Below are positions 1 through 31,023 of a stretch of DNA of 31,023 nucleotides, one piece after another; position 1 is the first letter of the stretch, and each line of letters starts with the position of its first letter. Both the position numbers and the translations under genes were made by a program. The notes beneath the pieces are model-generated. The model ran no database searches. It had not been told where the DNA came from and worked only from the letters and a program-made list of their open reading frames with translations. Source of the DNA: a virus. The stretch lies in IMG/VR virus record IMGVR_UViG_3300025652_009266, positions 1 to 31,023 of that record; one strand, 5' to 3'.

Positions 1-237
1 TCTTTTAAATTTTAGTTTAGGAAATACTGAATATATATAGTTATACTGAGATGGTTTATCACTAAAAAGATTCCAATATTTATTGGTCGTCTCATTCACA
101 TAATCATTTAGCTCCTTCGAGTACATACTCGTCCATCTATTAACCATAAATAGATTAAATTGCGACTCATCATCGCAATTCATGTCTGCCTTTTTCTTAC
201 TAAATAAGAGACCGTTTAAATATTGAAATAGATTCAT
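1..237 (-). CDS. Partial clamp-loader small subunit (T4 gp62-like)
   Basis: The frame opens at an ATG (complement of 235-237) and runs off the left edge without a stop, giving 79 residues. It begins MNLFQYLNGLLF and contains FMVNRWTSMYS, then a Y-rich stretch ending FPKLKFKR. This layout, with an FxxFMVNR-type centre and a basic end, resembles the short marine T4-like gp62 proteins as I remember them. In T4, gp62 joins four gp44 ATPase subunits to load the sliding clamp on DNA. The start is one base after the stop of the DUF366-like gene, so both are probably co-transcribed from the promoter at 835-863. The call rests on motif memory and the remainder lies outside the window. Confidence 0.55.
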   Translation of the reverse strand, partial: MNLFQYLNGLLFSKKKADMNCDDESQFNLFMVNRWTSMYSKELNDYVNETTNKYWNLFSDKPSQYNYIYSVFPKLKFKR

Positions 238-828
238 TTATAGATTGATCTTAGTAGTAGCAATAAACATATCATCTACCATCGCATAAAAAAGATCAAT
301 AATATCTTGCATAAATTCAGTAGTTTGATCATCAGTTAAACCTGTACTATATGCAAAGTTAGGAGCTTTACGACCTGCATTAACATTAATACCTGTATGT
401 CCGATTGCTACACTATCTTTCGAATATGTAATACTTACACTACACTTACCGACCTTCTGTAATGTACCATCGCTACCTTCAAACTCAGCATGTACCATCA
501 AATCATCTCCGTCTACTTCAATAGGCTTCTTAATATATTTAGAAGAAAGTACATTAGCAATTTGAGTGTTAAACAATCGCTGAAACGCTACAGCACCTAA
601 CTTATCTAGATTAGGAATCTCCCAGCAGAAGTTAATAGCATCATCACTATATATATAGTCACCTTGAAGTACATCTTCCTGATCGATCATACCATCGATA
701 CTCACATCCATCGGGCATCTAAAAGCGATAATATTACCAATTGGTAGCGTCTTGTTACGAAAATAATCGTAAGCAAATCTCTTATGAATTAACGGGCCAT
801 CATAAACCTTAATATCTTTAATAATCAT
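238..828 (-). CDS. DUF366-like protein (biotin/lipoate-ligase-like fold)
   Basis: This 196-residue protein begins MIIKDIKVYDGPLIH and carries AFRCPMDVSIDGMIDQEDV (residues 35-53) and IYSDDAINFCWE (59-70). These resemble the FRGPCDV...MVDLEDV...IxSDxMxHFxxE pattern of DUF366, a family known mainly from archaea and related in fold to lipoate/biotin protein ligases. A later HTGINVN segment also fits. The biochemical role of DUF366 is not established and I assign none. It heads a two-gene unit with the gp62-like gene, hinting at a replication- or nucleotide-linked role. Its start is fixed by a sigma70-like promoter whose -10 box ends six bases before the ATG. Confidence 0.6.
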   Translation of the reverse strand: MIIKDIKVYDGPLIHKRFAYDYFRNKTLPIGNIIAFRCPMDVSIDGMIDQEDVLQGDYIYSDDAINFCWEIPNLDKLGAVAFQRLFNTQIANVLSSKYIKKPIEVDGDDLMVHAEFEGSDGTLQKVGKCSVSITYSKDSVAIGHTGINVNAGRKAPNFAYSTGLTDDQTTEFMQDIIDLFYAMVDDMFIATTKINL

Positions 829-834
829 ACACTA

Positions 835-863
835 ATTATAGTATATAAATAACTTTTATCCAA
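835..863 (-). promoter_or_regulatory. Sigma70-like promoter for the DUF366/gp62 pair
   Basis: On the minus strand TTGGAT (858-863) is followed after 17 bases by TATAAT (835-840). The six bases TAGTGT then lead straight into the ATG at 828. The -35 box overlaps the stop codon of the KpsC-like gene. The same TATAAT-TAGTGT-ATG string precedes queE. Transcription would begin at or next to the start codon, so the mRNA is probably leaderless. Confidence 0.65.
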
Positions 864-1776
864 CCACTAAATTACTTCTTCTTAAAATTTCTTTATATAA
901 CCAACTCGTTTTTATAACATTAACGTTATCTAAATCTGATTGATTCATTTGCTTATTGTAGCAATTAATAATAAATTTTTTTCTTTCATTATCATCTAAA
1001 AAGCGTCTAGACGGTAATCCAATTCCACATGTTATAACCCTTTGATGATATAAAAGTGTTTCAAATAAAACTGTAGAATTTATACCAATGACTTTATCAG
1101 CATATGGTATATATGAATGAACATCACCACTTACCTTAATCAATCTTTCTGATTTTGGTATTTTTGGACTAAATTGAGGGTGAGGTTTATATAAAATGTC
1201 TACATTGCTATTAGTATAAATTGTTAAAACATAATCTAGAAGTTCATACATTGTTTTGAACGGTGATAATTTTTGTATTTGTGTATCACCTTCATCTTGT
1301 AATGGTACAAATATATAATTTTTATCATGTAATCTCGGTTTAATATACTTTTTTTGTATTGACTCAAATAAAGTGTTATCTAGTTCCACATTATCGAGAT
1401 TTTCAACAACATTCATCGAAACAAAATTTGTACCGCAAGCATCAAAATAGCATGTCGAATAATGATCGAAAAAACCTAATTCAGCAAAAATAAATTTTTC
1501 ACGTCCATATATTTCTATCATTTTTTGATCACCTTCTGAAATACCGTTCCAAGTAAAAATAATATCTGGGTTTATGTCATTTATTTTATGAACCTCGTCT
1601 GATACTAGCAGTTTATTAGACCGTATCCTTTGAGTAGCTGCACTATGGCAAAAATAAGCACATTTATGACCTAATTTTTCTAAGCTATCACCCAGATCGT
1701 TAAAGAAACCACCGATAGCAGTCCAGCGTTCTGGTCTATCTTTATTACCTACACCTACATGGAATAATATGTTCAT
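856..1776 (-). CDS. KpsC/capsule-synthesis-like glycosyltransferase
   Basis: The 306-residue protein has YIFVPLQDEGDTQI (154-167), YKPHP (196-200) and GINSTVLFETLL (231-242). These match the capsule polysaccharide synthesis family (Pfam Capsule_synth; KpsC/KpsS/LipB group), GT-B-type enzymes that transfer Kdo or related sugars; KPHP and the NSTxxxE motif form the nucleotide-sugar site. At 306 residues it corresponds to a single catalytic domain, not two-domain KpsC. It is the last gene of the first glycan cassette and its ATG overlaps the upstream stop (ATGA). The donor sugar and acceptor are unknown. No signal peptide or membrane segment is evident. Confidence 0.65.
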   Translation of the reverse strand: MNILFHVGVGNKDRPERWTAIGGFFNDLGDSLEKLGHKCAYFCHSAATQRIRSNKLLVSDEVHKINDINPDIIFTWNGISEGDQKMIEIYGREKFIFAELGFFDHYSTCYFDACGTNFVSMNVVENLDNVELDNTLFESIQKKYIKPRLHDKNYIFVPLQDEGDTQIQKLSPFKTMYELLDYVLTIYTNSNVDILYKPHPQFSPKIPKSERLIKVSGDVHSYIPYADKVIGINSTVLFETLLYHQRVITCGIGLPSRRFLDDNERKKFIINCYNKQMNQSDLDNVNVIKTSWLYKEILRRSNLVVG

Positions 1777-2240
1777 AATTTTTTTATATACTTTGCAGGG
1801 GAACCCCCTGTAACTTGATTTGGTTGAATATCTTTATTTACAAATGAATTTGCCCCTACGATTACATTTTTTCCAATCGTAACCGGGTTTATTGTGCAAT
1901 TTGCACCAAACCAACACCTACCCTCAATAGAAAGTGTACCTCTAGTTAATGCTGAATCATAAAAGCTGATATTTTCATCTATCCTATGAGATGATGCTAA
2001 AAATACACAATGCGGGCCAGCTATAATATCGTCACCAATATTAATTGTACCTGTACATTGTATAAATGAATTATAACCTATAACGACGTTGTTACCAATA
2101 GTTATATTACCAGCGCCGAGTTCAATAACTGTATAATCCCGTATTTGAACATTATTACCAATAGTTATATTACCAGCTCCGATAAATTTAACTGTATCAG
2201 CAATATAACTGCCATGACCTTTTATTATATTAACTGCCAT
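1773..2240 (-). CDS. Hexapeptide-repeat acyltransferase (left-handed beta-helix)
   Basis: This 155-residue protein is built of hexapeptide turns (NITIGNNVQI, NITIGNNVVI, TINIGDDIIA, VTIGKNVIVGANSFV) and ends with VTGGSPAKYIKKL, the tail typical of sugar O- and N-acetyltransferases. Such enzymes are trimers that use acetyl-CoA to acylate sugars. The block GAGNITIGNNV occurs twice, 21 residues apart, and the underlying DNA is a perfect 23-base repeat. The reading frame overlaps the upstream acyltransferase by 11 bases. Both acyltransferases start MAVNII and share identical DNA at the start. The substrate is presumably the glycan made by the adjacent glycosyltransferases. Confidence 0.8.
   Translation of the reverse strand: MAVNIIKGHGSYIADTVKFIGAGNITIGNNVQIRDYTVIELGAGNITIGNNVVIGYNSFIQCTGTINIGDDIIAGPHCVFLASSHRIDENISFYDSALTRGTLSIEGRCWFGANCTINPVTIGKNVIVGANSFVNKDIQPNQVTGGSPAKYIKKL
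2092..2177. repeat. Perfect 23-base direct repeat inside the hexapeptide gene
   Basis: Copies at 2092-2114 and 2155-2177 are identical and 63 bases apart. They encode the repeated block GAGNITIGN in the beta-helix. Identical synonymous codons suggest a recent internal duplication of one helix section. A closely related but diverged stretch encodes NITIGNDV in the neighbouring gene around 2510-2530. Confidence 0.85.
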
Positions 2241-2243
2241 ATT
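2221..2243 (-). repeat. 23-base repeat at the start of a hexapeptide gene, copy 1
   Basis: Exact match to 2777-2799. On the minus strand it covers the ATG and the codons for MAVNII of the 155-residue acyltransferase, extending two to three bases upstream of the start codon. Confidence 0.85.
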
Positions 2244-2796
2244 TTTTTCTCAATTCAATTATATCACCACTACTTATTAAATCCACATATTCGTTAATTT
2301 TTGTATCTTCCCAATCCCACCATTTAATATCTAGTAAGAATTTAACATCAGTATCGCTAAATCGTTGCCTTATAAACTTCATTGGAGCACCTACAGCAAT
2401 AGTATATGGTGGTACATCTTTACTAACAACTGTATTTGTACCGATACATGCTCCATCTCCAATTTTTACTCCGCTCATTATCATAACCCCCTTACCTATC
2501 CATACATCATTACCAATAGTTATATTCCGTGGACTTCTTTTATAAGGTATTATTTTTTTTGCATTTGACCATTTATTTTTAAATGCTTCAAATGGGTATG
2601 TTGTAATCCAATCAGTATTGTGACTCCACCCAATAACCATTACTTCTACACCTGAACCGATAGAACAAAAATTACCTACAGTAATGTTATCTAATAAATG
2701 ATCACCTTCGATAGAAATAAATCCATATGAATGCTTACCGATAGTATATTTGATAGTATTTTGTCGATTACCAACATTTATTATATTAACTGCCAT
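2230..2796 (-). CDS. CatB/Vat-type hexapeptide acetyltransferase
   Basis: The 188-residue protein resembles xenobiotic and sugar acetyltransferases. It has NITVGNFCSIGSGVEVM, a histidine-containing WSHNTDW segment near residue 60, then NITIGNDVWIGKGVMIMSG, IGTNTVVSKDVPPYTIAVGAPMKFIRQRF and a helical tail rich in W and D. The histidine in the loop following the first coils is the usual catalytic position of the CatB/VatD group. Despite the resemblance to antibiotic acetyltransferases, its position between glycosyltransferases points to O- or N-acetylation of a sugar. The gene overlaps its downstream partner by 11 bases and starts nine bases after the upstream glycosyltransferase stop. Confidence 0.8.
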   Translation of the reverse strand: MAVNIINVGNRQNTIKYTIGKHSYGFISIEGDHLLDNITVGNFCSIGSGVEVMVIGWSHNTDWITTYPFEAFKNKWSNAKKIIPYKRSPRNITIGNDVWIGKGVMIMSGVKIGDGACIGTNTVVSKDVPPYTIAVGAPMKFIRQRFSDTDVKFLLDIKWWDWEDTKINEYVDLISSGDIIELRKKYGS

Positions 2797-2799
2797 ATT
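2777..2799 (-). repeat. 23-base repeat at the start of a hexapeptide gene, copy 2
   Basis: Exact match to 2221-2243, covering the start codon and MAVNII codons of the 188-residue acetyltransferase. After this string the two proteins diverge at once, so the identity is limited to the gene start. Confidence 0.85.
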
Positions 2800-2805
2800 A
2801 TTTTA

Positions 2806-3528
2806 TTATTTGCCCCATTTTTCGTTAAAAACATTTAATTGATTTTCCATCATATCACGTTTTTTACTATCTGGAATTGTACTATAAGATTGACTAACCA
2901 TATGATATACTTTTGAGTTTGTTATTAATGCATTTTTAATATTTTTATTTTGCAGGGTTAATGAAATATCATTATCCTGATACCAAAATTTAAACCTCTC
3001 ATCAAATAATTCACACTTATTAATAGTATCTCTCTTTAAAATCATACACCAACCGGTTATTTCAAAAGACGTCCTGTAACCTTCATAAAAATCTTTTTTA
3101 CCGTCAATTATTTGACCTGATTGAGCTGAAAGTTTTTCTTTAGCTTTATGCCAATTTGGTTCATATGGACAAAACATACCATAACCAGGATTTTTATTAT
3201 CAAAATCAATTATCTTACTAAACCAGTTTTGTGTGAATATGACATCATTATTTGCTATAATAATCCAATCATTCTTACATTCTTCTAAGCCATAATTTAG
3301 AAATTTATTATAATTAAATTCTTCATCTTTAGTTATCACTTTACAATCATGGTACCAAAAACCTTCATTTTGATATTTTGAATTACTCTCAACTATTATA
3401 ATATTAAAATCGACACAAGACGTCTGATAACCAGATTGCGACATACGTAAAGTATTAATAGCACGTTGCGTATTACCATACTGTTCAATATTAACGGTGT
3501 TGGATAAAAAGATAACATCTATTTTCAT
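2806..3528 (-). CDS. GT2-like glycosyltransferase
   Basis: This 240-residue protein has a GT-A-like plan: strand MKIDVIFLSNT at the start, FNIIIVESNS (41-50), NKFLNYGLEECKNDWIIIANNDV (74-96) with NND at 93-95 in place of the usual DxD metal site, then a GWCMILKRD strand and DERFKFWYQDNDISL (acidic acceptor-side motif) near the C-terminus. These features match family 2 glycosyltransferases that move sugars from nucleotide donors. Its ATG overlaps the stop of the upstream GT2 (ATGA), so the two are translationally coupled. The donor is unknown. No membrane helix is visible, so it is probably cytoplasmic. Confidence 0.75.
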   Translation of the reverse strand: MKIDVIFLSNTVNIEQYGNTQRAINTLRMSQSGYQTSCVDFNIIIVESNSKYQNEGFWYHDCKVITKDEEFNYNKFLNYGLEECKNDWIIIANNDVIFTQNWFSKIIDFDNKNPGYGMFCPYEPNWHKAKEKLSAQSGQIIDGKKDFYEGYRTSFEITGWCMILKRDTINKCELFDERFKFWYQDNDISLTLQNKNIKNALITNSKVYHMVSQSYSTIPDSKKRDMMENQLNVFNEKWGK

Positions 3529-4313
3529 TTCTTTACTTTCTTTAAAAATTCAATAACTTTATTAACAGGTGTATCTGGTACGCATTCACTCCATGCTGGC
3601 ATTGCACCGTGCTTTCTTTTAAAAATATAAGCGCTGTCAATAATACTTTGCTGCCAGTCATCACCTCTTCTTATAGATGAACTATCTTCACTGCATGCTT
3701 GTTCTTCTATGTAATCTAAGCTATTAGCCAAATCAGACCACCACCAGTAAGGTGTACTATAACCAGCTTTAGCTAATCTATATGAATGATCTACATGTTC
3801 AAAATTATTTTTATCAAATTCCTCGTCAAATATACCTACATCTTTTAAACATTTTTTAGTATAAAAGCATACTGCACCAACAGAGTGTTGATTTAAAGAA
3901 ATTTTAACATCACCGTAATCAATTATTTTACGTGGTTTCGGTTTACCTTTACTTATATTACCTTTATTCGCTGGTCCGTGATAAGCAAAGGACATATGTT
4001 CTATACCAGTAACTTTACTAGCTTTAATATATTCGTTAAAAACGTTACCCTTGAATCTCATATCATCTTCTACAAGGAAAATGTAATCACAACCCCTATC
4101 CAATAACTCTTTAAGAGCTTTATTTTTACTTTTACATACACCTATGTTTTTTTTGTTATTAATAATATCACAATCATAAAATGTAGTGATAGGCTTATCA
4201 CCATCATTAACAATAATAATCTCATCATACCATTCTGAACATATGCTCTTAACGCAGTTTGCAAGAAATTCATTTCTGTTGCATGTTATTATACCTATAC
4301 CAATCTTTGACAT
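3525..4313 (-). CDS. GT2 glycosyltransferase heading the first glycan cassette
   Basis: The 262-residue protein starts MSKIGIGIITCNRNEFLANC, the classic first strand and helix of GT2 enzymes, followed by EIIIVNDGD (31-39), NIGVCKSKNKAL (56-67) and YIFLVEDDM (77-85) with EDD as the metal-binding motif. A FDEEFDKNNFEHVDHSYRLAKAGY stretch, split here by function into the base and acceptor contacts, is typical for the family. It is the first gene of the 4313-to-856 cassette. The intergenic space to the divergent gene at 4342 is only 28 bases and contains an ATAAAATAT box on this strand, the same box found before the large second cassette. Confidence 0.8.
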   Translation of the reverse strand: MSKIGIGIITCNRNEFLANCVKSICSEWYDEIIIVNDGDKPITTFYDCDIINNKKNIGVCKSKNKALKELLDRGCDYIFLVEDDMRFKGNVFNEYIKASKVTGIEHMSFAYHGPANKGNISKGKPKPRKIIDYGDVKISLNQHSVGAVCFYTKKCLKDVGIFDEEFDKNNFEHVDHSYRLAKAGYSTPYWWWSDLANSLDYIEEQACSEDSSSIRRGDDWQQSIIDSAYIFKRKHGAMPAWSECVPDTPVNKVIEFLKKVKK

Positions 4314-4318
4314 TATAT

Positions 4319-4327
4319 ATATTTTAT
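4319..4327 (-). promoter_or_regulatory. ATAAAATAT box before the first glycan cassette
   Basis: The minus strand reads ATAAAATAT five bases before the ATG at 4313. The same nine bases lie three bases before the start at 29912. It resembles a T4 late box (TATAAATA) with one extra A. It may be a promoter variant; in such AT-rich DNA chance is a real alternative. Confidence 0.35.
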
Positions 4328-4328
4328 A

Positions 4329-4337
4329 TTAAATAAT
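4329..4337 (+). promoter_or_regulatory. TTAAATAAT late-promoter-like box
   Basis: TTAAATAAT ends four bases before the ATG at 4342. The same box or a close variant lies 3-6 bases before at least seven other starts in this window, mostly of virion-like or unknown genes. It is similar to the T4 late consensus TATAAATA. Confidence 0.45.
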
Positions 4338-4341
4338 TAAA

Positions 4342-4734
4342 ATGTCAAATGAAAAGATTAGTTTAAAGCAATTACCCATTATTTCTGAAATAAACAATGG
4401 TGATTTAATTTTAGTTGAAACAGCAGCTGCTACAAACACACTTGATTTTAAAGATTTTGTGATAGGTTTAGAAAATACTACATTTGCATCTACTATCAGT
4501 TCACATACAACTGAAATTGATAGTATTTCTAGTATAATTGAAGATCAGTTTTTTATAAATGATAATTTAAATACCAATGGACCTGACTTATTATTATCAG
4601 CAGGTGGTAATGATTTTAAATTAATTGAATCAAAATTGTTACCTATTAATATTACAAAGGGTGGTAATATTGAGGAATATTATATGTTATTAGTCGGTAA
4701 GAATGATATGGATGTTATATTATCACTACCTTAA
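4342..4734 (+). CDS. Small virion-associated-like protein
   Basis: This 130-residue protein begins SLKQLPIISEINNGDLILVETAAATNT, which resembles the short N-terminal element (xLPxxxxxxxxDxxxVxxxxxT) seen at the start of many phage tail-fibre and appendage proteins, as I recall them. The middle (TISSHTTEIDSISSIIEDQFF) has helix-forming heptad character that could trimerise. I do not recognise the C-terminal part. It has a late-type box directly upstream, which supports a structural role. It converges on the P-loop gene and the two stop codons share the palindrome TTAA (4731-4734). Function is inferred only. Confidence 0.5.
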   Translation: MSNEKISLKQLPIISEINNGDLILVETAAATNTLDFKDFVIGLENTTFASTISSHTTEIDSISSIIEDQFFINDNLNTNGPDLLLSAGGNDFKLIESKLLPINITKGGNIEEYYMLLVGKNDMDVILSLP

Positions 4735-5495
4735 AGGTTTAAGTTATTTAACTTATTAAATTCTTTAATTTGTTCTAACTGCTCTTTTAGAGCTTTTTCG
4801 TTATCAATTGTTTCAGATTGTTGTTTAAGTAATTGTTCCATTAAATCTAAATTTTCTGGGTTAAATAATTCTGATTGATCGCCTTCAATTATATCACCAT
4901 CAACATCCAGATATAACTTTAACATTTCTAATCTTTCACGTTGATTACCGAATACTTCAATTAAAGCAGGTGAATCGTCTCTTGGAAAAAATGGATTTTC
5001 TTGAGGGTGTTGCTGATATTGAGCTTGTATAGCTTTAAAGATATAATCAATTTCCTTAATATAAATTTCATCAGTTTCTCTTACACCATCATCTTCAATT
5101 TTAATATTATTAAATTTTGTAATTGGTAAAAAGAAGATTATATCTAAATGCTTCATACTCTCTGATACTAATGGTATACATTTAGTAATAAATTCTTCAT
5201 CAATATCACCAACACCTTTTTCTAGACACCATAGAGAATATACGAGATTATCAATAGGACATCTATCCATAATTACATTATCATCAGCACTAAATGTCTG
5301 CATTTCATCAATCATATGATTAAGAATTTTCCATTGAGTATCTTTTGTAGCATTTTTACTATGCGGTAATTTTTCAGATACTAACTTATCTCTATATGTA
5401 GAGCTTTCAGTTTTATAATTTGACCATTCCTGTAAGAAATCATTAATTAGAGTAGTCTTACCTTGATTACCGGTTCCGCTTATTGCAATTCTCAT
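4731..5495 (-). CDS. P-loop nucleotide kinase-like/AAA_28-like protein
   Basis: The 254-residue protein starts with strand MRIAISG and a Walker A motif GTGNQGKTT (7-15). NVIMDRCPIDNLVYS (73-87) follows, resembling the DR-x motif of nucleoside and thymidylate kinases, and DIIFFLPIT forms the next core strand. This arrangement fits the NadR/deoxynucleoside kinase-like P-loop proteins (AAA_28 in Pfam). From about residue 205 the chain becomes an acidic, glutamine-rich coiled coil (LMEQLLKQQSETIDNEKALK), unusual for a simple kinase and perhaps for oligomerisation. Its substrate cannot be read from sequence. The start is supported by the adjacent promoter at 5502-5529. Confidence 0.6.
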   Translation of the reverse strand: MRIAISGTGNQGKTTLINDFLQEWSNYKTESSTYRDKLVSEKLPHSKNATKDTQWKILNHMIDEMQTFSADDNVIMDRCPIDNLVYSLWCLEKGVGDIDEEFITKCIPLVSESMKHLDIIFFLPITKFNNIKIEDDGVRETDEIYIKEIDYIFKAIQAQYQQHPQENPFFPRDDSPALIEVFGNQRERLEMLKLYLDVDGDIIEGDQSELFNPENLDLMEQLLKQQSETIDNEKALKEQLEQIKEFNKLNNLNL

Positions 5496-5501
5496 ATATT
5501 T

Positions 5502-5529
5502 ATTTTAATACCTAAATTTGACTTTTCAA
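5502..5529 (-). promoter_or_regulatory. Sigma70-like promoter for the P-loop protein
   Basis: Minus strand: TTGAAA (5524-5529), 16-base spacer, TAAAAT (5502-5507), then six bases to the ATG at 5495. Its -35 box lies directly next to the -35 box of the divergent promoter at 5518-5545, so RNA polymerase may be unable to occupy both at once. Confidence 0.6.
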
Positions 5530-5545
5530 GTCTATATACTATAAT
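5518..5545 (+). promoter_or_regulatory. Sigma70-like promoter for the PD-(D/E)XK nuclease
   Basis: TTGACT (5518-5523), 16-base spacer, TATAAT (5540-5545), then nine bases to the ATG at 5555. This is the best match to the sigma70 consensus in the window. It leaves room for a leader of only a few bases and there is no Shine-Dalgarno sequence. Confidence 0.7.
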
Positions 5546-5554
5546 TGTTATATA

Positions 5555-6244
5555 ATGGTTATATTTAATGAAGAAAAACACAAGTACGTTGATGATGAAA
5601 CTGGTAAAGAGTTAATCTCAGCTACTACCCTACTCGGTAAATATAAACCTGCGTTCGATTCAATAGGCAATGCTACTCGGGTAGCAGCTAGAGAAGGTGT
5701 AACTGTTGACTTTATACTTGAGGAATGGAATACCGAGAAAAATAGAGCTTGCGATTACGGTACTCATATTCATAAAGTAATGGAAGATTTTTTAGGTGAG
5801 GATAAGCGTGAAGAAGAATATACTACATTATATGACTCATATAAGAAGTGGGAGTATATATTTAAAAAGTTTCCGAAGTTAACTTGCGAAATGAGATTGC
5901 ATAATATCGAGCTAAATATTGCTGGTACTGCAGATTTAATTTATGAGAATTCAGAATATTTTTATGTAGGTGATTTTAAGACAAATAAAAACTTTAGATT
6001 CTTTAGTGAATATAACGAGTTCTTTAAAGCTCCTGTTGAGCATTTAGGTGTATGTGAATTTAATACATACTGCTTACAGCTTTCATTATACGCATACTTA
6101 TATGAATTAAGTAGTGGTAAGAAGTGTAGCGGGTTAGTTGTCTTCTATAAAAATAAAGATGACACTTGGTACCCTATTCGTTTAAACTATATGAAGACAG
6201 AGATTAAAACTCTTGTTGAAGATTATAATAAAATAAACGTTTAA
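5555..6244 (+). CDS. PD-(D/E)XK superfamily nuclease (Cas4/RecB-like)
   Basis: The 229-residue protein carries the nuclease signature in order: GTHIHKVME (69-77) with the conserved histidine, a glutamate in TCEMRL (E112), GTADLIY (124-130) with D127, VGDFKTNK (138-145) giving D140-x-K142, and QLSLYAYL (175-182) with the conserved glutamine of motif QxxxY. This is the layout of the RecB/Cas4-type PD-(D/E)XK exonucleases common in phages, which use two Mg2+ ions. It may process phage DNA ends or degrade host DNA. No cysteine cluster is evident, so it is not a typical Fe-S Cas4. It ends convergently with the Nudix gene, sharing TTAA. Confidence 0.8.
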   Translation: MVIFNEEKHKYVDDETGKELISATTLLGKYKPAFDSIGNATRVAAREGVTVDFILEEWNTEKNRACDYGTHIHKVMEDFLGEDKREEEYTTLYDSYKKWEYIFKKFPKLTCEMRLHNIELNIAGTADLIYENSEYFYVGDFKTNKNFRFFSEYNEFFKAPVEHLGVCEFNTYCLQLSLYAYLYELSSGKKCSGLVVFYKNKDDTWYPIRLNYMKTEIKTLVEDYNKINV

Positions 6245-6678
6245 ATCTCACCATCAAGCTCCTCTTGATCAGGAGTCTTTTTACGTGGCTTTAAGAAAGC
6301 TAAATCCTTTTTAGACCACTTACTTAGTGGTAATTTAAATAAATCTCTTTCTGAAACAAATCTAAAGCTTTTATGTTCCAAACTTAATTTAATAATACTG
6401 GTATTTATATAACCTCTATATAAAACACGAGAACTATTAGATGATATTTGATTTATTTTTTTAATATTTACCCCAGTTTCTTCAAAGAACTCTCTCTTTG
6501 CTCCATTGTTTGGACTTTCACCTCTTTGTATATGACCACCCGGTAATTCAAATTGACCATTTTGCTTTTGAAGCATTAAAAATTTATTATTAAAGGTCGA
6601 AATAATTTTAGATACTCTATTTGTATCGATTTTTTTACTATTAGGTATATCTAAATTGGTTAAATTGTTAGTAATCAC
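6241..6678 (-). CDS. Nudix hydrolase
   Basis: This 145-residue protein has a complete Nudix box: G48, E54 and REFFEETGV (62-70), preceded by FELPGGHI, fitting GX5EX7REUXEEXGU. Nudix enzymes hydrolyse nucleoside diphosphates linked to another group (oxidised dNTPs, NADH, nucleotide sugars, capped RNA); the substrate is not predictable here. The start is a GTG (6676-6678) because the ATG-like string just before it runs into a stop. A late-type box (ATTAAATATT, 6682-6691) ends three bases upstream. The C-terminus is lysine-rich followed by an acidic tail. Confidence 0.88.
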   Translation of the reverse strand: MITNNLTNLDIPNSKKIDTNRVSKIISTFNNKFLMLQKQNGQFELPGGHIQRGESPNNGAKREFFEETGVNIKKINQISSNSSRVLYRGYINTSIIKLSLEHKSFRFVSERDLFKLPLSKWSKKDLAFLKPRKKTPDQEELDGEI

Positions 6679-6681
6679 ATA

Positions 6682-6691
6682 AATATTTAAT
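6682..6691 (-). promoter_or_regulatory. ATTAAATATT box before the Nudix gene
   Basis: Late-type box on the minus strand ending three bases before the GTG start. The same ten bases occur, again three bases from the start, before the basic protein at 11428. Confidence 0.4.
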
Positions 6692-6705
6692 ACAATAAAA
6701 ATGAT

Positions 6706-7188
6706 ATGTTTGGACTTATTACAATGTTACTTAGTACTCTTGGCGCAACCGGGATGGGGTCAACCCTTAAAATCATCGCCGGTATTTTTGATCGGATCGG
6801 TGCTGCAAAAGAATCTAAAGAGAAGCGTGAGATACTCAGAGAAATGGACTTACGTAAAGCTGATGTTGAGTTTCAAAAAGCAGTTTTTGGAGAAGCTAAT
6901 AACGATAACAGCGCTTTTACTCGCGGTACACGTCGTCTTATTGCTCTTATCGGGATGCTCAACTTTTTCGTCATCTCGGTTCTCTGCACCGTCTGGCCGA
7001 GTGTTGAACTCCTCACCTTCAACCCACCCGAAAATAAAGACTATTTCTCCTTCTTATTCGGGCTCATCAAAATACCTATGGGATCAGAAACCGTTGTGGC
7101 AATTACCACCGGTCACATTGCATTAATATCTATTACAATGTTAGGAGCTATTATAGGATTCTACTTTACACCTGGTGGTAGAAAGTAA
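6706..7188 (+). CDS. Holin-like three-helix membrane protein
   Basis: The 160-residue protein has a hydrophobic N-terminus (about 3-27), a charged middle (KESKEKREILREMDLRKAD), then two clear membrane segments (about 78-98 and 128-155) and a short GGRK tail. This resembles the three-helix holins of the gene-transfer-agent/phage holin group (Pfam GTA_holin_3TM), which form membrane lesions at lysis. No endolysin is adjacent, so lysis is inferred from topology alone. The stretch from about 6720 to 7110 is close to 50% GC by hand count of two lines, against about 17% just upstream, suggesting recent acquisition. The ATG at 6701 opens a different, less plausible frame. Confidence 0.5.
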   Translation: MFGLITMLLSTLGATGMGSTLKIIAGIFDRIGAAKESKEKREILREMDLRKADVEFQKAVFGEANNDNSAFTRGTRRLIALIGMLNFFVISVLCTVWPSVELLTFNPPENKDYFSFLFGLIKIPMGSETVVAITTGHIALISITMLGAIIGFYFTPGGRK

Positions 7189-7214
7189 AAAAAACCTACC
7201 GGTATGGTAGGTTT
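7188..7214 (-). terminator. Rho-independent terminator
   Basis: On the minus strand a nine-base-pair stem (AAACCTACC pairing with GGTAGGTTT, 7192-7214) with a five-base loop is followed by a run of T (7187-7194 on the complement). It would end transcription of the small membrane protein gene at 7239-7427. It sits directly after the stop of the convergent holin-like gene but lacks a T-run on the plus strand. Confidence 0.75.
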
Positions 7215-7238
7215 GAATTAAAAGAAAAAACGTATAAT

Positions 7239-7427
7239 CTACTTTTTCTTTGTAGTCTTCTTTTTCTTTAATTTTGCTGCTAATTCTTTAGCTTCTTCTT
7301 CAGCTTTTGCTGCAAACTTTAAAGTATCCTTAACGATTTGCTCAGACTTTGCAGTATTATTGCGGAATGTAAGTGCACCAGTAATAAAACCAGCAATGAA
7401 GATTGTTAATGTAACTAGAATATCCAT
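7239..7427 (-). CDS. Small single-span membrane protein with lysine-rich tail
   Basis: The 62-residue protein has one N-terminal membrane segment (ILVTLTIFIAGFITGALTF, about 3-21), an alanine/glutamate-rich helix (KFAAKAEEEAKELAAKL) and a strongly basic end (KKKKTTKKK). The positive end would lie inside the cell, giving an N-out topology. I do not recognise a family. It lies next to the holin-like gene, so a role in lysis or membrane association is possible. A late-type box precedes the ATG by six bases, and a good terminator follows the stop. Confidence 0.55.
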   Translation of the reverse strand: MDILVTLTIFIAGFITGALTFRNNTAKSEQIVKDTLKFAAKAEEEAKELAAKLKKKKTTKKK

Positions 7428-7433
7428 AAGATA

Positions 7434-7443
7434 ATTATTTAAT
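7434..7443 (-). promoter_or_regulatory. ATTAAATAAT late-promoter-like box
   Basis: Minus-strand ATTAAATAAT ending six bases before the ATG at 7427. The identical string precedes the plus-strand genes at 4342 and 7726. Confidence 0.45.
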
Positions 7444-7465
7444 CCTAAATATGTATATATTCAAC

Positions 7466-7475
7466 AATAAATAAT
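7466..7475 (+). promoter_or_regulatory. AATAAATAAT late-promoter-like box
   Basis: AATAAATAAT ends three bases before the ATG at 7479; no Shine-Dalgarno sequence lies between. Confidence 0.45.
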
Positions 7476-7478
7476 AAT

Positions 7479-7709
7479 ATGAATAAATCAGAATTGAAAA
7501 AGCTTTCTAAGATTGAGTTAGAGAAGTTAGGTAGAACAAAAGGTGTTGAATTAGATAGACGATTTAATAAAAAAACATTAATTGAACAGATAGCTAGTCT
7601 TTTTACAAAAGAGCCTGCAGTTACAACTCCGGTAGAATTAGCAAAACCAGTTAAAGCTGAGACAACATCGCGAAGCTTTCGTGTAAGTCCTGGTAAATCT
7701 AACGCATAA
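7479..7709 (+). CDS. Small SAP/HeH-like domain protein
   Basis: This 76-residue protein begins with two short basic helices (SELKKLSKIELEKLGRTKG, then RRFNKKTLIEQIASLF), the helix-extended loop-helix pattern of SAP, HeH and Rho-N-type domains that bind DNA or RNA. The remainder is a proline-, threonine- and alanine-rich disordered tail. Many phages carry such short domains on structural or DNA-packaging proteins. It sits in a plus-strand pair with the gene at 7726, 16 bases apart, and both have late-type boxes. Nucleic-acid binding is an inference from the helix pattern. Confidence 0.5.
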   Translation: MNKSELKKLSKIELEKLGRTKGVELDRRFNKKTLIEQIASLFTKEPAVTTPVELAKPVKAETTSRSFRVSPGKSNA

Positions 7710-7712
7710 TTT

Positions 7713-7722
7713 ATTAAATAAT
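7713..7722 (+). promoter_or_regulatory. ATTAAATAAT late-promoter-like box
   Basis: Identical to the box before 4342 and ending three bases before the ATG at 7726. It lies just after the previous gene's stop, so the second gene of this pair seems to have its own start site. Confidence 0.45.
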
Positions 7723-7725
7723 AAT

Positions 7726-8070
7726 ATGAGTAATTTATCTTTTAATAATGAGATTGTTTTTGGTGCTGGATCTGCAACTGACGGTGTCTCGGGTATAGCA
7801 GGTAACAATACTTCAAAAATTCTTTATAACGCTGATGATAAGGGTACTAATACTACCGTTGTTACAACATCTGCTACATTAAATGGGACTGAATATGAAT
7901 TAGATTTATTTGCTGGTTATAATGGTAGTACTTTAGCTATTATTGATAAAGATCGCTTTTCAACACAATTTGTTTTTGCATCAGGCGCATCAACTCAAAC
8001 AGAAACAGCTTCTGGTTTTATTTCAGTCAGCCCTACACTTAGGAGATTACATCAATTAGGTTACGTTTAA
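7726..8070 (+). CDS. Virion/decoration-like beta-rich protein
   Basis: The 114-residue protein is rich in glycine, serine, threonine and alanine, has no cysteine, and alternates short beta strands (TVVTTSATLNGTEYELDLFAG, STLAIIDKDRF, TQFVFASGAS). This composition is common in phage structural and decoration proteins. It ends in a charged SPTLRRLHQLGYV tail. I do not recognise a family. A late-type box in front and a strong terminator 20 bases after the stop indicate a short, highly expressed late transcript. Confidence 0.5.
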   Translation: MSNLSFNNEIVFGAGSATDGVSGIAGNNTSKILYNADDKGTNTTVVTTSATLNGTEYELDLFAGYNGSTLAIIDKDRFSTQFVFASGASTQTETASGFISVSPTLRRLHQLGYV

Positions 8071-8089
8071 ACAACAATTTATAGATAGT

Positions 8090-8123
8090 AAAAAAGCCGT
8101 AATATATATTACGGCTTTTTTTT
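8090..8123. terminator. Bidirectional Rho-independent terminator
   Basis: A 14-base-pair stem (8090-8103 pairing with 8108-8121; core AGCCGTAAT/ATTACGGCT) with a four-base loop is flanked by A-run and T-run, so it works in both directions. It separates the convergent virion-like gene (stop 8070) and queE (stop 8125). Confidence 0.88.
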
Positions 8124-8124
8124 A

Positions 8125-8871
8125 TTAGACTTTAAGTGCCATATCCCAGATGACTAACTGCAATCTCGGACTAAACTTAAGCGTATGTTTCTTACATAAC
8201 TCAGCTACCATTGCAGATTTAGCAGTATGCTCTTCTCTACTACCGCAACAAGGCATTAACCATACTCGCTCTCTGCTTACTAAACCAATATCGATATATT
8301 TCTCAAATAGTTCCTTTTCATCTTCTTCACTATTAACGACAAACTTAAAGCATGAGCCGAGTTCGTTATGATATTTTAATACTTCAGGTTTATATCTAAG
8401 TCTTTCTGCATCACCATTATTACTCATCTTAGGAGATACAGTAAATGTTGCGTTATAAACTGAAGCCCAATCAGGAAGAGGCATTAATGAACCGTTCGTT
8501 TCGAAATCAATACGAGGTGAAAATTTAAACCTATCAATAAATGATATTAACCAACTCATTAACCTCTTTTGCTGCAGCAATGGTTCTCCACCGGTAATCT
8601 TTAGTATAGCACCGTCCTTAAGATTCTGTACAAAACCATTGTTCTCATAGTAATTATTAAGTTCATCATATGTATAACGATTTTTAACTGACCATGATAC
8701 AAACGAATCACAACCATGAGGTGAATCTTCGGATGCAAACCCTTTACAAGTAAGATTACACATCGATAATCTCATAAACACGGAAGGTTCCCCTATATAT
8801 TTACCTTCCCCTTCAATCGTATAAAAAACATGATCATCACTCAAGCTTAGCGTCTTATTTAAATCTACCAT
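8125..8871 (-). CDS. queE: 7-carboxy-7-deazaguanine synthase, QueE
   Basis: This 248-residue radical SAM enzyme has FYTIEGEGKYIGEPSVF (16-32), the QueE hallmark, then MCNLTC (C38, C42) with the third cluster cysteine probably C54 in HGCDS, and ITGGEPLL (92-99) for SAM binding. QueE rearranges 6-carboxytetrahydropterin to 7-carboxy-7-deazaguanine. The spacing C-x3-C-x11-C differs from the usual CxxxCxxC; expanded loops are known in some QueE proteins. FolE and QueD in the same region supply the preceding steps. Its promoter places the start at the ATG of MVDLNKT. The product may be used for DNA modification protecting the genome, or for tRNA. Confidence 0.88.
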   Translation of the reverse strand: MVDLNKTLSLSDDHVFYTIEGEGKYIGEPSVFMRLSMCNLTCKGFASEDSPHGCDSFVSWSVKNRYTYDELNNYYENNGFVQNLKDGAILKITGGEPLLQQKRLMSWLISFIDRFKFSPRIDFETNGSLMPLPDWASVYNATFTVSPKMSNNGDAERLRYKPEVLKYHNELGSCFKFVVNSEEDEKELFEKYIDIGLVSRERVWLMPCCGSREEHTAKSAMVAELCKKHTLKFSPRLQLVIWDMALKV

Positions 8872-8877
8872 ACACTA

Positions 8878-8905
8878 ATTATATAATAGTTCCGGTTCAA
8901 ATCAA
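8878..8905 (-). promoter_or_regulatory. Sigma70-like promoter for queE
   Basis: Minus strand TTGATT (8900-8905), 16-base spacer, TATAAT (8878-8883), then TAGTGT and the ATG at 8871. The fifteen bases from the -10 box through the ATG equal those before the DUF366-like gene. Confidence 0.68.
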
Positions 8906-8969
8906 GTTGAATACTATATTTAATTACAGATAACTGTTAACAAATACATTTTTTTACATGTAAAAATTT

Positions 8970-8977
8970 TATAAATA
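8970..8977 (+). promoter_or_regulatory. TATAAATA T4-late-type box before phoH
   Basis: An exact T4 late consensus TATAAATA. With a start point 5-7 bases downstream, transcription would begin next to the second ATG (8985), which favours that codon over the ATG at 8979. Confidence 0.5.
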
Positions 8978-8984
8978 TATGTAT

Positions 8985-9746
8985 ATGGCAACAAAAAAAA
9001 CTACTCGTAAGAGTACTAAAACGGTAAAGAAACAACCCATAGCACAAACAGATTTAAATTTTGAAATACCAAAAGATGGTTGGGATTTAGATTTTAAAAT
9101 AAAACAGGAGTATGATTTAACTCCAAGACAGCAGGAGTTTTTAAATGCTACACTACAACAAACTAATAAAATGTGTATTGTCGATGGACCTGCAGGTACA
9201 GCAAAGACTTATTTAGCTGTTCTTGCTGCTTTAAAGCTTTTAAATACAAGAAGTGTTAATAATATCATATATATTAGATCAATCGTTGAGAGTGCTTCTA
9301 GAAGTATGGGAGCTTTACCTGGTGAATTAGAAGATAAGTTTGCACCATGGTCAATGCCTCTTATTGATAAATTAGAAGAGGTGTTAGTTGGTAATACTGG
9401 TAATAACTTGTTATCTAAAGGTTATATTAAGTGTATTCCAGTTAACTTTACTAGAGGTTTAACGTTTAAAAACGCATGCGTGATAATTGATGAAGCGCAA
9501 AACATGACTAACTCGGAATTAACTACTATATTAACACGATTTGGTGTAGATAGTAAGTATATTGTTGTTGGTGATACCTTTCAAGCTGATATCGGTGAAA
9601 AAAGCGGGTTTAAAGGTATATATAAAGCTTTTGATGACCCAGTTTGCACCGATGAAGGTATTAATACCTTTAAATTCGATGGAGATGATATAGTTCGAAG
9701 TGAAATCTTAAAGTTTATCGTCGAAAGACTCAGTACCGTTAAGTAA
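8985..9746 (+). CDS. phoH: PhoH-like ATPase
   Basis: The protein (253 residues from the chosen ATG) has a lysine-rich N-terminus, TPRQQEFLNA before the P-loop, Walker A GPAGTAKT, the YIRSIVESASRSMGALPGE segment and Walker B VIIDEAQNM, followed by ILTRFGVDSKYIVVGDTFQADI. This is the full PhoH core, the N-terminal half of an SF1-type helicase fold. PhoH is very common in marine phages; its exact role (RNA metabolism or phosphate stress) is unsettled. Its last 39 bases (9708-9746) overlap the convergent gene on the other strand. An alternative start lies six bases upstream at 8979. Confidence 0.92.
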   Translation: MATKKTTRKSTKTVKKQPIAQTDLNFEIPKDGWDLDFKIKQEYDLTPRQQEFLNATLQQTNKMCIVDGPAGTAKTYLAVLAALKLLNTRSVNNIIYIRSIVESASRSMGALPGELEDKFAPWSMPLIDKLEEVLVGNTGNNLLSKGYIKCIPVNFTRGLTFKNACVIIDEAQNMTNSELTTILTRFGVDSKYIVVGDTFQADIGEKSGFKGIYKAFDDPVCTDEGINTFKFDGDDIVRSEILKFIVERLSTVK

Positions 9747-9980
9747 TTCTTTCATCGCTTGCTCTAACCCGACTGGTTGTACATTAATAACCGGTTCAGG
9801 TACCCTTTCTTTAGTCTCTGCAGGTGGTTTAATTGCTTGTTGTATCTGAGAGAAAACATTTGTTTCTAGCTCTATAGATTTAGGATCTCTTTCCCGCGTA
9901 GCTGGCATACTACCAGCAAGTCCAGACATTCCTATAGAATTCTTTTGTACTTTATTTGAATATATGTCCCCCAAGCTCAT
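9708..9980 (-). CDS. Hypothetical 90-residue protein downstream of queD
   Basis: The protein is polar and low in complexity, with a methionine/glycine stretch (SIGMSGLAGSMPATRER), a proline/valine-rich linker and an acidic end (LEQAMKELLNGTESFDDKL) that may form a helix. I recognise no family. Its ATG directly overlaps the queD stop region (both at 9980), so it is coupled to queD and probably translated after it. The last 39 bases are antisense to the end of phoH. Its retention despite that overlap suggests a real gene, but expression is unproven. Confidence 0.55.
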   Translation of the reverse strand: MSLGDIYSNKVQKNSIGMSGLAGSMPATRERDPKSIELETNVFSQIQQAIKPPAETKERVPEPVINVQPVGLEQAMKELLNGTESFDDKL

Positions 9981-10642
9981 TAACTTTTATTCCCCCATGA
10001 TGTACCTGCAAATGGATCACCAAAACCTGTACTTTTCTTATTATATAAACCTGATGCTGGGTGAGGTTTTTCTATAACTGGTTTAACTTCAGCAGCTGCT
10101 TTAACCTCTGGTACTTCAGTAATATTATTTCCAATTACTACAGTATTCGTAGTGATTTCTGATACCGGTTCAGATATTTTTTCTTTTTGTATAATTTGTA
10201 GTTCATCTTGTTCATATATAGCACTATTACCTTCATGCTCCCATACTTCAACTTTAATAAGACGTACGCGGTTATCAGTTGTATCATTTACATATTCACT
10301 AACTGTATTATATACCCATTCAGCGGTCCTTTCAATACCAACACCTTTTTTAGCAATGCGAAGATCAATCATACCTTTAGTAGACATCAACTCAAACATA
10401 CTTAATTCAGGGTCATCAGCTGCTACAACAGTTGTATGGTCAAATTGCTTCTCTAATAATTTCTTAATCTCTCTACAACCACCAAAATCAAATACCCAAT
10501 TTTTATCATCTAATTCATCAGCTGTAAACCATAACTTACATTGTAAACGATAACCGTGAATTAACTTACAATGACTATCTGCTCTCCATTGACGAAAAGC
10601 AGTTGATCCCATAGGAATAATTTTAGTTGATACATATCTCAT
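9980..10642 (-). CDS. queD: 6-carboxytetrahydropterin synthase-like, QueD
   Basis: Residues 1-140 form a 6-pyruvoyl-tetrahydropterin-synthase fold: AFRQWRADSHCKLIHGYRLQCKLWF (in pieces: H24, C25, HGY 29-31), FDFGGCREIKKLLEKQFDHTTV (DH 68-69) and VEVWEHE (131-137). QueD converts 7,8-dihydroneopterin triphosphate to 6-carboxytetrahydropterin using a Zn ion held by histidines. The usual HGH is HGY here, so one zinc ligand is changed. Residues 141-220 are a disordered tail rich in V, P and K ending GDPFAGTSWGNKS, absent from cellular QueD. The promoter at 10649-10676 fits this start. Confidence 0.8.
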   Translation of the reverse strand: MRYVSTKIIPMGSTAFRQWRADSHCKLIHGYRLQCKLWFTADELDDKNWVFDFGGCREIKKLLEKQFDHTTVVAADDPELSMFELMSTKGMIDLRIAKKGVGIERTAEWVYNTVSEYVNDTTDNRVRLIKVEVWEHEGNSAIYEQDELQIIQKEKISEPVSEITTNTVVIGNNITEVPEVKAAAEVKPVIEKPHPASGLYNKKSTGFGDPFAGTSWGNKS

Positions 10643-10648
10643 ATATAT

Positions 10649-10676
10649 ATTATGAAGTATATATTGTATTATTCAA
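10649..10676 (-). promoter_or_regulatory. Sigma70-like promoter for queD
   Basis: Minus strand TTGAAT (10671-10676), 16-base spacer, CATAAT (10649-10654), then ATATAT and the ATG at 10642. The six-base gap is the same as in the queE, folE and DUF366 promoters. Confidence 0.58.
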
Positions 10677-10736
10677 CTATTAAATTATTTTTTTTAAAAA
10701 AGTGGATTAATATTTCTAATGATTTATAATACCTTT

Positions 10737-10761
10737 AGGTGGAAGGGAGGAGATGATTTAA
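10737..10761 (+). other. Purine-rich tract with perfect Shine-Dalgarno and two-codon ORF
   Basis: Within the 120-base gap between the queD start and the gene ending at 10763, the plus strand reads AGGTGGAAGGGAGGAG, then ATG ATT TAA. It is the strongest Shine-Dalgarno match seen here, yet it serves only a two-codon frame. The rest of the gap is AT-rich and holds the queD promoter. Confidence 0.4.
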
Positions 10762-10762
10762 G

Positions 10763-11428
10763 TTATTTTCTGAAATAATCTATATCCTTTATATTACCCT
10801 TATTAATGGTATAATTTGAACTCGATTTTTTACGCGTATCATTAACAGTTATCTTATCATCACTCACACTAATTATTTTTACAATGCGCGCAACGTTATC
10901 TTGATCCTTAGCTAACGTTAATGCAATAGTATCACCAGATTTAATGGTATTTAATATATTATCACGCTTACTTAAATTATTATTTGAGGTTGTTTTAGGT
11001 GCTGATGAAGGTAAGATTGTAGAAGATTTAACATAATCACTAGTAGCTGGTTTTTGTGGTTTACGTTTTAATTCCTGTTTTAATTTTTTCGTTTTAAGCC
11101 TTTCTTGTTTAGTCTTTTCTCTCTCACGTTGCATTCGAGCTTTTTCAGTCTGAGCTCCTCTATAACCTTTACCACCTGCTGCAGCTATATCACCGATACC
11201 TTTTGCTAATTTAAATGGTGCTTTTACAACATTACCTACACCGCGCGCGATACTTCCTAAAATACTACCTCCGGAGCGGCGACCTCTTCCTACTGGTTTT
11301 GAATAACGACTAGGACTATTTTCATTTAGTATTTTATTAAACTGACCATTTTTATAACATTTTTCAACTATATTTTCGTTTAAGTTAAATATTTTTTCAG
11401 CTTTTGTAAATAATTCTTTATCGGTCAT
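10763..11428 (-). CDS. Basic phage protein with glycine-rich and coiled segments
   Basis: The 221-residue protein has a helical N-terminus (1-35), a basic glycine-rich part (VGRGRRSGGSILGSIARGVG, 46-65), an amphipathic segment (NVVKAPFKLAKGIGDIAAAGG, 67-86, in two pieces), a highly charged coiled coil (94-127) and a small beta-rich end (SGDTIALTLAKD...ARIVKIISVSDDKITVND, 164-197) resembling an SH3-like or KOW-like barrel. I recognise no family. The high positive charge suggests binding to DNA, RNA or membrane, as in internal virion proteins. Its start codon overlaps the -35 region of the divergent folE promoter. Confidence 0.5.
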   Translation of the reverse strand: MTDKELFTKAEKIFNLNENIVEKCYKNGQFNKILNENSPSRYSKPVGRGRRSGGSILGSIARGVGNVVKAPFKLAKGIGDIAAAGGKGYRGAQTEKARMQREREKTKQERLKTKKLKQELKRKPQKPATSDYVKSSTILPSSAPKTTSNNNLSKRDNILNTIKSGDTIALTLAKDQDNVARIVKIISVSDDKITVNDTRKKSSSNYTINKGNIKDIDYFRK

Positions 11429-11455
11429 TGAAATATTTAATCAATAATATATAAT
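11428..11455 (+). promoter_or_regulatory. Sigma70-like promoter for folE
   Basis: TTGAAA (11428-11433), 16-base spacer, TATAAT (11450-11455), then ATATGT and the ATG at 11462. The -35 box overlaps the start codon of the divergent basic-protein gene. Confidence 0.65.
11432..11441 (-). promoter_or_regulatory. ATTAAATATT box before the basic-protein gene
   Basis: Late-type box on the minus strand ending three bases before the ATG at 11428 and lying inside the spacer of the divergent folE promoter. Early and late transcription from this gap would be mutually exclusive. Confidence 0.4.
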
Positions 11456-11461
11456 ATATGT

Positions 11462-12112
11462 ATGTCAGATAGAGTTAAAATTACGAAATTACCAACAGCT
11501 AACGGTAATATGCCGTTAACAGATAACGAAAAGGCGGATGTCATCAATGATGCTACATTTGCTTATGAAAAATTCCTGGATGCATTACGTATTGATTGGC
11601 GTAAAGACCCTAATAGTGATAATACACCTAGACGTGTTGCAAAAGCTTATGTAAATGATATTGCAGCAGGTTGCTATAATGAATTACCTAATATTACTGC
11701 ATTCCCGTCTGATGGATATGATGGGATGGTATTTCAAGGTGGTATACCAGTTAAGAGTTTATGCTCTCATCATCACCTCGCTTTTACAGGTAGGTGTCAC
11801 GTTGCTTATATTCCATCTGCAGACGGAAAGGTTATTGGATTGAGTAAGCTTAATCGGATTGTTGAGCATTACGCTCGTCGACCTCAGATCCAAGAAGGTC
11901 TTACAGTTCAAATCCATGAAGCTATTAGCAAGATTTGCGAAGGTAATAAAGGTGTTGCAGTGATGTTAACTGCAACTCATACATGCGCATGTCTCAGAGG
12001 TGTTAAGCATGATGGTTGCGAGATGAAGACATCAAAGCTTACTGGTGACTTTATGAGTGATTCATCTACTAGAAGTGAATTCTATCAGTTTGTAGCTGAT
12101 ATGAAGAGTTAA
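11462..12112 (+). CDS. folE: GTP cyclohydrolase I, FolE
   Basis: The 216-residue protein shows the FolE core: NTPRRVAKAY (54-63), SLCSHHHLAFTGRCHVAYIP (99-118) with zinc ligands C101 and H104, KVIGLSKLNRIVEHYARRPQ (123-142), QEGLTVQIHEAI and ATHTCACLRG (171-180) with the third ligand C175. It converts GTP to 7,8-dihydroneopterin triphosphate, the shared first step for folate and for 7-deazaguanine. With QueD and QueE present it most likely feeds the latter. The stop lies directly beside the stop of the convergent protease gene. Length is typical for the family. Confidence 0.93.
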   Translation: MSDRVKITKLPTANGNMPLTDNEKADVINDATFAYEKFLDALRIDWRKDPNSDNTPRRVAKAYVNDIAAGCYNELPNITAFPSDGYDGMVFQGGIPVKSLCSHHHLAFTGRCHVAYIPSADGKVIGLSKLNRIVEHYARRPQIQEGLTVQIHEAISKICEGNKGVAVMLTATHTCACLRGVKHDGCEMKTSKLTGDFMSDSSTRSEFYQFVADMKS

Positions 12113-12529
12113 TTAGTCTAAATTGTTTTGCTTGGTGACGTCGATGACGCCGCCAAGCTCTTCAATAAAATCCTTACCAACGAGTATTTTATACTCGTTT
12201 TCTGTTCTATCACCTATAGAGAATTTTGTATTAGGGTGTAATTCATCACCTATTTTAATATCAAACTCTACAACCGGTCTTTGCTCTATATTACCTGATC
12301 CGATATTAATGTCGATTAACTCAACTACTGGTTTGGTAATCGTCTGCCCATTAACAGTCTCAAACGTAGCTTTATCACCATTATGGTCTATATTTACACC
12401 ATGTAAGACATTGTAAGCCCCATTGCCGCTATCAATCTTAGCTTCAATGGGACCTAGTTCTTCAAACTCTATGGTTTCTATTAATCCAAGAGGTTTGTTT
12501 GATTCAAAATAATGTTTAAAGGTAATCAC
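12113..12529 (-). CDS. Retropepsin-like aspartic protease (RimK-associated Zn_protease family)
   Basis: This 138-residue protein has the pattern of the small ATP-dependent-zinc-protease/retropepsin-like family (PF05618): EAKIDSGNGAYNVLHG (29-44) with catalytic-type D33-S-G, RPVVEFDIKIGD, then YKILVGKDFIEELGGVIDV near the end. Related proteins are single-domain aspartic proteases that work as dimers; phage copies may mature virion proteins, but the target is unknown. The start is GTG (complement of 12527-12529), with ATAAATAAT three bases upstream; no ATG gives this N-terminus. It follows the Hc1-like gene by eight bases. Confidence 0.72.
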   Translation of the reverse strand: MITFKHYFESNKPLGLIETIEFEELGPIEAKIDSGNGAYNVLHGVNIDHNGDKATFETVNGQTITKPVVELIDINIGSGNIEQRPVVEFDIKIGDELHPNTKFSIGDRTENEYKILVGKDFIEELGGVIDVTKQNNLD

Positions 12530-12532
12530 ATT

Positions 12533-12541
12533 ATTATTTAT
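12533..12541 (-). promoter_or_regulatory. ATAAATAAT late-promoter-like box
   Basis: Minus-strand ATAAATAAT ends three bases before the GTG start at 12529 and overlaps the stop codon of the upstream Hc1-like gene. Confidence 0.42.
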
Positions 12542-12726
12542 GCTTTACCTTCGTTCTTCTTCTCTTGAATTTGCTTACGAATATCTTTCGTAAGTTTTGC
12601 AATCTCTAGAAGAGCCTTCCTAGCTCTTGTACCTGCAGCTCCTACCCCCTTCTCGTTAAATTTTTCAATTTCTTCTTGAAAAATATTATACTGTTCTGTT
12701 AGATCATTAATAAGTTCTGTATTCAT
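12538..12726 (-). CDS. Histone H1-like Hc1-family protein
   Basis: The 62-residue protein matches the Hc1 pattern: helix LINDLTEQYNIFQEEIEKF, then KGVGAAGTRARKALLEIAKL (26-45) and TKDIRKQIQEKKNEGKA. Hc1 proteins, named from the chlamydial histone-like protein, compact DNA; short versions with the AAGTRARKAL motif occur in marine phages and bacteria. It may coat phage or host DNA. The gene sits just upstream of the protease gene, an arrangement compatible with a virion-assembly role. The tail is shorter than in chlamydial Hc1. Confidence 0.72.
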   Translation of the reverse strand: MNTELINDLTEQYNIFQEEIEKFNEKGVGAAGTRARKALLEIAKLTKDIRKQIQEKKNEGKA

Positions 12727-12763
12727 AATAATATACTTACATTTTTTTAAAAATAAAACAACC

Positions 12764-13384
12764 TTAGTTATAAAATTTATATCTAGATTTACCTATAGCT
12801 CCTCTACCATACCAATTCAACTTTGGATTATTTCTTATTTCCTGTACATCAATTAAGTTTAAAGGTAAAATAAATCTTTTTTCAAAAGAACGGTCATGTT
12901 CAACATCACCTTCAGTATTAGTATAACCTGGATCAGTATATCTATTTTTTTCAGATGAATGCCATAATTGAAAGAAACCAACAGAATAACCTATATGTGG
13001 TAATCCCATCATTATACTAGTATCGTTATAATTTTCATCATATCTCCTACTACCGTAAATTGTTTCTTTATCATTTACATATTCATCTATGATATTATAA
13101 AAATTTTCAGGAAGCTTGATATCACTATCTAAATGTAAAACCCAATCAACTGGATTTATATATTCTAAACCTTCATTAATAGCTTTACATTTTGCAAATT
13201 GTGCATTTTGATAAATTTTTTCACTGTATATATATTCTATATTATTATCTTTACATATATTAATGGTTTTACTATCATCTTTATGAGTTATAATTAACCA
13301 GCTATTTAATATTTCTTTATTAGAAATTATTTTTAATAGGTAATCACTATAATCAATTGAAACTGTTACTGCATCTATTTTCAT
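12764..13384 (-). CDS. GT-A-type glycosyltransferase ending the second cassette
   Basis: The 206-residue protein starts MKIDAVTVSIDYSDYL, has AQFAKCKAINEGLEYI (61-76), DWVLHLDSDIKLP (80-92) with the DSD metal motif at 86-88, and a later DPGYTNTEGDVEHDRSF acceptor-side segment. This fits the GT2/GT-A fold, with a nucleotide-sugar donor and Mn2+ or Mg2+. It is the last gene of the long operon, its ATG overlapping the upstream stop (ATGA). Length is near the minimum for a catalytic domain and no membrane anchor is visible. No clear terminator was found in the 37 bases that follow. Confidence 0.72.
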   Translation of the reverse strand: MKIDAVTVSIDYSDYLLKIISNKEILNSWLIITHKDDSKTINICKDNNIEYIYSEKIYQNAQFAKCKAINEGLEYINPVDWVLHLDSDIKLPENFYNIIDEYVNDKETIYGSRRYDENYNDTSIMMGLPHIGYSVGFFQLWHSSEKNRYTDPGYTNTEGDVEHDRSFEKRFILPLNLIDVQEIRNNPKLNWYGRGAIGKSRYKFYN

Positions 13385-13911
13385 AAATCAAAAATATCGA
13401 CTCTATCTTTACCGTAAAAGTTTTTAAATCCTTTTTTATTCAAAATTTCTCTATACAACGGTGTTTCGTAATTATATGGAAAACAAAATATATCTGGTAT
13501 ATAACCTAATTTTTGTTTAAAATCCTGTAACATATATCGATTATCTGATATCATACATTCAACACAATCCGCTGTTTTTATATTATGGAAATGACTATGA
13601 CACCCTATATAACAATCATCTGATTCATCAATTTCCTTAATTTGAGACCATTTCATATAATTTGTATAATCACCGTTAAATGCCTTTTTATGTGCTTCAT
13701 TACATGTAATATATTCATCATTTTGTTCAATATTTTCAGGGCATACAATATCACTACTGATAAAAAAATATTTTTTTGTTTTTATATTTTTAAGTTCCTC
13801 TAAAAATACATACTGAGTATATAAACCGTCATCAAATGTAAGTGTATATTGATCTAAAGGTAAATCGAAAAACCTTTCTTCAAACTCATGAATTATTAAT
13901 ATAGGTTTCAT
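13381..13911 (-). CDS. Polysaccharide deacetylase (NodB/CE4-like)
   Basis: This 176-residue protein has the CE4 motifs: TFDDG (25-29) with catalytic and metal-binding aspartates, CHSHFH (104-109) with metal histidines H105 and H109, and IFCFPYNYE, the RxxY-like motif region. CE4 enzymes remove N- or O-acetyl groups from sugars. It is short for the family (about 200 or more), and the end after the PYN motif is brief. No signal peptide is present, so a cytoplasmic sugar precursor is a likelier substrate than cell-wall polymer. It is translationally coupled to neighbours on both sides by four-base overlaps. Confidence 0.78.
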   Translation of the reverse strand: MKPILIIHEFEERFFDLPLDQYTLTFDDGLYTQYVFLEELKNIKTKKYFFISSDIVCPENIEQNDEYITCNEAHKKAFNGDYTNYMKWSQIKEIDESDDCYIGCHSHFHNIKTADCVECMISDNRYMLQDFKQKLGYIPDIFCFPYNYETPLYREILNKKGFKNFYGKDRVDIFDL

Positions 13912-14645
13912 TTTAATTTTAACACATATTCAATCACATCACTTTTAAAGTGACCTTTAATTGTTTCAGCATTCGATATAATGCAGTGCCCGCCTATTTT
14001 ACCTTTCGGCGAGGTAAGCACTGGTCTGGTTACATTAGTTTTACCTAATAACCTATAACCTCTATTATATTCAGTATTCCATTTTGTAATAACATCATTA
14101 AACGGTAGATTATTTTCATTACAAAGTCTATCAACATCATCATGAAAAGCAATACACATACCATAGTATAGAGTTGAGAGTATCTTTGCAGTTTCTACAG
14201 TCTCAGAATTTTTTAAAATTTTATATTTAACTTTAATATTTTTAAAATGTCTTTTTGCTAAACTAAGACTGCGTTTATTTTCTGCTCCTATAAACTTTTT
14301 AAATGTCTTTAAACTTTTATATAGATTTGGATGGACTCCAATTATTGGTGAATATACAATATTAAGTGTTGATATATGTTTTGTTGTACCAGGTAATACA
14401 GTGCTATGTATTATAGTAAGTTTAGGATTATATTGTTTAATATATTCTTGAACTATATGTATAAAATTTTCACTATATGGTATACAAATATTCATTACAT
14501 CAATATTATCAACGGTCATCAAAGGTGAATCAATATCTATAATAGTTACGTTATAACGTCTTTTACTGTATAAATCGTAAATTGCCTTACCTGTTTCACC
14601 ATTACCTATTATTATAATATTTTCTTTTTTACGTTTAAAAATCAT
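13908..14645 (-). CDS. Shortened UDP-glucose/GDP-mannose dehydrogenase-like protein
   Basis: The 245-residue protein has an N-terminal Rossmann fold (IIIIGNGETGKAIYDLYS, GNGETG at 14-19), IIHSTVLPGTT (78-88), a central helix with ETVETAKILSTLYYGMCIAF (148-167) and GKIGGHCI (215-222) with C221 in the catalytic position of nucleotide-sugar dehydrogenases. These enzymes oxidise a sugar C6 alcohol to a carboxylate through a cysteine thioester. It stops about 25 residues past the cysteine, so the C-terminal substrate-binding domain of full-length members (about 400 residues or more) is missing. It may be a dehydrogenase of reduced form or act on another substrate. Confidence 0.68.
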   Translation of the reverse strand: MIFKRKKENIIIIGNGETGKAIYDLYSKRRYNVTIIDIDSPLMTVDNIDVMNICIPYSENFIHIVQEYIKQYNPKLTIIHSTVLPGTTKHISTLNIVYSPIIGVHPNLYKSLKTFKKFIGAENKRSLSLAKRHFKNIKVKYKILKNSETVETAKILSTLYYGMCIAFHDDVDRLCNENNLPFNDVITKWNTEYNRGYRLLGKTNVTRPVLTSPKGKIGGHCIISNAETIKGHFKSDVIEYVLKLK

Positions 14646-15292
14646 GATCTATTAAAAATACAAATAAATGGTTCTGCTTGTTTATAACCTGAAATACTAC
14701 CATAATATAAGTCACGGTATTTTATGTATTCACTACTTAAAGGATCTGGCGATTGCTGTAACTCTGTTATATAACCATCAATGCAGTTATATTTAATTTT
14801 TGTATAATCTTCAATATTATAAAATGTATTATAATTTATACCTTTAAAATTCCATTCACCGCTACCTGGAATTGAAAATTCATACAATGAAGTTACAGAG
14901 CAGTTAGGTCTCGGTCTACATGCAACTCTTACTGATTTTGATACTAGCTCATGGTCAATATGTATATCACCACTATAGTTTGTAAACACTGTATCAGGTT
15001 GTATTATATTTACTACAGATGTTATATAATTATTAATAGATAAATGCGAATGTTTATCTAAACTTACATCATCATATACATGTTGTATTAATTTTGAAAT
15101 ACCTAAACTCTTAATATTTTTATCTAGAGTTTGTTTACGTAGCGTTTCAATATCAGATTTACTACCTGGTCTATTCCCCCTACACAACACACATAGTGTT
15201 ATATTATTATCTTTAGATAGTTTTAATATAGTACCTCCCATACCAAACTCTGCATCATCTGGATGAGCAACAATAATTAAAATTTTTTTCAT
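14642..15292 (-). CDS. PIG-L/LmbE-family deacetylase
   Basis: The 216-residue protein starts MKKILIIVAHPDDAEFGMGG with AHPDD at 9-13, and has GDIHIDHELVS (108-118) with HIDH at 111-114. These are the zinc-binding motifs of the PIG-L superfamily, which removes acetyl groups from N-acetylglucosamine conjugates (GlcNAc-PI, mycothiol and bacillithiol precursors) and other sugars. Length is standard. With a CE4-type deacetylase two genes away, the cassette appears to encode two unrelated deacetylases, suggesting free amino groups on the final sugar. Overlaps of four bases on both sides. Confidence 0.85.
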   Translation of the reverse strand: MKKILIIVAHPDDAEFGMGGTILKLSKDNNITLCVLCRGNRPGSKSDIETLRKQTLDKNIKSLGISKLIQHVYDDVSLDKHSHLSINNYITSVVNIIQPDTVFTNYSGDIHIDHELVSKSVRVACRPRPNCSVTSLYEFSIPGSGEWNFKGINYNTFYNIEDYTKIKYNCIDGYITELQQSPDPLSSEYIKYRDLYYGSISGYKQAEPFICIFNRS

Positions 15293-16179
15293 AATAAACT
15301 ACCTATAATATCAGATATATTATATTTTGATGTATATATTGTATTCATTTTTGAGCAATCAGGTTTTCTGGTAATTATATCACCATAATTATCAGAAAAT
15401 ACTTCATTATATTTTTTGTATAAAATATTAACATCTGTTTTTGATATACCCATGCATATTTTAGCTAAGTCATTAATACATATCATATTATTTTCATTAC
15501 CAATATTAAAAATATCTCCAATATATACATCACGCGTTATTAATTCTGACATAAAATTAACAGCATCTTTAATATCACAAAATGTTCTACACTGATCACC
15601 GGTACCATATATATTAATATCGTTATTATTTTTAATAGCATTAACCATTTTGAATAAAACTCCTTTATCATCGCCAATACCTGTGACATTAAAAAATCTC
15701 ATTATTATACTATTAGTGCATAAAGATTTACATAAAAATTCTGATGTTAATTTACCAGATGCATATCCCCATCTAGATTTATCAGGGCAACCTATAGTTA
15801 AATTATCTGTTTCATTTGCTAAAGTAGTATTATGATATACTTCTGATGTACTACTGAAATATATTTTTTTATCATATTTTTTTACTAAATTAAATACATT
15901 TAAATTTATTTTTAACATATCATTTAAAAATGTATCTGATTCATTATCAATTCGATTAATACCAACAGGACTGGCTAAATGAAAAATAATATCACACTCA
16001 CTAATCTCTTTTTCTAAAGTATCACCGTTATTTGTTAAATCATATGATATATATCTATATGGTAATTTATTTTTATTAGTAGTTTTATCGATAGCGGTAA
16101 CTATATAACCTAAGCTATGTAGCTTAGTTGATAGAGCTTTACCTATAAATCCATTACCACCAGTTATTAAAATTTTCAT
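15289..16179 (-). CDS. NAD-dependent sugar epimerase/dehydratase (extended SDR)
   Basis: This 296-residue protein has MKILITGGNGFIGKAL with the GxxGxxG dinucleotide motif, DIIFHLASPVG (63-73), SSTSEVY (109-115), and the catalytic YASGK (139-143), then RFFNVTG and YGTGDQCRTFCDIKDAV. This is the extended short-chain dehydrogenase fold of UDP-glucose 4-epimerase, UDP-xylose synthase and GDP-mannose dehydratase relatives. It acts on a nucleotide-bound sugar; which one cannot be told. The intact active site indicates a working enzyme. Its start overlaps the upstream SDR-like gene by four bases. Confidence 0.85.
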   Translation of the reverse strand: MKILITGGNGFIGKALSTKLHSLGYIVTAIDKTTNKNKLPYRYISYDLTNNGDTLEKEISECDIIFHLASPVGINRIDNESDTFLNDMLKINLNVFNLVKKYDKKIYFSSTSEVYHNTTLANETDNLTIGCPDKSRWGYASGKLTSEFLCKSLCTNSIIMRFFNVTGIGDDKGVLFKMVNAIKNNNDINIYGTGDQCRTFCDIKDAVNFMSELITRDVYIGDIFNIGNENNMICINDLAKICMGISKTDVNILYKKYNEVFSDNYGDIITRKPDCSKMNTIYTSKYNISDIIGSLL

Positions 16180-16754
16180 GTATATAAATCTTTAATTTCA
16201 CGTATTGTATTAACGCGAGTATTATTATAATTATATATTATATTACGTTGATTTACAACTTTTAAAGTTTGGTTAATAAAACTATCTAATGTTATATATT
16301 CAATTTTTTTGCACATATCGTTATCGCTAACCATATTCAATCTAAGTTTTTTCATCAACCCTTTATTCCTCGTTTTACCATATACACGAGGTATTCTTAA
16401 TATTACCCAATCATCATAATTATATTGAATGTATTTTTCCATTAGTAATTTACTGTAACAGTAAATATTTTCAGGTAATTCAACACCTTTAGTACTAGCG
16501 AATATAAGCTTAGCATTCGATTGCTGAGCAAGTCTAACCATATTAATAGTACCATTTACAATTGTATCTACTACCTTTTCACTATTATGGAAATCAAAGT
16601 CATCACTCGGACCAGCAAAGTGAAATAAATTATTACAACTATTGTAGTTATATTGTAATATATTACCATAATCAATGTTAATACCTCTGGTTTGTTTTTT
16701 TAAATTACCCCCTAAAAACCCTCTTTCCGCTCCAGTAAATATGTTAGTTATCAT
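16176..16754 (-). CDS. Short SDR-type sugar epimerase-like protein
   Basis: The 192-residue protein resembles extended SDRs with TGAERGFLGGNL in the nucleotide-binding loop (7-18), LFHFAGPSD (43-51), LIFASTKGVE (83-92), a YCYSK motif (98-102) giving Y98-x3-K102, and WVILRIPRVYG. It lacks much of the early Rossmann fold and the C-terminal substrate-binding part, being about 100 residues shorter than its neighbour. It could bind NAD weakly or pair with the full-length epimerase. It may also be a decaying paralogue, although the frame is intact and coupled at both ends. Confidence 0.68.
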   Translation of the reverse strand: MITNIFTGAERGFLGGNLKKQTRGINIDYGNILQYNYNSCNNLFHFAGPSDDFDFHNSEKVVDTIVNGTINMVRLAQQSNAKLIFASTKGVELPENIYCYSKLLMEKYIQYNYDDWVILRIPRVYGKTRNKGLMKKLRLNMVSDNDMCKKIEYITLDSFINQTLKVVNQRNIIYNYNNTRVNTIREIKDLYT

Positions 16755-17800
16755 TTTATATACTTTGGGTTAGTTTTATGAAAAGCAAACATCGTATCAC
16801 ATTTACACTTATCAAGAACACATGTCATACAACTAGTTAAAAAAGTTTTATTGAGTTTATGAACTGGTATAATTTCTTCAGAACAAATATTTTGTATTGT
16901 ACCATCCATATTAATGACATACATTAATGACTTACAACTCCAACCTTTAAATTTATTAAGTTCATATCTATTAATATCACCTTCTGTTAAAATATATTGG
17001 TTATCATTATTATCGATGTATTTAATATTAGTTGTTATTTCACCTACATGTTCTTTTAGATATTTTGTTGCATTTTTAATACCTACACCTTTACCGTAAT
17101 TTGATTTTATTTTTTTTGTAGGTGTAATATAATCATGAAAATACGTCCAAAAATCATCTTGATATTTCGGAGACCAACCCCCAATAACACCACTTTCTAC
17201 GCTTTGCAAAAAATTGAGATTAACGAATACATCGTTATCTTTAAATCTATCGATAAGATCTTTCGTCTGTTTCCAATATTTTTTATTATCAGGTAGATTA
17301 ATATTCGGGAATATACTTAAATTTTCTAAATTTTTATTTAAGTCAATAACTTTTTGAATATACTTTTCACCACAGTATTCAGGGTGATAAGAAGCTTCTA
17401 TTGTAAGTTTATTATTTTCTTTAACATCAAACTTTTTATAAAAATCATAAGGCTTTGCTAAATTAGTAATTAAATCAACCTGTATACAATATTTATGTTT
17501 ACATAATTCTGAAATAATATCTTCGATATCTGGGTGCAACGTCGGTTCACCACCGAGTATTTCAACAGAATATGGCGTCTTAACCATTAGTTTTATCGAT
17601 TTAATAGTATTCTTCCATGCTTTAATAAGATGTGGTTTAGTCTTAAATGTATTAAGATTAAAATTCATTGCACTGCAATAACTACACCTATATTGGCATA
17701 TATCTATAAGATTCCATGAAAATGTAATTAAATCATATTTTTCATCACCAGCTTCTTTAATATTATTAATATTAATGTTTTGATTATTTATTTTTTTCAT
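16751..17800 (-). CDS. Radical SAM protein 1, SPASM/twitch-like C-terminus
   Basis: The 349-residue protein has CQYRCSYC (C35, C39, C42) binding the [4Fe-4S] cluster, EILGGEPTLHPDI (80-92) for SAM, ITNLAKPYDFYKKF and SYHPEY in the barrel, and a C-terminal domain starting FKGWSC with NICSEEI, CMTC and CKC, a pattern of at least six cysteines for auxiliary Fe-S binding. The substrate is unknown. Its N-terminal IKEAGDEKYDLITFSWNL and barrel motifs recur in the next upstream gene (protein 2), so the two look like tandem duplicates. The start is coupled to the upstream stop by ATGA. Confidence 0.85.
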   Translation of the reverse strand: MKKINNQNININNIKEAGDEKYDLITFSWNLIDICQYRCSYCSAMNFNLNTFKTKPHLIKAWKNTIKSIKLMVKTPYSVEILGGEPTLHPDIEDIISELCKHKYCIQVDLITNLAKPYDFYKKFDVKENNKLTIEASYHPEYCGEKYIQKVIDLNKNLENLSIFPNINLPDNKKYWKQTKDLIDRFKDNDVFVNLNFLQSVESGVIGGWSPKYQDDFWTYFHDYITPTKKIKSNYGKGVGIKNATKYLKEHVGEITTNIKYIDNNDNQYILTEGDINRYELNKFKGWSCKSLMYVINMDGTIQNICSEEIIPVHKLNKTFLTSCMTCVLDKCKCDTMFAFHKTNPKYIK

Positions 17801-18822
17801 TTTATATTATCAATATATTTAGGAAATAAGAATTTTGTCGAACAATCACACCGTTCTAGCGGACATTTAACGCATTTTGTTAGATTTTTTTTAGTTAACT
17901 CTAACAATGATATTCGTTCACCTGTACAACCATTTTCTATGATACAATCCATATTAACGTTATATATCATAGGTTTGCAATTCCAACCTTTAAATTTTGC
18001 ATAGTCATTTACCACTATTTCTTTTTCAGTATAATAATATTTACCTGCTTCATCTTGGTAAGGTATATTTTCATGACCAGTTGTTAAATTACTACTAATA
18101 TCATCATCACATTGTTTACTAGATTTTAACGGGCTAGCTTTTTCATTTAGTCTACATGGTGTGTTTAGTTTATCATTTTTCAATATATTATCAAATTTTT
18201 TAAAAAACTCATCTGTATAATTAGGCTTATAACCTTTATTAATACCATCTTCTACCTCAAACAACAAATTAACATCGATATGGATATTATTTTTTTTGAG
18301 TGTATTAATTGTTAACATAGTTTTACCCCACAATTGTGGTTTATCATGTAAATTTATTGAAGGGTTTACATCCATACCTAAATTATGTAATTTTATTATT
18401 TTTTCTGTAAATGAAGTATTATGATATTCGGGGTGATAGGATGTTATTAATCTAAGTTTATTTTTAGATTCCTCTGAATAAAACTTTTTATAAAAATTGA
18501 AAGGTTTAGCTAAATTAGTAATCATATCAATACTAGTGCAGTTTTTATTGTTAGATAACTCTTTTATAATTTCATGTATATCTGGGTGTATTGTAGGTTC
18601 ACCTCCTAATAATTCGATCGTAAATGATATACCAAGACGCTTGGTATGTAACATTTTTATAAAAGGTTTCCATACTTTTAAATTTTTCTTATCAAATGTA
18701 TTAAGATTATAATTTACAGAACTACAGTATGTACAATTGTATTGACATTTATCTATCAATTGCCATGAGAAAAAAATACTATTATAATCATCGTGACCAG
18801 CTTTAATAAATTTTTTTACCAT
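17797..18822 (-). CDS. Radical SAM protein 2, SPASM/twitch-like C-terminus
   Basis: This 341-residue protein closely parallels protein 1: IKAGHDDYNSIFFSWQLID, CQYNCTYC (C26, C30, C33), ELLGGEPTIHPDI, ITNLAKPFNFYKKF, SYHPEY and an FKGWNC domain ending in CVKCPLERCDCSTKF. Differences are scattered through the length, as expected for an old duplication. The rSAM core would cleave SAM to a 5'-deoxyadenosyl radical; the C-terminal cysteines would hold one or two auxiliary clusters. It is overlapped by seven bases by the end of the transketolase C-half gene, so the group is translated as a unit. Confidence 0.85.
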   Translation of the reverse strand: MVKKFIKAGHDDYNSIFFSWQLIDKCQYNCTYCSSVNYNLNTFDKKNLKVWKPFIKMLHTKRLGISFTIELLGGEPTIHPDIHEIIKELSNNKNCTSIDMITNLAKPFNFYKKFYSEESKNKLRLITSYHPEYHNTSFTEKIIKLHNLGMDVNPSINLHDKPQLWGKTMLTINTLKKNNIHIDVNLLFEVEDGINKGYKPNYTDEFFKKFDNILKNDKLNTPCRLNEKASPLKSSKQCDDDISSNLTTGHENIPYQDEAGKYYYTEKEIVVNDYAKFKGWNCKPMIYNVNMDCIIENGCTGERISLLELTKKNLTKCVKCPLERCDCSTKFLFPKYIDNIK

Positions 18823-19292
18823 TTACAGTTATCCCAACCTAATCTTATAAAATTTGTATCTGTATCTCTTATACTTTGTGTTAAAGTATTAAGAAATTCT
18901 GAACGAGTTGTCGGTTCATGACAATTAACATTGAGAGCATTCATTAGTTTATAATCGTCATCAGGTAGATGCCCAATACCACATTTACTATAACACCCAT
19001 TTGCACCTGCATTGACGAATGTAACATTTTTACCGAAATTTACCACACTAAATTTTAATTGCTCATAACCTCTTTGATATACAAACCCAGCAACACCATA
19101 TATAATAACTTTTTTACCTTGACTAGCCAAACCACCAGCAACATTAACCATATTTGTTTCTTGTATACCAAAATTAAGACACCTTTCTGGATATTTTAAT
19201 TTAAACTTTTTAAACCCCCACATATCTGCATGTAAAAAATATAAATTTGGGTTGTTATATTTTGATAAAAATGTATCTAATGTATTTCTCAT
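18816..19292 (-). CDS. Split transketolase-like protein, pyrimidine-binding half
   Basis: The 158-residue protein (from the ATG of MRNTLDTF) covers the transketolase Pyr domain: LYFLHADMWGF, LNFGIQETNMVNVAGGLASQGK (39-60, with E45 in the cofactor-activating position), VIIYGVAGFVYQRGYEQLK and VTFVNAGANGCYSKCGIGHLPDDDYKLM. It ends before any transketolase C-terminal domain. The other half lies one gene upstream at 20172-20870. A longer frame opens at 19346 but would overlap the previous gene by 53 bases, whereas this ATG starts one base after the upstream stop, so I chose it. Confidence 0.8.
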   Translation of the reverse strand: MRNTLDTFLSKYNNPNLYFLHADMWGFKKFKLKYPERCLNFGIQETNMVNVAGGLASQGKKVIIYGVAGFVYQRGYEQLKFSVVNFGKNVTFVNAGANGCYSKCGIGHLPDDDYKLMNALNVNCHEPTTRSEFLNTLTQSIRDTDTNFIRLGWDNCKW

Positions 19293-19293
19293 T

Positions 19294-20175
19294 TTAATTA
19301 TAAACGTCTTTAAGATAAATATTAAGTTCACTTGAAAAATCCTCAAATGTCATTTCACGACCAGTAATTTTAAAGTTATTTACACCTTGTTTAATAAGTT
19401 GCTTAATTTGAGATGTTTTTAAATCCATTCCATAAGAATCTCCTAATTTTTTAATAACCTTTTCTTGACCAATATTCGGATCAAACCCTTTCGGTTTTTT
19501 ATATGTAGATCTTTCAGATAACCAACACTCTTCTACTTCATACATCTCTTTTTGACCTGCATCAACCCATGGTTTTTTATAAAGTCTATTTTGTTTAGCA
19601 ATTTCTTCAAAATGTATACCGTAATACGGGCAATTATAAATACATGTATCATTAAGCATAATTTCATACTTATTTTGGTCTAAATCTATAAATCTTTTAT
19701 CAAATATATGTTCACACCTAGGTACAATATAATCATATAGTTTTTCAAGTCGTTTATATAAATTAAAATCATCATCTGTCATTGGAACGTTTATCTTACC
19801 AAAACTTGTAATTGATCTCGTATGTTTATATAAAGGATATTTTTCTTTGATGTAATTGAGTAACGTTTCATTTGCAGTAATAATAACATTACCTTTTTTA
19901 TGGAACTTTTTAAGTAATTCGTTACCCGTTTTATCTGTAAGATCAATAACAGGGTTTGTAAATGTAAGTGCAATTGAGATATTATTCCGATAGTAAAAAT
20001 TAATAACTTTATCATCGTAACATATATCTCTATTAATACGACCACCGTTCCATGAGCAATTATTAATACCATCATAAACTGTAATATCAAAATTTTTAAT
20101 AATATTTTTATTATTAAAGAAATATAATCTTAGTTCTTTACTTTTGCTAAATGCTCCTGCTATATTAAATCTCAT
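19294..20175 (-). CDS. U32-peptidase-like protein with four conserved-type cysteines
   Basis: The 293-residue protein looks like a TIM-barrel of the U32 group (COG0826): early NIAGAF and YDGINNCSWNGGRIN, IIITANETLLNYI (98-109 region), DYIVPRCEHIFDKRFIDLD (148-166), MLNDTCIYNCPYYGIHFE (173-190) and a near C-terminal GVNNFKITGREM (264-275), typical of U32 GxxxFKIxGR. C154, C178, C182 and C217 could bind an Fe-S cluster, as in UbiU/UbiV-type U32 proteins that take part in oxygen-independent hydroxylation. The U32 link is by pattern only. It sits between the two transketolase halves and is coupled to both. Confidence 0.5.
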   Translation of the reverse strand: MRFNIAGAFSKSKELRLYFFNNKNIIKNFDITVYDGINNCSWNGGRINRDICYDDKVINFYYRNNISIALTFTNPVIDLTDKTGNELLKKFHKKGNVIITANETLLNYIKEKYPLYKHTRSITSFGKINVPMTDDDFNLYKRLEKLYDYIVPRCEHIFDKRFIDLDQNKYEIMLNDTCIYNCPYYGIHFEEIAKQNRLYKKPWVDAGQKEMYEVEECWLSERSTYKKPKGFDPNIGQEKVIKKLGDSYGMDLKTSQIKQLIKQGVNNFKITGREMTFEDFSSELNIYLKDVYN

Positions 20176-20870
20176 AACTGTTCAATTGGTTTATAATGCC
20201 ATTGGACCGGGTCGTTTTGCATATAATTAACCCCGTATCCTTTAACTGTTACAAATATAATAACACTTGGCTTGTTTTTACCTTGTCTTTTCTGCATTAC
20301 AAACGCATTTTTTATATCATTTATATCATGACCATTAACAGTAATAACATTCCAACCATTATTTTTCATAAAACTTATAACTGCAGTTGTATCAAGAACA
20401 TCTGACGTCTTACCAGTAACCTGATAATTATTATAGTCAACAGTGACAAATATATTATTAACACTATTATGACCTATATATTGAATTGCTTCAAGGGTAC
20501 TACCCATTTGCAATGTTGCATCGGTTATATTTACCCAAACTTTATGTGTAGGGTTAGCAATTGCAATACCAGCCCCAACCCCGAGAGCATTTCCCATCGT
20601 TTCCTCACTATAATCAACAAAATCAATTTCATTATGTTTTACACCTACAGAAAGATTTTCAATATTTTCAAGGTAACCTAATTTTTTCCAGATTAAATAA
20701 TATGCTTGAGAACCAAAAGGCTTTCCTAGTACAATCTTATCACGGTATGGTACAACAATTTTATTTTGAAAAAGAGCTTCAATGTACGTTAACATTGAAA
20801 GTGCTGATGGTACATGTGTTAGTTTTTTATCAAATGAATATTTAACTAGCTCTGTAACTATATTATTCAT
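20172..20870 (-). CDS. Split transketolase-like protein, TPP-binding half
   Basis: The protein (232 residues from MNNIVTEL) matches the transketolase N-terminal domain: SMLTYIEALFQ, IVLGKPFGSQAYYLIW, EETMGNALGVGAGIAIA (89-105), NITDATLQMGSTLEAIQY (114-131) and FVTVDYNNYQVTGKT (141-155). The diphosphate motif GDG reads TDA with the metal-binding D117 kept, and the asparagine pair follows. It would bind thiamine diphosphate with the Pyr half to move a two-carbon ketol group. A longer frame starts at 20960, but its extra 30 residues are AT-biased and would overlap the previous gene; a possible promoter sits in that stretch. Confidence 0.82.
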   Translation of the reverse strand: MNNIVTELVKYSFDKKLTHVPSALSMLTYIEALFQNKIVVPYRDKIVLGKPFGSQAYYLIWKKLGYLENIENLSVGVKHNEIDFVDYSEETMGNALGVGAGIAIANPTHKVWVNITDATLQMGSTLEAIQYIGHNSVNNIFVTVDYNNYQVTGKTSDVLDTTAVISFMKNNGWNVITVNGHDINDIKNAFVMQKRQGKNKPSVIIFVTVKGYGVNYMQNDPVQWHYKPIEQL

Positions 20871-20881
20871 AATAATATATA

Positions 20882-20909
20882 TATATATCATTAAAAACAG
20901 TTTTATCAA
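20882..20909 (-). promoter_or_regulatory. Possible internal sigma70-like promoter
   Basis: Minus strand TTGATA (20904-20909), 16-base spacer, TATATA (20882-20887), eleven bases before the ATG at 20870. The 61-base gap here is the largest within the cassette. The -10 lies in an AT dinucleotide run, so the match may be fortuitous. Confidence 0.35.
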
Positions 20910-20931
20910 CTTGACATTATGTTTCAGCTTT

Positions 20932-21882
20932 TTATTTATATTTTTCAATATAAAACTCACCTTTACAGCAATTCCACTTACATTTTGTATAATTATTAGC
21001 TTTAATTTTAAATAAAATAGTATTTTTTAATATATTACCTGCAGGTTTTGTATCTAATGAATTTGAAGCACACATATAAAAATCACCATTACCGTTGAGT
21101 ATAATGTACTTTTTACCCACAGCACACTTCCAACCTTGAAACGAAATACCATCTTGATATAGATCATTAGTATCGTGAATTTTTTTTATACCATCTTCGT
21201 GTGTTATTTCATAGTTTTCTTCATACACCCCTTTACAATATTCATTTATAAATAACTGATACATATTTGTTGTATTTTCAAAATCAATGAATCCATGTAT
21301 TAATTCAATTTTATTTTTATATGGTTCTTGTAGAAGATCTTTACTATTTTTAATAATATTGTTAACATGGTTAATATCATGTTCAAGCATAATATCTATT
21401 TTACCTAACATTCCATTATTATATATTAAATCTATTTTTTCTTTTAAGTTTTTAAAATCTTTTACGAATTTATGGTGGTATGATACATTAACTTCAAACT
21501 TTTGATCTTTATATCGATCTATTAAAGTTTGTATATATTTTTTACCAACTGATAGGTTAGTTTGAAATTCAACTATAATATTTGCATCAAGAGTAAATAC
21601 ATAATCGATAATATCTCTACATTTTGGATGAGTTGTTGCCTCTCCTCCGTGAAAATAAATACGAAAATTATTATGATTTATATTTTCTATTGCTTTTGTA
21701 ATTGATGCTTTAATATCATCAAAATTATAATGGTTACCGTATTTCCAATGACAATAACTACAATCATAATTACAATAATCTGTTATACGAAATGTTATTT
21801 CATAAAATTCCTCATTTCCAAAGTCATAAATACCTTGTATACCTGTACTCTCTAAAATTTTATATTTTGTTGGATGTATCAT
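20932..21882 (-). CDS. Radical SAM protein 3, SPASM/twitch-like C-terminus
   Basis: This 316-residue protein has ITFRITDYCNYDCSYCHWKYG (cluster cysteines C37, C41, C44; shown in two overlapping parts), YFHGGEATTHPKC (77-89, with GGEA replacing GGEP), NVSYHHKF, and a C-terminal FQGWKCAVGKKYIILNGNG followed by FYMCAS, AGNILKN and CKWNCCKGEFY, the most SPASM-like ending of the group. Enzymes of this type modify peptides or sugars. It directly precedes the transketolase half and ends with a T4-late-type TATAAATA across its stop. The upstream kinase-like gene ends 18 bases before its ATG. Confidence 0.85.
   Translation of the reverse strand: MIHPTKYKILESTGIQGIYDFGNEEFYEITFRITDYCNYDCSYCHWKYGNHYNFDDIKASITKAIENINHNNFRIYFHGGEATTHPKCRDIIDYVFTLDANIIVEFQTNLSVGKKYIQTLIDRYKDQKFEVNVSYHHKFVKDFKNLKEKIDLIYNNGMLGKIDIMLEHDINHVNNIIKNSKDLLQEPYKNKIELIHGFIDFENTTNMYQLFINEYCKGVYEENYEITHEDGIKKIHDTNDLYQDGISFQGWKCAVGKKYIILNGNGDFYMCASNSLDTKPAGNILKNTILFKIKANNYTKCKWNCCKGEFYIEKYK
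20933..20940 (-). promoter_or_regulatory. TATAAATA T4-late-type box inside the cassette
   Basis: Minus-strand TATAAATA spans the end of the rSAM 3 coding sequence, about 62 bases before the transketolase start at 20870. Unlike the other boxes it would give a leader of some 55 bases, so it is the weaker candidate. Confidence 0.35.
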
Positions 21883-21900
21883 ATTAAAATCTATTAATTA

Positions 21901-22482
21901 TTACACTCGATATATTTGATCATCGAATGATATTTGTTGCATTTCATCATCAGTTATACCATATGCATTATAATCTATAAAAAAATATTGATTACTATAT
22001 TTATTATACATTAAATTATCTACTGATAATTCTGTAATAACATTTGTATAGAACTTTTTATTTTCAGGTGATTTTGTATATTCTTCAAGATATTTTAAAA
22101 TTGAATTATCTTTAATTAAATGTTTATCATCGTATAATTGCTTTGCCTGTAATATAAATGGATGATTTACATCTAATTCTTTTATTTGTTTATTCAAGAT
22201 TAAATTAGATAATTTACATATTTTTGTAATAAAATTATATTCATTACAAAATGTAAGATGTAATGCTGAATTAAATGGAAATTCAAAATATAAATAATCA
22301 CGAGTTATAGAATGATATTTTAATAGAAATTTAGCTTTTGTATGATCATAATAATTTTCAAAATATGCTTTTTGAAAATCATATAGACGTGGTTGTATTT
22401 TACATTTAAGAAATAGTTTCTTTCTATTAACAAAAATGATATTTTCTCTTTTTTCGTGTAAATTTACGCTTAAATTTAACAT
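21901..22482 (-). CDS. Unknown protein with possible kinase/phosphotransferase-like C-terminus
   Basis: The 193-residue protein has no clear family. The part NIIFVNRKKLFLKCKI (14-29) could be a small kinase N-lobe strand pair with a lysine, YLYFEFPFNSAL (63-74) a hinge, and LSVDNLMYNKYSNQYFFIDYNAYG (152-175, in pieces) resembles the D-x-x-x-x-N ... (F/V)IDY of aminoglycoside/choline-kinase-like phosphotransferases. A usual HGD catalytic loop is not visible, so a pseudo-kinase or a wrong guess are both possible. It sits in the rSAM operon between proteins 4 and 3 and overlaps the upstream gene by seven bases. Confidence 0.4.
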   Translation of the reverse strand: MLNLSVNLHEKRENIIFVNRKKLFLKCKIQPRLYDFQKAYFENYYDHTKAKFLLKYHSITRDYLYFEFPFNSALHLTFCNEYNFITKICKLSNLILNKQIKELDVNHPFILQAKQLYDDKHLIKDNSILKYLEEYTKSPENKKFYTNVITELSVDNLMYNKYSNQYFFIDYNAYGITDDEMQQISFDDQIYRV

Positions 22483-23495
22483 ATTTTTCTTTCTGTACTA
22501 TTTTCTTTACTAAGTTTAGATAATTTAGACACTTTATTACCAATATTTATTTTTTTACTTTCTATGTTAAAGAAACACTTTTTAAACTTGCATATAGTTG
22601 GTTTTAAATTACTAAAATATTTAGTATAATTATTTTTATTATTAATATTAAATACCGGTGGTGTATCTGAAAAGAGATGACTTTCACAAAAGAAAGAACT
22701 ACCATCCCAGTCGACTACAATTCTATCTAAAGGTGCATTGCATCTATAACCAGTAAATGTATTATCATTTTCAAGCCAAAAACTAAATCTAGATCTTTTT
22801 TGATTATCCACCGGTATTGTATCGTCAAAAAAGAAACTATGTTGTTTCAATTCGTTTATATCTTCATTTTTTTCAATATATGATACTTCGGCTATATCAC
22901 TCTCTATTGGTTGTGAAACCTTACTATCAATTAAAGGGCATACTTCGCAATGATCAGTACCGATAATTTTTGTTGCAAATTTAAAATCTTTCATAACATC
23001 TTTTTTACTGTTATACATAAACGATAGCATGTTAAGCATACCATATTTTTTTAATATTATTGCTTTTTTAATAAACGTAGATATATTTGTTTGTGTATTA
23101 TGGTAGCTACCACACACTTTCATTGTTTGTTTATTGTTTGAATATCTCTTACAGAATTTTTCCCACCAATCATTTTTAAGAGCAAGATTAGATTGTATAT
23201 CAAATGTAAATTTAACATTTTTATTAACCCCTTCAAATAAACCATCTATATAATCAAAGAGGTATGGGTATATTGTCGGTTCACCTCCGTATATATACAT
23301 ATATATAGGCTTATTTAAATGTTCATATGCTGTATTTATAAGCTCGCATATATGTTTTACATTATGTATAACAAATGGTACTTTATTATAATGGAGATCA
23401 GTGCAGTAGTAGCAATTATAATTACATTTTGATGTTAATCTAACTTCTATAGTAAATATATCCTGCTCTACCCCGACTGTCTTATAATTATGCAT
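22476..23495 (-). CDS. Radical SAM protein 4, SPASM/twitch-like C-terminus
   Basis: The 339-residue protein begins with EVRLTSKCNYNCYYC (C24, C28, C31), has MYIYGGEPTIYPYL (66-79), GSYHNTQTN in the barrel, and a C-terminal FTGYRCNAPLDRIVVDWDG, SFFCESHLF and ICKFKKCFF section with the auxiliary-cluster cysteines. The insert between the barrel and this domain has a second cysteine pair (DHCEVCPL). A serine/lysine-rich tail (KKINIGNKVSKLSKLSKEN) follows, unique in the group. It overlaps both neighbours by seven or eight bases. The substrate is unknown. Confidence 0.85.
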   Translation of the reverse strand: MHNYKTVGVEQDIFTIEVRLTSKCNYNCYYCTDLHYNKVPFVIHNVKHICELINTAYEHLNKPIYMYIYGGEPTIYPYLFDYIDGLFEGVNKNVKFTFDIQSNLALKNDWWEKFCKRYSNNKQTMKVCGSYHNTQTNISTFIKKAIILKKYGMLNMLSFMYNSKKDVMKDFKFATKIIGTDHCEVCPLIDSKVSQPIESDIAEVSYIEKNEDINELKQHSFFFDDTIPVDNQKRSRFSFWLENDNTFTGYRCNAPLDRIVVDWDGSSFFCESHLFSDTPPVFNINNKNNYTKYFSNLKPTICKFKKCFFNIESKKINIGNKVSKLSKLSKENSTERKIC

Positions 23496-24453
23496 TTTGT
23501 TTCTTTTCTTTAAATATCTTTAATAACCCATCACAATTACAGCTTGTATGAGGGCAAGATACAGCACAAACTCTACCTATATCTCTAAAAAAGAACGGAT
23601 TTGTTAATAAATCTTTTCTTTCTTCAAAACATACTCGATGAACTACACCGGTATATGATATTTCATAATTATTATTCCAGCAATCCCAATTTTTAAAATT
23701 AGTAAATTCATTTTCAAAAATATTATAATCATTATACATTTTTTTATTACCTAATTTATCTTCAAATGTAAAATAATCTGGGTAATCTTTAAATCTTTCA
23801 AATTCTTTATAAAATCTTTCACTATAATTTTCTAATTTATGTACATCCCCATCTGCATACAAAAAATGTGGATGTATATTGATTTTATCACCGTATTTTT
23901 CTAATTTATCAACAAAATCATGCGTTTTCTGCCAAAGTTTTTCATTATAATGAAGCATTACATTTATTTTTACTTTAAACCCTCTGCTAACAGCAGTATC
24001 AATATTTTTTAAAAGTATTTCAAAACCTTTCTTATATTTAAATTCATATTCCGGGTGAAAGCTAAAAAGAAAATATAATTTATCATCATATTGATGATTT
24101 TTAAAAATACTATTTTTATTTGAACCGTTTGTAGTTATATATAACCTACCATCTGTATGTTTCTTTACTGCTTCTAAACATTTTTCTATCAACTCAGGGT
24201 AATGTGGATGGATTGTCGGTTCACCTCCTAACAACCCAAGAAATACAGGTAATTTTGCTCGAGCAATATTTTTTATAACATGTTGTTGTTTCTGCCAGTC
24301 ATCTATTTTACCCCATTCATCACCATACTCTTTCATAGCATAACAATAGGTACATTTAAAATTACACTGTGTACTAACATCCCAATGTACATATAGTCTC
24401 TGTATTTTATGCTTTATATCATATTGTTTTATGAAGTCTGGTTTATTGTTCAT
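23488..24453 (-). CDS. Radical SAM protein 5, SPASM/twitch-like C-terminus
   Basis: The 321-residue protein has HWDVSTQCNFKCTYCYAM (C30, C34, C37), FLGLLGGEPTIHPHY (71-85), LYFLFSFHPEYEF, and a C-terminal FKNWDCWNNNYEIS, VHRVCFEER, then CAVSCPHTSCNCDGLL, a dense cysteine set. The SFHPEY stretch is the counterpart of SYHPEY in proteins 1 and 2, so it belongs to the same expanded family. The next gene downstream is protein 4 and the upstream one a GT2 glycosyltransferase coupled by ATGA, which places glycosyl transfer within the rSAM gene order. Confidence 0.85.
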   Translation of the reverse strand: MNNKPDFIKQYDIKHKIQRLYVHWDVSTQCNFKCTYCYAMKEYGDEWGKIDDWQKQQHVIKNIARAKLPVFLGLLGGEPTIHPHYPELIEKCLEAVKKHTDGRLYITTNGSNKNSIFKNHQYDDKLYFLFSFHPEYEFKYKKGFEILLKNIDTAVSRGFKVKINVMLHYNEKLWQKTHDFVDKLEKYGDKINIHPHFLYADGDVHKLENYSERFYKEFERFKDYPDYFTFEDKLGNKKMYNDYNIFENEFTNFKNWDCWNNNYEISYTGVVHRVCFEERKDLLTNPFFFRDIGRVCAVSCPHTSCNCDGLLKIFKEKKQNA

Positions 24454-25106
24454 TTTTTAAATCTTAAATCAGTGTTATATTTATCAAAACTAATATTATC
24501 TAGACCATCTGTAGTTTGAATCCAAACAGGCTTGCAAATATAAAGAATGCTTTTGAGTTGTAAAGAGCTGAATATTTTATAATCATTATTAATGTCATCA
24601 TCTCTAGGCCAATACTTAATACCATTTCTCTTAAAAACTATTTGACTCAATTGAAAGTCAGTATGGTCATATTTTTTTAAAAAATCAGAAAGAATATTGA
24701 CGTTTTTATAATTTCTAAATTTTTTAAAAAACCTTTCATAGTATACTTTTATGTTTTGTTTATTAGTTATAATATCTTTTGATATATAATTTAAAAAATT
24801 AACATCATAATTATAATCTAAAAATTTAAAAAAATTAGATTTTATATAATCATCATCCTCAAGAAAGAAAACAAAATCTCCACAACTTTTATTAAATAAA
24901 AATTTATATGTATCTGTTAGTTTCTTATGTTTTTTATAAAAATAAGAAATATTAACATTATTTTTATATACTTCAGTTATATCATTACTATCATTATTAA
25001 CAATAATTTCAATATCATATTGAGGTAAATTATCTAATATACTTTTAATACATCTTTTAAATAAAAGTGGTCTGTTGTGAGTTAAAATTAAAATTGATAA
25101 CTTCAT
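24450..25106 (-). CDS. GT2 glycosyltransferase within the rSAM operon
   Basis: This 218-residue protein starts MKLSILILTHNRPLLFKRC, has IEIIVNNDSND (32-42) for the nucleotide and FVFFLEDDDYIKS (78-90) with EDDD as metal site, then WPRDDDINNDY, probably the acceptor-side acidic motif. It is a GT-A/GT2 sugar transferase of short form. There is no membrane segment. It lies between two rSAM genes with four-base overlaps on both sides. A weak AAAGGT precedes the start, one of few Shine-Dalgarno-like sequences here. Confidence 0.78.
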   Translation of the reverse strand: MKLSILILTHNRPLLFKRCIKSILDNLPQYDIEIIVNNDSNDITEVYKNNVNISYFYKKHKKLTDTYKFLFNKSCGDFVFFLEDDDYIKSNFFKFLDYNYDVNFLNYISKDIITNKQNIKVYYERFFKKFRNYKNVNILSDFLKKYDHTDFQLSQIVFKRNGIKYWPRDDDINNDYKIFSSLQLKSILYICKPVWIQTTDGLDNISFDKYNTDLRFKK

Positions 25107-26128
25107 AATTTTACCTTTTTAAAATCTAACCCGTCAAAGCAAGCATTAAGTAAACAAATCTCACACTTACTTAAATACGTTTTAAAATCTAACTCATGTA
25201 AACTTAACGGCTTTATATTCTTATAATTGTAATCATTACATCGGTATATTTTTAAAGTGTAGTCAATAACAATATTTTTTTTACCACTTTCACATTTCAT
25301 ATATTTGAAATTCTTATGAATATTATTACCTTTAACGTCAGAGTAATTAATTACTTTATCACCATCTATAATAAAATCCCAACCCTTTTCAAAATACATT
25401 CTTAATTCAGGGTAGTATTTCATCCAATATCTATACTCCAAACTTTTACCGTTATCCTTGCCTATTAAATAATCATCATCTTTAAATTTTTCATATCCTT
25501 TATAATTGTGTAATGATAAATTTTCTATTTCAGTAAATTTCATAATTAATTTTTTAGGGTACTTTTTAGCAATAAAATGAAGCTCTTTAAGCATTTGTTC
25601 TTTTTTAGGTATTTCGGTACTAAAAAAACAATAACCAAGACTGCTATATTTTTTGCATATATCCATTTTTTTAACATATTCTTCAACTGTTTGTTTACCT
25701 ATATGATAGCTGTTACATATATTAACAGTATGGTTTGTGGTTTTTATTCTATTAATTTCTTTAAGAAATTTTTCTAATCTACTAGTAGATAAACTTAAAT
25801 TTGTATGGGTTTGTAAAAATAATTCTCTTTCAGGGAAAAGTTCAACAATTCTATAATTTAAATATTCCCAATATTTACTTAAAGTCGGTTCACCACCGTA
25901 AAAATAAAAAAATATTTTTTTCTTACTTTTTGGTATTTCAGCAAGTTTATCTAAAACATTATCACACTGTTCTTTAGTCCATGTTTTAGTCTTATTATCG
26001 TATTCATCACAAAACCAACACCGGTGATTACATCTAAAACAAGGTTTTAAAGTAATTTTCAAATCATAATCAGGCCATTCTTCAGTTTTAACAATTTCAA
26101 AACTTTTTATTATTTCTAAATTATTCAT
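25103..26128 (-). CDS. Radical SAM protein 6, SPASM/twitch-like C-terminus
   Basis: From the ATG of MNNLEIIKSF the protein has 341 residues. It shows LKPCFRCNHRCWFCDEY, in which C33, C37 and C40 form CxxxCxxC and C30 is an extra cysteine, FYFYGGEPTLSKYW (74-87), NSYHIGKQT, and a C-terminal YMKCESGKKNIVIDYT with YRCND and CEICLLNACFDG. The longer frame from 26152 would overlap the previous gene by 28 bases, while this ATG makes a standard ATGA overlap with its stop, so I prefer it. Substrate unknown; same family as proteins 1-5 and 7 by motif order. Confidence 0.83.
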   Translation of the reverse strand: MNNLEIIKSFEIVKTEEWPDYDLKITLKPCFRCNHRCWFCDEYDNKTKTWTKEQCDNVLDKLAEIPKSKKKIFFYFYGGEPTLSKYWEYLNYRIVELFPERELFLQTHTNLSLSTSRLEKFLKEINRIKTTNHTVNICNSYHIGKQTVEEYVKKMDICKKYSSLGYCFFSTEIPKKEQMLKELHFIAKKYPKKLIMKFTEIENLSLHNYKGYEKFKDDDYLIGKDNGKSLEYRYWMKYYPELRMYFEKGWDFIIDGDKVINYSDVKGNNIHKNFKYMKCESGKKNIVIDYTLKIYRCNDYNYKNIKPLSLHELDFKTYLSKCEICLLNACFDGLDFKKVKL

Positions 26129-27045
26129 ACCTTTTGTTTGTAATAATTCCACTGTATATCACAACCGCAATTTGATAAAGGGCATTCCACACACTCTGCC
26201 TTTCCAGTTATATTCAATGGCTTTTTAGTACAATCATTAAATATTGCACCAAAGTGAGTTATTTTGTATCTTAAAGGTGTACATTTCCAACCATAAAATT
26301 TTGTCAATTTATTATTGTAAATAGAATGTTTATTTAAATTATATGTTTTATTATCATTTGTTTTAAACATATATCTATTGTTATCTTTTTTAGCAAAATC
26401 TTTCATTTCACTTAGAAAATCTTTATCATAATTTACATTATATTCATAACAATCGGTTAAAAAACTAACTGTAAATTCAATATCTTTTTGTATTAAACTT
26501 TTAATTAATTCTTTATTTTTTTCATAATATTTTTTATTATCATGAATCATTATTATAGGTATAATTTTTATATATTCAAACTCGTGTATTTTTATAATTT
26601 TTTCTAATATACTTTCATCATAATATTCCATATGAACTGACGGGCATATTAGAAGTTTACTACAATCTTTATTATTAAATGCTTCATAATAACTTATATT
26701 TTTTTTAAGATTTGTTATTAAACTAATTTCTATACAATTTTCATATGAATTTAAAATTTGAATTATTTCATATAAATTATTATGTAAAGTTGGTTCGCCA
26801 CCTAATAAATCTACTTCATATTTACCTAATGTCTTTATTTTTAACCTTTTTAAAACATTTTTATATGATTGATTTTGTTGATTATTCTTAAAAAAAGAAG
26901 ATTTTGGTCTGGTTTCATCTGTACCAAAGCCTTCATTGCAATATGTACAAGCTTGGTTACATACATCTATTAAATGCCATGTAAAGGTTTTTATATTATA
27001 ATCTTTATTACCCGCTTCAATTATATCTTTATTACAATGCTTCAT
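26125..27045 (-). CDS. Radical SAM protein 7, SPASM/twitch-like C-terminus
   Basis: The 306-residue protein begins with IIEAGNKDYNIKTFTWHLID, very like proteins 1 and 2, then CNQACTYC (C29, C33, C36), DLLGGEPTLHNNL (79-91), PSVHMEYYDE and a C-terminal FYGWKCTPLRYKI, NDCTKK and CVECPLSNCGCD. It is the third member of the EAGxxxY subgroup although it lies about 7 kb from the other two. The barrel SVHMEY corresponds to SYHPEY. Coupled to both neighbours by four-base overlaps. Confidence 0.85.
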   Translation of the reverse strand: MKHCNKDIIEAGNKDYNIKTFTWHLIDVCNQACTYCNEGFGTDETRPKSSFFKNNQQNQSYKNVLKRLKIKTLGKYEVDLLGGEPTLHNNLYEIIQILNSYENCIEISLITNLKKNISYYEAFNNKDCSKLLICPSVHMEYYDESILEKIIKIHEFEYIKIIPIIMIHDNKKYYEKNKELIKSLIQKDIEFTVSFLTDCYEYNVNYDKDFLSEMKDFAKKDNNRYMFKTNDNKTYNLNKHSIYNNKLTKFYGWKCTPLRYKITHFGAIFNDCTKKPLNITGKAECVECPLSNCGCDIQWNYYKQKV

Positions 27046-28007
27046 ATTCTATCTTTAATAATTTTAATTATATCATCATTTTTATTTAAAAAAATACTTT
27101 TAAAGTTATATTCTATATCATATTTACGATATTTTAACCCGGTATCAATATTGATATAATTATCATCAACATCATGGTAAATTATTTGCTTATTATAAAA
27201 TTTACATTCAGCTATAAAACGTGGGCTACAATCAAAAGAATTTATTTTTATATTACCTTCTAAATGAGTAGGTGTATATATATACGCGTCAAACTTTTTA
27301 AAAATGTCATCAACAGGTAATTTAGGGAATGTAACATTTTTTAATAAACTAAATAGTTTTTTATATTTTTCATTTTCATTTGTAAGAATAATATAATTTT
27401 TATACTTATATTGCATTATAACATCTAATAGATAATCATCACAAATCTTCCTACAGTTAGATGTTATATATAATAATGCAGTTTCAGTTTTAATACTTTC
27501 ACTCTTTTTAAAAATATCAAACTTTATCTTCTTTTTATAGTTAACAGATATTTTAGTATCTTCATCATTATATACTCTATTATCCTGCAATAGAGTTATA
27601 TTTTTATAAGGTAAATTATAGTGGTAATCTTTATTAGAACATCTAAATGAAAAAATATTTTTAAAAGAAAGAGCAACCCCGTATCTTAACATTGTACGGG
27701 TAAACCCACCATCTACAAAAAGTATATTTTTACCTATTACATATTTAGGTCGATATTCGAAAAAGGTATTTTTTTTAATATCATCTATAACACTTTTATC
27801 TAAATCATACTTTGTATGTAATGCTTTTTCAATTATATCCCATGACATATCTTCACATATTAATATACCAATCTTCATATGATCTTTTAATAGAACAAAA
27901 TATTCTATAATTTCATATAAATGACCAGAAATACCGTGATTGGTATCACCACTCCAAGTCATTGTTATATATAAATCGTAATTTTTATCTAATTTAAGAT
28001 ATTTCAT
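27042..28007 (-). CDS. Putative GT-B-like glycosyltransferase, family uncertain
   Basis: The 321-residue protein has two apparent halves: an N-terminal one with SGDTNHGISGHLYEIIEY (19-36) and strand KIGILICED, and a C-terminal one with ALLYITSNCRKICDDYLLD, YIILTNENEKYKKLF, FDAYIYTPTHLEGN and FDCSPRFIAECKFYNKQIIY (258-277). Two Rossmann-like halves and a late acidic/S-P-R-F-I-A-E segment suggest a GT-B transferase binding a nucleotide sugar through the C-terminal half, but I cannot name the family. It lies between rSAM proteins 8 and 7 with four-base overlaps, so it is expressed with them. Confidence 0.5.
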   Translation of the reverse strand: MKYLKLDKNYDLYITMTWSGDTNHGISGHLYEIIEYFVLLKDHMKIGILICEDMSWDIIEKALHTKYDLDKSVIDDIKKNTFFEYRPKYVIGKNILFVDGGFTRTMLRYGVALSFKNIFSFRCSNKDYHYNLPYKNITLLQDNRVYNDEDTKISVNYKKKIKFDIFKKSESIKTETALLYITSNCRKICDDYLLDVIMQYKYKNYIILTNENEKYKKLFSLLKNVTFPKLPVDDIFKKFDAYIYTPTHLEGNIKINSFDCSPRFIAECKFYNKQIIYHDVDDNYINIDTGLKYRKYDIEYNFKSIFLNKNDDIIKIIKDRI

Positions 28008-29032
28008 TTATAAAAGTTTTTTCTGTAATAATTTACATCTTTTATTTTCTTACCCTTTTCTGGGTAGACTTTCATATCTAATTGATTTTCAATACCATCG
28101 CAAATATAAAAATACTTACACTTTAAGCACTCTATAGGTTTTTTATAGTCCTTTAGCCTATCATGTTTGGCTTTTATATAACCTAATTCTATCTTTTCAT
28201 TATGTGTATATGTTTTAGATAAATCTACATCATAATCATATATTTCTTTATTCCAGTCATAAACGTCGTATATATGCTGGTACTGATTACAAACATACTT
28301 TTCATATCCTTTCATAAAACAATAAGGGGTATATCGTACGTTAATGTAAGTTGTATGGTCTACAATTAAATCAATACATTTTTTAATATTATCTGTCAGC
28401 GCACTATAGTTGTCAATTGGTTCAAACGTTTTGTTATCATCCCAGTAATTGAGTGTTAAAAAATTAACTTGATATGGTTGTATCCTCTTAATAACATCAG
28501 CGTAAGCTATCAATCCCTTATAGTTCTTTTGATATACTGTACAGTTAATTCTTACCTTTATACCGTGTTTACCGCAAAGCTCTATAGCTTTATTAATCTT
28601 CTTCCAACCACCCTTTCGATCTACAATATCATCATGAACCTCTTCATTATAACCATGTAAACTAAAAAGTATTTCAGTTAACCCATGTTCTTTAGATTTA
28701 ATTAGAAATTTTTCATTCGAAAATACAGAACCGTTACTTAAACAACTTATATTATCGAACTTATCATTACAATAGTCTAATATTTTAAACCAATCTTTAT
28801 GTATAGAACTTTCACCACCTGATAAATCTACTTCTGATATACCGTATTTATGTAATATATCAATACGCTTTTTAATAGTTTCATATGGAGTTTTTTTATC
28901 TAAATCGTTTATATAATAACAAAATTCACAATGATAGTTGCAATGAAAACCGGTATCTAATTTAGCTCGATTACATCTTTTAGTGGAATAGTCTATATTA
29001 AAACTATCAACACTCGAATAATTAAAGTTCAT
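28004..29032 (-). CDS. Radical SAM protein 8, MoaA/SPASM-like
   Basis: This 342-residue protein differs from the other seven. It has LDTGFHCNYHCEFCYYIND (C31, C35, C38), VDLSGGESSIHKDW (68-81, GGES instead of GGEP), ILFSLHGYNEEVHD, typical of MoaA/NifB-like enzymes with SLHG, KGGWKKINKAIELC and a C-terminal IECLKCKYFYICDGIE cluster motif. The fit to rSAM proteins with a SPASM-type end is strong; its substrate may be a peptide or a sugar. It overlaps the upstream unknown gene by 11 bases and may be the first rSAM made. Confidence 0.85.
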   Translation of the reverse strand: MNFNYSSVDSFNIDYSTKRCNRAKLDTGFHCNYHCEFCYYINDLDKKTPYETIKKRIDILHKYGISEVDLSGGESSIHKDWFKILDYCNDKFDNISCLSNGSVFSNEKFLIKSKEHGLTEILFSLHGYNEEVHDDIVDRKGGWKKINKAIELCGKHGIKVRINCTVYQKNYKGLIAYADVIKRIQPYQVNFLTLNYWDDNKTFEPIDNYSALTDNIKKCIDLIVDHTTYINVRYTPYCFMKGYEKYVCNQYQHIYDVYDWNKEIYDYDVDLSKTYTHNEKIELGYIKAKHDRLKDYKKPIECLKCKYFYICDGIENQLDMKVYPEKGKKIKDVNYYRKNFYK

Positions 29033-29912
29033 TTTGAATATTTGTAACGTCTAATATATCTTCTAAAATCTTGTTATATTCGATAAACATATCTTCAGAT
29101 ATATTATTTTTTTCTTTACCTAATATTTCAATAAATTCCTTTATAATATTATGATCATCGATAGTATTAACAATTTGTTTGAACTCATCAATTTTATTAA
29201 ATACCGGCTCATCATCAGTTATATGTAGATCTATAAGTTTATGTATAGATTCAGGATACGGCATGAGTAAAGGAGGCCAACACTCCAATAAATCTTTCAA
29301 TTTTTTTACACCACTAAAATCAATTTCTTCAATACAATCGTCGAACATCTCCATTATAGTATCAATATCTTCTTTATCTTCTTCAGTTTCACAATCCTTT
29401 TTTAAATTTTGTAATTCTGCTTTATTTTTATCTGAAATATTTTTAACTATTTTAATGAATGATTGTTTAAGTAATTCAAATTTATTTTTTGGTATATCAC
29501 CACCTTTTAAAATATTTATATCCAGATTAAAGTCAAAATCACCCATCGACTCTGATATATCGTAATCAACAATAGTTTTATTTAAAACTGTACCATAAAA
29601 CAAATCTTTCGAAATTACATTATCAATCACTTTTTTATATAACAGCTTATATTTTTTAATAAAACTAGTTTCCTTTTTAATGTTATTAATAATATTTGTG
29701 TCTATAATTTCAAAGTGTGTTATATCTATTTTTTTAATATGATCACATTCATCAGTAATTAAATTATACATTGATATATAATTATTAGTACATTCTGTAA
29801 TTGGATACCTTTTTAACTTTGTATATAGTAATTTACTATTACCTATTGTAACTCTACAAATATACTTATGCAATTCCTTATTAAGGTTGTCTATAAATGC
29901 TGATTGCGACAT
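29022..29912 (-). CDS. Hypothetical 296-residue acidic protein heading the cassette
   Basis: From the ATG of MSQSAFIDNL the protein is mostly helical and acidic, with ISESMGDFDFNLDINILKGG (119-138), a charged stretch (KKDCETEEDKEDIDTIMEMF) and a striking LECWPPLLMPYPESI (209-223). I recognise no family. It sits between the virion genes and the rSAM cassette and might be a structural or assembly protein or the first operon gene. The longer frame to 29945 adds a hydrophobic N-terminus from AT-rich DNA; the chosen start follows an ATAAAATAT box by three bases. Confidence 0.5.
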   Translation of the reverse strand: MSQSAFIDNLNKELHKYICRVTIGNSKLLYTKLKRYPITECTNNYISMYNLITDECDHIKKIDITHFEIIDTNIINNIKKETSFIKKYKLLYKKVIDNVISKDLFYGTVLNKTIVDYDISESMGDFDFNLDINILKGGDIPKNKFELLKQSFIKIVKNISDKNKAELQNLKKDCETEEDKEDIDTIMEMFDDCIEEIDFSGVKKLKDLLECWPPLLMPYPESIHKLIDLHITDDEPVFNKIDEFKQIVNTIDDHNIIKEFIEILGKEKNNISEDMFIEYNKILEDILDVTNIQNEL

Positions 29913-29915
29913 AAT

Positions 29916-29924
29916 ATATTTTAT
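29916..29924 (-). promoter_or_regulatory. ATAAAATAT box before the second cassette
   Basis: Minus-strand ATAAAATAT ends three bases before the ATG at 29912, the same nine bases as before the first glycan cassette (4319-4327). It supports the later start for this gene and suggests co-regulation of both cassettes. Confidence 0.35.
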
Positions 29925-29962
29925 GCAAAAAAAAATTAAAAACAACTTATATAGTAGTCTGT

Positions 29963-30026
29963 CTAATTAGCCAGGTAACCTACAATATATGGTCTAGTTC
30001 GGGTAACCTGCACCGTATAATCTAGT
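29963..30026 (-). repeat. Duplicated C-terminal peptide-coding segment, second copy out of frame
   Basis: The virion-like protein ends TRLYGAGYPN with its stop at 29994-29996. The following DNA, read in another frame from 29998 to 29963, encodes TRPYIVGYLAN and then a stop. The two copies align at six of the ten residues of the tail. A +1 shift near the last codons would fuse the second copy to the protein. Confidence 0.6.
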
Positions 30027-30677
30027 TGATTGCGGTCCCATAAAAAAGTACAGCGGTTCACTATAAGTAGTTTCATGATCACCGATCCATGTAAAAGGAA
30101 ATATTAGTTCTGGACTTCCAGTTGTGTTTGAAGATCTTATTGAACTGCTACCTTGACCATAACCTGGTGTCCAGGTCATAGAAATATTAACACCAGTTGT
30201 TAGGTCCTGGATAGTTACAGATCGAACACTCCCTTGTGCGTTAAACCCATCTGAAACGACAGGTGCACCATTTGATGTTGAAGACCAACCACCAACAACG
30301 ACATTAAAGTTATTTGTTGAACCGTTGATAGGTGTAATACGTAACCTAGCATTGTTATTGCGTTGATACTTTTCTGCTACTTCATTTATAGCTTCCACTT
30401 TAAAACCAAGAATAGTGGCTCCTTTATAATCACCCCATTTAATATTTTCATCATCAGTTCTTTGTTTATTAAATTTACCTAAAGTACCAACATAATCTAC
30501 AAACCAATTTTTTAATGCAACAGATGTTATATTTGTCGTACCAAACTCATCATCTTTAATATATCTTACAGCTAATATACTACCTTTATCTGAAGTAGCC
30601 TGCATATTAGGATTATTACCTTGTATTGCGACATCATCTTCTGCAATTTCTCCTACGTCTGTATTAATACCGGGCAT
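29994..30677 (-). CDS. Virion/tail-appendage-like protein
   Basis: This 227-residue protein is rich in N, S, T and G, with beta-type stretches (NFNVVVGGWSSTSNG, VRSVTIQDLTTGVNISMTW) and a final LYFFMGPQSTRLYGAGYPN. The KGATILGFKVEAINEVAEKY part may be a short helix-sheet domain. The composition suits a phage tail or adhesin tip. A late-type box stands three bases before the ATG, consistent with late expression. The end has an out-of-frame near-copy immediately after the stop. Family not recognised; the gene upstream is of similar type. Confidence 0.6.
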   Translation of the reverse strand: MPGINTDVGEIAEDDVAIQGNNPNMQATSDKGSILAVRYIKDDEFGTTNITSVALKNWFVDYVGTLGKFNKQRTDDENIKWGDYKGATILGFKVEAINEVAEKYQRNNNARLRITPINGSTNNFNVVVGGWSSTSNGAPVVSDGFNAQGSVRSVTIQDLTTGVNISMTWTPGYGQGSSSIRSSNTTGSPELIFPFTWIGDHETTYSEPLYFFMGPQSTRLYGAGYPN

Positions 30678-30680
30678 ACA

Positions 30681-30689
30681 ATTATTTAT
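30681..30689 (-). promoter_or_regulatory. ATAAATAAT late-promoter-like box
   Basis: Minus-strand ATAAATAAT ends three bases before the ATG at 30677, matching the box before the protease gene at 12533-12541. It stands before a virion-type gene, supporting a late class. Confidence 0.45.
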
Positions 30690-30717
30690 TATTAATATAC
30701 AACTTTACTACCTTACA

Positions 30718-31023
30718 TTAATTATCTACTAAGATTATATTAAACGTAGTGTTGACAGGTACGCCAGTTGCGCTGTTATATGCTCTGATTTCGATATCGG
30801 TTTTCTCTTCTAGAGGTAGTGGTACTTTATAATCTTTTATCGTATTACCGACAAAGAAGACATTATCTAATATAGATGTAGTACCGTTCCCGTTAATTGG
30901 TCTTATATAAATAAAGGCATTTACCCCTTCATTATATCGGCTACATCCCATGGTCCACTGCGTTAAATACCCCGTCTTACCTGCAGGTATAGTGTATACT
31001 CCTATCTGTGATTGACCAAAACC
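30718..31023 (-). CDS. Partial virion structural protein (C-terminal end)
   Basis: The frame is open from the right window edge to the stop at 30718, giving at least 101 residues. An internal ATG at 30951 is not the start, because 24 clear coding codons precede it (IGVYTIPAGKTGYLTQWTMG). The TIPAGKTGYLTxW segment, a charged EEKTDIEIRAYNSA stretch and small beta strands resemble phage virion-surface or tail proteins that I have seen with xIPAGKTGY motifs. The start, and any longer N-terminal domain, lie outside the window. It is followed by the second virion-type gene after 40 bases. Confidence 0.6.
   Translation of the reverse strand, partial: GFGQSQIGVYTIPAGKTGYLTQWTMGCSRYNEGVNAFIYIRPINGNGTTSILDNVFFVGNTIKDYKVPLPLEEKTDIEIRAYNSATGVPVNTTFNIILVDN

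What the first reader, a model, noticed from the sequence alone, without database searches (positions are those of the whole stretch)
12764..29912. A 21-gene phage operon with eight radical SAM proteins and sugar-tailoring enzymes
Seen: all genes are on the minus strand and almost all overlap by 4-11 bases. They encode eight proteins with CxxxCxxC plus GGE motifs, two or three glycosyltransferases, two SDR epimerases, a nucleotide-sugar dehydrogenase-like protein, two unrelated deacetylases, a split transketolase and a U32-like protein. Known: phages rarely carry more than one or two rSAM genes (such as queE). Inference: a dedicated pathway builds an unusual sugar or sugar-modified product, perhaps for virion or host-surface glycosylation or DNA hypermodification. 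I know of no described phage system with this make-up.
Basis: partly seen in the sequence, partly recalled or inferred. Interest (0 to 1): 0.88.

Follow-up and report, generated by a model that had tools for sequence, protein, structure and literature searches.

The report
Phage operon for decorating tail fibres
An uncultured marine T4-like virus of bacteria carries a 21-gene assembly line of radical-chemistry and sugar enzymes beside its fibre genes, with a middle section that relatives swap freely, and it probably builds an unusual chemical decoration on the virus's own host-binding fibres, although this has not been tested.

Summary
In detail: 21 co-directional genes, eight radical SAM (rSAM) proteins, a split transketolase, two deacetylases with intact motifs, two SDRs, an NDP-sugar-dehydrogenase-like protein and three likely glycosyltransferases (one by predicted fold only). 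"No described phage system" is partly wrong: Campylobacter phages CP220/CPt10 carry 11-12 rSAMs and scattered relatives of most core genes (noted 2010-2012, unexplained), and rSAM cassettes are reported in pelagimyophage tail-fibre islands. New here: (1) 27 phage contigs and one bacterial contig share the system; a GT-B-fold protein (g19) and an rSAM (g20) occur in all. Conserved ends flank an exchangeable middle (two relatives: 95-98% identical flanks, only patchy similarity over 9-10 kb). (2) Immediately upstream lie hypervariable virion-like genes. (3) In 13 sister contigs, CP220 and a Bdellovibrionales contig, the genes accompany a protein with Cys-rich repeats, typically (CTCNCNY)n, in several directly before a tail-fibre S74 cleavage site; 38/44 Cys-repeat loci have a nearby rSAM-like gene against 2/36 chance-match loci. 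Best reading: maturation and glycosylation of receptor-binding appendages. The window's own lineage lacks the Cys tail, so its acceptor is inferred. Product and target are untested.

The parts
30718..31023 (-). z1: virion structural / tail-fibre-type protein (C-terminal part, runs off the window)
   Evidence: phrog_8198; cyanophage homologues annotated tail fiber / virion structural protein
29994..30677 (-). z2: virion-like protein immediately upstream of the operon; candidate acceptor of the decoration (inferred)
   Evidence: no Pfam/PHROG match; position conserved in relatives; hypervariable, mean 30% identity against 88% for the next gene upstream in relatives
29022..29912 (-). g21: unknown protein with conserved W-P-x-L-L-x-P motif; hypervariable
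28004..29032 (-). g20: core rSAM with C-terminal Cys cluster (C238, C302, C305, C311 invariant)
   Evidence: PF04055 1.3e-19; 49% identical to Campylobacter phage rSAM; 14-row alignment; in 28/28 contigs
27042..28007 (-). g19: core GT-B-fold glycosyltransferase, no sequence family
   Evidence: AlphaFold pLDDT 91 and Foldseek to GT-B enzymes WbnH, BshA and others, TM about 0.45; in 28/28 contigs
26125..27045 (-). g18: rSAM
   Evidence: PF04055, phrog_13987
25103..26128 (-). g17: rSAM of the conserved 5' end
   Evidence: PF04055; 36% identical to CPt10 rSAM; alignment
24450..25106 (-). g16: GT2 (GT-A) glycosyltransferase
   Evidence: PF00535 1.4e-9; 22/28 contigs
23488..24453 (-). g15: rSAM, variable middle
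   Evidence: PF04055 4.6e-14
22476..23495 (-). g14: rSAM, variable middle (sub-threshold Pfam, intact motifs)
21901..22482 (-). g13: unknown, variable middle
20932..21882 (-). g12: rSAM, variable middle
   Evidence: PF04055
20172..20870 (-). g11: transketolase ThDP-binding half
   Evidence: PF00456 4e-16; CP220 counterpart CPT_0072
19294..20175 (-). g10: barrel-like enzyme with conserved Cys, weakly U32-like
18816..19292 (-). g9: transketolase pyrimidine-binding half
   Evidence: PF02779 4.4e-7; CP220 counterpart CPT_0179, beside the Cys-repeat protein CPT_0180
17797..18822 (-). g8: rSAM, variable middle
   Evidence: PF04055
16751..17800 (-). g7: rSAM, variable middle
   Evidence: PF04055
16176..16754 (-). 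g6: compact SDR
   Evidence: PF04321/PF01370
15289..16179 (-). g5: SDR, best NCBIfam match UDP-xylose/UDP-4-keto-pentose synthase, sub-threshold
   Evidence: PF01370 7.5e-37; NCBIfam
14642..15292 (-). g4: PIG-L/LmbE N-deacetylase, motif residues conserved
   Evidence: PF02585 2.7e-19; alignment
13908..14645 (-). g3: short NDP-sugar 6-dehydrogenase-like protein with GGxC Cys
   Evidence: TIGR03026 2.9e-12, below cut-off; alignment
13381..13911 (-). g2: NodB polysaccharide deacetylase, motif residues invariant
   Evidence: PF01522 5e-9; alignment
12764..13384 (-). g1: GT-A-like glycosyltransferase (weak)
   Evidence: PF13704 0.0047, below cut-off

Best explanation
The operon is a virus-encoded tailoring pathway that builds an unusual sugar, using rSAM chemistry, split-transketolase chemistry, oxidation/epimerisation and de-N-acetylation, and attaches it in the cytoplasm with GT-B (g19) and GT-A (g16, g1) transferases to the phage's own receptor-binding virion proteins. 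Candidate acceptors are the hypervariable z2 (and possibly g21) immediately upstream. Conserved end genes make and attach the core unit; the exchangeable middle (rSAMs plus unknowns) sets its chemistry. In sister phages and Campylobacter phages an extra three-rSAM block probably modifies a Cys-repeat protein as well. Shown: gene identities, conserved motifs, recurrence, modular exchange, association of Cys-repeat proteins with rSAM genes, S74 context in several relatives. Inferred: enzyme order, sugar product, acceptor, biological role (receptor binding or escape from host defences).
For: Gene families and intact motifs. GT-B fold of g19. Upstream z1 is tail-fibre-type; in G009 an S74 tail fibre precedes and a head-decoration-like protein follows the cassette. 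z2/g21 hypervariable: 30%/29% mean identity against 88% and 74% for neighbours. Modular exchange: flanks 95-98% identical, middle patchy. Core system in 28 contigs, g19+g20 in all. Cys-repeat tails in relatives' operons, just before the S74 start SDxRLK in several; CP220 CPT_0180 has them too, with relatives of the three associated rSAMs. 38/44 Cys-repeat loci against 2/36 chance-match loci have a nearby rSAM-like ORF, Fisher p 8e-14 before correcting for related contigs. No clear membrane segment in the cassette proteins; no flippase or initiating transferase in the large relatives.
Against: No biochemical evidence. z2 has no family match and its virion location is inferred from position. The window and ten related records lack the Cys-repeat motif, so the strongest peptide-acceptor evidence does not apply to the window itself. 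In Campylobacter phages the same genes are scattered and were read as host-capsule enzymes (PMC3322345). Hypervariability near tail fibres also fits host-surface remodelling.
Confidence: 0.5

Rival explanations
1. Host-surface remodelling: the enzymes alter host LPS/capsule precursors during infection, blocking superinfection or aiding release.
For: Published reading for IBB_35 deacetylases and UDP-glucose dehydrogenase (PMC3322345) and for pelagimyophage glycosyltransferases (PMC7029224). Conserved ends with a variable middle resemble O-antigen loci.
Against: No flippase (PF01943) or initiating phosphoglycosyltransferase (PF02397) in seven large records; cassette proteins lack evident membrane segments; in relatives a tail-fibre-type Cys-repeat gene sits inside the operon.
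Confidence: 0.22
2. DNA hypermodification: the sugar is attached to modified bases in phage DNA as anti-restriction armour.
For: FolE, QueD and QueE flank the cassette; Campylobacter relatives have dADG DNA (PMC6884629); T4-like phages can put pentoses on DNA (PMC12838424), and g5 best matches UDP-pentose synthases.
Against: dADG is explained by the separate deazaguanine genes. No TGT/DpdA in eight records, though that enzyme is not needed in Campylobacter phages. Cassette genes sit with tail-fibre genes in several relatives.
Confidence: 0.13
3. The pathway makes a diffusible small molecule or RiPP-like product released from infected cells.
For: Twitch/SPASM-like rSAMs resemble RiPP and aminoglycoside-type tailoring enzymes; Cys-repeat peptides look like maturase substrates.
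Against: Cys repeats are on larger proteins, several with an S74 chaperone domain, not on short leader peptides; no exporter or peptidase in the cassette.
Confidence: 0.08
4. Metabolic fitness genes for the host (the reading of Timms et al.), with no dedicated product.
For: Suggested in PMC2853527.
Against: Fixed gene order, strong co-occurrence, location beside fibre genes and modular exchange point to one pathway.
Confidence: 0.05

Closest known systems
Campylobacter group II phages CP220, CPt10, CP21, IBB_35 (Firehammervirus)
   Same: T4-like; 11-12 rSAMs in CP220/CPt10 with an interchangeable five-rSAM module; relatives of g20, g19, g11, g9, g6, g5, g4, g2, a short NDP-sugar dehydrogenase, and g17/g16 in CP21; FolE, QueD-like, QueE and PhoH as in the window.
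   Different: Genes scattered around the genome, not one operon; amidinotransferase in the module; Cys-repeat protein CPT_0180 and its three rSAMs present in CP220 but absent from the window.
Pelagimyophage host recognition cluster (PMC7029224)
   Same: Large hypervariable island in the structural region of marine T4-like phages, with tail fibres, glycosyltransferases and reported rSAM cassettes.
   Different: The passages read give no gene-level description of the rSAM cassettes and treat the glycosyltransferases as LPS or DNA related; identity with this operon not tested. gp23 of the relative G001 is only about 35% identical to its best phage records.
SPASM/twitch rSAM tailoring enzymes (RiPP maturases, BlsE, viperin, MoaA)
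   Same: rSAM core and C-terminal Cys clusters; profile matches to BlsE, SkfB and viperin structures.
   Different: All matches far below curated family cut-offs; no member assigned.
Bdellovibrionales chromosomal homologue (contig MEQL01000015, L054/L175/L176)
   Same: g4, g9, g11, g16, g15, g10, g2, g5, g6, g19, g14 relatives and a variant Cys-rich-tail protein with its rSAMs; an S74 protein on the same contig.
   Different: Flanked by ordinary bacterial genes; genes on both strands; g20 copy appears truncated, so it may be decaying; draft MAG.

Membership tests
Radical SAM superfamily (PF04055) | CxxxCxxC plus profile match | tested here: met
   Eight matches in the window, seven over the cut-off; motifs in all eight
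Named rSAM families (NCBIfam equivalogs) | Score above curated cut-off | tested here: not met
   All eight far below every cut-off shown
Firehammervirus multi-rSAM system | Relatives of the core genes and rSAMs | tested here: met
   g20 49%, plus g19, g11, g9, g6, g5, g4, g2 matched in CP220
Firehammervirus multi-rSAM system | Cys-repeat protein and its three rSAMs | tested here: not met
   Absent from the window and no Cys-repeat motif in ten related records; the window is a fragment
Bacterial O-antigen/capsule locus | Flippase, polymerase, initiating transferase | tested here: not met
   PF01943 and PF02397 absent from seven large records; polymerase not tested
7-deazaguanine DNA modification | FolE/QueD/QueE plus a route into DNA | tested here: inconclusive
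   FolE, QueD, QueE in the flank; no TGT/DpdA in relatives; nucleosides not measurable here
Virion glycosylation system | Glycan on virion protein | not testable with these tools
   Needs mass spectrometry of virions
U32 family (g10) | PF01136 match and fold | tested here: inconclusive
   No Pfam match; weak Foldseek hit to 5d88 on a model with pLDDT 72

The most novel reading that the evidence does not exclude
A widespread, previously unrecognised class of post-translational virion modification: phage operons in which multiple rSAM enzymes and glycosyltransferases chemically remodel receptor-binding appendages, in many lineages a (CxCNCNY)n peptide exposed at the fibre tip after S74 self-cleavage, with interchangeable modules that diversify the tip's chemistry as O-antigen loci diversify glycans; also present in a Bdellovibrionales genome.
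Probability: 0.35. Interest if true: 0.92.

Novelty: new variant of a known kind. Interest (0 to 1): 0.77.

Why it matters
The many rSAM proteins of Campylobacter phages have been an unexplained oddity since 2010. Placing them in one pathway with glycosyltransferases and a Cys-repeat, fibre-type protein makes their purpose testable in cultured phages. If right, phages diversify host recognition by chemical tailoring as well as by protein sequence, using enzymes of kinds not known to act on virions.

Tried and rejected
The search for related loci with g8 alone found nothing. Sequence profiles of g19 and g10 against the PDB gave no relatives. DpdA/TGT in relatives: none. T4 late-promoter motif and sigma-70/terminator scans: no more than chance in this AT-rich sequence. 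Idea that the window holds the Cys-repeat acceptor: rejected, motif absent. Idea that Cys-tail presence marks one clade: the g19 tree needs about 4 changes, so no single gain or loss is shown. Simple metabolic-fitness reading considered less likely because of the fixed, modular order. Bacterial search by g19 profile found three draft-genome contigs, two of them short and probably stray phage DNA. GT family PF00534 does not detect g19.
Full report
OBSERVATION. The window is a 31,023-base virus record, a fragment. Twenty-one minus-strand genes run from 12764 to about 29912, mostly overlapping by 4-11 bases. PF04055 finds eight rSAMs, seven above the curated cut-off. g19 had no family by sequence, but its model (pLDDT 91) has a GT-B fold. 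g10 is only weakly U32-like.

PRIOR ART. tblastn finds the nearest sequenced phage relatives of g20, g17 and g8 only or mainly in Campylobacter group II phages. Timms et al. (PMC2853527) reported 11 and 12 rSAMs in CP220 and CPt10, called this highly unusual, and described an interchangeable module with five rSAMs. A paper on IBB_35 (PMC3322345) noted the polysaccharide deacetylase, an LmbE-like protein and a UDP-glucose dehydrogenase and proposed capsule effects. A pelagimyophage study (PMC7029224) described a host recognition cluster with tail fibres, glycosyltransferases and rSAM cassettes. So many rSAMs in a phage is not new, but no paper read here explains them.

COMPARATIVE ANATOMY. Scans of IMG/VR with g20 and the g19 profile fetched 22 and 38 loci. 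A presence table over 28 contigs (26 IMG/VR, one Bdellovibrionales MAG, CP220) shows g20 and g19 in all, g16 in 22, g11 in 21, g9 in 19, g5 in 19, g2 in 18 (loci are partly truncated, so absences are lower bounds, and the g20/g19 figure is partly a selection effect because these were the queries, although loci fetched with one also contain the other). Gene order is conserved at both ends: g21-g20-g19-g17-g16 at the start, g11-g9-g6-g5-g4-(g3)-g2-(g1) at the end. L037 and L038 are 95% identical at the g20 end and 96-98% at the other flank, while the 9-10 kb between match only in patches at 67-83%. Relatives carry a T4-like major capsid protein, but that of G001 is only about 35% identical to its best hits.

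CATALYTIC RESIDUES. In alignments of relatives the NodB motif (D27, D28, H105, H109), the PIG-L motif (H10, D12, D13, D113, H114), the GGxC cysteine of g3 and the rSAM and C-terminal cysteines of g20 are invariant. This argues for working enzymes; activity is not shown.

NEIGHBOURS. Upstream z1 resembles cyanophage proteins annotated tail fiber or virion structural. In G009 a tail fibre with an S74 chaperone domain lies just upstream, and a head-decoration-like protein follows. z2 and g21, between the fibre region and g20, average 30% and 29% identity across relatives, against 88% for the small gene before them and 74% for g20. That pattern fits receptor-binding proteins under diversification, but z2 itself has no family match.

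CYS-REPEAT PROTEINS. Several sister operons contain a protein with a (CTCNCNY)n stretch, in some directly followed by SDxRLK, the start of the Peptidase_S74 domain. By the known S74 mechanism (described for phage and Bdellovibrio fibres in PMC10769870) self-cleavage at that serine would leave the repeats at the new C-terminus; this step is inferred. A DNA scan found 81 stretches, among them CP220, CPt10 and CP21. CPT_0180 of CP220 holds six copies and is the one intragenic repeat that Timms et al. mention. The three rSAMs that accompany the repeats in sister operons have relatives in CP220 (CPT_0184, CPT_0023, CPT_0099), while in the window only g14 gives a weak match. Of 44 loci with at least three repeats in one ORF, 38 have an rSAM-like ORF nearby, against 2 of 36 loci of equal mean length with chance or lone matches. 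Some of the 44 are near-copies, so the p value overstates independence; the two control positives (L145, L173) may be true cases.

LIMITS FOR THE WINDOW. No such motif occurs in the window or in ten related records. The g19 tree places the window with repeat-lacking contigs, but repeat presence needs about four changes on it. Hence the peptide part supports the family-level story and not directly the window's acceptor. z2 is my candidate there; g21 is another.

TARGET. Genes for exporting or initiating a surface polysaccharide (PF01943, PF02397) are absent from seven large records, and the cassette proteins show no clear membrane segment by a simple hydropathy scan. FolE, QueD and QueE near the cassette match the set of Campylobacter phages with dADG in DNA (PMC6884629), which offers a separate explanation for any DNA modification. 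On balance virion decoration is favoured at about 0.5, host-surface change 0.22, DNA sugar 0.13.

BACTERIAL HOMOLOGUE. A Bdellovibrionales draft genome has most of the genes and a variant Cys-rich-tail protein on a 52-kb contig that otherwise carries ordinary bacterial genes. Its g20 copy seems truncated. Bdellovibrio uses S74 fibres to bind prey (PMC10769870), which is suggestive only. No O-antigen locus with a known product was found.

VERDICT. A real, organised and widely shared phage pathway. It is a new variant of a known but unexplained kind, with a testable proposal for its purpose.

Noticed in passing
window 8125-12112: QueE, QueD and FolE with PhoH between them: a 7-deazaguanine gene set like that of Campylobacter phages with dADG DNA.
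   Followed up: partly
window 2806-4313: Two further glycosyltransferases (phrog_22332, phrog_2456) outside the operon.
   Followed up: no
window 4731-5495: Thymidylate-kinase-like P-loop protein, relative of CP220 CPT_0006; might phosphorylate a modified nucleotide.
   Followed up: no
window 12113-12726: Zn_protease-family protein (PF05618) and Hc1 histone-like protein directly downstream; the former is conserved beside the cassette in relatives.
   Followed up: no
window 29994-30677: z2 ends in RLYGAGYPN; three divergent relatives end in similar Tyr/Gly/Pro-rich tails.
   Followed up: no
L079 5979-6308: HesB/IscA-type Fe-S carrier (PF01521) inside an rSAM operon.
   Followed up: yes
L010 39106-39531 and L034 24206-24577 (CP220): Two other Cys-rich CxxC-repeat proteins, one just upstream of the g20 relative.
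   Followed up: no
L053, L055: Short contigs in Neomarinimicrobiota and Gracilibacteria MAGs carry the phage cassette; probably stray phage DNA, at best a host hint.
   Followed up: partly
L022 3955-6519: Four tandem genes with different N-terminal parts but the same Cys-repeat tail.
   Followed up: partly

Follow-up and report, generated by a model that had tools for sequence, protein, structure and literature searches.

The analysis makes it rather likely that the phage locus studied here encodes a phage-specific split transketolase-like enzyme devoid of the C-terminal domain (C-domain), which would act in a conserved glycan pathway with a U32-like protein as an accessory. The locus lies in a window of 31,023 nucleotides (the whole stretch of DNA analysed, 31 kb), a piece of a phage genome that also contains PhoH, queE, queD and folE genes. 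Folds, conserved residues, co-occurrence and gene orders were computed.

Two chains of a transketolase-like enzyme

The three central genes of the locus were located as follows.

20172..20870 (-): PP (TPP-binding) half, 232 aa; Pfam Transketolase_N, E 2.7e-16, above cut-off
19294..20175 (-): U32-like TIM-barrel protein, 293 aa, between PP and Pyr
18816..19292 (-): Pyr half, 158 aa; Pfam Transket_pyr, E 3.4e-7, above cut-off; E45, H108

The coordinates, gene order and minus strand agreed with the preliminary description, and the coupling noted there was also seen, the PP and U32-like genes overlapping by 4 nt and the U32-like and Pyr genes being separated by 1 nt. The end of Pyr overlaps the next radical-SAM gene by 7 nt, and the whole minus-strand run from 12764 to 29032 is made of overlapping or closely spaced genes. 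Both halves start with ATG; an alternative GTG start would lengthen PP to 20960. The dN/dS values against the related contig L013 were 0.26/1.36 (~0.19) for PP, 0.065/0.84 (~0.08) for Pyr and 0.034/0.37 (~0.09) for U32, and dN well below dS for all three indicated purifying selection. As the genes also recur in 27 related phage contigs, the locus is not a product of chance.

The single-chain model of PP had a pLDDT of 93.6 and its best PDB match was 6yak_AAA, the PP chain of a split transketolase (Z 27.9, rmsd 2.1, 229 aligned). The best PDB match of Pyr was the C-chain of 6yaj/6yak (profile E 8.5e-13). The split transketolase of Carboxydothermus hydrogenoformans (ChTK, 6yak/6yaj; PMC7661550) is thus the best structural and sequence match for both phage halves; in both enzymes PP and Pyr are on different chains and the linker is absent. 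The phage enzyme differs from ChTK in its Pyr chain without C-domain, in the changes of H66 to F, E160 to M and GDG to [ST]D[AGS], and in being encoded within a phage glycan-type cassette. As in split-gene transketolases, PP and Pyr are on separate genes (Pfam and structure match), but the C-domain carried by the Pyr chain of such enzymes is missing. Either chain of ChTK alone is inactive and TPP binding needs both (PMC7661550), so that a PP-Pyr heteromer is the natural expectation for the phage enzyme. The earlier statement that the halves of split transketolases are usually adjacent can be kept with a caveat, as those of M. jannaschii were reported to be spread across the genome (PMC7661550). 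The phrase 'split transketolase' matched no paper in the literature searched, which includes few subscription journals, and under the same coverage no paper tying these phage genes to any pathway was found.

The transketolase C-terminal domain is absent from both halves, as had been described. None was found elsewhere in the phage genome either, PF02780 (transketolase C-domain) being detected in 0/12 related phage records and in 14/14 control genomes. With the curated NCBIfam transketolase models the best score was 98.3 bits, below the cut-off (488). Two-subunit TPP decarboxylases (ComDE-like) were rejected as the closest family because the match to sulfopyruvate decarboxylase beta (1.1e-5, below cut-off) was far weaker than that to transketolase (3.2e-28). 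Among the collections searched the PP subfamily was seen only in phages. The single close cellular match (L090) is near-identical to L041, a contig from a phage, and is itself probably phage sequence binned into a metagenome-assembled genome; no clear cellular home for the subfamily emerged, the only other matches being two distant ones with 26-27% identity.

The active site was analysed by aligning PP and Pyr from the phages (29 sequences) to E. coli TktA (TktA numbering for H26 to H473). The equivalents of H26, D155, N185 and E411 were present in 29/29, so that the catalytic Glu (E411; E45 of Pyr) and the Mg ligands (D155, N185) are each those of a transketolase (EC 2.2.1.1) in every sequence. 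H473 and H100 were retained in 27/29 and 26/29. The GDG motif reads TDA with the aspartate kept, as first noted (ITDATLQMG, D117); family-wide its equivalent is [ST]-D-[AGS] with the aspartate in 29/29. The earlier reading as a transketolase-like enzyme split over two genes is therefore supported, its TPP site being largely preserved with invariant Glu, Mg-ligand Asp and Asn; the enzyme is a real one and is probably active.

The donor side of the active site is altered. The donor-binding H66 is replaced by F in 28/29 and by Y in 1/29 sequences, and the donor-binding histidine set H66/H100/H473 is thereby not that of a transketolase (EC 2.2.1.1); the E160 position is M in 29/29. Due to these replacements the donor and the chemistry may differ from those of transketolase, and they suggest that another compound, such as pyruvate or hydroxypyruvate, takes the place of the usual ketose phosphate as donor. 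An ordinary transketolase that supplies nucleotide synthesis in the infected cell, in the manner of the cyanophage transaldolase talC, would be in line with the domains and most catalytic residues being present, and phages with sugar-phosphate metabolic genes are known (PMC2984593). However, the H66 and E160 changes in all 29 sequences, the lack of linker and C-domain, and the location of the genes within a glycan-type cassette, not beside genes of the pentose-phosphate pathway, make such a role unlikely.

The U32-like protein and gene order

The U32-like gene scored E 0.092 and 12.4 bits against Pfam Peptidase_U32, below the gathering score of 22.4, and the PDB profile search gave unrelated matches only, at E 0.15 or worse. 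The hhalign comparison of its profile with E. coli U32 members was weak (52% over 43 columns). The structural model (pLDDT 86, loop 219-240 poor) showed 5d88 (U32 Mk0906) as the top fold match (Foldseek 4.1e-4, Z 14.9, rmsd 3.7, 215 aligned), followed by unrelated barrels with Z 11.3. The label given in the preliminary description is upheld by this U32-type TIM-barrel fold at a Pfam score below cut-off; for the label only the comparison of the modelled fold is informative, sequence profiles alone being insufficient.

The residues C40, C178, C182 and H188 were invariant in the 27 sequences of the U32-like family, and a fourth cysteine, C217, was present in most of the 27 and absent from one paralogous group. 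The window protein shares the TIM-barrel fold and the FKI-x-GR motif with the U32 family (Mk0906; UbiU/UbiV, TrhP, RlhA) and differs from it in its sub-cut-off Pfam score and weak profile match to the E. coli members. Its cysteines resemble the C39 and CX3C part of UbiV. UbiU and UbiV bind [4Fe-4S] and participate in O2-independent hydroxylation, the UbiV cluster being held by C39, C180, C193 and C197 (PMC6747719). By analogy with these cluster cysteines, an Fe-S cluster is plausible in the U32-like protein.

The viral-contig scans gave 27 related contigs after evident duplicates were dropped. The trees and counts refer to a sample picked by similarity to the window, in which absences are weak because virus records are incomplete. 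L009 and L010, first taken as phage relatives, read as bacterial-type sequence (an ordinary two-gene transketolase; a distant U32-like gene). PP and Pyr co-occur in 27/27 contigs. The halves are adjacent in 10/27 and separated by a Trp-halogenase-family gene in 12/27 (called by Pfam at 5.7e-60 in L031 and by shared N-termini in the other contigs). Other separators were SDR16 in L086, three small ORFs in L017 and ~1 kb without a listed ORF in L028. Besides the window, only L013 and L014 have the U32 gene between the halves; L012 and L013 were observed to be near-duplicates.

The preliminary description had proposed that PP, the U32-like protein and Pyr form one dedicated complex, in which a two-carbon unit is added and then modified. 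The coupling of the genes in the window, the same order in L012/L013 and L014, the presence of U32-like genes near the halves in 20/27 cassettes and the ability of the U32 proteins UbiU and UbiV to form stable heteromers (PMC6747719) are consistent with this proposal. The gene-order survey, a check that the preliminary description had itself suggested, went against it, the order being confined to the window and its two relatives, with ten contigs having adjacent halves and twelve a Trp-halogenase-like gene in between. No U32-like gene was detected in seven records that keep both halves (several being fragments), nor in the Campylobacter phage CP220. In the tree the window forms a group with L013 and L014 (the trio having a support of only 0.575), nested among phages having adjacent halves and no detectable U32. 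A fixed PP-U32-Pyr unit was rejected on the gene order, the tree nesting and the U32-less records, and the dedicated complex is accordingly given little probability. The simplest reading is a single U32 insertion between formerly adjacent halves; from gene order and tree, U32 is a local insertion and not a fixed third partner.

The surrounding cassette and its relatives in Campylobacter phages

The other genes of the minus-strand run are listed below, with the number of related contigs having the gene where counted.

12764..13384 (-): glycosyltransferase-like protein; Pfam Glyco_tranf_2_4 0.0047, sub-cut-off
13381..13911 (-): polysaccharide deacetylase; Pfam Polysacc_deac_1 5e-9; 22/27
13908..14645 (-): weak UDP-glucose dehydrogenase-like protein; PHROG 9148 E 1.8e-8; Pfam sub-cut-off
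14642..15292 (-): PIG-L family de-N-acetylase; Pfam PIG-L 2.7e-19; 23/27
15289..16179 (-): SDR15, NAD-dependent sugar-nucleotide epimerase/dehydratase; Pfam Epimerase 7.5e-37; 23/27
16176..16754 (-): SDR16, short nucleotide-sugar epimerase/dehydratase-like; Pfam RmlD/Epimerase; 23/27
16751..17800 (-): radical-SAM gene; Pfam Radical_SAM 5.4e-8
17797..18822 (-): radical-SAM gene; PHROG 13987 E 5.9e-25; Pfam Radical_SAM 29.4 bits, just sub-cut-off
20932..21882 (-): rSAM20, radical-SAM gene; Pfam 2.1e-7; 17/27
21901..22482 (-): protein of no recognised family; no Pfam or PHROG match
22476..23495 (-): rSAM22, radical-SAM gene; Pfam 0.00061, sub-cut-off
23488..24453 (-): rSAM23, radical-SAM gene; Pfam 4.6e-14; 25/27
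24450..25106 (-): GT24 (GT2 glycosyltransferase); Pfam Glycos_transf_2 1.4e-9; 25/27
25103..26152 (-): rSAM25, radical-SAM gene; Pfam 1.1e-11
26125..27045 (-): rSAM26, radical-SAM gene; Pfam 1.3e-7
27042..28007 (-): h27, conserved core protein; 22/27
28004..29032 (-): rSAM28, radical-SAM gene; Pfam 1.3e-19; 23/27

The conserved unit is the cassette, comprising h27, radical-SAM genes, GT2, PP, Pyr, two SDRs and two deacetylases. No Pfam or PDB relative of h27 was found. SDR16 gave PDB profile matches to heptose epimerase and UDP-glucuronate decarboxylase, and the nearest NCBIfam model of SDR15 was UDP-4-keto-pentose/UDP-xylose synthase at a sub-cut-off score. All NCBIfam sugar models were below their cut-offs for the cassette genes, and the sugar and acceptor are not named by any gene. 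The twelve related records each showed 3-12 radical-SAM matches, and 8/12 contained the T4-type gp23 capsid gene, the three shortest records being among the four that lack it. Baseplate or tail-fibre genes flank the cassette in the three phages examined (G001, G003, G007).

Two other products of the cassette were considered. The cassette and the preQ0 genes of the window could build a group on the phage's own DNA bases; the window contains queE, queD and folE, and the Campylobacter phage CC_R7 was reported with a 7-carboxy-7-deazaguanine synthase (PMC12398825). The standing of such DNA hypermodification was lowered by co-occurrence, folE and PF00303 (thymidylate synthase/hydroxymethylase family) each being found in 2/12 related records against 12/12 for the cassette, where the records are fragments and absence is weak, and it is regarded as improbable. 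The cassette could also yield a small molecule or modified peptide instead of a glycan, with the TPP enzyme giving an acyloin or acyl precursor. The numerous radical-SAM genes, the weak similarity between rSAM28 and models of peptide maturases like AlbA, and the Trp-halogenase-like and 2OG-oxygenase genes of related cassettes speak for this product. It is held to be doubtful, as GT2, the two sugar SDRs, PIG-L and the polysaccharide deacetylase rank among the most conserved members and no precursor-peptide gene was recognised, though without a systematic search.

The same C-domain-less PP and Pyr subfamily was found in Firehammervirus CP220, CPt10, CP21 and others, some being annotated 'putative transketolase'. 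These Campylobacter phages also share relatives of h27, rSAM28, SDR15, SDR16, PIG-L and the deacetylase with the window, and differ from it in that the halves are far apart, the set is scattered and no U32-like gene was found; identity to the window is low, about 31-36%. CP220 retains PP, Pyr, h27, rSAM28 and SDR16, with the SDR15, PIG-L and deacetylase relatives side by side; the set is scattered over about 10-165 kb, the halves are about 94 kb apart and no U32-like match was obtained at E 1e-3. The best conserved protein between the window and CP220 was rSAM28 (49%), whose relatives among phage records were 15 from Campylobacter phages and two others. The low identity of PP (about 31-37%) and PIG-L (25%) means that orthology with CP220 rests on the whole set. 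The radical-SAM genes of CP220 (11) and CPt10 (12) were called highly unusual in 2010, and their clusters were presented as a module that is interchangeable, probably not essential and without a known role (PMC2853527). The many radical-SAM genes in T4-like phages are common to those clusters and the present cassette; that study did not link transketolase halves or sugar genes to the module.

Proposed pathway

From these data we infer the oligomer, the two-carbon chemistry, the sugar substrate, the glycan target and the U32 reaction. PP and Pyr would probably assemble into a heterotetramer (PP2-Pyr2) that binds TPP and Mg2+ where PP meets Pyr, and the enzyme would most likely transfer a two-carbon unit, ketol or acyl, to an acceptor that is a sugar or a nucleotide-sugar. 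The sugar SDRs, deacetylases and GT2 beside the transketolase-like enzyme suggest a sugar pathway, in which this step would work together with h27, rSAM28, GT2, rSAM23, the two SDRs, PIG-L and the polysaccharide deacetylase; two-carbon addition followed by sugar modification is plausible. The U32-like protein would have an accessory role as a TIM-barrel enzyme with an Fe-S cluster, perhaps one that hydroxylates without O2, its gene having been inserted between the halves in the small clade of the window. T4-like phages would keep the pathway, which in some lineages lies next to genes for tail fibres and the baseplate; this setting, which comes from three phages and is suggestive rather than proof, points to a virion or host-surface target. 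The product is probably an unusual glycan carried by the virion or by structures of the host surface.

It is tentatively proposed that environmental T4-like and Campylobacter phages have in common a phage-specific pathway, in which several radical-SAM enzymes act with the split transketolase devoid of a C-domain to make a sugar, perhaps branched, that is displayed on the tail fibres or on the surface of the infected host. If so, the pathway would be old, its genes having been scattered in Campylobacter phages yet retained together. The radical-SAM genes of Campylobacter phages (PMC2853527) would gain a candidate pathway with named partners, testable in an isolated phage, and the locus would also provide a minimal transketolase-like enzyme of two chains whose donor site is altered.

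Core protein and genes between the transketolase halves

The conserved cassette around the two halves (PP and Pyr) of the split transketolase-like enzyme, and its counterparts in the related phage contigs, contain the following genes.

window 27042-28007: h27, about 320 aa, a protein conserved in the cassette
L031 (related contig) 10606-11862: Trp-halogenase-family gene, flanked by PP and Pyr (Pfam 5.7e-60)

The h27 gene was detected in 22 of the 27 contigs and also in the Campylobacter phage CP220; the alignment of 17 sequences revealed 25 invariant columns, and no relatives were found in Pfam or PDB. ORFs with N-terminal similarity to the Trp-halogenase-family gene of L031 occupy the PP-Pyr gap of 11 further contigs, and its relatives are present among cyanophages, pelagiphages and Campylobacter phages. 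The TIM-barrel U32-like genes are doubled in L043, L053, L063, L080, L083 and L086 (two paralogs per cassette), and one paralogous group of these proteins is devoid of the fourth cysteine.

Glycan-type and preQ0-type genes

window 856-4313: further glycan-type group (Capsule_synth-like protein, hexapeptide acetyltransferase-like protein, GT2 genes)
window 8125-12112: preQ0-type genes queE, queD-like and folE, adjoining PhoH

The folE gene was detected in 2 of 12 related records. A stretch of 23 residues in L007, CP220 (about 70499-70567, plus strand) matches the N-terminal end of the GT2 encoded in the cassette at ~74-91% identity; no other GT match was found at that site, and the stretch is possibly a remnant.

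Origin of the L090 contig

The cassette genes of L090, a contig in a Neomarinimicrobiota MAG, are near-identical to those of phage contig L041; L090 is probably a phage contig binned into this MAG.
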